The translations under genes and the position numbers were made by a program. From Sclerodactyla briareus (lineage: Eukaryota > Echinodermata > Holothuroidea > Dendrochirotida > Sclerodactylidae), in assembly GCA_026419785.1 (NCBI GenBank), contig JAODTK010004666.1, positions 629,690-693,689 of the forward strand: a stretch of 64,000 bases of DNA, in the 5' to 3' direction. Positions 1-64,000 of this stretch are shown in pieces; the first letter of the stretch is position 1, and each line of letters starts with the position of its first letter. The notes below the pieces were generated by a model. It saw only the letters and a program-made list of their open reading frames with translations. It made no database searches and was not told the origin of the DNA.

Positions 1-68
1 AGAGATTAGAGTGGTCCAAGTTAGATGTCTATATTGGAGGCATGTATCCATTAACTACACTTGTGGTA

Positions 69-416
69 TCACTCAACGCACAACGTCGTGCCTAGACATT
101 CGTTTGTTTGTGTGACCACAAAGTCATAAACATACTCTGCATCTTCTGCCCGGTAATCAGCTAACCTGCACAACCCCACATAATGTGTAATTGCCTTGAT
201 ATGAATGGTGGTGTCCGGTCGGGAGGGTGGGGAATGGGCCTGCACAGAGAAGCCTGGCCCTAATGTTGTGTTTTTTCTTGATTCAGTCGGGGCGACTGAG
301 GTCGTGTATGCTGCACTGTACGCTGAATCGTCAGGGACTTCAGGTCCCTCTCGAGCAAAGCTGATGTCGACCCCTGTTTCATAATCAATGCATCTTTGAG
401 GGGTAGTAAAGGGCAA
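69..416 (-). CDS. Unrecognised open frame, possible exon of a neighbouring gene
   Basis: A 115-codon minus-strand frame with Ser/Thr/Pro/Tyr-rich composition. It contains segments such as P-D-D-S-A-Y-S-A-A-Y-T-T-S-V that look more protein-like than most frames in this window. No family is recognised and no splice site or partner exon was established. It could be a terminal exon of a neighbouring gene or chance. Confidence 0.18.
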   Translation of the reverse strand: MPFTTPQRCIDYETGVDISFAREGPEVPDDSAYSAAYTTSVAPTESRKNTTLGPGFSVQAHSPPSRPDTTIHIKAITHYVGLCRLADYRAEDAEYVYDFVVTQTNECLGTTLCVE

Positions 417-2819
417 TGAGTGGAAAGGGTAAGGTTTCTGATCATGCTGAGATGAACTTTGATGGATATAAACAATAACAATTTTGGAAGAGAGTGTATA
501 GAAGTCCTGAGTTGTTATGTGCTCCGCCTAAATTAATATAGATATTAATATAGAGGTCAGCGGAATATGCAGTCATGACAATAGGGTGTGTATGTAAGGA
601 TGTCCATGACACCGGCTGTGAAACATGATAACTTGACCCCCACCGGCACAGGAAGGTGAAGCCCAATGCTTGGCATGTGCGTTCCTCTATAATAAGTTTC
701 GTTAACAGGATAGGTCAAGAATGTTTGGTAGAATAGCTGGAATTTCTAATGGGGATGTCATGGCCCAAGAACCCTATTGTTTAAAATGGGAGAGATTGGG
801 TCATTTTCAAGGAAAAATGTGGAAATATGGAGTTGTATTTTGTTTTGTGTTTTTTATTTTTCGGCAAATTCTGAAAAGCGTGGAACACTTCGAACTCCAC
901 CTGAATCGATCCAGCTCACTCTTTTTACACCTAGTATGTGGGCTGCCCATATGATGGATATAACCCAATGGTCATAGGGGTTAGGTCGCAAGGTAATCCG
1001 AGATCAATCAATCAATCGAGATCAAAATTGGAAAACCTGGTGCACCCAATGAATCTGGATGATGGACCAGTCAGTGGAACTATTTTTGGTAAATCTGAAG
1101 GAGTGAAAAATCTAGAACTGTGGGAAAGGATAAGAGAAAGGTCAAAGTCTGGAAACTGTATCGAATACAAGTCCACCAATGGGTTAGCTAGGATAAAATT
1201 CATCTGAATCTGATTCAGAGGTCCATGGATTTGAGGAACTCACTAATGCCTTTGGGCTCTCATAGTGGACTTCTTACAGCACGTGAGATGATAGGTACGT
1301 GCCCTCACCACCTCCCCAGCTAGGTGAAGAGGGAGAAGGGGGGGGGGGGGGTGGGTGGGATTCTTCTGCGGATGATCAGGTGTTGGGGGGAGGCAGTGAA
1401 ATAAGTCACACATAAGACCTGATTGCTGACAAACCTTACCTCTCACATTTTATCCCATCTTCAGGAGGTATCAGCCCGACCGGGAACGGGGGAAGGAGGC
1501 TTTGGCTCGACAGCCGGAACTGAATCAGCTGTCCACCTGAGAGAAAGGGACCATGGAAACAGAATTCCCTCACGTGGCTCACTCTCTCGATAATGATCGA
1601 TTCAAGAACTATTCGCTGCTCTGAGCCAGACACCATTCTTTGTTTGTGTGAGGAGTGTAGAACTAAGCTCACGCTGTATGCCATAACTGTATGCCTATAG
1701 CGAAACTGCATGCGTTACAGTTTTGGGAATCATAGAGTTTGTACCATATATGTATCTGCCGAGGTAAGTACAGGACACCTCTCATTTTCACTTGGGTTGT
1801 GCACATGAAGGAAAGAAAAAACTTTCAAAGAGGGCACTAAAGCACACAAGATTCAATAGACTACTGTTAGGCCAAGCTTTTCGATCATACACCACTATAC
1901 CAATAGGTAACACTGGGCTTAATGTTAATGTGAATTCATAAAAACCATGGCTACTAGACAAGTTTACCAGCAGTTTTTGAGTGAAAAAAAACCCTGAAAG
2001 TGCTTCCACCTCCTGCCAAGAAGCAGAAGTATGGCCCCCCCCCCCCCCACCGCCCCAACACTCCCCAATGCTGATTCAGTCAAATAGGGAATATCCAAGG
2101 AGAGGGTGACACAACACCATCACTGTACGTACCTCTTTATAATAGTTGTGTTAAGTGTGAGCAACTTCTCTAATAATTAAGTCTGCTATACCTCATGTAT
2201 ATTTGACTATTCCCCCCACCCCAAAAAAAAAAAAAAAAGGAAAAAAGGGGTTTTTTTCATTTTCTCATCAGACCAATTTGTTCTTTATCAACTCTCAATA
2301 TTACAGCAATAACTTGTAACTGAATGGGGTGTGGTGTTGATATAATTCCCACTAGATATCATCTCATTCAACTCATTTTGTAATCTCCTTAAAACTATTT
2401 TTGTAAGAAAGTCAAATTGAAGAGGACCAATGTACTGCAGTTGTTATGTAAAGCATTTGAGAATACAATTCACACGTTTGGGTGACAGTTTACCAGGTTG
2501 GTGATCTGAGCAGAATGAGACTAGTAAAAAAATTGTCATTTTCAAAACAATCAGCGATATTCCCATGCTACACTGCTCCGATATAATAAAAGTAGATAGC
2601 AATTAATCAATGAAAGGTCCTCCTCCTTGTCTTGCTGAGCAAAGGTCAGGAGAGGCCTGAGCAATCACTTTGTGCTAAGTTATGGATGTTAAAACCAAAA
2701 CCGAAAGGAGTTATATCAAACACGCTTATTTTGATCCATTAATTGTGATGGAGATCCAAGGAATCTTTGCAGTTGGGTTGCGTGGTATGGATGGATGTGT
2801 GTGACACCGCGTAGCTTGT

Positions 2820-3215
2820 GAATCAAGCTAAGTCCAGCCTTGACTGGACAAGAGATATGGTATGTGGGTTCCCCAACAATACATGGAAATGCTATTTATT
2901 TTGGTAGCAATGAGGGGTCATTTTGGTGAAAATGCAGGAAATTGTTCATTTTGAGACTTTGTAATCAAGCAAAGTCCAGTCTGATGCGAGCGATCAAGCT
3001 AAAATTTGGTGGTTGGTTCTTCAACAATACGTGAGAGGATACTATTTATTTTTATACTGCTGAGGGGTCATTTTGGTTGAAAATTGTGAAACTTTTGTAA
3101 AATCCTTGTATCAAGCAAAGTCCAGCCCAAATTTGGTGTGTGGGTTCCCAGCAATATGTACAGGAACTCTTTTATTTATTTTGCTAGTGATGAGGAGTCA
3201 ATTTGATGCAAGTTG
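2820..3215. repeat. ~145-bp tandem repeat, about three copies
   Basis: Three successive blocks share 'caagc(a)aagtccag', then 'gtgtgtgggttccc(c)aacaatac', then 'ctatttattttggtagcaatgaggggtcattttgg' (in part). Anchors lie at about 2,832, 2,970 and 3,120. Copies differ by many substitutions and small gaps. Confidence 0.7.
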
Positions 3216-3997
3216 CAAATGTGAGTTTTCATTTCCACGACCTCTAAATAGTCAAAGGCAGACTCTGGGGTGTGTCATTTGACTTGGATTATGTAGAATA
3301 TAATATATAGGGTATAGGGTCCATTAATGCATCTTCAGCACTTCTTGTACCTTCTGATTAACCTATATCAGTGTGACAGATAACAGGCACTGGTGTAAGC
3401 CTTATAGAGTTAATGGCACCTAACGAAGGTGTGTAGAGAGAAAGAATTGCTTACAATGGTTCCCTCATTTTAAATCAGAGAATTGGTGTTCGAACATGGA
3501 ATTTTTTAAAAGCAGGAAGTGGTGAAGCTGTTTCACCCTTACAGAGGGGCCCAACTGAAGAGAGTGGTTGATAATTATGTTTTAGTACGTCAGGGGATTG
3601 GACTTGGAAGATGAGTCTGGTCATCACAAAAAAGCACCCCGAAGGTCATTATGGGTAAAGAGGTCAAAGAGCCGAGTAGGTCACCAGATGAAGTTCCCTT
3701 GAGGAACTGAACTTTCCATTATAACATTGCTTTGGATGTTTTGTTGCAAGATATAGGAAGGATTGTCTTATGGTGATCTTAAATGACCTTGACCGACACC
3801 AAAAAAAATGGTCCTCCCCTCCTATGTTACAGGCAGTGAAAACACACGTAATGTGAACTTAATAGATATTTTGCAATATTAGATATTGGGCTGACAAGTT
3901 TTTCAACTGTCCTGTCGTTCTCAAACTGGACCTAAACACAGTAGGGTTAATCCTCACACATGAGCAACACAGTCTTTAGTATCGTGCTGAAAAGGGT

Positions 3998-4022
3998 GTC
4001 ACACACACAGACACACACACAC
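3998..4022. repeat. AC microsatellite with hairpin-ended repeat tail
   Basis: A (CA)n run is followed by 'attctttgactttgcaaggaataaaaat', which folds as a short hairpin. The same arrangement recurs at 34.9, 50.2 and 51.3 kb. Confidence 0.7.
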
Positions 4023-4579
4023 ATTCTTTGACTTTGCAAGGAATAAAAATAGCAGATATATAAGTGCAATTGCAACATTAAGAGCTATCAGTTACTGTCA
4101 GTTTTACCATTTATTGGTTGCATTTTGATCGCGCCTGACCCCAAAGTTGAGAAAGAGACAGTTTAGCGATCACTGTTTCAAAGTTTGTCAGACGTTCACA
4201 TAGTTGTTTGTACTACTTGAAACTTCTAGTCTTGATAAATTTGACTCAGTTTGCAGCAGAAGCAGAAAAGACATGCACTCTAAACTGATTTCCAACGTGG
4301 CAAGCAAAGAACGACATGAATGCAATCTCCTCACCCTATTGCTGAAATTTTATATATATTAATATTCGCAGATGCTTTTAAACAGGCAATTATTGTGCAA
4401 CCCGTGCTCAAATTCCCATGTCCAATTTCCAACGAAAGCCTTCGGAATCTGAAAAATGAGAGCACGCAGATCAGTGTGGTGTTAGGTGAAACATACCAAT
4501 CTGCCTATCAACACACCAACCCATAGCACGGAAACTGCTTAAAGTCGAAGGTGACATCCTAAATGCTATGGATTGAAAA

Positions 4580-5310
4580 TGGCGTTTGTATTACTTGACA
4601 TGTTGGATCTCACAGCTGCCTTCGAGGCTAATACCTGGCACACTATTAGTATTATTTATTAGTTCCCCTTGAGTGATGTGAATCATTTCTCAATGGTAGA
4701 ATTAGTTGTGTATGTATTGATGGTGCATTTTCGACTGTTAGGGGTAGGGTTCCATCATGAGTCCACTGTTGTTCACCCTCTATTTCCAGCAGTTGGCATA
4801 GTATTTTGCATATTATATCTGAGATTCTCACTGTGTACGTCGTATGTCCACCCTGAAGTGTGGTGACTGCCGCAGCCTTGAGCAAACTTGAAAACTGACA
4901 CCAAGACCTGGATGTACTCGAACAGACAATCTAAACAATGAGAAAACAGAGTTCATAGGGTCACCCTCATAACCTTTGGCTCTTATGTTGGCACCACTTC
5001 CATACCATCTGCACGTTCTGTTCGTAACTTGGGGTTTATTTTGATCGGACTGTGTCCCACTTTGAATTTTCAGCTTAGGAACATTTCTCGCATTAGACGT
5101 TAATTAGATAATTGACTCCTGTCAGCCCTTACAACACCTTGTCCAGACTATTCTAACTCGCTTCTTCACGGAATGACTTCAACAAATTTTGTGAAACTTA
5201 AACGGAATCCCAATAGAGCACACTTCCCTGTTCCTTGTCTACATCCACTCGAGGAACGTGTCAATTTCAAGCTGCTTGTGTTCCTGTATCAGTGTTGTAA
5301 TGTTGTTCGC
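4580..5310 (+). mobile_element. Decayed CR1/L2-type non-LTR retrotransposon, reverse transcriptase part
   Basis: Short matches in changing frames occur in the order expected for a CR1/L2/Jockey-type reverse transcriptase: L-D-L-T-A-A-F-E at about 4,605; M-S-P-L-L-F-T-L-Y near 4,760; K-T-W-M-Y-S-N near 4,900; L-N-N-E-K-T-E-F-I near 4,935; V-R-N-L-G near 5,020; L-R-N-I-S-R-I-R-R near 5,078; and V-N-F-K-L-L-V-F-L-Y at about 5,260. The catalytic Y-A-D-D box is not readable and there are many frame breaks, so this is an inactive relic. Confidence 0.75.
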
Positions 5311-8300
5311 ACTGAGGAATGATCTGCAACTTGGTCATCAATGTGAACAAGTTTTTTGTCATGTTCATGAGCCATCAAAGGAGGAGTAGCAATTGAAACA
5401 ATCCTAAAGATCGACATGCACAATCACAATAGCTCACCCAGTCACTGCCATCTTCAATGCAATTCTTGAGATGATGGTAAAACATCAGTATGGTGAGTCA
5501 ATACAGAAGTACAATGGCACTGTATTTTTTATTGTCAGCCTCCTTGAAGGTGTCATGCCCTAGCTAACTTGCATCCATGTCTATGGGATCTTAGCCTTGG
5601 TCTCCTTCAACACACATGGGATACCACGGCAATTCCTTCCACCTGGACTCTCCCTTAAATACTGGACCCAAGGACATTTCCATTGTCTTGTTAAGGATAG
5701 GAATGCGCCTAGCACCATCGGACCAATGACTGGTCTTTATTCATGCACCTTAAGTGACGTTTCTATATCTGGGATCACCAGTCGGAGGAGACAAATGGTA
5801 TTTTTTTTTCCCCACTGACAAAAAATTCTATCCCTCCAATATTGATTCTCCTGTGCTGTTCCCTCTCTCTTTTCTCGCTATATCTCTTTTCTTGCAATAT
5901 TTCAGGTTAATTCCTTCATGGTGAAGCCTGCCTGGATGGGGGGAGGGGGGGGGTACCCTTTCCAGCTAGTAAATACTATTGATGAATGAGACATACAACC
6001 CACAGATGGCAGTGGTAAGGGAGACTAGCAATAACCATTATGCTCTCATGAAAACCAATCAGAAGTAACATATGAAACAAATAAACAACATTTAGATTTA
6101 TACCACAGTTTTAATTATTACTTTTTTTTCAAGCCATCATTAACATGTTAAATACGGTAAAATGGCTACTAGTTCCTCTTCATAATTTTTTTTCTCGAAG
6201 TCGGTCATTCATTGCCCAATAATTTCAATTAAGCTGAAAAACTAGCTTTTAGAGTAACTCTCAACCAATGAAACATGTAACGACTACAGATATTGTTTTT
6301 TATTCAGGTTTATAATGGTGGAAGTGCCCTATGGTACAGATAAACATAGACCAATACTTCCACAGTTCCATAGCCAGCCTTGCATACTGCCCGCAATCTG
6401 CGGCTACGAATAAGGATCTAATTCTTACACTGAATGGACGCATCTATAAGCAATCATAGCAATGGGACACTGTGCCTACAGTCAGATGTGTAATTTCATT
6501 TTTATGCTATAATTGAACCATTTTTAATGAAAACTAGGCCAATTTGCACCAGCTTGCTGAACCAGTTAGAGGGGTTCACAATAAGGTACAGGTTGATAAT
6601 CTTTCATCACATTAGCACCCCGAGACTAGCAATCTATATCCCTGATCATTGGTAACAATCCCCCCATCACTCCCATGGGTGTATGTCGCCTCGTGAACGA
6701 CACACCCTGGCAACCCTGGCTACTTTGGTCAACACGTGGGTAGTCAAAGAAAATCAAGAATACATGCTTTCTCTGACAGCACAAAGCCATTTATGCCTTT
6801 CACAATTCTCTGATCTCGAGTCCGGCAGAGCTACATCAACCAAACCAGGGGTTCAACATCCCAATTTCGAGCTTCCAGTTCTCTCAGCTACAAGCAGTAC
6901 ACGAACAGTATCATCGTCTCTCCAAAGGGGCATTCTCAGCTGTATATAGTGATGTGCTACCTAACAAGACGAGACGATCTAAACCTCTGTACTAAAGCCA
7001 CATTTTATATTACTACAATAATCCCATTCACAGGATTTACTAGGAGTTTGTCATCTCATCCTTACATAACAGCAGGGGTGCATATCCCCCTAAACGATTC
7101 TTTGATCTGCCACTAGGTTTCCACAAAGTACTTGAATTTGGAAGCCGTACACCCCTCCCCCTTCCCCCCACATGTTTGCTATAACAAGTGACAGATACTA
7201 GGAGGGCATGAACACTAACCTCTCTTTTTTCTGCAAAAACTAAAACACAATAGCTGTGTCACTCCTATTGCGTGAGGGCGTGCTATATAGCGGTAGTGGA
7301 AACACCATTGCACATTTAAGGTCTTTTTTAGAAAAACTAAGAATACAAAAATAACTATGACAAGCCCCAACTTTCTCCCATAAACTGATCATTCACCAAA
7401 TAAATAGTTATACCCATTTGCCCCCAAATCCTCCTTTCTGGAGGCTCATATCGAATCGCCTTTATAACCTATTCCATCCTTGTTCACCCAGGAACAAATT
7501 CCGCAGTAGTCCGGTAGTTTTTGAGACACCCAAAAATACCATAGTACCACCAACTTGACTATAGAGTGTGCCGGTATCCTTATCAAAGGGATTTCTTGAA
7601 GCAGACTACCTGACGAAACTGCCTAAATTTGTTCACTGGTCCACCACTATTCATCTATGCTGATTGTACAGATCAATTATTTGATACACTTCCAACGGGT
7701 GTTTTACTACTTCGTGAGATCAGATCCCTTTCGCGAAATCTTCTCTATCTTCTCTGAGGCGTCCTTGGGCAAGACCCATTCTTGTCACTGCTCCACCTCA
7801 CATGGACAATAACTGGCGGCCTATGAAGAACAAAGCACAACCTCTAATTGACTATGTCGACACGCACACTCGAGGAGATTTGGGGTGCATGGATGACTTT
7901 CCCTCCATGATGAGTGCTATTGAGCACGGCACATTTTGTCATTGCTTGCCTTACACGCATCCAATAACTAGGAGGAACAACCATTCAAATCGGGTTCACC
8001 ATGCTCACGTAGCAGAGATTTCAAAATGTTAACAGAGATTTAATTTTTTGCATTGACTTTGCAAACACTAAGCAGTATCTCTCTCTACCCCTCTACCCAT
8101 CCCATGGAGAAATTTCAACAGTAGGTTTGTCTCATTTTCATTCACTGTCTCATTCAACTGTACAATCCATTGAGGAATGAAATTTCTTCTGTACTAATCA
8201 GAATGAATAACTATCTTCGAAGTCATATTTTTCACTTCCCACTGACTTTGAAGGGATATGACATAACCTTAGCACAACTGCCTGATTCTCATCAGCGGTG

Positions 8301-10669
8301 CCTTGGTCAAGACACATGTCCTCAGCTGCACCTCACAGAGATATCCCCCTGGTTTTCCAGTGTGTAGCCCATCCTCTGCATCAATCAAATCAGCATATTC
8401 CTCCATGTGATTGTGATGGGTAATCCCCTGATCCCCCCGGATCTCTGATCAGTGCGCCTTAAGTATGGCACATGATCGTCAATGGCTCCACATTCCCCAG
8501 GCAATAACTATGGACTTGTGAGAGACATGGGGGCAGCCTCCTGGTGATACTCTCCATGATCGCTGGGTGCATGCCTCATTCTCATTATTGACAACACACA
8601 TCCTCGGGCGAGACACATTGTTATCATTACTCCACCTCACATGAGCCTTGACTGGATGAGATCAGCCTCTGCATCAATTCACAGGCGTGCATTCTCCTGG
8701 CAATAACTTTCTGACCGAAGCGGTCATTGTATATATATAGGTTAGGGGTTCAATTATATACATGTTGTTTGCGATATTCCTCATAGGATGTGGGGAATTA
8801 GGCTGCATTTGAAAATGACCTGGCTCACAGTGAAGACCAAGATATGCGATTACAAATGACAACGATGGCGAAGGCATACATAACAGGATGATATCGTTTG
8901 CATTTGCATAAGCATAAATAACCACATAGTTCCATCATTCCAGTATACAAAGGAGTTTCTTTATAAAGTCATAATAGCATTTTCATCATTCAAATCTTCA
9001 TGAGATGTTACTGCGATGCATATAAAATGTACTATGTACAAAGGAATAGAGCAATCCCTGACGTAGAAGGCCTCGATGTCGCCATAATCATATTGAGCTT
9101 TCATATAGTAATACCTGGTAAACAAGCAGTTGATGGTTGCAGCCAACACCGGCATCAAGTAATTACTGAACCTCCTGTCATAACAACAAACCATCACTGA
9201 AACCACAATGATGACACCACAAGTAAAGTCCATGCAAGCACCAGACACAAACTTGTCTTGTGTTATAGGTGACTCACTGAGCTCTGTAACGACTCACAAT
9301 ACTGCAGATCTTTATCATGCACCAGTATTCACTGGTACTTCCAGGCAGACACACAACCTGCTGTTATAAGTGATTCTTGAAGGCTCTGCAACTACACCAC
9401 ATGAAATCTGAAATCATCCATCGGATATATTGCATGTTTTCATTAGTGCTTTACGAAGCAAATAACTAACTTTCATGATCACAAACATGGATGATGCATC
9501 AGTGTTAGTGTTCACTGATAACAAAAAACACAAAGCTGTCTGTTCTCGCTGAGCATGTGTCAATAACCAACATCAAAATCTGAATCATGTCCCAGTAGTT
9601 TAAACAAAAAACCGTATTCTCACCAAACATGGTATGGTATCTGGATTGAGTGTATGCAGTTTGAGTACTTTCGAATTGTACACAATGATGTCTCTTTCAC
9701 TTGTAAATTACTGAGCCATGTTATGGTAAATTAAAATGCAACATCCATCAGTATATCATGCTCTTCATCACCACCTAACTCTGTATCAGAAGGTCTCTTT
9801 TCTGAACTTTGTTCAGGCCTGACTACTAAAACAGTGGGCTATTATATCACAGCAGTACTTATTGTATCAACCACCACTGAACAACCACGCTTCTGTCTTA
9901 GGCATAGTGTGAAGATCTGCAACTATCCCTATAACTTTTGTCTCCAAAGATACGCGACTGAACTTCTCACATCATTAATTCACTTAATATGGCTGCATCA
10001 ACTTAGAAATTGGCCTCAGTACTTCCAGAAAGAGAACTGTCCCTAACATCTACGTACATTGCTATCATTTTTTTTCCGCAAGTGGTACAATCATATGGTG
10101 AACAATCCTGACAGTATGGTAGCCCAATACAGCCATCAGAAACAATCGCTGGAACCTCTTCCACAGACACTATTCGCTCTACCGCCCTGATCCTGTCAAC
10201 TATATCATGAATCAGTAAACTACTGCAAATACTCTCCCTACATCCTGATGTGTTATCCTCTTCAGTATTTACTCACGCCGCCTCTTGTAAGGTTGTGTCA
10301 ATGTCAATTGCTGCATTGACGAGTATTCCCGCTGTTGGAGTGCTGTCAAAAAGCCAATGAAGCCATGCAATTTACAGTGCCGACAGTAAGACAGAAAGCT
10401 CCAGATACCATCCCATTTCACGACAGGGCTTTCACTAGGACCCGGTGCAGCTTCTCCACCATTCCAACAATTCCAAATGATCCAGAACGATAAAATCTGG
10501 CGTCAAGACAAGGTCTGCATGCAAGTCTGCCATCAAAATGATCCATGGAGAATTGACCATATACAGATAGTCTACTGCTGCAGTTTCGATGTCCACATGC
10601 CACAGACTAGCCTTGCAACTAGGGCATGTGACTGTGTTATTGTCAAATCATCTGCGTAATGGGCAGACG

Positions 10670-10775
10670 CTACAAAATGGCACAACACCTACAGTACCGT
10701 GGTCGTTGACGCCCGTCGGTGGAGTGCGAGTCGGGGGAGCGAAGTAGGCATGGACCTTGACACTGGGAGTTGAGC
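10670..10775 (-). CDS. FBXL20: FBXL20-like exon E12: C-terminal tail with CaaX box and stop
   Basis: The acceptor CCCCCTTCCACAG is preceded by a long pyrimidine tract. After two one-base repairs the exon reads A-Q-L-P-S-V-K-V-H-A-Y-F-A-P-P-T, then R-P-R-Y-C-R-C-C-A-I-L and a TAG stop at 10,670-10,672. The family ends I-K-V-H-A-Y-F-A-P-V-T-P-P, then R-Q-R-F-C-R-C-C-I-I-L. The final C-A-I-L is a CaaX box whose terminal Leu favours geranylgeranylation. The neighbouring Cys residues resemble the same tail. The uncorrected frame misses the CaaX box and runs on past the TAG. Confidence 0.95.
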
Positions 10776-10861
10776 CTGTGGAAGGGGGAGGAAGAGGATG
10801 GTTACGGTAAGGTTGATCACAGAGTGTAGGTGTCATTTATAACAGACTCATCGCCCCCAGT

Positions 10862-11961
10862 TGTCTCGCCTGGTCGCGCGATCAGTGGTTTCTTCCATAA
10901 GTCACCATGCGATCAATTATAAGTCTTTCCGTGTGTTTTGCTTTCAGATTTTGGTATTACATGTAGCATTCAACAGACAACTGAAACGGCCTATTAATTA
11001 CCAATTTCAAATTCATAAGGACTGATTATTGAACAAGCCTACCAAAGAGTATACGTTTTGTGGAAATGTACAAAAAAAAATTCTGAATTGCAAATTAGAC
11101 CAAACTCAACTTCTATTGACCCATTTTCGCAGGACCAATGGTGGACCACACTTGATACATGTCATGGGGATTCCGACACTTGAACATTTGGCATGATGGA
11201 CAATTTATACACACTGCATAACCCCCAGTGACTCAAGTCAATGTTAACATTTTGGGGGACAAAAGTAGACCATCCCATCAAGCTTCATGAAAATCGAAAC
11301 CAACTTTGAAATTTTGAATAAACCATGCAAATAGACACAATGAATGACCTTCAAGTGTCCTCCAGTCTATGTGTAAAAATGTTGGAAGTGAAGTAATCCA
11401 TATGTACCAAGTTCCGTGAAGGTAAACCATACCCACAAGGTTTCATGAAAAATCCAAGCAACTTCCAAGATTTTGCATATATTATGCAAATTAGGTTTGT
11501 TGATTGACCCCAAATTTTTGTTAAATAAAGTTTTTTGACTGAAGGGAGACCATATTCATGAAGTTTCTAAAAATCCCAACGAATTATCAACTTTTCATAA
11601 ATTATGCAATTGGACAACTTAATTAGCCTATTTTATGCTGAACATTGAATCCAGTGCATCTACCTTATATCCTGCATCTATGTTGCTAAACCAAGTCAAC
11701 CATAGCACCTACGGTTCATCCGTATTCTTGCTAACGAGCCGAAACAATTAATCAATCAATATGCAAATTAACATTACTTAGTTAGTGACTTTGTGCCAAA
11801 ATCTAATCAGATTCGTGTTCATCCACCCCCGATACTACATACAGAATTTCATAAAAATTGGGCTTACCGTTCTGGAGAAATCCTGCTAACTAGGAGTGGG
11901 ACACCCCACACGACAAAGTGATCACTAAGTCTCCATCTGAACTTTGTTTCAGCGCGAGACA
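10862..11961. mobile_element. TIR-like non-autonomous element, copy A
   Basis: The 1.1-kb sequence begins TGTCTCGCCTGG and ends with the near-inverse CAGCGCGAGACA, suggesting terminal inverted repeats. The inside has no coding capacity and carries family phrases such as 'attatgcaaattag', 'cctacggttcatccgtattcttgctaacgagcc' (in part) and 'gagaaatcctgctaac'. It lies in the last intron between E11 and E12. A MITE-like DNA transposon is the likeliest class; no target duplication was confirmed. Confidence 0.6.
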
Positions 11962-12178
11962 AAATATCATTACCAAGATATTTAAGGATTGGAATAACCA
12001 AATATCTCCCACTTTGATCGAGTGAAAAGTAATGAAACATTGCATTTCAGTTGCATTCGTGTCAATTTACCCAACAAATAGGTAACAGAGAATGTCACAG
12101 GATTGCGGATGAGATATAGCCTCTCCAAGGGTTGCCCACTTGTTCTTAATGTGTTCATGATTTGTGTATGTTGCTCAC

Positions 12179-12391
12179 CTGCAGTCTCTGATGCCTGCTC
12201 TGGTTATGAGCTGACAGTCGTAGAGTTCAATCCGTCGCAGCCCGTGACAGCCCATCAGGTGCTCTAGGGAGGCGTCTGTGATCAGTGGACAGTTATCGAG
12301 CTCTATCACCTTGAGGACTTCGGTGGCACAGGCGCTGGTTCCTATGTGGCGTATACCCTGCGCTTGATCAGCTCACAGTGGGACAAAGGTT
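12179..12391 (-). CDS. FBXL20: FBXL20-like exon E11: LRRs 11-13
   Basis: The largest exon. It reads L-S-H-C-E-L-I-T-A-Q-G-I-R-H-I-G-T-S-A-C, then V-I-E-L-D-N-C-P-L-I-T-D-A-S-L-E-H-L, then R-R-I-E-L-Y-D-C-Q-L-I-T-R-A-G-I. The blocks V-I-E-L-D-N-C-P-L-I-T-D-A-S-L-E-H-L and R-I-E-L-Y-D-C are identical to FBXL20. Acceptor TTTCTGACAG, donor CTGCAG|GTGAGC. Two single-base deletions are needed, one in the first repeat and one four codons before the donor. The total of 213 nt equals the expected length within two bases. Confidence 0.97.
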
Positions 12392-12818
12392 CTGTCAGAA
12401 ACAGATAAAAATGGACCATCATGAGCTGATATGCACTACACCCTGTGCAATTGGGGCCAATTAGGGGGCAACACAAACCAGTGTCTTTGATAAGACCATG
12501 TCTAGTCCCCTCACCACCAAGTACAACAAAGTCTAGTTCCTCTTCCCACCAAGTTAACAAGTCGAGTCCTCATCCACCAAGTAAAACAAGTCTAGTCTCA
12601 TCCACAAGTAAAATCAGATTGCCCTTTGAAGTACAATGGTCACGTAAATTTTCTTTAAATTTCATCGACTGTTTTCAGTACGTCGCATTGAATGTCATCC
12701 ATCCAAAAAATCAATTTGATTATGTGTACTGTCCTTCTCTTGGCCAAAGTAGTTTTCTAATTATGCATTGCCAGAACACCGCACATGAAATATTCTAGAC
12801 AAGGCGATCCCCCCCAAG

Positions 12819-13714
12819 TGTCTCGCCTGGTGCGCGATCCGTTTTTTTCTTCTATTAGTCACCATGCAAACAATTACAAGGCATTCCCATGTGTCGCTTA
12901 AAGATTTGAGTATTATCTTTTACAGACCAGCTACTAATCAGTGACCTATTTCAAATCGAAAGGACTGATTATTGACAATGTCTCCTAAAGGATGAAGTCT
13001 GTAGCCGTGGACTAAATTGCCTAAATTATGCGTTTCAACGAAATCCGGCAAACTTCAAAATGTACGCAGAAATTATGCAAATTAGACCATTGAATGACCT
13101 CCATGACCCTGAATCCCCATGATAAAAATAATTGGAACTCCGGTAAACTATACCCACCAGTTTCCATGAAATCAAAGCAACTTAAAGATTTTGCATAAAT
13201 TAAGCAAATTAGGTATCAATGGAATGATCTCCATTGACCCCGGAACCCCGAACCTTTGTTAAAAAGTTTCAGGACTGAAGGTAGAACACATTCACCAAGT
13301 TTTTTTGGAAATCCGACGAAATTTTGAATTTTTGGCAATAATTTATGCAATTTAGATGACTTAATGTGACCATATTGTACGTAACGCTGAAAATCTGCTC
13401 ATTTCTCATCTACGTTTTATCCCGCATCTATGTGCCAAAACCAATTCACCATAGCACTACGGTTCATCGTATCTTGCTGACTATCCTGACAATAAATGAC
13501 ATTAAATAGGCTTCTTACGCTCACGTAATTAATGATTTTGTGCCCAAAATCTAAATCTAATCAGATCGTGTTCACCCACCCCGATGCTACCCTGAAAAGT
13601 TTTGTCCCAATTAAACTTACTGTTCTAAATATATCCTTCTAACGAGAGAGTGCCACACACACGCAACCATAGTGGACCACTAAGTCTCCCTCCTGAATTT
13701 CATTCGGCGAGACA
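12819..13714. mobile_element. TIR-like non-autonomous element, copy B
   Basis: Starts TGTCTCGCCTGG and ends GGCGAGACA, with the same internal order of phrases as copy A but about 200 bp shorter. It lies in intron 10. The leader 'aaggcgatc...cccc' just before the start also precedes the copies at 30,543 and 41,430, so the true 5' end may be about 20 bp further out. Confidence 0.62.
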
Positions 13715-14524
13715 AAAATGCAGCTTGATTCTTTTTAAGATGCACATCCCAATGGCCAAAGAGAATGATAGCTTCAAATGGATCCAAGGGACAGCATCAG
13801 TCAGGTCTTCAGTAGCATTCAGCTGGCTGCATCATCAGGCTTTTCTCCAAATGACGTGGTTACATTGTTACCTGTTTCCTGATGCCTATAACGAGCACCA
13901 TACCAATAGAGTCCTCAAACTGCTGTCTTTACTGTATTTGACCGACCCGCTTCCAGCTAACTACATCACTTGCTCTGATTACCAAACGATGGCAACACAC
14001 ATTCCAATGACAATTTTGCAGTAAGTCCATGGATGTATAGCGATATTGATCATATATTTGTATACCGCCCTATCCCGAGGAGCAATGATCTGAGGCAGTT
14101 TACAATCCCCGGCAACCAGATCTGTGATGCCGAGAGAGAAACCAACAGTCTTGATGTTTCTACTAGCCAGACCTACCTAGCCAGAGAGAGAACTATATGT
14201 TGTGTTGTTTGGCTTTGAAAGGAACACTTTTCATGGGAGATTAATACCATTAGCGTGATGGAAACATGGGGAAATATTTGCCAAGTTTCTTGTCCTCAGG
14301 TGATGTACCTTTTGCAATAGGGGAGTTTTGGAGGATCGTTCAACTGATTGTTTGTGCAGCATGATAAGCCTTCAAACTGCAAAGTGTCCCACTGACCTAT
14401 GGATACCATATCATTACTATATCTTTACAACTGTAACCGTGAACCCATAGGAGTACATGCATGGTACCAAGGCAGTCTTGTACAGGGCTCCTCCGCACAG
14501 TGCAAACCTTCGTAGTACATGATT

Positions 14525-14776
14525 AAACTATAAACCTTGTATACTTATGGCAAATTAGATGACAATTAAACCCTAGCATATTTTAGCACTGAGAAGCTAT
14601 TAATCTATAGATAGTTATTCAACTCATGTTCACACACCAAACGGCTGATACTACATACAAATTTTTAACCCAAATCGGACCGTCCGTTTTGAGAAAATCC
14701 TGCTAACGAGAAAGTGCAACAACGCCACACGCTAGATTGATCGCTAGCCTCTTTACTTTGTTCAGGTGAGACACAA
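14525..14776. mobile_element. TIR-like element, right-end fragment
   Basis: Carries the right half of the family: 'ggcaaattagatgacaattaa', 'gagaaaatcctgctaacgag', then a terminus 'ttcaggtgagacac'. The left half is missing. It stops about 55 bp short of exon E10. Confidence 0.5.
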
Positions 14777-14832
14777 CTTGCGTTTGGGTATCCTCATATG
14801 ATTTTGTCACAAACAGGTACGGAATGACTCAC

Positions 14833-14926
14833 CAATTTTTCTAGATTAGGACAGCCGAGGCTAGGTGACTCAGAGATCATCGGCGATTCGAGAAAGAACA
14901 AGATCAACCTGATGTTTAGAGACAAG
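14833..14926 (-). CDS. FBXL20: FBXL20-like exon E10: LRR 10
   Basis: Acceptor CTCTTGCAG, donor AAATTG|GTGAGT. With small repairs it reads C-L-K-H-Q-V-D-L-V-L-S-R-I-A-D, then S-L-S-H-L-A-S-G-C-P-N-L-E-K-L. The matching family segment is N-C-H-E-L-E-K-M-D-L-E-E-C-V-Q-I-T-D followed by a repeat ending H-C-P-R-L-Q-V-L. The length is 94 nt where about 102 is expected, so the exon has lost bases or is poorly read at its 5' end. The segment G-C-P-N-L-E-K-L next to a strong donor is the clearest part. Confidence 0.72.
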
Positions 14927-17900
14927 CTGCAAGAGTGATTCGTAGATTATTATCTGGCACTGCATCTAGAGGATGAAGAAAGTTGGCATGAAGACCACTT
15001 GAATGCAACACAACTCAGTCACTGATGCTGAAAGTAACACTTCCAAAGCAACTGTTGTTATATAATTATTCTGGTAATTCTCAGTATACTGCGTTAGCAT
15101 TCCTTTGTGTTCCTTGGCCCGTATCGATTGTTCACCTGTTCATCAAGTCAAAATAAGATATATCATCTTGGCTCACTGGAAAAGCTGATTGGTTCGTAAC
15201 AAAAAACAGAAAAAATTCAAACCCCCCATCAGTTGATCTCTAGTCTAATCTGATCTGATTCTGATTCTTTCATTATTAGGTGTGCTAAGAGCTAGCTGTC
15301 AGCATTCCTCCTGTTTTAATCTTATTATCAACAACAACGAAGAGAAAAAAATAATTGACAATAATTCCAATGAACTGCCTATACCCAACAAACTAGTATA
15401 CAAATTTACTACAGTGATTTTATAGATCAAAGCACGACAAAGATAGTTCCGGGTCATCCGGGTCGAATATAAACAAGAGTACCAATGGTGCTATAGCTCT
15501 AACCGCACAAATGTACAATTAGGTGTTAAATGTTCAAGACCATCAGGCCAAACAGGCAGTATCGAACAATGGCCTATTGTGCCCCTGTCAATGACCTTTG
15601 ACCTTCTTAGTAGTCAATAAACATTGTTACTCAGTTTGGTCAACATCCATCGAAGAATGACCAATTGAGAGAGAATAAGGCAATTCACACAGTTGTTGAG
15701 TCCAAGTTCGTCAATCCATCAAAGCATGACTTTATTTGGGGTCTGTAATGCTTCTTTTCATCAGATGTTACTATTTTACCTCTAATGGCACTATATGATA
15801 TTGCAATCAAAATCTGTGAATTGACACAGTGTCAAGAAAATCTATTGTACTTTGTAAGAGGACATACATTTTGAAACGTTACACATAATGGCCTATATTG
15901 CCCCTCTACTGAGTCTTGCCACCACCAGTGGAAAAACGTCAAGTCAATAAACATTGTGACCAAATTTGGTAGACACCCATTGAGGAATTACTGTTTGGGG
16001 GCCAAAAAAGCAAAAAGCGATGGATGGATGGATGGTAGATAGATAGAATGACATGCAGATTCTAATAGCTGTTTGAGCTACAAATGCAATGGTGCCTCCC
16101 ATCATAGTGTAGGTGGAAACCGTGAGTGGCCGTACTGTCGGCCAACTTGCAAATTGTCTTCCCAAGTGTCAGGTACATGGCGGCTCAAAACATCCATATT
16201 TGACCTTGAGTATGCCAGATGACCCAACTAAGAATCTCTTTTTTCTAGGCCAAACAATTCAAGGCTCATATTATCATGGCATGCCAATGTGGGATTTGAT
16301 ATTCACTCAGTTTCTATTCATCCACAAGCTATTCAATCCCTTTTGATTGTTATTGTTTTGATTAGATGTCACCTAAAAATGTAGCTTGTTCAAGACTCTT
16401 TTGATTCGTGGAAGGTATACAATTGGTGTACTTGCATTGATGACATACTGCATACCTTCAATCTCAACCTATCTGCAAATGAAGAGCGAGTGGAAAAATG
16501 TGCTGCGATGACTTATTCCTCCCAACTTTCCATTTAAAAAAAGGAAAACCTACCGCACACATTCCTCCCGATCCATTTTTCCTCATTCTGAACAAGTCTG
16601 AAAATATGATGAACAAACAATAAATCAGTGTGAAGGATAGGACAAATTTTGCAGCAATTACCTCCTATAGCAGTTCTGTGATTCAGGGGCTACTATTGTG
16701 TGACGCTGATATTACCGGGAAAAGTAGCCCAACCAGTCACACTTCCATTTCTATTATCTCCTTCAATTTTCTTCATTCCTTCTAGTGCACAAATGTATAA
16801 ACCCTGATTGGCTGCACTAGCGCACATAGACTGGTATGAGCCCTGTAGCTCTGTATATTTGGTGATTTGCGTTGCACGTGCATCAGTCCAGACTCTGGTA
16901 ATGTATAGAGTCTGCTGTGATTTACTGCCTTGTGTCTGCGGCGAAAAACAACAGCGCGCTACACGTAAGTTTACTTTGGCGCCGATATAGCGATCTCCAT
17001 ATTTTTTTACAGCATACAAGTTAATGACCGGATTCATGCAACTTCTCGGGTGAGGACGTTTCTATCAGTGAGAAGGTTTTATGTGATGTAGTTCTACAAA
17101 TCACTAGCGTATTGCATGGCTTTGTTATTGATGAAACATGTGCGAACCAGGGACCTCACAGTAAAATCAAAAGGACATATAAATGTTGGGTAGGCAAGTT
17201 CTGATAGGGCTGCACTTTGTGCTTATAGTAGGGCAGGCAAGTTCTAATAGGGCTGCACTAGTGCTTATAGTAGGGCAGGCAAGTTCTAATAGGGCTGCAC
17301 TAGTGCTTATAGTAGGGCAGGCAAGTTCTGATAGGGCTGCACTTTGTGCTTATAGTAGGGCAGGCCGAGTCCTGAGGAGGCTGCACTAGTGCTTATAGTA
17401 GGGCAGGCAAGTTCTGATAGGGCTGCACTTTGTGCTTATAGTAGGGCAGGCAAGTTTAATAGGGTTATAATAGTGCTTATGGTAGGGCAGGCAAGTTCTG
17501 ATAGGGCTGCACTTACGCCTATAGCAGGGCAGGCAAGTTCTGATAGGGCTGCACTTATGCTTACAGTAGGGCAGGCAAGTGCTGATTGCTTATTGACACA
17601 TAGCAAGTTCTGCTTTTTAGTCATCTGTCATGACTGTGGGCAAATTTGACAAATCCCAGCTCTTAGGGGTAACATGGGGAAGAGAACCTACGTTCATTCC
17701 TTCTGAATATCAAATCAGTTTTTGAATATCACAGCCACTGATTGATCATTGAGATCCATACTGTGAGCAGCTGCCCTGAGCTTTGAGGTCTCCTGGATCC
17801 TGTTGTGGATATACACCTCTGAGCAACAAATTACGTTAATGGCTAAAACTTACCCTAATCACTAACTTGACAATCCCTGATAGCCATCAATTGTACAATT

Positions 17901-17941
17901 AGGAATATTCATACTCAGAGATGATAAATTCAGAAACTTAC
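14927..17941 (-). other. Intron 9 of the FBXL20-like gene
   Basis: Apart from the 43-bp minisatellite at 17.18-17.59 kb, the stretch holds related copies of the phrase 'aatggcctattgtgcccctgtcaatgacctttgac' at about 15.57 and 15.89 kb, with another at 44.27 kb. No exon or gene is recognised. The 114-codon minus-strand frame at 16,693-17,037 has no family resemblance. Confidence 0.55.
17187..17590. repeat. 43-bp minisatellite, about nine to ten copies
   Basis: The unit starts 'gggcaggcaagttctgatag' and continues 'ggctgcactttgtgcttata' plus 'gta'. Most copies differ by one or two bases or a short gap. Because the array keeps frame in places it creates open frames with repeated I-V-G-Q-A-S-S peptides, which should not be taken as genes. 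Confidence 0.95.
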
Positions 17942-18002
17942 CCTGGCAAGAGCTTGGAATCCACTATCAGAGAACTGTAAACAGCCAGAGACTTCTAGTG
18001 TT
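17942..18002 (-). CDS. FBXL20: FBXL20-like exon E9: LRR 9 (first part)
   Basis: Acceptor TTCCCCTCAG, donor GCCAGG|GTAAGT. The exon reads T-L-E-V-S-G-C-L-Q-F-S-D-S-G-F-Q-A-L-A-R with no frame break. The family has I-L-E-V-A-R-C-S-Q-L-T-D-V-G-F-T-T-L-A-R with the same boundaries. It is only 61 nt, so it does not stand out as an ORF. The 852-bp intron to E8 is the shortest in the gene. A 43-bp minisatellite lies about 350 bp downstream in the gene's direction. Confidence 0.93.
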
Positions 18003-18344
18003 CTGAGGGGAAGAAAAGAGTGTTGAGTGAGTGTGGTAAAATACTGCTGCCTGTCATATAGTGACTCCAGTAGAGCTATTCAGAAACAACCCACATGTAA
18101 CTCTACACTACCAGAGTAGTACCATGCATTGGAGCTGTCACTCTGTGGTACCATGTACCCTTCTTCTCAGTTGCTTAGAGGTACACTTAAATTCTAGGCA
18201 GGAAGGTGAATGTTGGGATGATTCTCAGCCTATCAGGTGAATGCCCTTCCAAAAATGTAACATTTGACACCTATAGTAATAATGGGCATTGGCTTATTTT
18301 GTGATTTTTCAAAAGCTCCATTCAGCGTTTGCAATTTTCGAGAA

Positions 18345-18700
18345 AATGAACATCAATGATATTGAAAAGAATGCTTGTTCGATACCCAAAAAAATAGAAA
18401 AATCCCCTACCAGAAGAACTTCAGTCAAAATTACAGCACTCAAATCATTTCTATTTTGGAGAAAATGATGATCAGTTTGCGAATCTTCAGAAAAGCATGG
18501 CCGGCTGTAACAAATATATACGTTTCGCCGCAGGGACCTATTCCACGAAATTACATATTTTTACCTAATACTATTGTTTCAAAAGATTTTTTTTGCAATT
18601 GTAGTTTTTATATCAGTTGATACAATAGATTACTACAGTAGAGGTAGCTTCGTGGCTGGTAAAGAGGACATGAATAAAGTCTGAATGGAACTTTAATGCA
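18345..18700. repeat. ~350-bp dispersed repeat, copy 1
   Basis: Near-identical in order and much of its sequence to 24,753-25,105, sharing for example 'tcaaaattacagcactcaaa', 'gagaaaatgatgatcagt', 'acctaatactat' and 'ctgaatggaacttt'. It lies about 155 bp beyond the E8 donor in the gene's direction. Confidence 0.85.
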
Positions 18701-18854
18701 AATTTCCCTGAATTTGGCAAACCTGCTCTGGTTGGGGTGGGTGCATACTCTAGTATGGACTATATCGATAACTGAAATAGATTTACTCCTTCTGCTCGTC
18801 ATTTCCTGTTTTAACATTTCTGTAGCAATGTCTGAACTCCAGGATAATCCTCAC

Positions 18855-18985
18855 CTTATACTATGGCAGTGGTTACTAAGTGATAAGAGTGCCTTGTCCG
18901 TGAGATGCTGGCATCCTGATAGACAGAGGGATTCCAGCTTTGTACAGCCTCGAGCCAAGTCCTGCATGCCGTCATCACTGATGTT
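18855..18985 (-). CDS. FBXL20: FBXL20-like exon E8: LRRs 7-8
   Basis: The exon is fully in frame with no correction: N-I-S-D-D-G-M-Q-D-L-A-R-G-C-T-K-L, then E-S-L-C-L-S-G-C-Q-H-L-T-D-K-A-L-L-S-L-S, then N-H-C-H-S-I-R. It aligns without gaps to the family's I-T-D-E-G-L-I-T-I-C-R-G-C-H-K-L-Q-S-L-C segment and following repeat. Acceptor CTCCCAACAG, donor ATAAG|GTGAGG. It has 43 codons plus two bases, joining E9 in phase 2. Confidence 0.97.
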
Positions 18986-19242
18986 CTGTTGGGAGGAGGA
19001 TGATCACTGCGAGTTATTGCATGCATCGATAAGCTACGAGCAAGAGGCCAAACCAGACCTGGGAGGATCATTCTTCTGGCCCGTTAAGTGTTTGATGAGC
19101 CCAGGCCTAATATTTTGTACATGATCTTTGCCCACCAGATTGTAGTGGGGTGAGTGTACATCCAGTTTGGCCAATACTACGAGGCCGGTCACGATGCAGA
19201 TGCTCGCTACCGCGATCTCATAGGCTGCAAACCTTCACCAGA

Positions 19243-19300
19243 CAGCAGATTAGCTCAGTCGGTAAAGCTTCCAGCTTGTGAGCCAGAGCACCTGAGGGCA
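19243..19300 (+). repeat. tRNA-like A-box sequence, possible SINE head
   Basis: 'gattagctcagtcggtaaagc' matches the D-arm and RNA polymerase III A-box of a tRNA. No clear B-box or cloverleaf follows, so it is not a functional tRNA gene. A tRNA-derived SINE remnant is the likely source. Confidence 0.45.
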
Positions 19301-19739
19301 GCTTTGGCGAGTTGTGTTATACGGGGCACATCTCCTCACTAGTCTCATGCTACCCATGTGTAAAAGTGGGGAGAATTCAAGTGACCTGGAGGGAGTATTG
19401 AGCACCAGAGAAACTGTGATATCATCAGTGGGTTCAGGAACTGCTCGGCTCGCCTCTCTCATGATCAATTGTTGTTTTTGTTAAGATATCCAATTGGTTT
19501 CAACTACCCTGTTCTCTAACAGTTCAAAAAAGAGCAAATTGTCAGTTAAGCGGATGATAACAGCAAATCCTAGAAGAATACAGAGGTGGAAATATTTCGC
19601 CAGCTCAAGTGCTTACCGTAGAATGGAAACTAATCGATATGATAGTCTCAATTCATTGGTACTGGCTGTCGAGAGACTGATCTATCTATTGTCTACCAAC
19701 AGAGTGCCAAGATTTGTGGAAATGGGACTGAATTAGAAA

Positions 19740-20286
19740 TTCACTTGAATTATGCATATTAGACACATTACATGACCTCCAGAGACCTGAGTTTATGTTG
19801 AAAATTTTGGGAATAAAGGTACACCAAACCCAGAAAATTTCACAGAAACCAATCAACTTTGCAACAAATTCTGCAAAAAATATTTATTAAAATAAAAATT
19901 ATCAGGACTTAAGGTAGACTATATTGGGAAATTAGACTAGTGGAATATTGCATAAATTATGCAAATAAGTTGACTTATCAGCATATGTTATGCTGAAAAT
20001 TCATTCAATTCATCAACCTATTATCCTCCTATGGGCCGAACCACATCACCTTATCTCACCTAATCTTGCTAACAAGCTCAAATAAATTACATAGAATAGG
20101 CTACTACCGTACTTGATTAAGTGACTTTCAAATCTAACCAAGAAGTGTTCACTCATCCTCGGTATCACATACAAAATATCATCAAAATCTGTCAAACAGT
20201 TTAAGAGAAATACTGACAAAGAAAGTGTGAGATACATGTCACAATGATCGCCAAGTCTCTTCCTGAATGTCATTCAGGCGAGACAA
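19740..20286. mobile_element. TIR-like element, right-half copy
   Basis: Contains 'aaattatgcaaataag', 'tgctgaaaattcattcaattcatcaacc' (in part) and ends 'cattcaggcgagacaag', the same right terminus as copies A and B. The left terminus is absent. A TTAGGG tract starts about 30 bp beyond its end. Confidence 0.55.
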
Positions 20287-20314
20287 GACACAGAATATGG
20301 CAATATGGGAGTAG

Positions 20315-20342
20315 GTAGGGTTAGGGTTAGGGTTAGGGTTAT
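20315..20342 (+). repeat. Short telomere-like TTAGGG tract
   Basis: About four consecutive TTAGGG units, the animal telomeric motif, inside intron 7 just beyond the right end of a TIR-like element. Confidence 0.9.
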
Positions 20343-21419
20343 GCTATGAACTGCCTACTCCACATTCACTATATTGTCTGTCTAATTCCTTTCATGTACT
20401 CAGCATCTGCTGGTAGTTCAACCGCATGCTTCCATACACCCACATTTGCCAATCAGTGGGCTTGATATCAACACGTTCTCCGTGAACAAGGGACTACATT
20501 TACCAAATTCCGTTCAAATCCGACCATACTATGAAAAAACCGGCGAATTGTGCAAATTAGCAGGCCTCAGCAGGGTGGCAATGCCCACATTTAACGCATC
20601 CAAGATTTTACTACGGCAGAAATGAGTGTGAAGTTTCAGCTTGATTGGACAATGAGGTAATGCACTCACATTAAATATACCAGCAGAGATGACTATAATA
20701 TACCAAAAGTGTGGGTACGATGGGACAGGTAGCCATGCATAGTATAGCATTACTCGTATTACTAACATAGCTCACAAATAGCACAGCGATAACTCACAGT
20801 GGAGCATAACTCATTACTGCTTTATACTGGTACTCTCAATTTAATTTGGGGAGTGAACTGCACTTGCTAGGCCCTGTGGGAACTCTTGTCCACTCCATGT
20901 TACTGATCATCTCATTGTCAACTCAGTCTAAGTACAGGTCTACCTGTGTATAGAACAAATTGCCTCAAAATCTCCAGCTCTGTACACATGCACAGATCTC
21001 CCAAAATAATGTAATTAAATTTTTGAAACCTTGCTACTAAACTCGTGATAAGTGTATGTGGAGTAAAGAAGGGGAGGGGGGTGGGGAGACTATGTAAATA
21101 TGTTGATGTTATTATTTTGGGAAGAAACATGTTTTTGGTATACTTTTGGGAGTGACTGCTTCTTGATAAGCCCACCAGGATTTCTAGTGCACTTCCTTTC
21201 ACATTTTTATTCTTCGGATTTACATGTATCTCTGTTTTTGTTAAAAATTTCACTGTGGGAAAACAAATGAACGAAACAAATGAAACGAAATGTATGAGGT
21301 ATGAAGTAGTACGACAGTTCAATATACACATCATCCACAGCATAATAATGAGGTGATTAGAGTATACACTGTGAACAGCGCTCAGCTGCCTCAGCTACAG
21401 GATCTGCCTCTCGCACACA

Positions 21420-21800
21420 GTCCTGAGGATGAGCATTGTTAGCATCTACTCTATAGGACCAGTACAACCTGGACAGATGAACAAGCACTCGGTATACCCA
21501 TCACAGCTGGGTGGACCAAGCAGCAGAGACTCCTCACGACCTCGTCCTGAGGGGACCACCCTTATTATCTGGGACCAGTACTGCCTGGACAGCAGACTGA
21601 GTACTCTGTATTCATCATAGCTAAGTGGACCAGGCCTCAAAGCCCCCCCCCCCCCCACAACCTCGTTCCTAATGATAAGCACTGGATAAAAGACTGAGCG
21701 TTTTGTATTCATCACAGCTAAGTGGACCAAGCGCATGAGCTCTTCTCCCAGCACCTGGGTCCTGAGGGGACCACTGTTAGCATCTATGGGACCAGACAGA
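21420..21800. repeat. ~115-bp tandem repeat, three to four copies
   Basis: Blocks share 'gtcctgaggggaccac', 'gggaccagtac..cctggaca', 'tattcatcacagctaagtgg' and 'accaag'. Unit starts fall at about 21,422, 21,546, 21,660 and 21,769. A poly-C run interrupts the third. Confidence 0.8.
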
Positions 21801-22211
21801 AGACTCTACATGGGCTGGGCCACACCAGCAAGTGGAATACACTGACGGAGTATGCTTTCAGCCAAACTCTCCCAACTACTTGAGCTACCTAGCTAGCTAA
21901 TGTCATTCTTCCTGCATGCTTCACTCAGGAATCCTCCCCACAGCCTCTTATGAAGCCCTATTCCGGATCATTTTGCTGTGTTGTTACAATCTCCACAAAT
22001 AGGGAACTTTCATGCTCCGAATTGAAATAAAATAAAGAATTGTTTCATACAAACAACAATACAACCTATCTACCCCTAACCCCCAACCCAACCCCCCCCC
22101 CCAAAATTTTCCACAAAAAAAAAAAAAAGGCCTGCATAAATTTATAAATTTCCTGCCAAGAATCTGCAATGGATTTGACATCAACATAAACACACTGTTA
22201 GGATGATTTCA

Positions 22212-22355
22212 TGGTTCCCGGACAATTCCCACCGGACAATTCCCACCCAAATGTGACCCTAACTTTAGTCCCTAACCCTAATTCGGACCACAAAAAAACA
22301 TTCCGTTGGGGGGGAATTGTCGGGGGGAATTGTCGGGGGGAATGGTCGGTCACGG
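22212..22355. repeat. Inverted-repeat element with doubled arms
   Basis: The left arm has two tandem 'ccggacaattcccacc' units. The right arm has three 'ggggggaattgtc(gg)' units in inverse orientation, about 60 bp apart. The element could fold into a long GC-rich hairpin and resembles a small foldback or MITE. It ends about 15 bp from the E7 splice donor. Confidence 0.75.
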
Positions 22356-22376
22356 ATTTCATTCACAGATACTCAC

Positions 22377-22458
22377 CAGGCAATTGTGCAAGTTAAGAGT
22401 TTTGGGTTTTAAATGGGGGACTGTGACAACCTAAATGATGAAGGCCTTCATCTGTGAT
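22377..22458 (-). CDS. FBXL20: FBXL20-like exon E7: LRR 6
   Basis: Acceptor CTTGTTTCAG, donor TGCCTG|GTGAGT. It reads I-T-D-E-G-L-H-H-L-G-C-H-S-P-H-L-K, then P-K-T-L-N-L-H-N-C-L, once one C is removed from a run of five. The family has L-E-D-E-A-L-K-Y-I-G-A-H-C-P-E-L-V-T-L-N-L-Q-T-C-L-Q. The P-K pair is an apparent two-codon insertion in the repeat. An inverted-repeat element ends about 15 bp beyond the donor, so little intron sequence separates the splice site from a possible hairpin. Confidence 0.89.
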
Positions 22459-22929
22459 CTGAAACAAGAGACAAAAAGAATTATCATAAACTACTGTTCA
22501 CAAACAAAAGTATAGCTTAGTTTGCTGAGAGGGACATGTGTGGATTACTACTGAGGCCAAATAGGACCCCCCTCAGAGGTAGGCCTACATCCCTTGAGGC
22601 CGCACCAACCGAAGAGGCTACTGAAAAGAGTGCTGGATTTTATTTAGGTAATTTTACCCTGCCCTTTTTTATTAAATTAGATTTGATTAGATATATAGAT
22701 TAGATTAGATAGTAACACATCAAGTGAGTATCATGTAGTGGTGAAAAAAGTTGGTCAATGAACCTTGTCATTTCTGCGAGCATTTACAGCAAAATCTTAA
22801 AGCTTTTTGAGGTGGATATAGTTAACCAGCCCTTAATTGCTTATCTATAGATGCACTAACAGTGACCAGTTCAAGTTCATTAGAACTAATCGTTGACCAT
22901 GACTATCAATGAGGCCCCAAGGTTTGTGG

Positions 22930-23340
22930 TAATCTGACCAAATTGGAAAATTGTTGAAAGGTTAGACACATAACATGACTTCCACTGACCAATCCCCTAT
23001 TTTGAATATGTCACGACCAACAGTGGACTGCAATCAAAATGTTCCGGAACTTTAACAAATTTGTTGCAGCAACTGAACGAATTAGACACATAAATGACCT
23101 CCAGTGACCCAAATATTGGGATTAAATGGGTAGACCATACCCACCATGGTTCATGAAAATCTGACAAACTTTAGAATTGTGTATGAATTATGCAAATCGG
23201 ACAACCTAATTAGAATTTTGTACCTGGAATCCAATCAGTTCATCTACTTGATATCCAGTACTTTGTGCCAAACCAAATCCATTGCAGTTGTTGGCGCACC
23301 TCACTGACGTCTTCAAAACAATTTTGATGACAAACGGACC
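22930..23340. repeat. Degraded member of the 'atgcaaattag' repeat family
   Basis: Has the internal phrases 'gaccatacccaccatggttcatgaaaatctgacaaac' (in part) and 'attatgcaaatcggacaacctaattag' (in part), shared with the TIR-like copies. Neither terminus is clear. Confidence 0.45.
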
Positions 23341-24752
23341 TACAGTTTCCAGATAGAACATTTTATGACTTGGCTCCTAAGCCGCGCCCACTCATGAATA
23401 TTATTAAATCGGCACACAAACAAGAGGGACCATCTATTCACTATGGGGCATCCAATTTGGGAGTAATATCTCCTTCCGTCTTTCACACATCGTGCTCACA
23501 AGAATTTCCAGCAAAACTACTTGAAGCCATGCCCCTCATGAATATAAATGAGGAGCAACAATACAATAATACATAATATTAATACATAGTATTTTATCAG
23601 CACCCCTCACTGATTTCATCAAAACAAGTTTGACAGAAATAGGGCCTATGGTTGCCAAGATATGCATTTTTATGATTTGGCTATGAGGCATCCACCAACT
23701 AATTATGGGATTAACCTCTTCCATCTTCCACTTCTTACTAATTTGAGCCTCACCCCTTATGAATATTAATGAGGACCAACAATAACAATACCACAGTATT
23801 TAATATCACTCCTCACTAATGTCACCAAAACAAGTTTGATGGATAGTGGACCTATGGTTGTCAAAATATTGACATTTTTATGATTTGGCTTCTGAGCCCT
23901 GCCCACTCATGAAACTAAAGCGCCCTCACACGTTTTGTGTTTGTTTAGTCCAGCAGTCATAATGTAACAGAAGTTCAATTCCAATTCCAACATTTCACAT
24001 CATTTCCATGGCAAGGAACTTAACAGTTTCTTTATTTATCACATTTCCAATCATATCTTAGTGATCTTCTTCAAACAGCGCAATAACAATTCATCCATGA
24101 AAGCCAACGAAAATGTTACCTCACAGAATGGATTATGGCGATTTCCAGAAAGTACCATGCAACAGCATGAGGAGCTAAAATTACAGGCTGTGGTTTCCAT
24201 AGCAACAGCAAATCCTAAGTTAATTCATATTGAGAAACACTGCCTCGCTTTGCAGGGGGTCAATTGGCAAGACGTCCATAAGACCATGAGCTGGCGATTA
24301 CAGTCGCATACTGTCTAGGGCTTCAGATCGTTCTCTCCAGAAAGCCCATCAAGATAAAACAGTAATGGAATATACTACTAACGTACCATGATCATGAAAT
24401 ATTCCCCCCTAAGGATTGGAAGAAACTCACAAGGGAAGATACTCACCTGTACACATCGACAACTGCAGCAATTTATATGTTTTAACAAAAAAGAAGAAAG
24501 TGCACTGATATTTTCTACCCAGGGTGGTGTTTGCTCGATAGGTGACTCTCGGCACCACTCCCTGCTGGTCAGTGATCACCTGTATGGAATCTTTGAAGTA
24601 CATTTCACGCCTTTTTTCCCTGAATTAGCTGTGCCAATACAACTTAATCAAACCAGACCAAGACATTTCGTTGGTGGAAACTGGCTGTTACATGAACTGA
24701 ATGCAGCAGATCACTGGTTCTCACCTTAAAGTTCTACTCAGACCTTGGAATA

Positions 24753-25105
24753 TTCAAGAAAATAAGCATCTATGATATTGAAAATGAATGCCATCATTCG
24801 ATACCTCATCTACAAGAAGAACATAAGTCAAAATTACAGCACTCAAATCATTTCTATTCTTGGAGAAAATGATGATCAGTCTGTGGACTTTCAAAGAAGC
24901 TAGCCAGCAGCAACAAACGTATATGTTTCGCTACAGGGGCCTATTCCATGGAATTATCAATTTTGACCTAATACTATCGTTTCAACAGATTCCATTTTCA
25001 ATTGTGGCTCTTATATTAGTCAATACGATAGATTCTACAGTATGGTAACGCTGTGGCTGGAAAGAGAACATGAAAAAAAAAAAAAAAATGAACGCTGAAT
25101 GGAAC
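24753..25105. repeat. ~350-bp dispersed repeat, copy 2
   Basis: Same orientation as copy 1 at 18.35 kb, with an added A-run at 25,073-25,088. It lies about 170 bp beyond the E6 donor in the gene's direction. Confidence 0.85.
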
Positions 25106-25273
25106 TTTCAGCTACTTTCTGGCTGGGGGAACTTACCCCCCAGTGGTGTACATACAGGGACGGGGAGGTTGAACAGGCTTTCATGAGGTCAACGTTTTTC
25201 CAATCCAACCTTCTCTCGGCATAATTCTGCATCTCCAAACTTGTTTGCTCAGCTGAGTATTAGGCTAACTTAC

Positions 25274-25401
25274 CATGATACAGCCCTTGCATCTGTATTA
25301 CGTTTAAATGCTCGCACGCCCTCACCAGGGCTTCAATGCCATTGTCACTGATCTTGTCGCACCAGGATATGTTCAGCTCACTGAGCTGTTTACAGCCATC
25401 A
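25274..25401 (-). CDS. FBXL20: FBXL20-like exon E6: LRRs 4-5
   Basis: This open stretch reads D-G-C-K-Q-L-S-E-L-N-I-S-W-C-D-K-I-S-D-N, then G-I-E-A-L-V-R-A-C-E-H-L-N-V-I-Q-M-Q-G-C. It is very close to the family's G-C-P-L-L-E-Q-L-N-I-S-W-C and G-I-Q-A-L-V-R-G-C segments. Acceptor CCCATACAG, donor ATCATG|GTAAGT. One extra G (GGG for GG) near the 3' end throws the final four codons out of frame. Removing it restores Q-G-C-I-M and a phase 0 junction to E7. Confidence 0.96.
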
Positions 25402-27380
25402 CTGTATGGGAATGAGGAGAGAGGAGAGAGACTCAGATAATATGTTAATGACAACCAATACAAACACACAATCCTAAATCTGCTACTGAAGTTCTGTAAA
25501 CTTATATTGAAAAATCAACTAATACCACATCATTATATCCCTGTGACACTGGAAGTGTCCGGGATATTATGGTTTTGGGTGTGTAGCCACTGCCGCCACC
25601 GCCACTGCCGTCCCAGGCACCGCCGCCACCACCGGAAACTTTAGGCGTTAGTGCAATAACTCTTTACGCTTTATCCGATTGATTCGAAACTTGTACACTG
25701 TCCGCCCCAGTGAAATCTCGGATGGAATTCGAACGTGGGCTTCACTGCAATGCTGGGGGCCGCTTGATTGCATAATTACGCGAAATTTTCAAGTTAGTCG
25801 GATTTGAACGAAACTTGGTGGGTAGGGACTATAGTTGATCATGAAAAATGTGGAGGTCATTTCAAGGTCATCGGAGGTCAAATTTGTATATTTCATGTTA
25901 CCTCTTAGTAACTTCCATGAATGACAACAAAACTTGGTGGATGAAGGCTATCCTGATTTCTGCTCTGTCTCTATGGGCTGCTAGATACTTCTTCGCATGA
26001 TTGCCTTCAAAAGCGGGGATATACAACACATGTCTAGTTTATTCATGTCTAGTTTTGTTGTTTCTTGAGGAGCACTCTACAACACTCTACAACAGTCCTT
26101 CAGTGAATGGAGTGTTTCTGAGAGCTGGAGAGTGGAGATTGGTAAGTATGGTTCACTTTTCCTGCCAGTCATATGAAAATCAAAGGTGAAGGCACTTAAT
26201 TGATAAGTGGATGCTTGTGTGCTGATGTTGACGAATGTTAACATCTAATTTCAGAATCAAAGGTGAGTTGGTAATTGTCTCGGTTATGGTGACACCAGAC
26301 GCAACTCCGCGTAGAGATCCTTGCCCTTTTTTCCCCCCAACATGTTCCCCTTACAAGGTTGTGGCATCATCATGATGATTCAGCTATATAAACCCTGCAA
26401 GATGTGTGTTGCCAACTCAAACCACAACTTGACACAAAACGACCCAATCACCTGCAATCTTTACTAACCGCAAGAGATGTTTGTTGCTTTTGACCAAGGT
26501 CAAAAGTCATCTGAAGGGCAATTGAAGTAAAATACTGAAATTATAAAACCTGGTAATAATTGTACTCTTGAAGAGAGAATGTAAATTTTACGATTCATAA
26601 ACAGTGAGGTCCAACGGTTTCCCTTCAGTGTGGGAAGTACCAGTGACGAACACTGAGTCGCCAGACTGCAGGCAAGGCTTATTGATGAGGATCACTTTAG
26701 CAAAATTCACACCTCATACGTACTGGTGTGGTCAAAGCAGATAGAGTAAATGAAGTGCGTTCTTTGAATCAGACGACCACATCACAATCATCAACCGATT
26801 CTGGTAAAAAAAAATTCCTCATTGGGGGTATATGTGTAAGGAAAGAGAAATGCATGCTGCATACAGGCCTATATATTGTCAATTGCATACCCTCCACTTA
26901 CCCGACCCTGGCCAAGTGGTCATTGTAGGTCATTCAGTGTCCATAGCATGGTGTCTCCCATGTTGGTCATGGGACCATATGTCGTTAATCACATGTGACT
27001 GAGGGTTAAGTCATTGCCAGTCATCGTTTCAGCACAAAGTGACGAGAGTTGCATCATTTTGTTGACCCACCTTAGTGCCTGCACTCATCTTGTGTCTGGG
27101 GTACTGGGGTGTTCATGCAATTGACCAGAGTGATAACTGTTTAAAATAACTTGTATAATAGCCATTTTACCATTCCATCAAATGTCTCATTGCCCCCCCC
27201 CCAATTTTTTTTTTTTTTAGGGTCAAACTTTTCATGAGGCTTTCAAATCTCATACTCCCTCCAACATTGTTGGGATAGTATGGCCCACCCTTGCAGCACC
27301 TCTCATAACAAATGTATCTGGCTGCATGATAATCATACTAATAATATAGAACAGACAAGATTCTTTGTCAATTTTCTAGT

Positions 27381-27456
27381 GGTATAATATATATAATATA
27401 TATATATAGATATATATATAGGATATTCTATATATATATATATATATATAATAATA
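27381..27456. repeat. TA microsatellite
   Basis: An imperfect (TA)n tract in two blocks split by 'ggatattc', in intron 5. Confidence 0.95.
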
Positions 27457-28959
27457 GACATACATACATCATGTATAGCCCATGTTGAGGCATTCCTGAA
27501 TTTGTGGTCTCATTTAATGTCGATCCAGTAGACTTTCTGGCAAAATTGTAAAAATGTTAATACCCGGCAACCACTTTTTCCCCGACTAGTCACAGACATC
27601 ATGTGACTGTCAAACCGATAGATTAAGGCGTCTTTCGGTCTAACTACCATGGCGCTGAGGCGAATTCGGGGTGACTTGATCCAGGTTTCAAAATGTCCAG
27701 GACTCGATGGCCTGTACTTCCACTACTTTTTGAAATTTCCAATGTTACTGCAATAGAGGCCCACTGTCTCAAACTTCGGGGTCAAGCGCGCAGAGGATTC
27801 GTAAATATTTCTTCTCGCAGGGAGAGAGTGTCAATGAGTGGAATTGTCTTCTGAAAATGTTGTTCTCTGTAAGAATGTGAATGGTTCTAAGAACCGTCCG
27901 ATTTATTTTCAGGAATCCAGGCGAATTATTTAGTGGTGTGCGTTCATTTTTCTTCCTGGAATGTTTGTGGCTCCGGGTTCTTATGAGGTTTTGTCCTTCC
28001 TGACCTTATTCACGGAAACTAAATTAAACTAACTAAACTAGATAGGCACTGGGGAATTACGAGAGATATGTTATAGACTCAACCCCTACCATCTCTGCTT
28101 GGGGTATAGGGTAATGCCTTTCTTTGCTCAATAGCGAAAAATGCCACAAAGTGTGTGCCCTTCCCCACTTCCGAAGCTCCTTGACCCTTACTTCTCTTCT
28201 TCCCCAAATCACTACCCTCTCATGCTTATACACACACCAAGTTAATTCCCTCATTAGCTGAGGGCTTGTGCTATGAATAGTAACAAACAGGTAATTAATA
28301 CCCAATAGTCAGTCTTGCCTGTCAAGTACGTTGAAATTTACATCCGGAAGTGTGCTTAGAGGAGAAGTTCCATTCGGTCAGGATTTATATTTGAACGTTG
28401 TCCAGGCTTGCATGTCAGAAACCAGATTTTACTGCATTGTATATGCTGCAGTAGCGAGTCTCTCGCCTTCTCACGAAAGTAGGTGTGTGAACGATCTAAA
28501 ATTTAAACGCTGCTGCTTACGAAGAAAAAGGCTATTTTGCTGATGCCCGAGGTAAGCGAATCCGTTGATTTCATTTGAATGTGTGGCCTATATTATGGAT
28601 CAAAATTTTCTAATTTTTCTGTGAAATTTTGTTGGCCTCTTAATAACGTGTGGCCATTAAAAACATGTTGAACAGGGAAATAATTATTTCCATATGTTTC
28701 AGTTGAATGAGGCGGGTTTTTTCTCGTTTAGCAAGAGTTAGGAGATCGTAGATAGAAGGACACGTGCGTACAGATCACAGAACCCATCGCGAAACGTGGG
28801 GATAATATTCTCCTTGTCGAATAGGCTCCCATTCGGTACCGTTCGGATTCCTCACAAATATTACACTACATCGGAAGCCTATTTATGGATATAGAGAATG
28901 GGTTATTTAGTGGGCAAGCAAGCGTTCATTTCTGGTCCCGCCTCGACTGGCCAGAACTC

Positions 28960-29520
28960 TAACGTTTAGGCCGATGATCTGAAACTTGGTACATGTGTCC
29001 GCCTAGGTGAAAATTCTCAGAGGAGTTCGAAGGGGGGCATCACTGCATGTCTACTGCCCTCTATTTTGCGGTTTTTTACACGGAAAATACTGATTATCTG
29101 ATTTACACTTAATTGGTGGGTTTGAGGCAAAAGTTGGTTCCCGAAAAACATTGACAGTTATTTAAAGTCAATGGAGGAAACACTTGCGTTGTTTCTCCAA
29201 AAAATACAGCGGAGTCAGGATTTAATATGAAAATTGCTGGGGGACAAAAGTTGTCGAAAAACACTACGTTGATTTCAAGGTCACAGAGGTCAAATTTGTT
29301 GTTTTTTTGCAATTTTCTAACTTCGTCAAATTCAAACAAAACTCGGTAAATGTGGATTACAGCTGTTGGACCTTGACTGAAACAACGGGTGGGCCATTCA
29401 AAGTCATTGGAAGTCAAATCGGACAATTATAATGTTCTCCGCTAAACAGTCCACAAAGGTTGTGTGTCGCAGTGATATACACATCGGCAGTTTACCCGCA
29501 TGCACAGGTCTAGTTAATAC
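28960..29520. repeat. Dispersed repeat with 'cggcagtttacccgcatg' end
   Basis: Shares 'gaaacttggta', 'aaggtcacagaggtcaaat', 'acaaaactcggtaaatgtgg' and the final 'tatacacatcggcagtttac' with a sequence at 61.14-61.55 kb. It also shares the 'acttgg...gtccgcc' head with 25.68-26.05 kb. No coding potential. Confidence 0.65.
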
Positions 29521-30542
29521 ATCTTTCGTCTTGCACATCCTCCTCTACACTTTCAGGTGCAGGCATTATTGCTGAAATGTCACACGATCCACGAACAATA
29601 TTCCGTTAATATTCAAAGAACAAACCTTTATTCCTTGCTGGATTAACTGTCCTTGTAATTATTTGATTAACTAGGCATTCATATAGTAAGGGAAAAACAA
29701 TGGTGATGACTTCTGAAGAACTAATCAGCAGCTTTATCTGTTACATTTGTTCTCTAGCTCCTCTATCTGTCAATTGCATGTAATGTCTGTCTCAGGGACA
29801 GCCGGAGAGCATGGCTATATTATCTATGGTGAATACTTGATTGATATTGATCAGCTCCGCGAGGAGACTTTCTAATACCTTGAAATTTTCACTTTACAGT
29901 TAGTTACAAAACTTTTCAACTTTTTTGAAGAAAAGACTAAAAGACTGAGAAAACCTACATGCCTTACGTTGTTCATCCATCTTTCGAGAGGGCCTTCCAT
30001 ATGTTAGCTTCATGTGATACTTGGCAGGCAGAGTATTGGACCTACAGACCTCCCAGGAGACTGTGATGGTTGGAAATGTCTTAACAAAAATGCAGCCATG
30101 CCTCAATGTGGAGGGTGACATCAGGACAGTATTACCGGCCAATTGCCTTGCCTATCCATCGTTCCAGTATTCATCTACAGCCCTCACAGGGGTGCAAGTG
30201 AGTAGGCAACAGCCAACAAGCCCCATCATCCCAGTTTTGAACTCAATTCTTACAGCCTTTGGTAGGGTATAACCCAATTCAGGATTTGCGCATGGAAAAA
30301 TTAGCAATGCCTTAATACACATTTTTCCAATTGCCCGCCTCGAATTTTAGGAGGGCAAGGAGTGGACCGCCTGATCGAAAACTCACGACAGTCTCTGGTC
30401 ACTGGTGCTAGTTTCAATTCCAACATCTCAGCGCCCCACCCAGAATATTAAATTGACAATTTAAGAATTTGTTATTTTTTAACTGGGGAAATATGTGGTG
30501 CTAGTCCCAATACTCAAAACTATCAGAATAACATGAAACAAG

Positions 30543-30640
30543 GCGATCGACCCCCAGTGTCTCGCCTGTGCGCGATCAGTGATTTCTTCTTTTTAGTCAC
30601 CATGACAAACAATTACAACTGGCATTCTCATATGTGCTTA
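30543..30640. mobile_element. TIR-like element, left-end fragment
   Basis: The leader 'aggcgatcgacccccag' is followed by TGTCTCGCCTG and 'gcgcgatcagtgatttcttc', then 'agtcaccatgacaaacaattac', which is the family's left end. The sequence then leaves the family. A right-half-like sequence appears 3 kb later. Confidence 0.5.
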
Positions 30641-31419
30641 ATATCCCAATACTCTTAAATATTTCAAACTTCATTTGCCATCATGACGAACACCCTACTG
30701 TACCCTCCATTATAAACCACTACTTACTGAGTTAATAGTTCGCTTCAGATTACTGTATGTCCAAACAATGTAAATGAACCCTGAATCTAATTAAAGTTTT
30801 ATCCATATATCATTCAAGGTATGCCCTTTATATATACTACTTCCATCAACTCCTAGGGAGTTCACACCCACCCCCTCTCACATCCCCTGTCTAGGTGGAA
30901 TAAGCCATCTAATTAGGAGTCATGCAGGCCCTACTGGCTGAAGCTATGACTATATAAGAGATACAAGGGAGTTGGACCCTCCTCCCCCCATCTCACCACA
31001 CCGAGCTTTTAGCAGGTGACACCTGACACCAGGATCTGAATAGGTGCCTGGGAGTTGGTAAACAAATGACTGAGGGGTTACACTTTATATGGTCAGGTCA
31101 GGGGGCCCAGAAGAGGTTATGCAAGGCTGATGTGAACCCTCAAGTACCTAAAAGGCCAGGTTTTGACAATGGATGACATCTCTTCTGTCACAGATGGGAA
31201 TACTAGTTCGGATGAATGGAATAACCTGCCCGAGGGGTTGATGAATGAGTAAAACATTTTTTATTGATAGCATGCTATAATAATAGCGATTTGCAGCATC
31301 CTGCTGGTCAGATAGGGTTTGCCCAAAGACCTAAACCATTTCTAGAAGGTTTAGAGCGTACCGTTTCTGGAGCTTGTGCAGTAATGTTATTATTTGACAG
31401 TTTTTGGTCCATACGTGAC

Positions 31420-33560
31420 CTTGAATGACCTTGATGACATAACGGTTTTCATGAAAATGATTACTTAATCATATGCAGCATGTCCCGAAATTTCAGTTAT
31501 CTAACACCAAGTCACTAAAAAATGTTGCAGAAAATGTTTAATATGTGGCAGTTTCTTGGACCTCGAATGACCTTTGAGACATGGACGGTTTTTATGAAAA
31601 ATGCTTGCATCAATGTGATGCACCAAGCCCCAAAAGCATTATGTCATCAGGTACACACAACACCCCTATGTTATTGCCAAAAAAGGTATTAAAATCCAAC
31701 CTTTACCCCCTTGTAACTTAGACCAGTGTCAGAATTGAAGCGGGAGTGGGGAGTGGTTCGTTAGTGCCAGCATATAGAACTATCACATATCCAAAAATCG
31801 AAGGTTCTTTTTTCTTTGGCCTGTAATCCTTAAAATCAGCCATTTCTTAAAACTTGACCTTGACCTTTTGACCTTGGCTATAGATGTGTTTGATTACTGA
31901 ACCCAAAAATTACCATGACAATCTCTCGCGCACCCTAGCTGCCATCATTCCATTGTTACCCGCCATTTAACAAAATTCGAAAAATTGTGTAACGGTGTAC
32001 CATCTCCACCAAGTTTCATGAGGTTCACAATGAACACGCCAATGTTATGCGAAAAAGCGATTAAATTAAACTTGACCCCTTGTAACCACTAAAGTATGCG
32101 TTCGATCGAATCGGGAGTTGATTCCCTCCAAAAAGCACACAAAGGTCTATTCACGATCCAAAAATAACCAGTTTTTTTTTTTTGGCTAGTAACTCCTTAA
32201 ATAAGCACATTATTCAAGACTCAACCTTAAACACATGACCACCCGGACAGAGGTCAAATGAGGTCGAGGTCACACACATGAGGTCAACAATGATATCACA
32301 CAATGGTGAACATTCCCGCCTTCACAGATATTCAATTTTCGGTATGGCAAGAAACCAGTTTGACCCTAAGTGACCTTGAATGACCGTTAATGACATGGCA
32401 GGTTTTAAAAATGTAACTCTCCATTGAGAATCCAACTCCTAGGAGCATTTTGCATTTGCTGGAAACAGTGCCCCAGTGCATTGCCAAAAGTAATAAATAC
32501 AGTTTTGAACCCCTACGTGACCTTTGATGACTTCAATGGACATGACGGTTTTTATGAAAATTGTACTATCCGTGTAATGCATCCAATCCTAGAAGCAAAT
32601 TGCATGCCAATGAACCCGATTATGTTATTCAAAAAAGCTATTAAATTAAACTTTGACCCCTTGTAACTACCAAAGTATGCGTCCGATCGAAGCGGGAGTT
32701 GGTTTTCTCCATGAAGCACACAAAGGTCTATACATATCCAAAATAACCAGTTTCTTTTTTTGCACGTAATCTTAAATAAGCACCATTCTCAAGACTCAAC
32801 CTTTAACCACCATGGACCACCCGACAGAGGTAAATGAGGTCACAGGTCACAAACATGCAGGCAAACAATTATATGACAATAGTTAACCTCCCAGCCTTCA
32901 CAAACTATCAATTCTCCGATTATGGCCAGAAAAACATTTCAAGTTGTTGACCCTAAGTGACCTGGAATGACCTTTAATGACATGCAGGTTTTTATGAAAA
33001 AATTGTAACTCCCATGTGCTACATCCACTCCTAGGAGCATTTTGCATTCTGATGAACATGCCCAGTTCTATTGCCAAAAAGTACTAAATTCAGTTTTGAC
33101 CCCTAAGTGACCTTGATGACCTTCAATGACATGTCGGTTTTATAAAAATTGTTACTCGCCATGTGATGCATCCGCTCCTAGAAGCATATTGCATTCCAAT
33201 GACCACGCCCGATGTTGGATTGCGGAAAAAAGCTATTAAAGTAAACTTGGACCCTTGTAACTACCAAAGTATGCGTCCGATCGAAGCGGGGTTGGTTTCC
33301 CATAACGAACACAAACGTCTATCACATATCCGAAAATAACCAGTTTCTATTTTTTGTGCCTGTACCTCCTTAAATAGCACATTTATTCAAGACTCAACCT
33401 TGAACCACATGGACCACCCGCCAGAGGTCAAATTGAGGCAGAGCCCAAAATGCAGGTCAACAATATATCACAATGGTGAAACCTTCAAGCCTTCACAGAC
33501 ATTCACTTCTTCGATTACGGCCAGGGAAAAACAGTTTTGAGTCTCGACACCCCTAAGTGA
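31420..33560. repeat. ~585-bp unit repeated in tandem, about three copies plus a partial
   Basis: Each unit has in order: 'gaccttgaatgacc', 'ggtttttatgaaaa', 'tcctaggagcattttgcat', 'cccttgtaactaccaaagta', 'gatcgaagcgggagttgg', 'aaataaccagttt' and 'ccacatggaccacccg'. The 'cccttgtaac' anchors at about 32,076, 32,656 and 33,251 are spaced roughly 580 and 595 bp. No open frame is conserved between copies. Confidence 0.85.
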
Positions 33561-33639
33561 CCTTGAATGACAGATTAGAAACAGTGAATGACATCTGGGC
33601 ACTCATCCCTACGGTTAAAAATTCATTGGGCACTAGGAT

Positions 33640-34080
33640 AAAACCATCTCCACCAAAGTTCGTCAAAATCCAACAAACTCCAACAAGATCGCAGAATTAT
33701 GCAACTTAGACTACTTAATTAGCATATATCATGCCAGGATCTGATTCAATTGTGTACATTAATAGTTGTATATACCCTGACGGGCATCACACGAATCTGC
33801 ATCTTGTACACAAGCTTCCGGACAAATTTTCAATAAATATGCAAATTTTATGCAAATGAGAAGGTCTTTGGGGCGAAAAGTGGAAACATCGGCAACTCTT
33901 CAAAGCGCACCTCCACAAGAAGGCCGCATGATGGCTTCCAGGTTCAGGAGATATCTACAGCACATACGGAAGACAGAGGACAGACAGAACAGACAGACAG
34001 ACAGGACAGACAGACAGCACAGACAGAAACACACACAACAAAGTGCCACTATGTTATCCTGAACAAAGTCAGGGAGACAA
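33640..34080. mobile_element. Related element, right half
   Basis: Contains 'attatgcaacttagactacttaattagcatat' (in part) and ends 'gaacaaagtcagggagacaa', a variant of the family's right terminus, with an internal ACAG-rich microsatellite. It may be the displaced right part of the element whose left end is at 30,543. Confidence 0.4.
33970..34035. repeat. ACAG-rich microsatellite
   Basis: Runs of 'acag' with a few interruptions, then 'acacacacaaca'. Confidence 0.9.
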
Positions 34081-34299
34081 ATGACAATTCCGAGGAATTG
34101 TCCTGTCTTCCCTGGGCGAAATATTTGGTGCTAGTCATGCTCAAAATAAGCAGGACTAACAAAAAAATGACAATTCAGCTTGTACTGTCTTCAGGAGGGA
34201 AATTATTTGTTGGTGGCCATATGCTTGTTGTCACTCTGTACAATGAATCGTTGCAGAGATTAAAGGATTGTCCTATGGTGTACTGGAATGACCTGACAT

Positions 34300-35020
34300 G
34301 ATACCAAAAACAAAAAATTTTTTAGGGTTAATCTTCATCATGTGAGATCCACACACTATTTAAACTTGATGATATTTGCATTCACTAGAGTACAGGCGAC
34401 AAGCAGATGTCGGATGCCAAATTTACCCACATTTCAGTGTTTAGCGGTCTGACCGTCCACATTCATTGGACGCAAGACCACTCAACAAGACGCCTCTGGC
34501 CAACACAAAAAAGCATGAATCAACCAGGTCAAAGGTAAATGAGGTCAAAGGTCAAAGAGTAAAAGTCGGTCAACAGAAGTATTTCACCCAGACGAACGAA
34601 AACTTCCATACGACAGTCCTCCCAAAATGTTTCGTTGCCGAGATATATGACGATTTCCTGTGGTGAACCTCGAATGCCTTGGACATGACAACAATAAACA
34701 ATGGGGTTCATGCTCACCATACATGCTACCACATACCCATTTGAACTGTAGATCTCGCGTTCGTGGATATCGTGCTAACAAGTTTTTTGAACTTTCCCCT
34801 CTTGTGACCTTGAAGAGCTTGAACGGGCACCCAAAACAATAGGGGTCATCCTCCTTATGTTCAAGCCACATACCTAATTTGAACGTGATCATTTGATGTA
34901 TGTAGAGAGCGTGTGCCAAGGGGTGTCGCACACACACCCACACTACAGACACACACACCCATACGCACGGTGATGATTGCATAGATTCCTGTTGCCTTCG
35001 GCACGGAATCAAAAAGTGAG
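34300..35020. repeat. Hairpin-ended dispersed repeat
   Basis: Carries 'gaggtcaaaggtcaaag', 'tggacatgacaacaataaac' and 'acaatagggg', a CA-rich tract with 'cacacacacc', and a terminal hairpin 'gattcctgttgcc ttc ggcacggaatc' followed by an A-rich tail. Similar ends occur at 4.03, 50.2 and 51.36 kb. Confidence 0.6.
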
Positions 35021-35310
35021 ATTCATACATATCAATTCTATGATTACAACCAATGATTTTAAATTATGAAAAGGAATGAACATATATTCCACTATTAACT
35101 TTTGAAGAAGTGAAATACAATATTGACAATATAAACTCAATATGTCGTGCTACCTGCACATAGCTCTGATGACACAAACGTCCTTGATGAAAGGATGTAG
35201 GGGACAAAATTTTACAATTCAAGCTTCAGGCAGGTACTAACTGTCATTATTTCAGAGCACGGTGGACAAGAGAGCAGTCACTGGGGGTCGGCAGGCTCGG
35301 GTCCGCTAGT

Positions 35311-35520
35311 CCCCTGTTCTATTGGTTCCCCCGTCTCCTTGGTCCCCTAATTAGCACGAAACATCTCATTGGTCCCCCGTTCATTGGTCCCCCCGTTCAA
35401 TATTCCGTCTCATTGGCCCCGTCTCATGGTCCCCCCTGTTCATTATTCTGTCTCATTGGTCCCCGATCTCTTTGCGTCCCCCCACCGTTCATTATTCCGT
35501 CTCATTGGTCCCCGGAGGAC
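35311..35520. repeat. ~28-bp minisatellite
   Basis: Repeats of 'gtctcattggtcccc' and 'ccgttcattattcc' in varying lengths, lying just before the 39-bp array. Confidence 0.8.
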
Positions 35521-35559
35521 AAGCAGGGAAATAGATCAACCGATTTGCCCGAATAAGGA

Positions 35560-37510
35560 GGTGCATGACTGCTATACAGAGCCATTACATACAAGACCAA
35601 GGTGCAGGCTGCTCTACAGAGCTTACATACAAGACCAAGGTGCAGGCTGCTCTACAGAGCATTAATACAAGCCAAGATGCACGCTGCGCTACAACGCATT
35701 ACATACAAGACCAAGGTGCATGCTGACTCCCACAAAGATTAATATACACGACAGGTGCATGCTGCTCCACAGAGCTTACATACAGGCCATGGAGCACACT
35801 GCTCACAAAGAATTACATCAAGACCGAAGTGCATGTGCTCCAAAGAGCATTACATACAAGACCAAGGTGCACCTTGCTTCACAGAGCATTAATACAAGAC
35901 CAAGTGGCACGCTGACTCGACAAAGCATTACATACAAGACCCAAGTACACGCTGCGCTACATATTACATGCAAGACCAAGGTGCATGCTGCTCCACAAAG
36001 CATAACCTACAAGACAGTGCAGGCTGTTATACAAAAGAAAACATATGTAGACCAAGGCTCAGGCGCTTTCTACCAAAACATACATACAAGACCAAGGCGC
36101 ATTGCTGCAATACAGAGGCTATAAATACAAGACCAAGATGCACGCTGCTCTACAGAGCATGACATACAAGACAAGGTGAGCTGCCCACGAGCATTACATA
36201 CAAGACCCAGGTGCATGCTGCATACAGAGCATCAATAACAAGGAATGGTGCATACTGATCTACAGAGCAGTACTAAAGACCAAGGTGCATGCGCATACAG
36301 AGGCATTACATACAAGACCAAGGGGCATGCTGGCTACAGAGCATTACATACAAGACCAAGTGCATGCTGCCTACCGAGCATTACATACAGACCCAGATGC
36401 ACGCTGTCTCAAAGCAATTACATACGAGCACCAGGTGAATGCGCTCTACAAAAGCTTTTTTATAGTACAAGGACCAAAGTGCATGCTGCTCCACAAAGCA
36501 AATATACAGACCAAGGTGCATGCTGCGCCACAGAGCATACATTAAGGCCCATGGAGCACACTGCTATACAGAGCATTTTCATACAAGAACGAATGACATG
36601 CTGTCCACACAGCATTACATACAAGATTCAAGGTGCACGCGCACTACAAGCATTACGTTACAAGACCAAGGTGCAGGCTGCTCCACAAAGCATAACCTAC
36701 AAGACCAAGGTGCATGCTGCTCCACAGAGAATAACATATAAGGCTATGAGCACATTGCTCTACAGAGCCTTAAAACAAGACCAAGATGCACGCTGCTTTA
36801 CAAAAGCAATTACATACAAGGGACCGAAGTGCATGCGCTCCACAGAGCATTACAGACAAGACCAAGGTGCACGCTGCACTACAAAGCATTACTACAAGAC
36901 CAAGGTGCATGCTGATCCTAAAAGCATACATACAAGACCAAGGTGCAGGCTGCTCTACAGAGCATTCCTATAAGGCCTGGACACCCTGCTCTAACAGAGC
37001 CTTAACATACAAGACCAAGATGCACTGATCTACAGAGCATCACATGCAAGACCAAGGTGCACTCTGCTCTAACAGAGCATCACTACAAGACCAGGGGCAC
37101 CTTGCTTACAGAGCATTACATACCAGACCAAGGTGCACTCTGCGCTACAAAGCATTACATACAAGACCAATGTACACGCTGCTCTACATATTACATGCAA
37201 GACCAAGGCGCATGCTGCTCCACAAAGCATAACATACAAGACCATAGGTTCAGGCTGCTCTAACAAGCATAACATACCAGACCAAGGTTCAGGCTGCTCT
37301 ACCCAAGTCATTACATACAAGACCATGGTGCATTCTGCTCTACAAACATAACTTACAAGACGCCAATGTTCAGGGCTTCTCTATCAATCATTACATACGA
37401 AGACCAGTGGTGCACGCTGTTCTGCAGAGCATGACTACAGACCGCGGTGCACGCTACTCTACCTATTACATGCATACCAATATGCATGCTACTCTAACAA
37501 GATTACTACA
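35560..37510. repeat. 39-bp minisatellite array, about 50 copies
   Basis: The unit reads 'ctctacagagcattacatac' then 'aagaccaaggtgcatgctg'. Nearly every copy carries a single-base deletion or substitution. The array gives open frames on both strands, including the longest in the window (242 codons at 36,245-36,973), all made of repeated T-Y-K-T-K-V-H-A peptides. These are not genes. There are no spacers, so it is not a CRISPR array. Confidence 0.97.
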
Positions 37511-38127
37511 ACAAACCCGCTGCACCTTCTTCGCAATCACAAGCCTTACATACATGAATCAATGTGTCATTCTTTAGGTCGCTGGTATCTGACATTCCGG
37601 TACTGCACAAGATGCTCTGTAATTGTAAACGCATAGGTCCAATTCCAGACAGGAGTCCTACACTCACGCTAGCCCCCCCACCAGCAAAAGTATGGTGATC
37701 ATGCTTTGTCGATTCCACTCAGTGAATACAAGCTTTGTCCAATCCACAATGCAAGGACGATATATAAAATTCTCTCCTGCAATGTACAGGTGCGGCTTGC
37801 AACCATCATAACGAGCTGGTAGTTCCTGTTATATGGTATATATTCCTATCATGTGACTGCGGATGTATGAGCAGTTCCCTCCTTAGAATAGTTTTTTTGT
37901 CTGTTGTGAGCTTTGCATGGGCCTCGGATTGTTGTGGCCGAATAAGCCAATCTATGTTGATTGTATGACAACTTGGAAACTGTCAATCAGAGTGCGTGGA
38001 CTGGACAAACTTGACAATGCATCCTTTCATGTAATACTGAGTCATGATTGACCGAGCTAGCTTCATAGATGACAACCAGGCCTTCTTCTTCCGCTGCATC
38101 AGGCTGCCATCTTACCCAGAAACTCAC

Positions 38128-38299
38128 CTGATGGATTTGAGTGTTTTTGGTCGGTGAGGGCGTTACATGATCCTAGGTCGAGTATCGTCAGTTTCCCTTC
38201 TTGCTGTATTTACTCAGGCTGGTGGCTGTGGCTGTCTTGATGCCCTTGCAGTCTTCTAGTTCAGCTCTTCGATGTTTTCCGACATTCTCAGCAAAAGTT
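38128..38299 (-). CDS. FBXL20: FBXL20-like exon E5: LRRs 2-3
   Basis: Acceptor TTTGTCCTACAG, donor CATCAG|GTGAGT. The repaired reading includes T-F-A-E-N-C-R, N-I-E-E-L-N-L-E-D-C, T-A-T-S-L-S-K-Y, L-T-I-L-D-L-G-S-C-N-A-L-T-D and T-L-K-S-I-S. These match the family's R-T-F-A-Q-N-C-R-N-I-E-V-L-N-L-N-G-C and following repeat. Five or six one-base indels in 172 nt make this the most damaged exon; uncorrected it has two stops. Both junctions are phase 2: AA|A with E4 and AG|T with E6. The last rebuilds the Ser of S-D-G-C. Confidence 0.9.
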
Positions 38300-39689
38300 C
38301 TGTAGGACAAACAAAAGAGGGATAAGGCTAAAGGATACTAACGGGTCCGCCAGGGTTCACAATAATCGGTGGGCCCAGGGGAATTAGACCTAAAATACAT
38401 CAATAACCCCAGGTCCTAATGAAATTGTATGAACCAGAGGCTATTTTTTGCGGGGCGGGGGGGGGGGAATAGCCCATGGGATTTCCACTTGGGTCACATT
38501 TAAATGGATCTAACTGATAGATGCAGGGGGTGGCCTTGCAGCAACTATTTCAAATGTTTGTTGGCAGACTGACACTGTTCAGTGATTGTAGTAATGCAGG
38601 CTAAGTGTTCTAGCCCCTGGGGTTAATTTTCTCATGAAGCCCTGGACCTTCTCAGCACAGAAGTTGAGTAGTTCATAGCCCTGGTCCCTACCAATAACCC
38701 CTAGCCCCATGCCAGTTTCCATGAAGCCGGGGCTCATTTTTTTAAAGTAACCCCTGGACTCTGGTCCCAACCGGACAGTTTTTAGCGGAGGTGAAATGAG
38801 GGGGCTAAGTTGTGACAGTCCATCGTAGAGGTCTGTCAGTAGATGATTGTGCTACTGTCTATGGTGCCCTATATGCGATCATTAGAGTGGGAAACGACAC
38901 ATCTGGCATTAACTGACTTCCAACTACAATCTTTGCAAAAACAGTACATCTGGACAAATGCCCCGCCAATTTTTGTTGAGTGGATGAATACACTATAAAA
39001 GGAGGAGAGGCGAACCACTTGGTGTAACTGCTTCCCACGGTCTGCAAGGATCAAGGCTTTTGACAGGGGAAAAACACGATAAACACCAAAGAAAAAACGA
39101 CATGTTTAGTATGAGCTCTTCCTTAGGTGTGACATGCAGGCAGGATTGGAGGAAGCTGATTTTATTGTCATGAAGTATACAAAATTATATATTCTATGTC
39201 ACTTACAGCCAGGAATGTAGAGAGGGCATCCAGCCTTATTCAAACGTCAACACTGGCCCCCCCCCCACAACACCTCACGCCCTCCACCAGTGCCTTAAAC
39301 TTTGTTGATACAGTTTCTGGGCTCTCGGGTTGGCAGGGGCCCTAGGATATCCATCCCCCTGTCTTTACTACAGCAAGGCATAGAAATAATTGAACCATTC
39401 AGCAGTGTGGCAGGATATACAATACTACACCCTCCTTAGATGCAGAGAAGCTCAACTCTGAAGTTTACCGTATGTCTTCCAGACAGGCATTAGCCTCTAG
39501 TAACGACTGGTGAAAGGGCACTGACACGTTTCACCGTCAGTACGAAACATGATATCGATAGGCTATATCTTCACAACATGTCAATGTCAAATTAGTTTTG
39601 AGGGAACGGAGAGTTATCTTTCTTGTGAATGGGTTCCGTCCATTATTCCCAGATATCACAGCAATTGCCTAGAGCTTTGAGTAGACGCC

Positions 39690-40690
39690 GTTAACAATTT
39701 CTCCTCTCAGTCACTTCTTTTGTTGGTCTATTGTATTGCCCCCATCCTGCTAAGGATATAGTCAGGGAGACAGCGAACTCTATGAGTAGAGATGGTAACA
39801 ATTTCTCCTAAGAGTCACTTCTAGAGACTGGCAGTGATTTTGTTGGTTTATTGTATTGCCATCATCCTGCTAAGGATATAGTCAGGGAGACAGCGAACTC
39901 TGAGTTGAGGCACTAACAATCTCTCCTTAGAGTCACTTCTAAAGACTGGCAGTGATTTTGTTGGTTGATTGTATTGCCATCATCCTGCTAAGGATATAGT
40001 CAGGGAGACAGCGAACTCTTTTTGAGTTGAGGCACTAAAAATCTCTCCTTAGAGTCACTTCTAAAGACTGGCAGGGATTTTGTTGGTTGATTGTATTGCC
40101 ATCATCCTGCTAGGATATAGTCAGGGAGACAGCGAACTCTTTGAGTTGAGGCACTAACAATCTCTCCTTAGAGTCACTTCTAAAGACTGGCAGTGATTTT
40201 GTTGGTTGATTGTATTGCCATCATCCTGCTAAGGATATAGTCAGGGAGACAGCGAAATCTTTGAGTTGAGGCACTAAAAATCTCTCCTTAGAGTCACTTC
40301 TAAAGACTGGCAGTGATTTTGTTGGTCCATTGTATTGCCGCCCATCATCCTGCTAAGGATATAGTCAGGGAGACAGCGAACTCTGAGTTGAGGCACTAAC
40401 AATCTCTCCTTAGAGTCCACTTCTAAAGACTGGCAGTGATTTTGTTGGTTGATTGTATTGCCATCATCCTGCTAGGATATAGTCAGGGAGACAGCGAACT
40501 CTTTGAGTTGAGGCACTAACAATCTCTCCTTAGAGTCACTTCTAAAGACTGGCAGGGATTTTGTTGGTTGATTGTATTGCCATCATCCTGCTAGGGGTAT
40601 TGTCTGGGAGACAGGGAACTTTTTCGAGTAATGGACCCAACAATTTTTCTTTTTAGTCACTTCTAAAGACTGGCAGGGATTTTGTTGGTC
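39690..40690. repeat. ~120-bp satellite, about eight copies
   Basis: The unit includes 'aatctctccttagagtcact', 'tctaaagactggcagtgatt', 'ttgttggttgattgtattgc', 'catcatcctgctaaggatat' and 'agtcagggagacagcgaact'. Central copies are over 95% alike by eye and the edges are diverged. Its upper edge lies about 260 bp from exon E4. Confidence 0.97.
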
Positions 40691-40954
40691 TATTGATTTG
40701 ATTTGGAATTCTATGATTTAGGAGGCTGGGTGAGGCTCATCAAGGAGCCCTGGCCCCGTATTGCCTGTGGATGAGCGCCAGGTGATAACTCACCTCTTCT
40801 CTGGCAGGGGACAGCAACCTCGGCCAAGAATGTGAAAGAAAATGTGGTAGCATGCTAGTGTGATTGCATTTATCCACATATAATTGATGTTATTTTATTC
40901 TGAAATGAATTTTTTTTACACAATTCCGACAACAACGATGATAACACAACTCAC

Positions 40955-41059
40955 TTAGAAGAAGATGCATCGTCTGTGGACGCTTCGCATCCCTTAAGAC
41001 TGAAGCGCTTTCAGAAATCCTCGCGCATCTTTTTTGAGATGTTGGTAACTACCATCCCG
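40955..41059 (-). CDS. FBXL20: FBXL20-like exon E4: first LRR
   Basis: Acceptor CGTTTCTTAG, donor TCTAA|GTGAGT. It reads V-V-T-N-I-S-K-K, then F-L-K-R-F-S-L-K-G-C-E-A-S-T-D-D-A-S-L. The family segment is V-V-E-N-I-S-K-R-C-G-G-F-L-R-K-L-S-L-R-G-C. It needs one missing C (TTCTG for TTCCTG, otherwise a stop) and slight repair near its end. It supplies the linker from the F-box into the first cysteine-type LRR. A 120-bp satellite begins about 260 bp below it, within the next intron. Confidence 0.86.
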
Positions 41060-41429
41060 CTAAGAAACGAATAATTTGGCCTTGGTTATTAGTCACGATT
41101 ATCACACAATTTCCATTAAAATCAATCCTATCCTTTCAGTAATTCCCTGCGCTAACAAAAAGGTGTGATGCACACACATGACAAGTGATTGCTTAGTCAT
41201 TTCTGACTTTGCTCAGTGGCGACCAAAGTGAACATGTCTTAAAAGCCATTTATTCGCTCTGGGCAGGCAGTTATTGCACTGCAGAATATATATTGTTTTA
41301 TGTTCACTAAGACCTGAAGTGGCATGGAGGATGCAATTGTTGGAAGGTCACCTTAGTTCTAGCAGCAAACAAGGAATAGGTTTCGGTGTACAAGTTCATG
41401 CCATCAAATGAGTAGAGATCAACAATGAA

Positions 41430-42108
41430 GGCGATCGCCCCAGTATCTCACCTGGTTTCATGATCAGTGATTCTTCCATCGGTCACTATGCAAACAATTA
41501 CGAGGCACTCCATGTGTGGCTTTCCGATTTTGGTATTAGCATTTATTAAACAGAAACAGCCTGCTACTCAGTGACCAATTTAATTCATAGTAATTGATAT
41601 TCTTGACCATGTCCTAAACAAGTAGTACACCTTTCAATTAACAAACCTGAATGACCTCCATGTAGCCCTGAAGCTTTCCAAAGTTTTCCAGACTGAGTAG
41701 ACCATATTCACAATTCAATGAAATTCCAACAAACTTTGGGAATTTTTTGCATCCATTATGCAAATTAAAGCAACTAATAATCACATATTTTAAGGCTGAA
41801 ATCTACTAAGCTTTTTATACCTCATATTCTAACTATGTGGCGAAAACCAATTTAGCGTAGCACCTACCTTTCCTTCCATAATCCTTGCAACAGGAGCCTA
41901 AACAATAACTGACATAAAATAGGCTAATTACCCTAGAAACGATTAGTGACTTGTTTGTGCCCAGATCTACCCAATTGTGTTTACCCAACCCCCCATACTA
42001 CATACAAAATTTCTCAAATCGGTCTCACAGTTCAGAGAAATCCTGTTACCAAGACAAAGTGATCACTAATTCCCTTCCTGGAACTTGTTTTTCAATTTGA
42101 CAAAAAAA
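41430..42108. mobile_element. TIR-like element, shortened and diverged copy
   Basis: Begins 'aaggcgatcgccccagtatctcacctgg' (in part) and ends 'gaacttgtttttcaatttgacaaa'. Internal landmarks run in family order: 'gaccatattcacaattcaatg', 'ttatgcaaattaa', 'catactacatacaaaatttc', 'gagaaatcctgtta'. Both ends carry substitutions. Confidence 0.5.
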
Positions 42109-42289
42109 AATGGGGGGGCAAATCTGAATGCAGCCTCCAAATATTTTCATACAGTTTTATAAATTGGGAGGCTGCCACAGTGGATGTCCTGGCGGGCACA
42201 GGGAGGGCAATTCCCCCTCATCTGAGAGCATTGTCATCCCAACCTTGGGGAGAAAATGGGGAAAGTCGGTGAGGGCGTTGTTCAAACAT

Positions 42290-42976
42290 GAAAAAAATCA
42301 CCTCAACTGAGCTAGGTAGCGACAAAGTGGAACAAAATTTGTGGACCCTTTTTTTTTTGTAACCATAGGTTAGGGTTATGTACTATACACCTTTCAACAT
42401 CTTCCTCGCCAAATTCCTGATAGCCAAGGTATATTAGTCACTACAATATTTACCTCAAGATCAGTCTTGTTAACTACAATCTGAGAGATAACCTCCAGTT
42501 CCCGCCTAATTACCACTGGTTGCCATGGTAACAATGTATGCAGCAGAGGTGGATTCAAATAAATATCTTACAAGGTTTTGGGTTCAAATCATCAATCGAT
42601 ATAAATTCCCTAAAGGAGTATGATGTGATACTTCGGAACTGAAGCTTGCTTATTCATTTGTAAACCATGAACAAGCACAGGCATATCACCACACAGGCGA
42701 TATGACAAATGGATCTGCTTTTGGTAATGTTTCTCCCCGCCTGAAGTAGTAGTAGAAACGACCTGTGCCTTTGCTTTGCACACTGTGAGCAGCAGTTAAG
42801 AGATTTGGTCCTGCATCTTGTGTGACAATTACAGTGCTCACATACTGCCTGGTTAACATGTAAACCCTATACTGTATAGTCAGCACAGATCACTTAGCCC
42901 TCCTGCAGCATGTGTGATGTTCCTAATTGCCTTGATCTCATCAACCGATAAACGGCAATAACTCTGATCGCACAAC
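42290..42976. repeat. ~0.69-kb dispersed repeat, copy 1
   Basis: Matches 44,510-45,203 in the same orientation nearly base for base, including 'tgtactatacacctttca', 'ggcatatcaccacacaggcg', 'gagcagcagttaagagattt' and 'caataactctgatcgcacaa'. No open frame is shared. Confidence 0.93.
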
Positions 42977-44509
42977 AGCCCATATGTCAGATATTGATAC
43001 TTGTCACTATACTTCGCTCGGGGCTCTATAATTAGTAACTAGACATGTGTCAGGCGGGTGAACTGTCAACGTGTCTTACCCCACCTCGCAGAAACAGCCT
43101 TCAATGGACCTCGTTTGGAGAAAACACATTACATTATGTCCATTTGAACTCTGGTGACTTTGAAATGCCGACCTGTTTGTTTAGGAACCAACGTAGTGTC
43201 CACATTCCCAAGTTTTGGTTGAAAACGGTTAAAACGGTAGAAAAATCGCATGAAATATGAATAATTGGACTTCTGTGACCTTGAAAGGACCATCTTGTTC
43301 CAGACTAACAACAGTCCACATCCATCAAGTTTTGTTCAACCCAGACAAAGTTCGAAAATCCATGAAATATTTCGTATTTACGATACCCAATCTATTTAAA
43401 ATTTTCTGTCAGTTAAACAAGTCCAAATATAACTCTTTTTTCCATTCAAGTAAAAGTTTGCATTGTATGTTTAGGGAACAACTGAAAGGGTTTCAATTCA
43501 TGTGACAAAACAGTAAGTCACAGAACACATATTCCATAGAAGTGGAGGGCGGAGCAGTGTTTACACTGAGGCGCACAATCTGCGCACACAAACTCATTAT
43601 CCCGCACAAAAAATGTATTCATATGCGGAAAATTCCTGCACTGGTTCCCACAATAGAAATAGCAAATTTTGCACTGTTGTTAACCACATCAGGTCTCAAG
43701 CACAATGTATGTATACTCATATTACTGTGTGTCAGTCATCGTAACACTGCAGGACATGTCACAGGAGATTGAAGCATGTTATTTGCGAGGTGTCTTCAGA
43801 TGGTCACTTTTCTGTTTCAAGTTTGGTCCCTGTACAAAATCATAGCAAGCTCAGTAGCCTAAGCCTACAGCTGGCTACATTGTGGAAATTAGTTAAAGCT
43901 ATTGAAAGTGATCATTTTTGTTCTCTTATTTATTTACGACAAAAATACAATGTGCCTGGATAAGAACCATTCACTATGAGCAGAAACGTGTGCTGTTGAA
44001 GAATTTGCCCTTTCGGCGACAGTCATGTAGCTACAAGAAGCAGGAACGGTAGGGCATGGACTGGCATATACCCATGTACCCACTGCCTTTATACAGTAAA
44101 AGGGTCAGGGAGACAAACTTTGGCCAAGAGGGAGGCTGTAACCCCTTCATACCGCACAACCTCCCTATTATTACAAACTGGCAATGTGGCCGTTGGACCA
44201 ACGATTTGCTGATCTTTATTTTCTGGGAAACCCCCCCCTCCCTCCAATATTCCAAAATCCTTTCAAACAATTTGGCCTACTGTGCCCCTGTAATGACCTT
44301 CGACCTTGATTTTCATATCGCCAGAGAGATCTTGGCAGTCAATAAACATGGTTGCATGGCTGGTTGAGCTAATACAGAATATAGTGTAACACTGCAGGGT
44401 GTTATTACTACTTTGTTGATTGATGTTCCAGACTCTGTAGGACAATGTACTTATAGCTTCCTTCATTTTTCTCAGATGTTTTTAAGCAAATATCAGATGT
44501 CACCTCACC

Positions 44510-45203
44510 TGAAAAAAAATCATCTCAACCATGTTTTTTTTTTTTTACTATAGGGTTAGAGATATGTACTATACACCTTTCACAGCTTCCTCGCCAAATT
44601 TCTGATAGCCTTAATCTTAAGTACTTACATCTACAAGCCAGCCAAGGTATCATATAAGCTATATCAGGACACAATAATTACCTCAAGATCAGTTCTTGTT
44701 AACTACAATCTGAGAGATAACTCCAGTTACCGCCTAATTACCACTGGTGCCATGGCAACAATGTATGCAGCAGAGGTGGATTCATAAAATATCTTACAAT
44801 GTTTGGGTTCAAGCATCATCGAGTATAAATATAACTGCAAGGAGTATGATGTGATAATTTCGGACGAAGCTTGCTTAATTCATTTGTGAACCATGAACGA
44901 GCACAGGCATATCACCACACAGGCGATATGACAAATGGATACGACTTTATGGTAATGTTTCTCCCCGCCTGAGTAGTAGTAGAAAACGACCTGTGCCTTT
45001 GTTTTGCACACTGTGAGCAGCAGTTAAGAGATTTGGTCCTGCATCTTGTGTGACAATACAGTGCTCACATACTGCCTGTTAACAGGTAAACCCTATACAT
45101 GTAATAGTCAGCCTAGATCAATTAGCCCGCCTGCAACATGTGTGATGTTCCTAATCGCTTCATCTCATCACCGATAAACAGGCAATAACTCTGATCGCAC
45201 AAC
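44510..45203. repeat. ~0.69-kb dispersed repeat, copy 2
   Basis: Same unit as 42,290-42,976 with a ~60-bp insertion near 44,610 and scattered single-base differences. The 1.5 kb between the copies is unrelated. Confidence 0.93.
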
Positions 45204-48200
45204 CTTCGATCGGCGTATGACTGTTCACTGATGGGAGGGTGGGAGCACTCTGGTCGCGGACAGTGTGTTATCAATCAGAGACATTTGTACGTAGACTCGT
45301 GATCCCTAACGGATGCCTCGCTGTCAAGCACGAGCCCCGCTGATCATTATTCAGAAGAGCACCTGCCTGCATGCGTAAGACAACAAAAGGCCTTGGGGTG
45401 CTAGCTCTACCTAACAGTGTACGGGACTGTGTAGGCAACAGATGGAAGTCTAATCACCCATTTCTCCTATTAAATAACCATCAAGATAATCATCAGAATA
45501 TCGACCAAATTCCTCCAACGTCCACTATAAAGAACCAGTTCACCATGCTCCATTCATTGTATTTATCTGGCTAAGTATATATTTAAAAGCAACATGTAAC
45601 ACAAAACCTAACTTGGCCAAAATGTAATAAATTCCGGATCTATGAGAACAAGCGCAATCGTAAATGTCTCCGTAGTTGCGGGCAATATGCCTAGGTGTAG
45701 TATATTAAACTGATTGAGAAACCTATTTTGTTTATCCCTAACATGGACTCCCATACCTCCCACTAAACATCTCTCCTCTTGCTACTAGAAATCTCATGTA
45801 TGGCAAATCCTGACAATGACACCATAGAAACGACCCATTGCAGGCTAAACCAACATGTGGCAACACTCCCTTTCTGGGTTACAAGTTCTCATACCGAACA
45901 GAAGCTAGAGCATGATGTGTTGACAGACAAATCATCTTCCCTGGACAATGGTTTTCATTGTGGAACTAGGCTCACTGTAGGTTGCTTACCTAGCCCTGGT
46001 GACAGATGAGATAAACTATAGCTGACTAGCTGGAGAGCATGGGAGGTCCATTGTAAACGAACCTCCCCCACAGAAAGCTCAATGGGAACGGCTTTGGGAA
46101 ATTGAGGTAATTGATCGAATTTAATTAAAATCTTATCACACATGCAAACAAAAGGGTAACTCAGCCTAGTAGTGCATGCACCATCCACCCACCAAGTTTC
46201 AATATGATCACATGTACATTTTAGAAGTTATGAGTGAAGTGACAAACAGCCACCAAACGGCCCCCCCCCACAACCCCCCAGGCCCCCCCAACCCCGAACA
46301 AACTATTTCAATTTTACCATCAAGGGATTTGAGGAATCCATTACTGGGGTATTAAATGATTCAAAGGCCACCATAGACCCTACACAGTAAATGTTGGTTT
46401 TCTTTTGGCCTGTTAAAAAAATCTGAAGATACAGTAGGTATTTACCTAGAAATGAGATCATCTATAATATTTTGTGAAAGATTCTGTTTTTTTCCAGATC
46501 CCATCAAATGTTTCGTATTGACTTTGTATTACAGGGGATCATGTGGTTTCCTCCTGTGATTTTACGAGGGAGTCTCTGCAATAGCTGATCGCTCCCGATC
46601 CTCTCACTCGAATCTGCTGAATTGGTATGAGGGTTTGGACTGCCATAATGAATAAATAGAAAGTACCGAAATCAATGTCACCCACCCCTTATTTCACAAA
46701 ATCATTGGCAGATTCTGTAGGGATCATGAACCCCTATGGGGAACACACACAATGAGTATGGCTTCAGAAATTAGGTCTGGGGACATGGGGTTAACAAGCT
46801 GAAGTTGAAATCCAATGAAAAAAACAACAAAAAATCCATACTTTTCACTAGAAAGACCCCCCCCCCCTCCTCCCCAATTTACCACGGAAAACAATGTGGT
46901 TCATGTACTCATCCAACGGAGGCTGCATACCAAATTTCAAACTTTAATGGACCAAAGCAACCTTGGCTGAACATGGTAACAAGAAATATCAGACTCCTTT
47001 TGACCTTTGACATGACCCCAAAACAATAGGGATCTGTATTCATCCTGAGAAACCACTATGAGCTCCATCCTTCTGGTGAGGTTGAGTTATGATCAGTAGC
47101 AAGCTTAGTAAACCCCAAACACCAAAATTTCTCAATTTTCTCTAACTCAAAAAACAATGGGTTTACATTACTCTCATAAGAAAGCTGCTCATACTCCCCC
47201 CCCCCCCCCCCACCCAATTTCAACTTTGACCAGACCAGTTTCTTGACTGGACAAAAGCATTCTTGACTTGATCATGATAATAGACTTTCACAGATGAATT
47301 TTGACATGACCACCACAATATGGATTCATGTAATCATTAATGGGAAATCCATATACGGAGACGATAATCATGCAAGAAAAGAAACAGAAAGAAGAAAACC
47401 CAACCACGAACAGTGGAAACTATGGGCAGTTCAAAAATCACTGTTCAATACGGCCTCACACCAAAGGCAACGAGCCGCATTCATGACTGGAAATCCACAA
47501 TACATGCACGATGAAGGTACTTACTGAGTTCCCGTTCCCCTCTCGCACTCGAATTAGTCCCCTCCCTCACTCGATTTACGTAACTAGAATCCCTAGCCCT
47601 GCGCGCGGGGACACCCTCCACCCAAGGATGGGAAGGGGAAGAGAGGGAAGGAGAACCCAGGGGAGGGGGAGGGACGGATGGAGGAAGGGGGGTGGCGGGC
47701 AGGCAAGGAAGCACCCGGACAACCAAGTTCCGCAGCCCGGCTCCATGTAACACAATACGGGCAAAGTCACACACACGTGGACGTTAGGCAGTAGAGAACG
47801 TGTACAAGAGGACCGTGTTTAGGTGCCCTCAGGCTACAAAGAAGGACTTACGCCAATCGAGATCGAGGGCATAATAAGTTTCCTCCAAAACATAATTTGC
47901 AAGATACTCGGATTGAATAGTGAAAATCCTGTAGACAGCTTGATCCAAAAGATAGAACGATGATAAGGGTTTGCAAGACTAAATCGGAAGGGTGAAAGTC
48001 CCAGACAAATTTCTAAGCCAAGATGCTCAATTGTAGACGAACGTCGGCAAAATGAGAAGGGTGATGGGTGGCCCACCCGGACTTTTGTGTTAATGCCAAA
48101 TGTTCAATGGCGTGGGGTTGGGGGTGCATGCTCCAATATGGTAATATGAAGTATCTGAAATCGTATTGGAAATCCACATACCGGCTATGAGTTTTCATCC

Positions 48201-49829
48201 ATCCAGAGGGATTGAGTTACAGTATTGTTTAACAACTATTAGGTCAAAATACTGCTTTTCCATTTTTCCTTTTCCTAGAATCACCCGTCGTCAACATTAC
48301 ACTTCTTGTAGCAGTACTCTCCAAAAAGATGACTCCGCAAGATTTTCTAACTCTGACCTCCGCTGACCCTTTGACATTACCCAAAGAGTAGGAAACATTT
48401 ACTCATCATGGGAACCACCAACCAAGTATGAGCTTCCATTCATTCACTTGGGATTATATTATCCTGTTAACAAGCCGGGCATCACACACACACTCTCACA
48501 CACACTCACCCCCCCCCCCCCACCACCCCCAGGCGCCTGTTTTAGAGTTCTGTGGTAGTGGGTTGTCCATGGTGAGTTGCCCTTCATGACCCTTCCAAAC
48601 TATAACCTGCTGTACCTAAACCGCCATACCACATTGGAAGACTGAAGGAAATGGGGGATAGCAAGTTTTTTTGGCCAATGCCATGAGTTAGTGCCATGAG
48701 CATTACAGTTTGTTAATAATGCGAGCATCCCGCAGAGTGCAGAAATCATCACTACGTCAAGCTTACTGGAAGTCTGCTGGTGATAATACATGTAATATTG
48801 GTCTTCCTCATCGAAAATGTTCCCTCTTATGGCAAACATCCTCGTCACGACTGACGTCCATACCTCGGCTATAAAACCACAGGGCATTTACCAAAGCCAA
48901 TTTTGCTATTCTAAATGTGCGCAATTATTAACTTCAGTAATAGAATGTCTCCAGACAGGTCATTGAGGGATCCATTCTAACTCTCAATTGAACAATTCCA
49001 GGGGATTCTAGGAGTTAGAATTGAAGCATCTAAATGTGCAATTAGTTTCGTAATGATTTAGATACAATGTAATAGCACAGTGTCATAACAAACATCCTCC
49101 CCATGAAGGTGTCACGGATAGGGACTACAAAGCTTTCCTTAGCACAGTGGGAACCCATGGTTCATATTCTATTCCCAGCTAGGAAAAAAGCAGGTCACAG
49201 GACGCTCCCAGGAATCACAATTTTTCTTTTTGTGTTCTATTGATTTTTTTTTTTTCGGTCAGATGAAACTCAGACACGACATTTGACATTTTCCATAGGT
49301 CAAAATCTTCAAAAGTTTAAGACTATCTAAATGTCGTAGCATGTTGAGTTGACTGTTGAGGGCAAATGCACAAGTTATCTCTTTGTAGACAGTTTCTACT
49401 CAGGTGATTGTATATTGCCAATTGCAGATTGCATATTTGCAACCTTGGCATTGCCAATGAATTTTTTAGAGAATAGATGAGTTTTTGTTCCTGCCGTATG
49501 AAAGGTTGTCTCCTGTTATTGCTGGTTGAAAGAATTCGACCAACACTGTTTGTAACATGAATCACAACAATTGGATAATAGTGAAGGCTATTCTGTCACA
49601 GAGAGCATTTTGAAACGAGTAATATTCGTCTCCTTTACGGTGGGACACCCATGAAGATCCTCTTCGTATACCCTCCTCCTCAGTCCCTAACACTCTCCCA
49701 AAAATCTCTGGTATGCCCCTCGTTTAGGGTCCGTTAAGAGTTCTAGTAGGAAAGAAGCTGCATTCAATGTCCGATTGATTGACCAGCATTCTACTATAGA
49801 CTAACCTTATTCCAAGGATTTCAATACTC

Positions 49830-50206
49830 TAATTGTCTTTTGACTTGACCCCAAAACATTATGCATCTTGAAATCATCATGGGGAGATACAGACCAGTAC
49901 GATTTGCATCCATCTGGGTGGGGGTCAGTTTTTCGTTTTCACAAGCCAATTTTCCACACTTTTTTCCACTTTTTTTTTCACAAATGACTGCAATCTCCTC
50001 GAAAAATTAGGATTATTGGATCCCATAAGAATTGCGTGCAAAAAGTGTTCAGATTTCAGTTTGACCTCTGATGACCTTGGACCTGACTCCAACATAATAG
50101 GAATCATGTACACATCATTATCATACCCCATACACTTTACAATACACCCGCGCACACACACCACACCCAACTGCATAAATTCCTGACTTTCGTCAGGGAA
50201 TATTAG
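49830..50206. repeat. Hairpin-ended dispersed repeat
   Basis: Same family as 34.3 kb: 'cttgaccccaaaacattatg', 'gcatccatctgggtggggg', a CA-rich tract, then 'cctgactttcgtcagg' forming a perfect short stem. Confidence 0.6.
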
Positions 50207-50809
50207 AAGAGCACTCAGAATTCCATTGAAAGACAGGCAACAAAATCCACACCCCAAACAATCACCAAAATCTCCCCTGAGAATCCTCATATACTGTACA
50301 TCGATGAAACCCATCAAAAAGATTTCAGATTTTATGCTAAAACCTCAAATGGCACCATTTATTTAAGAACCAAAAGTTTTGAGATGACCCTTCGCACATG
50401 TACATCAATTAAATCATTTCATATGCGCCTATGTGTACATTGGAGTTTTCAGTCGATGTACCCACAATGAGCAATGCATAGGACTTCCCAGTACCTTGGC
50501 TGCGTATAACCATAAAGCCAACAGGCTTATTGATTCCTTGACTCTTTCTGACACCATACCCGACATGAGGACAAATGGGAGATTGTATCAAGTCATTATG
50601 GGCAACATAACATAATGACCAAATGTCCCATTTTTTTCCCAACCAATATGGTTCCTGTACTCTCGTGAACAGAAAGCTACACACTAATTTCAAGATTTCT
50701 TGCGGACTTTGTAGCGGTGTTCACAAGCCGAAGTGGTCGTCAAATTTTCTTATTACTCACTTCATCATACCCCCATCCACACTAAAATGAATAGGTCCTT
50801 GTACTACTC

Positions 50810-51375
50810 ATGGGAAAGCTGCATATAAAATTCACTTTGACCTCTACGGACCTCGTGGTGACTCTGACCTTACCTTCAAAACAATATGGTTCAAATTTAC
50901 TCATCATGGGGAACACACATACCCAGTATCATTTCATCCATCCAGGTGGGGTCGAGTTCTTGTGTTTCAAGCGAATTGTCAAAATTATTGAAATTTCACA
51001 CTTTTTCTATTCCTCTCTCGAAAAAGTCTACACCCCCGACTGAACCAAAAACTATGGTGTTCTATAACTCCCTAATAAGAGCTATACACCAAATTTCAAC
51101 TTGATCGGACCACCATTCTGGACTATCTTGTTTACAAGGTTTTCAGACCTTGACCTCCATTGACCTTCAGATGACCTCAACCTACCCCAAACACAATAGC
51201 TTCATGTACTCAATCATGGGGACACACATAACCAAAATTGAAGCTTCATACATCAGAGTGGGAGTTGAGGTTATCGTGTTTACAAGCTTGGGCGTCACTA
51301 CGCACATGCACACACCACACACACAAGCTGTCATGACTGCGTAGATTCCTCTCTGACTTCGTCACGGAATAAAAA
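50810..51375. repeat. Hairpin-ended dispersed repeat
   Basis: Two internal blocks with 'tcatggggacacacata' and 'catccaggtggggt' lead to a CA tract, then 'gattcctctctgacttcg' and 'tcacggaataaaaaa'. It is the clearest copy of the 3' end. Confidence 0.6.
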
Positions 51376-52338
51376 ATCAGAACGTGACAGATAAACCTCA
51401 CATGACTTTGTAAAGTATACTGCATATACAAACTGCTTGGACATTCGTAATATACTCTAGTCCAGCTAGCAGATTGTGATTGATATGTTGCACACTGTTC
51501 AATTAAAACTCCATAATCTCACTGTTGAAAACTGTAGTTTTAATGCACCCACAGAAATTTGCTTTTTATGTGTTTAGAAAAAATAAAATCATATCATCAT
51601 CTCTAAGTAACTGCCATAGATTTGTTCACCCAGCCCAGGGGGTGAACAAGGTAGTCAGCATATAGACTGGGGTAGATAAGATGGTTTCAGTGTAGTTACA
51701 GTTTTCTTTATTATCTACACCAACTCTGCGGCTGATATTGCTCATCTGCAACGACACCCCGTTGTGTTTGTCTTTAAGTTCCATCCAGCCTTTGATTTGA
51801 GATATATTGGATAATTACCAGCTAGAACTCATCGCCACTGTCGGCTGCGCCTCCAGCTTCCCGCTTGCTAATATCTCTCCTGTTACTTCTTCATACTTCC
51901 GTCCGAACCTCTACTCTTCCATCAGAGCGGTGCCAACCATAGGGAGTGGAAAACATCAGGAACCACAGCAAATTTTTACTTTTTTCCCTACACCATAAAT
52001 AGGGCCACTGCCAGTCAACCTTCATGGTTAATACTTTTGTGGCAACAATCAATCTAGCCCGTAGCACCTTAAAAAAATTTAGTCATTATCATATTCATTG
52101 TGTAGCACCCAAAAGTCTCAAGAAGCTGCCACAATTTTTTTCTGGAAATACAGTTATTTTGGGCCCTGCAGGCCACGTTTTTTACAGGGAGAAAAGATTT
52201 CTTCTCATTCGATAGACTTTCTTCATATTTTGCACCGCGATCTGTTTCAATCCATCACCCCTCCCACTCTTTAGAAAATTGCTGCTCATTGCATCCCTCC
52301 GACCTCATGAATTGAACTGCTGGCATATGTACACCTAC

Positions 52339-52412
52339 CCTCCACATCGTCCTGAATCAAATACATCACCCTCTCCCAGTTTACTGCCGTCCATCTCCAG
52401 AACAGTCCACGT
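52339..52412 (-). CDS. FBXL20: FBXL20-like exon E3: end of F-box
   Basis: Acceptor GTTCTTTCAG, donor GAG-G|GTAGGT. With three or four small indels it reads T-W-T-V-L-E-M-D-G-S-N-W-E-R-V-D-V-F-D-F, then Q-D-D-V-E-G. The family sequence is A-W-N-V-L-A-L-D-G-S-N-W-Q-R-I-D-L-F-D-F-Q-R-D-I-E-G. The conserved Trp pair and the D-G-S-N-W core complete the F-box. The exon joins E2 in phase 0 and E4 in phase 1 across an 11.3-kb intron. Confidence 0.88.
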
Positions 52413-53707
52413 CTGAAAGAACAGAGAAATAATCAGAGAATGAGGTGAAACTTACAATCACCAAACAAATCTGTATATGGGTGGTAGAGACATAAAAGCT
52501 GGTGGATGTGTGCCGGAATACCGACAATTTTAAAGCTACATTTCAACATTGAAAACATGGGGAGATTATCACTGGATTGGACTAGAACTTGAACCTTGAT
52601 TGGACGGTATCTTTAATCATATGAATTGAGCAAATTGAGTAATTATGTTTATGACAGAGAACCGACTCATGGGAAGATAGGAAAATATCAGTAATTAATG
52701 TCTCAAATATTTCAAATGATATGTTAAATAGCAAAATAACTTGACTTCCAGTCAAGGTACCTTTTTTTCAATAGTTTCTCCCTATTATTCCTGATTTCTA
52801 CTAATACCATGGAACATTGTGACCATACCTCTGTGATTGCTTAAAACAATGCGGTTGCTGATTATGGCATATAGTGCACTTTTGATAATTTCTTCCACAA
52901 AAAAGTGATAAAACAATGGACTAGTTTTTCTCCACTCTCAATGAGAAAGCTACACACTATATTTGTTCAACTATTACATTACACATTATTTACTGATAGG
53001 GACTCTTCCTAGTTTCTCTGGATATTGACCAAACTTTTGAAGGTCAATAACTCGGTTTGGCCTGCTGATGTAGTGGTTCATTACTTGCAATATCACCAAC
53101 TGTTGTAGCCACATCTGCATGTCCTTTAATCTGCACGACTCTACCTACCTGTAACATTATCACAACCTGTCATGGACCAAACCTTCCGTCATTGACTTAT
53201 CATAACCTTTAATGCAGTAGATAATGATGCAAAGTGCGGAGTGATGTCAAATTGCAGTTTTTTTCTCCATTTCCTTCATTTTTTTTGCCACAACCAAATA
53301 ATATTAACACTGTCAGGGATGAAGCATGAATTGGGAGAGAATGGCACTCACAATCCCTGAACAGCCTGGATCCCGGTCTACGAACAACCAAACTCTTATC
53401 TCATATTAACACAATCTGCCCCCTAGCTCCTCTCCTCCTTATAGTCAACTAGTCACATTCTGGCAAAAGTTAACCCTATCTCAAACTGGCACCCCAATTT
53501 CTCTATGCCCCCAGGCTTTTTTGAGTCACAATATCAAACCACGGTGAAGGGAGCTCGGAGGGGTTTTGTCGTGTGTAGACCCGGAAAACAAGTCATTACC
53601 GGACTCAGGACTCACAATTTTTCAGCAGGGACTGTAGACTGGAAAACCTTGCCGCAAGGTAATAGACACAACAGTATTAGTCTCACACCAAACAATATAA
53701 GCGTCAC

Positions 53708-53763
53708 CTTGGATACCTGGGCACCCGCAAAGACTCCACGGACATCAAGGTATGAAAAAGATT
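53708..53763 (-). CDS. FBXL20: FBXL20-like exon E2: F-box core
   Basis: The acceptor TTCCTCCACAG is followed by a segment reading I-F-S-Y-L-D-V-R-G-V-F-A-G-A-Q-V-S-K, ending at a GTGACG donor. The family sequence here is I-F-S-Y-L-D-V-V-T-L-C-R-C-A-Q-V-S-R with the same exon boundaries. One extra T in a run of five is the only frame correction needed. This is the SKP1-binding helix region of the F-box. A 115-codon open frame on the opposite strand over the same bases is an antisense shadow. Confidence 0.87.
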
Positions 53764-56700
53764 CTGTGGAGGAAGGGACAGCGAAGATTAAACTACATGT
53801 AGCAGTCGTACCACACAAACCTCAACAGAAACTCCACATTGCTGAATCCTGATAAGGAAAGCTGAAAACACTTATCCAAATAGTACCCATCTATGGCACA
53901 TCTCTATTTTCCCCCACCCCCCCCCCCCCTACATAGATCTTTGGCCATTTAATTTAGATTATTTTTCTCAATGTTTTTCTGAGTTCAAAAAAAATTCTGC
54001 CAGTGCTCCACCACTAATGATCTACTGTATGAAATTTTTTTGTAAAAGAAAACTTGTTCCAATGTAAAATTGCTAAAAAAGCCAATACTCAATGTCACTA
54101 GTTAACACTCGCAGTCATGGTTTCCAAATTCATCGACTGAAATCGAAAATTTGCAAAGTAGTGTTGATCGGTATCGAGGTGGATGTGACTTTGTTATTGG
54201 AAGGTTATCCCAATAAGGGGAGAAAAGAAAAAAAAAAAAAATTAGGGGAAAAATTAAGGAGAATGATTCTAAAACAGGATTCTCATACTCGGGAATCCAA
54301 GGAAAATAACCATAGAAACTGTGATCTAATAACTGTTAACGACAGAACTATGTGATATGTGTAGCCGAGAATCAAACTCCTAGTGCTGAATGAACACTTC
54401 TTAATGTGAAGCCCAACAGACTCTGATATGCTAAAATAAGGACAATAGGCTAGGACACTGGTAATATACCATAGGTAGACTTTGACCTGTTGACCTTAGG
54501 GCCTGAAACCAAAGAATAGGGATCATCTAACCCACATAGCCAACCCACAAGCAAAGGTGGGGGATACACTTGTAGCCACATTTCAAGTGTGTTTTTTTTC
54601 CCCAACTAAATTAGACCATCATGTTACAAGACTATTTAAACAATAAATATTCTTTGTAAACAAGCAATAAGCCTGTCACAGTGACAGCTAATGAATGATT
54701 ATCTATTGTGTCGAAAGTCATATGGGTAAACTGACCATTGGGCCGGCCACAAAATACAGTGTGCAAAGGCAAAAACAATCCTACTAACCTCCCCAGACCC
54801 TACAGAAACTACAGAACTTCACAGAGTCCCTTATACCCAAAACAATAAATGGATGAATTGGTAGAGTTTCCAAAGGTGGGGAAAGTTCAAAAATAGGCCA
54901 TGTTGACAGAGATATGTATGGGGGACAGCGCTCGGAAAAAAAGGGGTGCGGAGTGCGATCCGCACCGAGAAGGTCCAAAAGAGCACCCGAAATCGATAGA
55001 GGGGTGCGAAAAAATTCAGTGACAAATTGAGACAACATCGCACCGAAATATCGCGCACCAGCATCCATAAAATTGGAACACCTTGTACGTAAACAACATT
55101 CAAAATATCACACCGGTTGAAGCAAAAATGTCTTGCAATTTCCAGAAAAAAATTAAAAATGTTCCCCCCCCCCTTCCCCCGAAAACCCGCCCTCCCCGAT
55201 AAATAAAACTCAAAAAACGATCGTTCATTCAGCCGTAAAAACTAGGTTATATGCGGTGATCGACTCCTATTACAATGCACACATGACATGAGAAAATTCA
55301 AAATACGAATGGCATGTGCTACCACATAACGCCTTGCCTCGATGGCATGGTTACCGAAGAAGACACGGCCTGGAATTGATTGTGAATGTGCTAAAATCAT
55401 TGCGAAAACTAATAATTATCATCGTTGTCCCCAGTTGAAATTGGGGAATTTAAACCATTCAACATGGCATTGAGAACGTAGCCTAGGGTCTACGCGAGTC
55501 ACAGGCCACAGCAACATTTTAGTAGATCGGCGGACCGGCTACCGCTCGAGTGTTCCAGTCTTAACCACAGGGCCAATGGGAAAAAAAAACCCATCAGACG
55601 TGGTGAGAAAATGATCGAACGTTGATGTTAACGCAATTCAATGGTGTACACACATACACACTGGTTGTGTACGTGTATGCACGGAAAGTATTTTCGGCTT
55701 CTCGTGCGCTGGCCGCGCGTATCGACTTTATGATATTCAAAGAGTATCGGAGCTCGAATCCATTTCGAAAAGCTGGCGTATATTATTTGGTTTCCTTCAC
55801 CGGGAACTGAACATATGCATGCAATAAACAAGATATGGACTCGGATATAAGTAATGAATTGAAACTAAAGCTGAATTATGACTACCCTGTAGGTCGATTC
55901 AGGGACCGAGATACGCGCTAAAGATGTACGTCACAATGCCCAAATATCAGCACCGACATCGTGGGTGTAAATCTCGGTAAAACTCAATGGGACTTACTCG
56001 TTTTTCAAACTTTCCAAACACTTTTAATGTATCATTCCTTCCAGTCACATAACAGGCTGAAATGTTTTCATCAATATTTTGGTAACTGTGCATATAAATT
56101 TGCAACACGCGCAGTACAAAAATGAGTAATCCGACATTAAAAGTTTAGGCTAAGCCCTCAGTGTGCAACGAATAACGATAGGCCACAGTGCGTACACGCG
56201 CTGACGTAATCGCCGCATCCATGAATTGATGGGATTTTTTTAAAATCAGGGAGTTGCCTTACGTAATGTAATGGGCATGTGAAAGTGTAATGTGCTTGAC
56301 GTGAATAATCGTATTGGAATCGGGACCGATTATGGAAAGGATAATCAGGTAATCGGAATAATCCGATATGGCATAATCTTTGAACACTATTCAGAGGTAG
56401 ACACGCTGATACGGTTCTGATCAATTTCGCCAGAATCGGAGCGGTACAAAGCCAAAATGCTAAAACCTGAACAGCAAAGAAATACAAGCTGGAAAAGACT
56501 GGAATAAACTAGCCGGAAATGGGAGGTGGCAATTTCATTCTATCTTACTTTCTATCTACGCAGTAAACTTGCGAGTTGGCTACCCGAATTACCATTCGCG
56601 GGCCCTGGGACTGAGTATCGACCTCCCCCCCCCCCCCTTTCCAACAATTTATTAAACTGCCCTGGAAGCCAAAATGGATCGTTTTTTGGTGAAAAAATCA

Positions 56701-57166
56701 ACTACTGCCGAAATAGATGTGGAAAAGATGTTTGCACTGCATTGTTGAACAAAACGGTGTGCGGTATTGATAGCTAACCATCGCTTGTGTCTTTTAGCCA
56801 TGCTTTGGGACCACTTTCAATGGTTAGGCCTGCATCCCGAAAATCCCAATTAGCACCCGAAATGGGATTGAGAGTGCGATTTTTTTTTAAAAAATAGTAT
56901 ACCCGAAGGAACAAAAATGGTTCCTACCCTGAATAGGTGGAGAAACCCTATCTAAACCCCCCGGGCTGTGTAGTAGTGGGCATGCGCAGCTTGAAACTGT
57001 GAACATGCGTATTGGAATATTAATTGTCAAAGCGAGTATGGACCCATCGCTACAGTCATTTCCTGACAATACCAGGATCTGCTCCCAAGAAGCAGAGTCA
57101 ATTAACTTGACCATAACCAACAAATTAACTCAATAAAATTATTGATTTGAATCACATGTAAATCAC
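53764..57166 (-). other. Intron 1 of the FBXL20-like gene
   Basis: No gene is seen in these 3.4 kb. The part at about 55.2-57.0 kb has more CpG than its surroundings (for example around 55,530, 55,710 and 56,200), which could mark a regulatory region or internal promoter. No core promoter element can be assigned. C-rich and A-rich homopolymers occur at 53,915, 54,230, 55,160 and 56,625. Confidence 0.6.
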
Positions 57167-57224
57167 CTGAGATGAGCTCTTGTGCGTGCAGTTTCCTGAT
57201 TGATCACCAACTAGCTAGAATCAT
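57167..57224 (-). CDS. FBXL20: FBXL20-like exon E1: N-terminus and start of F-box
   Basis: On the minus strand a pyrimidine-rich stretch ends in CTCACAG, followed by ATG and a short segment reading, after small frame repairs, V-I-N-Q-K-L-H-A-Q-E-L-I-S. This matches the family segment I-N-K-K-L-P-K-E-L-L-L-R that opens the F-box. The exon ends at a GTGATT donor and joins E2 in phase 2 (AG|A). In vertebrates the equivalent exon also begins with a Met codon just after its acceptor. Two or three one-base indels must be assumed and the donor is weak, so this is the least certain F-box exon. Its support is position, size (58 nt, as expected) and the match to the missing segment. Confidence 0.6.
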
Positions 57225-58164
57225 CTGTGAGACCTCCGCAAAGTGAAAAAATCACAGAGATTACAAGAAAGTCCTCCAAACTGAGGCTGAACCATACATG
57301 TACCAGCAGCTAGGTTCCACAGACGGACCTATATATCTAATGTCTAGCTGGGCATAGTCAGTCAAGGACAACTGCAGGATGATTCTATAGGGGCTAATAT
57401 CATAGCTGATGAAACTGAATGTGTCAGTCCAACCGGCATTTCATACGACTTCGGTTTATTGCGCAATATCGAAAGGGCACCCCATCATGCAATAATAATT
57501 GATGCCACACTTGAACAACCCTGCAAACCATTTTTAGTTTTCTATTGGAATTCAAACCAACTCATGTCACTTCGGGGGGAACACTTTTTGTCTATGGATA
57601 AGGATTGCTGTAGTGGGTTGGGAGGGTGTTGATGGTTTCTTGGTGAAAGGCGACAACTGAACTTGTGCTAAATGTTGACTTATTCCACCAAATGGAACAA
57701 TAAATACATAACTTATTTCTTGTTGTCCATATTGTGACATCTGCATTTAATTGCGCAGTTGGGATTCCGCCCATTTGTCTGCATAATGGATGGCCAAACT
57801 TTGAAGAACGCGATAACCTCCACATAGGAACATCGTATTGAATGGGTTGACCTCAGATTCCAGTCTTTCTTTTTCCATTCTCCATGATATAACCTCTGTT
57901 GTATCCGCGGCACTGCAGTTTGTCCCTTTAGTGTGGGTCTTTGTTTAGATTCAAATTGACTCACATGGCCATCCTTCCCATAAATAAGAAAATGGACACA
58001 AAGCTGACTCGGGTTTGTGTCGATTTCCCCGTGTATGCAGAAAATAATGGAAAACTCTGGCCTACCATTGGGTCATCCTGAGTGACCTAAGCATGTGCAC
58101 ATGTTACATATGGCCCCTTTAATAGCATGACTTCCCTGTCCCAGCCAGAGTGCAAGCCACTGAT

Positions 58165-58320
58165 ATGGCACCATGCAAGGGAACAACCACCGAAGAGGGG
58201 GGGGGTGCCACATTAAGGATGCAACCATTGGAGGGGGGCACCACATAAGGGTGAAACCACTGGAGTGGGGTGGGGCACCACATAAGGTGAAACCACTGGA
58301 GGTGGGGCACCACATAACAT
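58165..58320. repeat. ~39-bp minisatellite, first block
   Basis: Copies of 'ggcaccacataagggtgaaa' then 'ccactggagtggggt', about four units. The same unit resumes at 59,650. Confidence 0.8.
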
Positions 58321-59649
58321 GCTTCCCTTAACTTTTTTTTTTCACTCGCCCAGCGGCTAGTGATCCCCAATTTTTTGTCGCCCGCATACTATTTTCACTC
58401 ACCCTGCAAAGGAAAGAATATTTACCCATTGTCGACCTCATTGCCTACTGTAACCTGACAGTATTATAGTCGATTCAATAACACATTATCACTGCATGCA
58501 TAGTTGGGCTATTCAGAAACAATTCTCCTCTAATACGTGAGGTTTTTCAGCAGTGGTCATAACTTGTGTACTTTTACAGTATAAATATAAAGTAATGGCT
58601 CAGCCAGTGAAATGAAACTGGGGATTTCAGTCTTTCACAGCCTGCTCACCAAAACGTTATCCCTCCCACCGCAAGTCCCTCTTGTATCAGGAAATTTCTT
58701 GTGATCTATAAATTATGTTCTCTTAGGGCACTATTTTTTCCGTAGAAAGTATAAGACAGGGGTCCTCATTTTTTCTGTCAAATGCTAAACTTGCCTAAGC
58801 TGTTGAATGTACTATCACTTTATACAGGGACCCAGTTTTGCCTGAGCAACTAGAATCCACTGTCTGAAGACACATCGCGAAAAATTTGCTTCAAACTTTG
58901 GTGAAAAGCATTGCCATTTACCAATGTACATGTCTGTTTCATCATTTAACCTTTTGTTTGGAAGAAATCAGACTGTTGTTTTTAACGTTAATTTCAGTTA
59001 TTCTACCAGAACACATGTTTAAATTTAACGACCACTATGTACCAGTTGTGCGAAATATCAACGTGAAGAACTACGATGTTGTGGCATACTGTAGTGACAG
59101 TTGGTGTCCCGTGCCCTGCTGCTGAATAACTTCCAATTGCAAACTTTGTACATCGTGTGCTATGATCGATGTTAACCATTTTCGGACCGAACAACCGTTG
59201 TATTCAATATATACACAGCACAGTAAAATACATTCACATTCAGGTGAGCCAGCTCCGCGCTACCGCGACGGAGACTCGCCCAGTAAGGCTGGCAGGCTCT
59301 GCTATCGCTACGTACATACATGCTAGCGTACATACATGAATGTCAGCTATGTTCTAAATTGTAATATTCGAAGCATATCTGGGATTTTGGTAGTTTTGTT
59401 TGTGGAATTGATGGAATTGACTTTTGACTAACATATTATTGATTTGGAACACGATTTTCTTATTATATCTGTTCTTTTTCGGCGTTACTCTACGCTACCT
59501 CTGTTTCAAACCCTGACGATGATGTTTGTGTCGTTTCAGGCAAAATCATTTCACTCGCCAACGTGGCTACTGACAGTAACATTTCCACTCGCCGCAGGCA
59601 GTTTTTCACTCGCATTTGGGCAAGCCGGGCGACTGCTTATTTCGATCCC

Positions 59650-59815
59650 TGCATACTGGGGGGGGGGGCGAAACCACTGGAGATGGGAGAGGGCACCACA
59701 CAAGAATGCAACATTGGATGGGGGGGGGGGGGGGGGGTGGGGGGGGGGGGGGGGGGTGGGCACCACATCAGGGTACAACCACTGAGGAGGTAGATGGCAC
59801 CACTAAGGGTGCAAC
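59650..59815. repeat. ~39-bp minisatellite, second block with long poly-G
   Basis: Units of 'gcgaaaccactggagatggg' and 'agggcaccacacaag', with two nearly continuous G runs at 59,720-59,757. The unit matches that at 58.2 kb. Confidence 0.8.
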
Positions 59816-60029
59816 TACGAATAATGATAATAATATCTCCTTTTTATATCTCACTTTCCATGTCAAAGACCTGATCAAGCTCTTTTACAGATAGTACCCA
59901 TGATCATTAGTGGCTTGTCACACCCATACCATACCACGCCCCTCTTGCTTGTTCTCTCCGGACGCACTATTTCAGTACGTCACTTCACCACTTGGCCGTG
60001 GGTGGCATGGACATTCATGAGCCATCTTA

Positions 60030-60115
60030 CCCAAATCGCAATCACCTTATATATTTGCACTCCCAGAAGCTCTACCGACTGAGCTAATCCCCTCCGAAGA
60101 GGGAATGATGAAGGC
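60030..60115 (-). repeat. tRNA-like A-box sequence, possible SINE head
   Basis: On the minus strand 'gggattagctcagtcggtag' followed by 'agcttctgggagtgc' resembles a tRNA 5' half. No 3' half is seen. It parallels the sequence at 19.25 kb. Confidence 0.45.
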
Positions 60116-61139
60116 GACTGCAAATAACCTCTTAGGAAACCTTGCTTAGGGCAAGAGAGGCAAGTTGGGGGTAGAGCATGCTACAAATAAAAAAAAGGAG
60201 AACATTAAAAAACACACTAAGGGAGAAGCCACAGATAAAGGAAGATGAGGATTGCTGACAAGTATTTTGTCAGGCTGGTTCTAGGCAAATTCGGGATCAT
60301 AATATTACTTATTCGTGGATAAACTCCTTCATCAATTTTTGGCTTTTTAGACCACCCAAATCTTCCGCCCCCTGACACTGTATCCTTCAGGGCATGTAAC
60401 TCTTCTTACAGTGAGTCAAAGTGAAAATTTCCACCGAATTAGCACACTCAACAGAATAGGTAAAAGTTAAAACAAATCTTTTTCTTCATATCATGCAAAG
60501 CATTCCTTTCCAATGGCACACAGTAAAACAGTTCTGTGGAGATTGAATGTCTAACATTGATGTTATATTGTTGGAGGTCATTAAGGTTTTAACCCCCATA
60601 CCACAGTTCCTCGATGCGAATCATACTATGTGTGTGACAAATCACAGAAATACGTCTTGATCCTCCTTAGCCTAAGCCTCCAAAAGATTCAACTTAGGTA
60701 ACATAGACGGGAGCAATTACCTGTAGTCAAGGATAGAAAGTCACATCACTTGTAAGCTTGTTGAGAGCTTTCAATCTACTGAATAAGTGCATAGCATACA
60801 CACAAATCCTTTACCACCAGCAGTCACTGACACAGGGAAAGTGTTACGGAGATACTGACAAGAATGGCAAATCTGTTGCCAACGGGGCAGATAAGACCTT
60901 CATTAGTTTTGAGCTTCTAATCAAAACTCATTTCAACTGATTGACATTTGCAAAGGGGATTTAGTGTCCAGTTTTATCAAAATTCATGTTTATTAGGCCA
61001 AATTGAGGGCCCTGAAATCCATACCCTGGATCCACAACAATAGCATGTATCCTAGCTACAAATTAGTACATGTACCTTGTACTGGCTGTCTGGGACTAGG
61101 TTGACCATGGCTGACCAGACATGTATTTAATGCTTGCAT

Positions 61140-61550
61140 AGATTGATCTGAAATTGTGTACCCAGTCAGCCCTAGCAAAATCGGATGAGTTTGAAAGTGC
61201 ATGTGAGCCTTCTATTCTGCAGGTTTTACGTGAAACAACAAGAGTTAGTCCGAATTACAATGAAGTTGGTTGGTGGGTGGGGCTGTTGGTATTCCTAGAC
61301 AACAGGAAGGTCATTTCAAGGTCACAGGGGTCCAATGTGCATAATTATGCGATTTTTCTCACATTGTTGTTTTAAACAAAACTTGGAGAACGTAGGATAC
61401 AGTTGTCCTCAACAACAAGGGAGGTCATTTAAAAAGTATTGGAGATAAATAGACATGATTCAATGTGCTTTCTCTGAATGAGGTCCACAATGTATTTTTG
61501 CAGGGTATACACATCGGCAGTTTACCTGCACATGTCCAGTTTACTTGGGT
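61140..61550. repeat. Dispersed repeat with 'cggcagtttacctgcac' end
   Basis: Second copy of the family at 29 kb, ending 'tatacacatcggcagtttac' then 'gtccagtt'. Orientation is the same. Confidence 0.65.
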
Positions 61551-64000
61551 CATACAGAAATTACTAGAAAAGGCTGGTGTAGTATAGTGGGTCATATTCA
61601 AGGAATTGCAAGTCCTTGTCCTAAATACTGAGGGGGGGGGGGGGGGGGGGGACCTGACCCTGTTTTTAGACCCAAGTACTGTGCAAAAATTGAGGTCAAT
61701 GGGAGATTTAGCCCCCCTCTCCCCCACAGGATTAGCCCCACCCCCCCTCTCTTCCCCAAGGATTGCCACCAATGGACTGGGGGGTGAATCAGCATACCCA
61801 AGTTCATGGACCCGTTGACAATGGTTCACCCTGCCTAGGTGAGGGTGCATTACACATTTGAAAGTCTGTTACGGTTCATGAATACAGAGTGTCTTGTTGT
61901 TCAAATAGAAACTTTGCCAGAGATAAAGCTACTAACAATAACTTAGAACAAGATATACCACAGAGGGCCAACCTAACCATTATTCAGTAATTAAACAAGT
62001 GGGTTCTCGATGCAGTCTCTGCTATCGAGCATGGTCCCAGAGGCAATATTTGAGGGGCTAAGTATGTGTGACCATCTAGGCAGCAGAGGGCACTTGGGTT
62101 TTTTTTTGGGGGCATCTACTGGCAACATCGTGTAGGAGGAATCTTTGAAAAAATGGTTATGTGCAGGTGGAAGAACCGCGACGTGTTCATCCCCGCAGAA
62201 ATTACCTTTGTGGACTCTAAGCGAGGTGCCACCAATTAAATTAGGTGCATTTGTTTTTGGGGGCCAACTTTGGTCCCCAACCACTTGTGTAAAATGGATA
62301 ACCTGTATTTTCGCATAAAAAACCAACAAATTTGCACCTCCAGTGACCTTGAAGGTTATTAAGCGTCAGAGAGTTTATTGCGCTAAGCCTAAGTTTTTTT
62401 TCCAGCGGCAGTGTTGAGGAACAGCGGCCACACAATTACACTCCAAGCCAATACCACATCCCCAAACACTGAAAATTGTTGTGGGGACATAATTAGGACC
62501 CACGGATCACCAGGAAAAGGTTTTCTCAGCTGCAAATAGGCATTGAATTGTCTCAATTCGTGCTTCATCATTCTTATGCATTTATGATGCAATTCATCCA
62601 CATATTTCTTGGGAGGGGGGATTGGAACAGTTTCGGCTTTGAGGTTTAATAGATCTTGTTGAGGGTATCAATTTTGTTTCAACCACCCTGTTCTGGAGAG
62701 GTCGAAAGAATCATAAAGAACACCATATGGGTAGCTGACGTTGGCGAGCTATTGAATTGACCATCTGTGCACCAGCGTGGACATTAGAGGACGCCAATTT
62801 TTCCTGTTTGGTTTCCTTGCTGAATAGCGCTGAAGCCAAGATTGGCCAATTTGGCCTTGGAAAACCTCAAAATGACGTTTCGTTGGAATCATACAAAATT
62901 TTGGAGGCTATACATCAAAAACCATATTATCTCTGGACAGTACTCATGTGGTGGAGAAAAAAGTCCCACACCAGAACCTAAAATGACGGTCCAGGGGATA
63001 ACCCCAGATGGTGAGTACAGGCCGTCAAAATAGGTGGCTTACATGAAATTTGTACTGTAAAATGTGTGAAAAACATATTGTAGACAATTTACAAATAGGG
63101 AGCGCGAATGACTCCTGGACCCTCTCTTGCTAAAGCCTGTTAGGATCAGCAAAATATAAGACACATGTACAAAACTGCTAAAGGGGGGTGACTTACAAGG
63201 TGGGTATTGCCAGAATTTGTTTTTGGTACTAGGGAAAAAAGCGTAAACCGTTAATGAGAGTGCAATGAAAACCCATGCATCCATGATTTTGTTCGTGGGT
63301 GGGGCAGGGAAGGGGGTATGCTTGTTTGAATGCGGAGGTGGGATGGACCTCTTACTATGCCTCTTATAAGTACGATGAAGCCAGGAATCATATGTTATCG
63401 CTGTATATGTGTATTAAAGAAGTACTCCCAATCAGATGGACCAATAGTGCCATCACACAACCACACACGTCTTTTCGTCATCCCTCAGAGGCAAGAATGA
63501 TGGTTCAAGGCCGTTACTGAGCAGAGAAGCACAAGTCACCTCCTCTCGTGCCCCGAGCACTCTGTCTCTCCCTCTCTCCTCTCCGTCTCTCTCTGAGAAT
63601 GCAGTGTTTATTGAACTCTGCTCTTCAGATTGCAGATGTGTAAATTCACACCCAAAGAGATTTCAGGACTTAGAGGCCTAGCTCGGCTGACACAATACGG
63701 ATCTGAATAAGTTCTCAGCAGAGACAGAATCATCCCAGAAGTTGTGCGGATTGATAGCGAACGGTCAGCTAATCTGATCACAGGGGGTATGTTTGGGTGC
63801 TAGATTGACGCAGCCTGTCTGTTCGTTCCAGCACACTTAACAACACAATGGTCACGAAAAAAATACTTTTCATAATTTTCTGGGAATTGTCATCAAATGA
63901 TGCAAAGTGCCCTATGAAAATTGAAATTGCCCAAAATGACTTCAATGACAGTAAAAATGTCACTGTATACTTTTATTACTGGTGATTGTATACACAAGGG

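Follow-up and report, generated by a model that had tools for sequence, protein, structure and literature searches.

Exon structure of the locus

The window that we analysed, a 64,000-nucleotide stretch of Sclerodactyla briareus DNA, very probably carries an FBXL2/FBXL20 gene on its minus strand. The gene appears to be single-copy and is most likely functional; it has at least 13 coding exons, and its introns reach 12.7 kb. FBXL20 is F-box/LRR-repeat protein 20, also called Scrapper. A spliced alignment of FBXL20 and FBXL2 to the minus strand of the window, with frameshifts allowed, reached a score of 904, its pieces lying collinearly between about 57.2 kb and the CAIL-stop at 10,670. The resulting model comprises 13 coding exons (57224-57167 to 10775-10670) of 44-213 nt each, which sum to 1,286 nt and span 46,555 nt. 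An earlier note, made from these letters, had predicted the same coordinates, strand and exon order, and its estimate of about 1,280 nt for the summed exons agrees with ours; we count thirteen exons where it had twelve. All 12 donors in the model read GT and 12 of 13 acceptors read AG, counts obtained with an aligner that required GT/AG sites and with two upper boundaries set by hand. The note's AG/GT bounds on every exon thus survive at all sites except the acceptor of exon 11, which reads CG.

The first exon found (57167-57224) tentatively covers FBXL20 from residue 22-24 to residue 34 and has an ATG directly after a CACAG acceptor. The match is weak and contains several frame changes, the upper boundary is hand-set, and at a very lenient frameshift cost (FS=-6) the N-terminus was placed outside this exon. 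Spliced alignment places the F-box core (RIFSYLDV...QVSK) in exon 2 (53708-53763), the end of the F-box (TWTVLEMDGSNWER...) in exon 3 (52339-52412), and the first leucine-rich repeat (LRR; MVVTNISK...) in exon 4 (40955-41059). Further LRRs follow in exon 5 (38128-38299; TFAE... KLTILDLGSCNALTD), which contains several frame changes, and in exon 6 (25274-25401; SDGCKQLSELNISWCDKISDNGIEALVRAC...), which was recovered by both tblastn and spliced alignment. Exon 7 (22377-22458; ITDEGLHHLGCH...) encodes one LRR by spliced alignment, exon 8 (18855-18985; NISDDGMQDLARGCTKLESLCLSGCQHLTDKALLSLSNHCHSI) encodes LRRs found by both methods, and exon 9 (17942-18002; RTLEVSGCLQFSDSGFQALAR) again encodes one LRR by spliced alignment. 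Exon 10 (16554-16597; TCSE..KMDREECV), an LRR exon from the spliced alignment, is interrupted by an in-frame stop under the strict setting or by frame changes under the lenient one. Exon 11 (14833-14888; ...LGCPNLEKL) was read by hand; here the aligner gave 14860-14833 only, plus short spurious blocks. Exon 12 (12179-12391; LSHCELI...GIRHIGTSACATEVLKVIELDNCPLITDASLEHLMGCHGLRRIELYDCQLITRAGI) encodes LRRs supported by both methods, and exon 13 (10670-10775) encodes the C-terminus, ...VKVHAYFAPPTRTPPTG..RPRYCRCCAIL, with a CaaX-type end and a TAG stop at 10672-10670. Small aligner blocks at 63587-63540, 55.8-53.8 kb, 15990-15963 and 15027-15001 shifted with the frameshift cost and were rejected as fillers.

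Window position 64000 is the end of the contig, so the 5' end of the gene, with its first residues, is probably missing from it. The earlier note had described the exons as the full protein less its first few residues; the alignment does extend from residue 22-24 to the C-terminus, with the reservation that exon 1 is weak and the 5' end probably off the contig. We looked for a first exon in 57225-64000 by scoring matches to FBXL20 residues 1-15 in frame and without gaps, and found none: the top score was 13, whereas the top scores of 30 mononucleotide shuffles were 14-30. A frame-changed first exon would escape this search. On the 3' side, the first AATAAA or ATTAAA lies more than 2 kb from the stop codon. 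Pfam searches for other genes gave no match at cut-off for 9 stop-free ORFs hand-picked from the 104 of at least 80 aa, and none at E up to 0.01 for 10 further ORFs picked from the same set. A tRNA scan with bacterial settings found none in the window, and nothing there matched Rfam at gathering scores.

Significance of the match and family membership

Short exons combined with free changes of frame can be fitted to unrelated sequence, and we asked how far LRR-like exons drawn by chance from 64 kb would account for the alignment. The plus strand scored 156, eight Markov sequences 176-199, five shuffled queries 174-202, and the reversed query 205; the observed 904 exceeds the highest of these 15 controls more than fourfold. 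Moreover, plain tblastn, which allows for neither frameshifts nor splicing, recovered on its own four pieces that are collinear in the window: residues 137-204 at 25.5-25.3 kb (E 1e-10), 234-276 at 18.98-18.85 kb (E 1e-8), 342-401 at 12.36-12.18 kb (E 8e-24, 75% identity) and 405-436 at 10.77-10.67 kb (E 3e-5). With none of the controls reaching 904, the likelihood of a chance pattern is vanishingly small and we rule it out. These scores support the earlier claim of an FBXL20/FBXL2-like gene on the minus strand at 10.7-57.2 kb.

Reading the protein through its frame changes under the guidance of FBXL20 and FBXL2 revealed an F-box at residues 11-46 (PF12937, 29.6 bits, above its cut-off of 24.3; PF00646, 20.1 bits, just below its cut-off of 20.5), scores to be read with caution since exons 1-3 contain frame changes. 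The same guided read-through contains a cysteine-containing LRR array (PF13516, 53.5 bits against 23.4), and the C-terminal CaaX-type prenylation motif, ...RYCRCCAIL followed immediately by TAG, lies in one open frame. The repeat pattern is common to LRR-type F-box proteins, and the LRR pieces from tblastn also match other query repeats more weakly, as would be expected if this were another FBXL gene (FBXL13, FBXL14, FBXL17 or similar) merely resembling FBXL20. Against the FBXLs with solved structures, however, the guided read-through scored 465 bits over 418 residues with FBXL2 and 88 bits with FBXL17. The one-frame pieces of exons 12, 8 and 6, with boundaries taken from the model and frames left unmended, each had FBXL2 (6o60_C) as best PDB chain, at 108, 99 and 77 bits against 24, 39 and 49 for the next chain. 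Each total adds up several repeats; the highest-scoring single stretches in FBXL2 give 69.7, 33.0 and 35.0 bits, respectively, and each piece matches FBXL2 LRRs best in the register of the model. The C-terminal VKVHAYFAP...RCCAIL stretch is likewise common with FBXL2 and FBXL20. We consider another FBXL gene highly improbable and reject it on these PDB scores: as judged from sequence, the predicted protein is nearer over its whole length to FBXL2/FBXL20 than to the other FBXLs with solved structures.

A search of the assembly (319 Mb in 3,171 contigs) with FBXL20 gave at least four matches, a lower bound set by the five candidates scored. Three lie in the present gene (best E 5e-23) and the fourth lies on contig C441 (E 4e-8, 35% identity). 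The earlier note had allowed for a better FBXL20 match elsewhere in the genome; among the matches listed, the best is the present locus. A second copy or haplotig was rejected on the basis of exon 12, the one of 13 exons searched as DNA, whose only match among the best candidates scored is itself. Searching the assembly for the F-box family was uninformative, as neither the family nor any of the 14 controls gave a match; a search for SKP1, also without a match, was equally uninformative. COX1 had 0 matches in the assembly.

Origin of the frame changes

Under the strict setting, the alignment over residues 24-436 shows 13 changes of frame and a single in-frame stop; under the lenient setting, it contains 27 frame changes in 403 residues and no in-frame stop. 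The short exons and at least 13 frame changes account for the failure of the ORF search to find them. The earlier remark that no exon makes a notable ORF therefore stands, while the many frame changes had gone unstressed.

As a yardstick for assembly noise, we used three actin loci from the same assembly, which show 1 frame change in 335 residues, 5 in 375 and 7 in 348 under the strict setting, and 1, 5 and 14 (in 365) under the lenient one. The FBXL gene is noisier than all three. The actin locus with five frame changes is identical to human actin at 352 of 375 residues, and because so well conserved a gene is damaged in this way, indel errors of the draft assembly are most likely the best explanation for the frame changes in the FBXL gene as well. 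Such errors would break the frame within exons, perhaps more often near the contig end. In line with assembly noise, the two copies of a repeat in an intron of the FBXL gene are separated by 36 mismatches but as many as 29 gap events, of which 25 involve a single base. Other repeat pairs in the window point away from such errors, with a more natural ratio of mismatches to gaps (18312/24728, 62 mismatches and 8 gap events; 11421/13142, 111 and 29).

The same frame changes could instead be real mutations in a unitary pseudogene, the sole FBXL2/FBXL20 gene in decay. Their density above that of any actin locus, the in-frame stop, the CG acceptor and the lack of a second copy of exon 12, the single exon searched as DNA, would all fit such a history. 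Neutral decay should yield many more substitutions than indels, and with stops made cheap the aligner takes just 3 stops beside 12 frame changes, which counts against decay. The GT donors and all AG acceptors but one are kept, exon 12 shares 77% identity with FBXL20, the C-terminal motif is intact, and the well-conserved actin gene carries similar damage; overall, we regard a decaying gene as unlikely. We likewise think it decidedly unlikely that the frame changes are real and that the sole FBXL2/FBXL20 gene has been lost or is unusually read, its splice sites and C-terminal prenylation motif being kept. In practice this locus is a useful warning: with exons this short, introns this long and an assembly rich in indels, an ORF scan would miss the gene and automatic annotation may label it broken, and a protein-guided, frameshift-tolerant alignment recovers it.

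Predicted function and comparison with known FBXL proteins

By analogy with the known family, the product is most likely a prenylated SCF substrate receptor. Its F-box would bind SKP1 and thereby join the CUL1 (SCF) ubiquitin ligase, its LRR horseshoe would pick substrates, and geranylgeranylation of its C-terminal cysteine would allow the ligase to act on membranes. FBXL2 is reported to be geranylgeranylated by GGTase3 (PMC7729025). The gene is an ordinary member of the FBXL2/FBXL20 family of ubiquitin-ligase subunits, and no new mechanism is needed.

Human FBXL17 (PDB 8uah, 6w66) is also an LRR-type F-box protein, and its best stretch in the comparison is in the LRRs, but its match is far weaker than that of human FBXL2 (6o60_C, in complex with SKP1 and GGTase3). 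FBXL2 shares the domain order and the CaaX-type end, which is CVIL in FBXL2 and CAIL here. Human FBXL20 aligns collinearly, starting at residue 22-24 and reaching its C-terminus, and also has a CaaX-type end; it differs in its first residues, which were not found in the S. briareus contig, in the frame changes of the assembled S. briareus sequence, and in its last four residues, which are CIIL in human FBXL20. Exon 12 is nearer to FBXL20 than to FBXL2 (77% versus 63%), whereas exon 6 is slightly nearer to FBXL2 (54% versus 51%). When both human proteins guide the alignment, identities over the 403 aligned residues number 236 with FBXL20 and 218 with FBXL2, and these counts do not justify naming the locus after either one. 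Among the papers listed in literature searches, judged by title and abstract opening, none dealt with FBXL20 gene structure outside mammals. In mammals, Fbxl20 is regarded as a paralogue of Fbxl2 (PMC7729025), and a gene outside mammals, such as this one, may thus be the counterpart of both.

Spliced alignment and exon structure of the FBXL gene

We aligned human FBXL20 and FBXL2 to the minus strand of the window using a spliced, frameshift-tolerant aligner written for this analysis. The FBXL20 query was matched by phmmer to human FBXL2 (PDB 6o60_C) at 772 bits. FBXL20 residues 24 to 436 (the last residue) aligned with a score of 904, while the controls run at the same settings scored 156 (plus strand), 176-199 (eight Markov sequences), 174-202 (five shuffled queries) and 205 (reversed query). 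The earlier proposal, which placed an FBXL20/FBXL2-like gene of 46.5 kb at 10,670-57,224 of the minus strand, proves right in substance. Plain tblastn, which has no splicing model, also recovered four FBXL20 pieces in the correct order, with the LRR pieces giving weaker extra matches to other repeats of the query.

Our model of the FBXL gene comprises thirteen exons of 44-213 nt, totaling 1,286 nt over a span of 46,555 nt; the collinear multi-exon gene envisaged earlier is retained, with thirteen exons rather than twelve. GT is found at all 12 donors and AG at 12 of 13 acceptors, but the aligner demanded these sites, so they are built into the model and do not test it independently. The upper boundaries of two exons, exon 11 (14833..14888) and exon 1 (57167..57224), were placed by hand. 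Exon 11 has CG as its acceptor, and exon 1, picked at two of three frameshift costs, is a tentative assignment. The last exon (10670..10775) encodes the C-terminal CRCCAIL, with a TAG stop immediately after.

Family assignment and related loci

The read-through protein, translated across frame changes under FBXL20/FBXL2 guidance, contains an F-box (PF12937, F-box-like; 29.6 bits, cut-off 24.3) and LRRs (PF13516, LRR; 53.5 bits, cut-off 23.4). Against solved structures, FBXL2 ranked first with 465 bits and FBXL17 second with 88. Because of this guidance, we repeated the family match with one-frame pieces of three exons: exon 12 (12179..12391) scored 108 bits for FBXL2 versus 24 for the next chain, exon 8 (18855..18985) 99 versus 39, and exon 6 (25274..25401) 77 versus 49, each a total over several repeats. 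The best single FBXL2 stretch (69.7, 33.0 and 35.0 bits, respectively) was in each case the one assigned by the model. Since the exons lean either way, the gene cannot be assigned to FBXL20 in preference to FBXL2, or the reverse.

The window is the final 64 kb of contig C2477, in an assembly of 319,486,128 bases and 3,171 contigs. We searched this assembly with FBXL20 to see if the best match sits elsewhere; among the matches listed, the best (5e-23) lies inside the FBXL gene. There are at least four matches at E-values up to 0.001 (five candidates scored), three of them inside the gene. The fourth listed, L002 (G000:C441:285800-286012), is 35% identical to FBXL20, and its 71-residue stretch scores 112 bits for FBXL2 and 63 for FBXL17. 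Its best FBXL2 region (residues 81-143) is not the part of FBXL20 initially matched (269-339), which suggests that this locus is probably a piece of a different LRR-type F-box gene. Exon 12, the one exon of thirteen used as a DNA query, returned itself alone among the matches listed. Overall, the FBXL gene is an ordinary conserved gene.

Frame changes and repeats

The exons make no notable ORF, as the earlier note observed. The reason is that they are short and interrupted by frame changes, of which the strict frameshift setting gives 13, along with one in-frame stop, and the lenient one 27 with no stop. These changes could mean either that the gene is dying or that the assembly is noisy. As a yardstick for noise, we aligned three actin loci, picked from 27 actin matches of the same assembly, to human actin. 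Over 335, 375 and 348 residues, respectively, they carry one, five and seven frame changes at the strict setting; the lenient setting gives one, five and fourteen (the last in 365 residues). Frame changes are denser in the FBXL gene than in each of these loci, which counts against assembly error, as do two repeat pairs with a more natural-looking ratio of mismatches to gap events (18312/24728, 62 to 8; 11421/13142, 111 to 29). However, the second actin locus is identical to human actin at 352 of 375 residues, and readings other than a working gene are hard to reconcile with its sequence, despite its five frame changes. Moreover, an intron repeat pair (42349-42976 / 44534-45203) shows 36 mismatches versus 29 gap events, 25 of them single-base, and the window lies at a contig end, where read depth is often low. 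We therefore consider assembly indel errors the most likely main cause of the frame changes.

Contig C2792 carries a nearly intact actin gene with one frame change (L015) and two further actin-like loci in which frame changes or stops are numerous (L017, G000:C2792:266500-271500; and G000:C2792:288474-290985), which may be decaying tandem copies.

The direct repeats at 42349-42976 and 44534-45203 (~650 nt, 2.2 kb apart) lie in the intron that separates exon 3 from exon 4. For a 507-nt part, these two copies, 91% identical, are alone among the assembly matches listed, so the pair resembles a duplication that arose locally, or an artefact of the assembly, more than it does a dispersed element. 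A tandem array at 35559-37462 (~38-nt units, ~50 copies, 72% matches) gives the one ORF in the window that is closed, has a start codon and reaches 150 aa or more (36245-36973, plus strand). Another, at 39718-40695 (~120-nt units, 8 copies, 92% matches), lies within the intron flanked by exons 4 and 5. A tandem triplet at 32028-33571 (~580-nt unit, ~80% identical) is rich in one-base gaps, which make up 44 of the 59 gap events of its longest pair.

Proposed function

Family membership suggests that the product would select substrates for an SCF ubiquitin ligase while attached to membranes, a role that the features of the FBXL gene fit. According to a review, SKP1 attaches to F-box proteins via the F-box, FBXL proteins recruit substrates via their LRRs, GGTase3 geranylgeranylates FBXL2 itself, altering its location in the cell, and FBXL20 is regarded as a paralogue of FBXL2 in mammals (PMC7729025).
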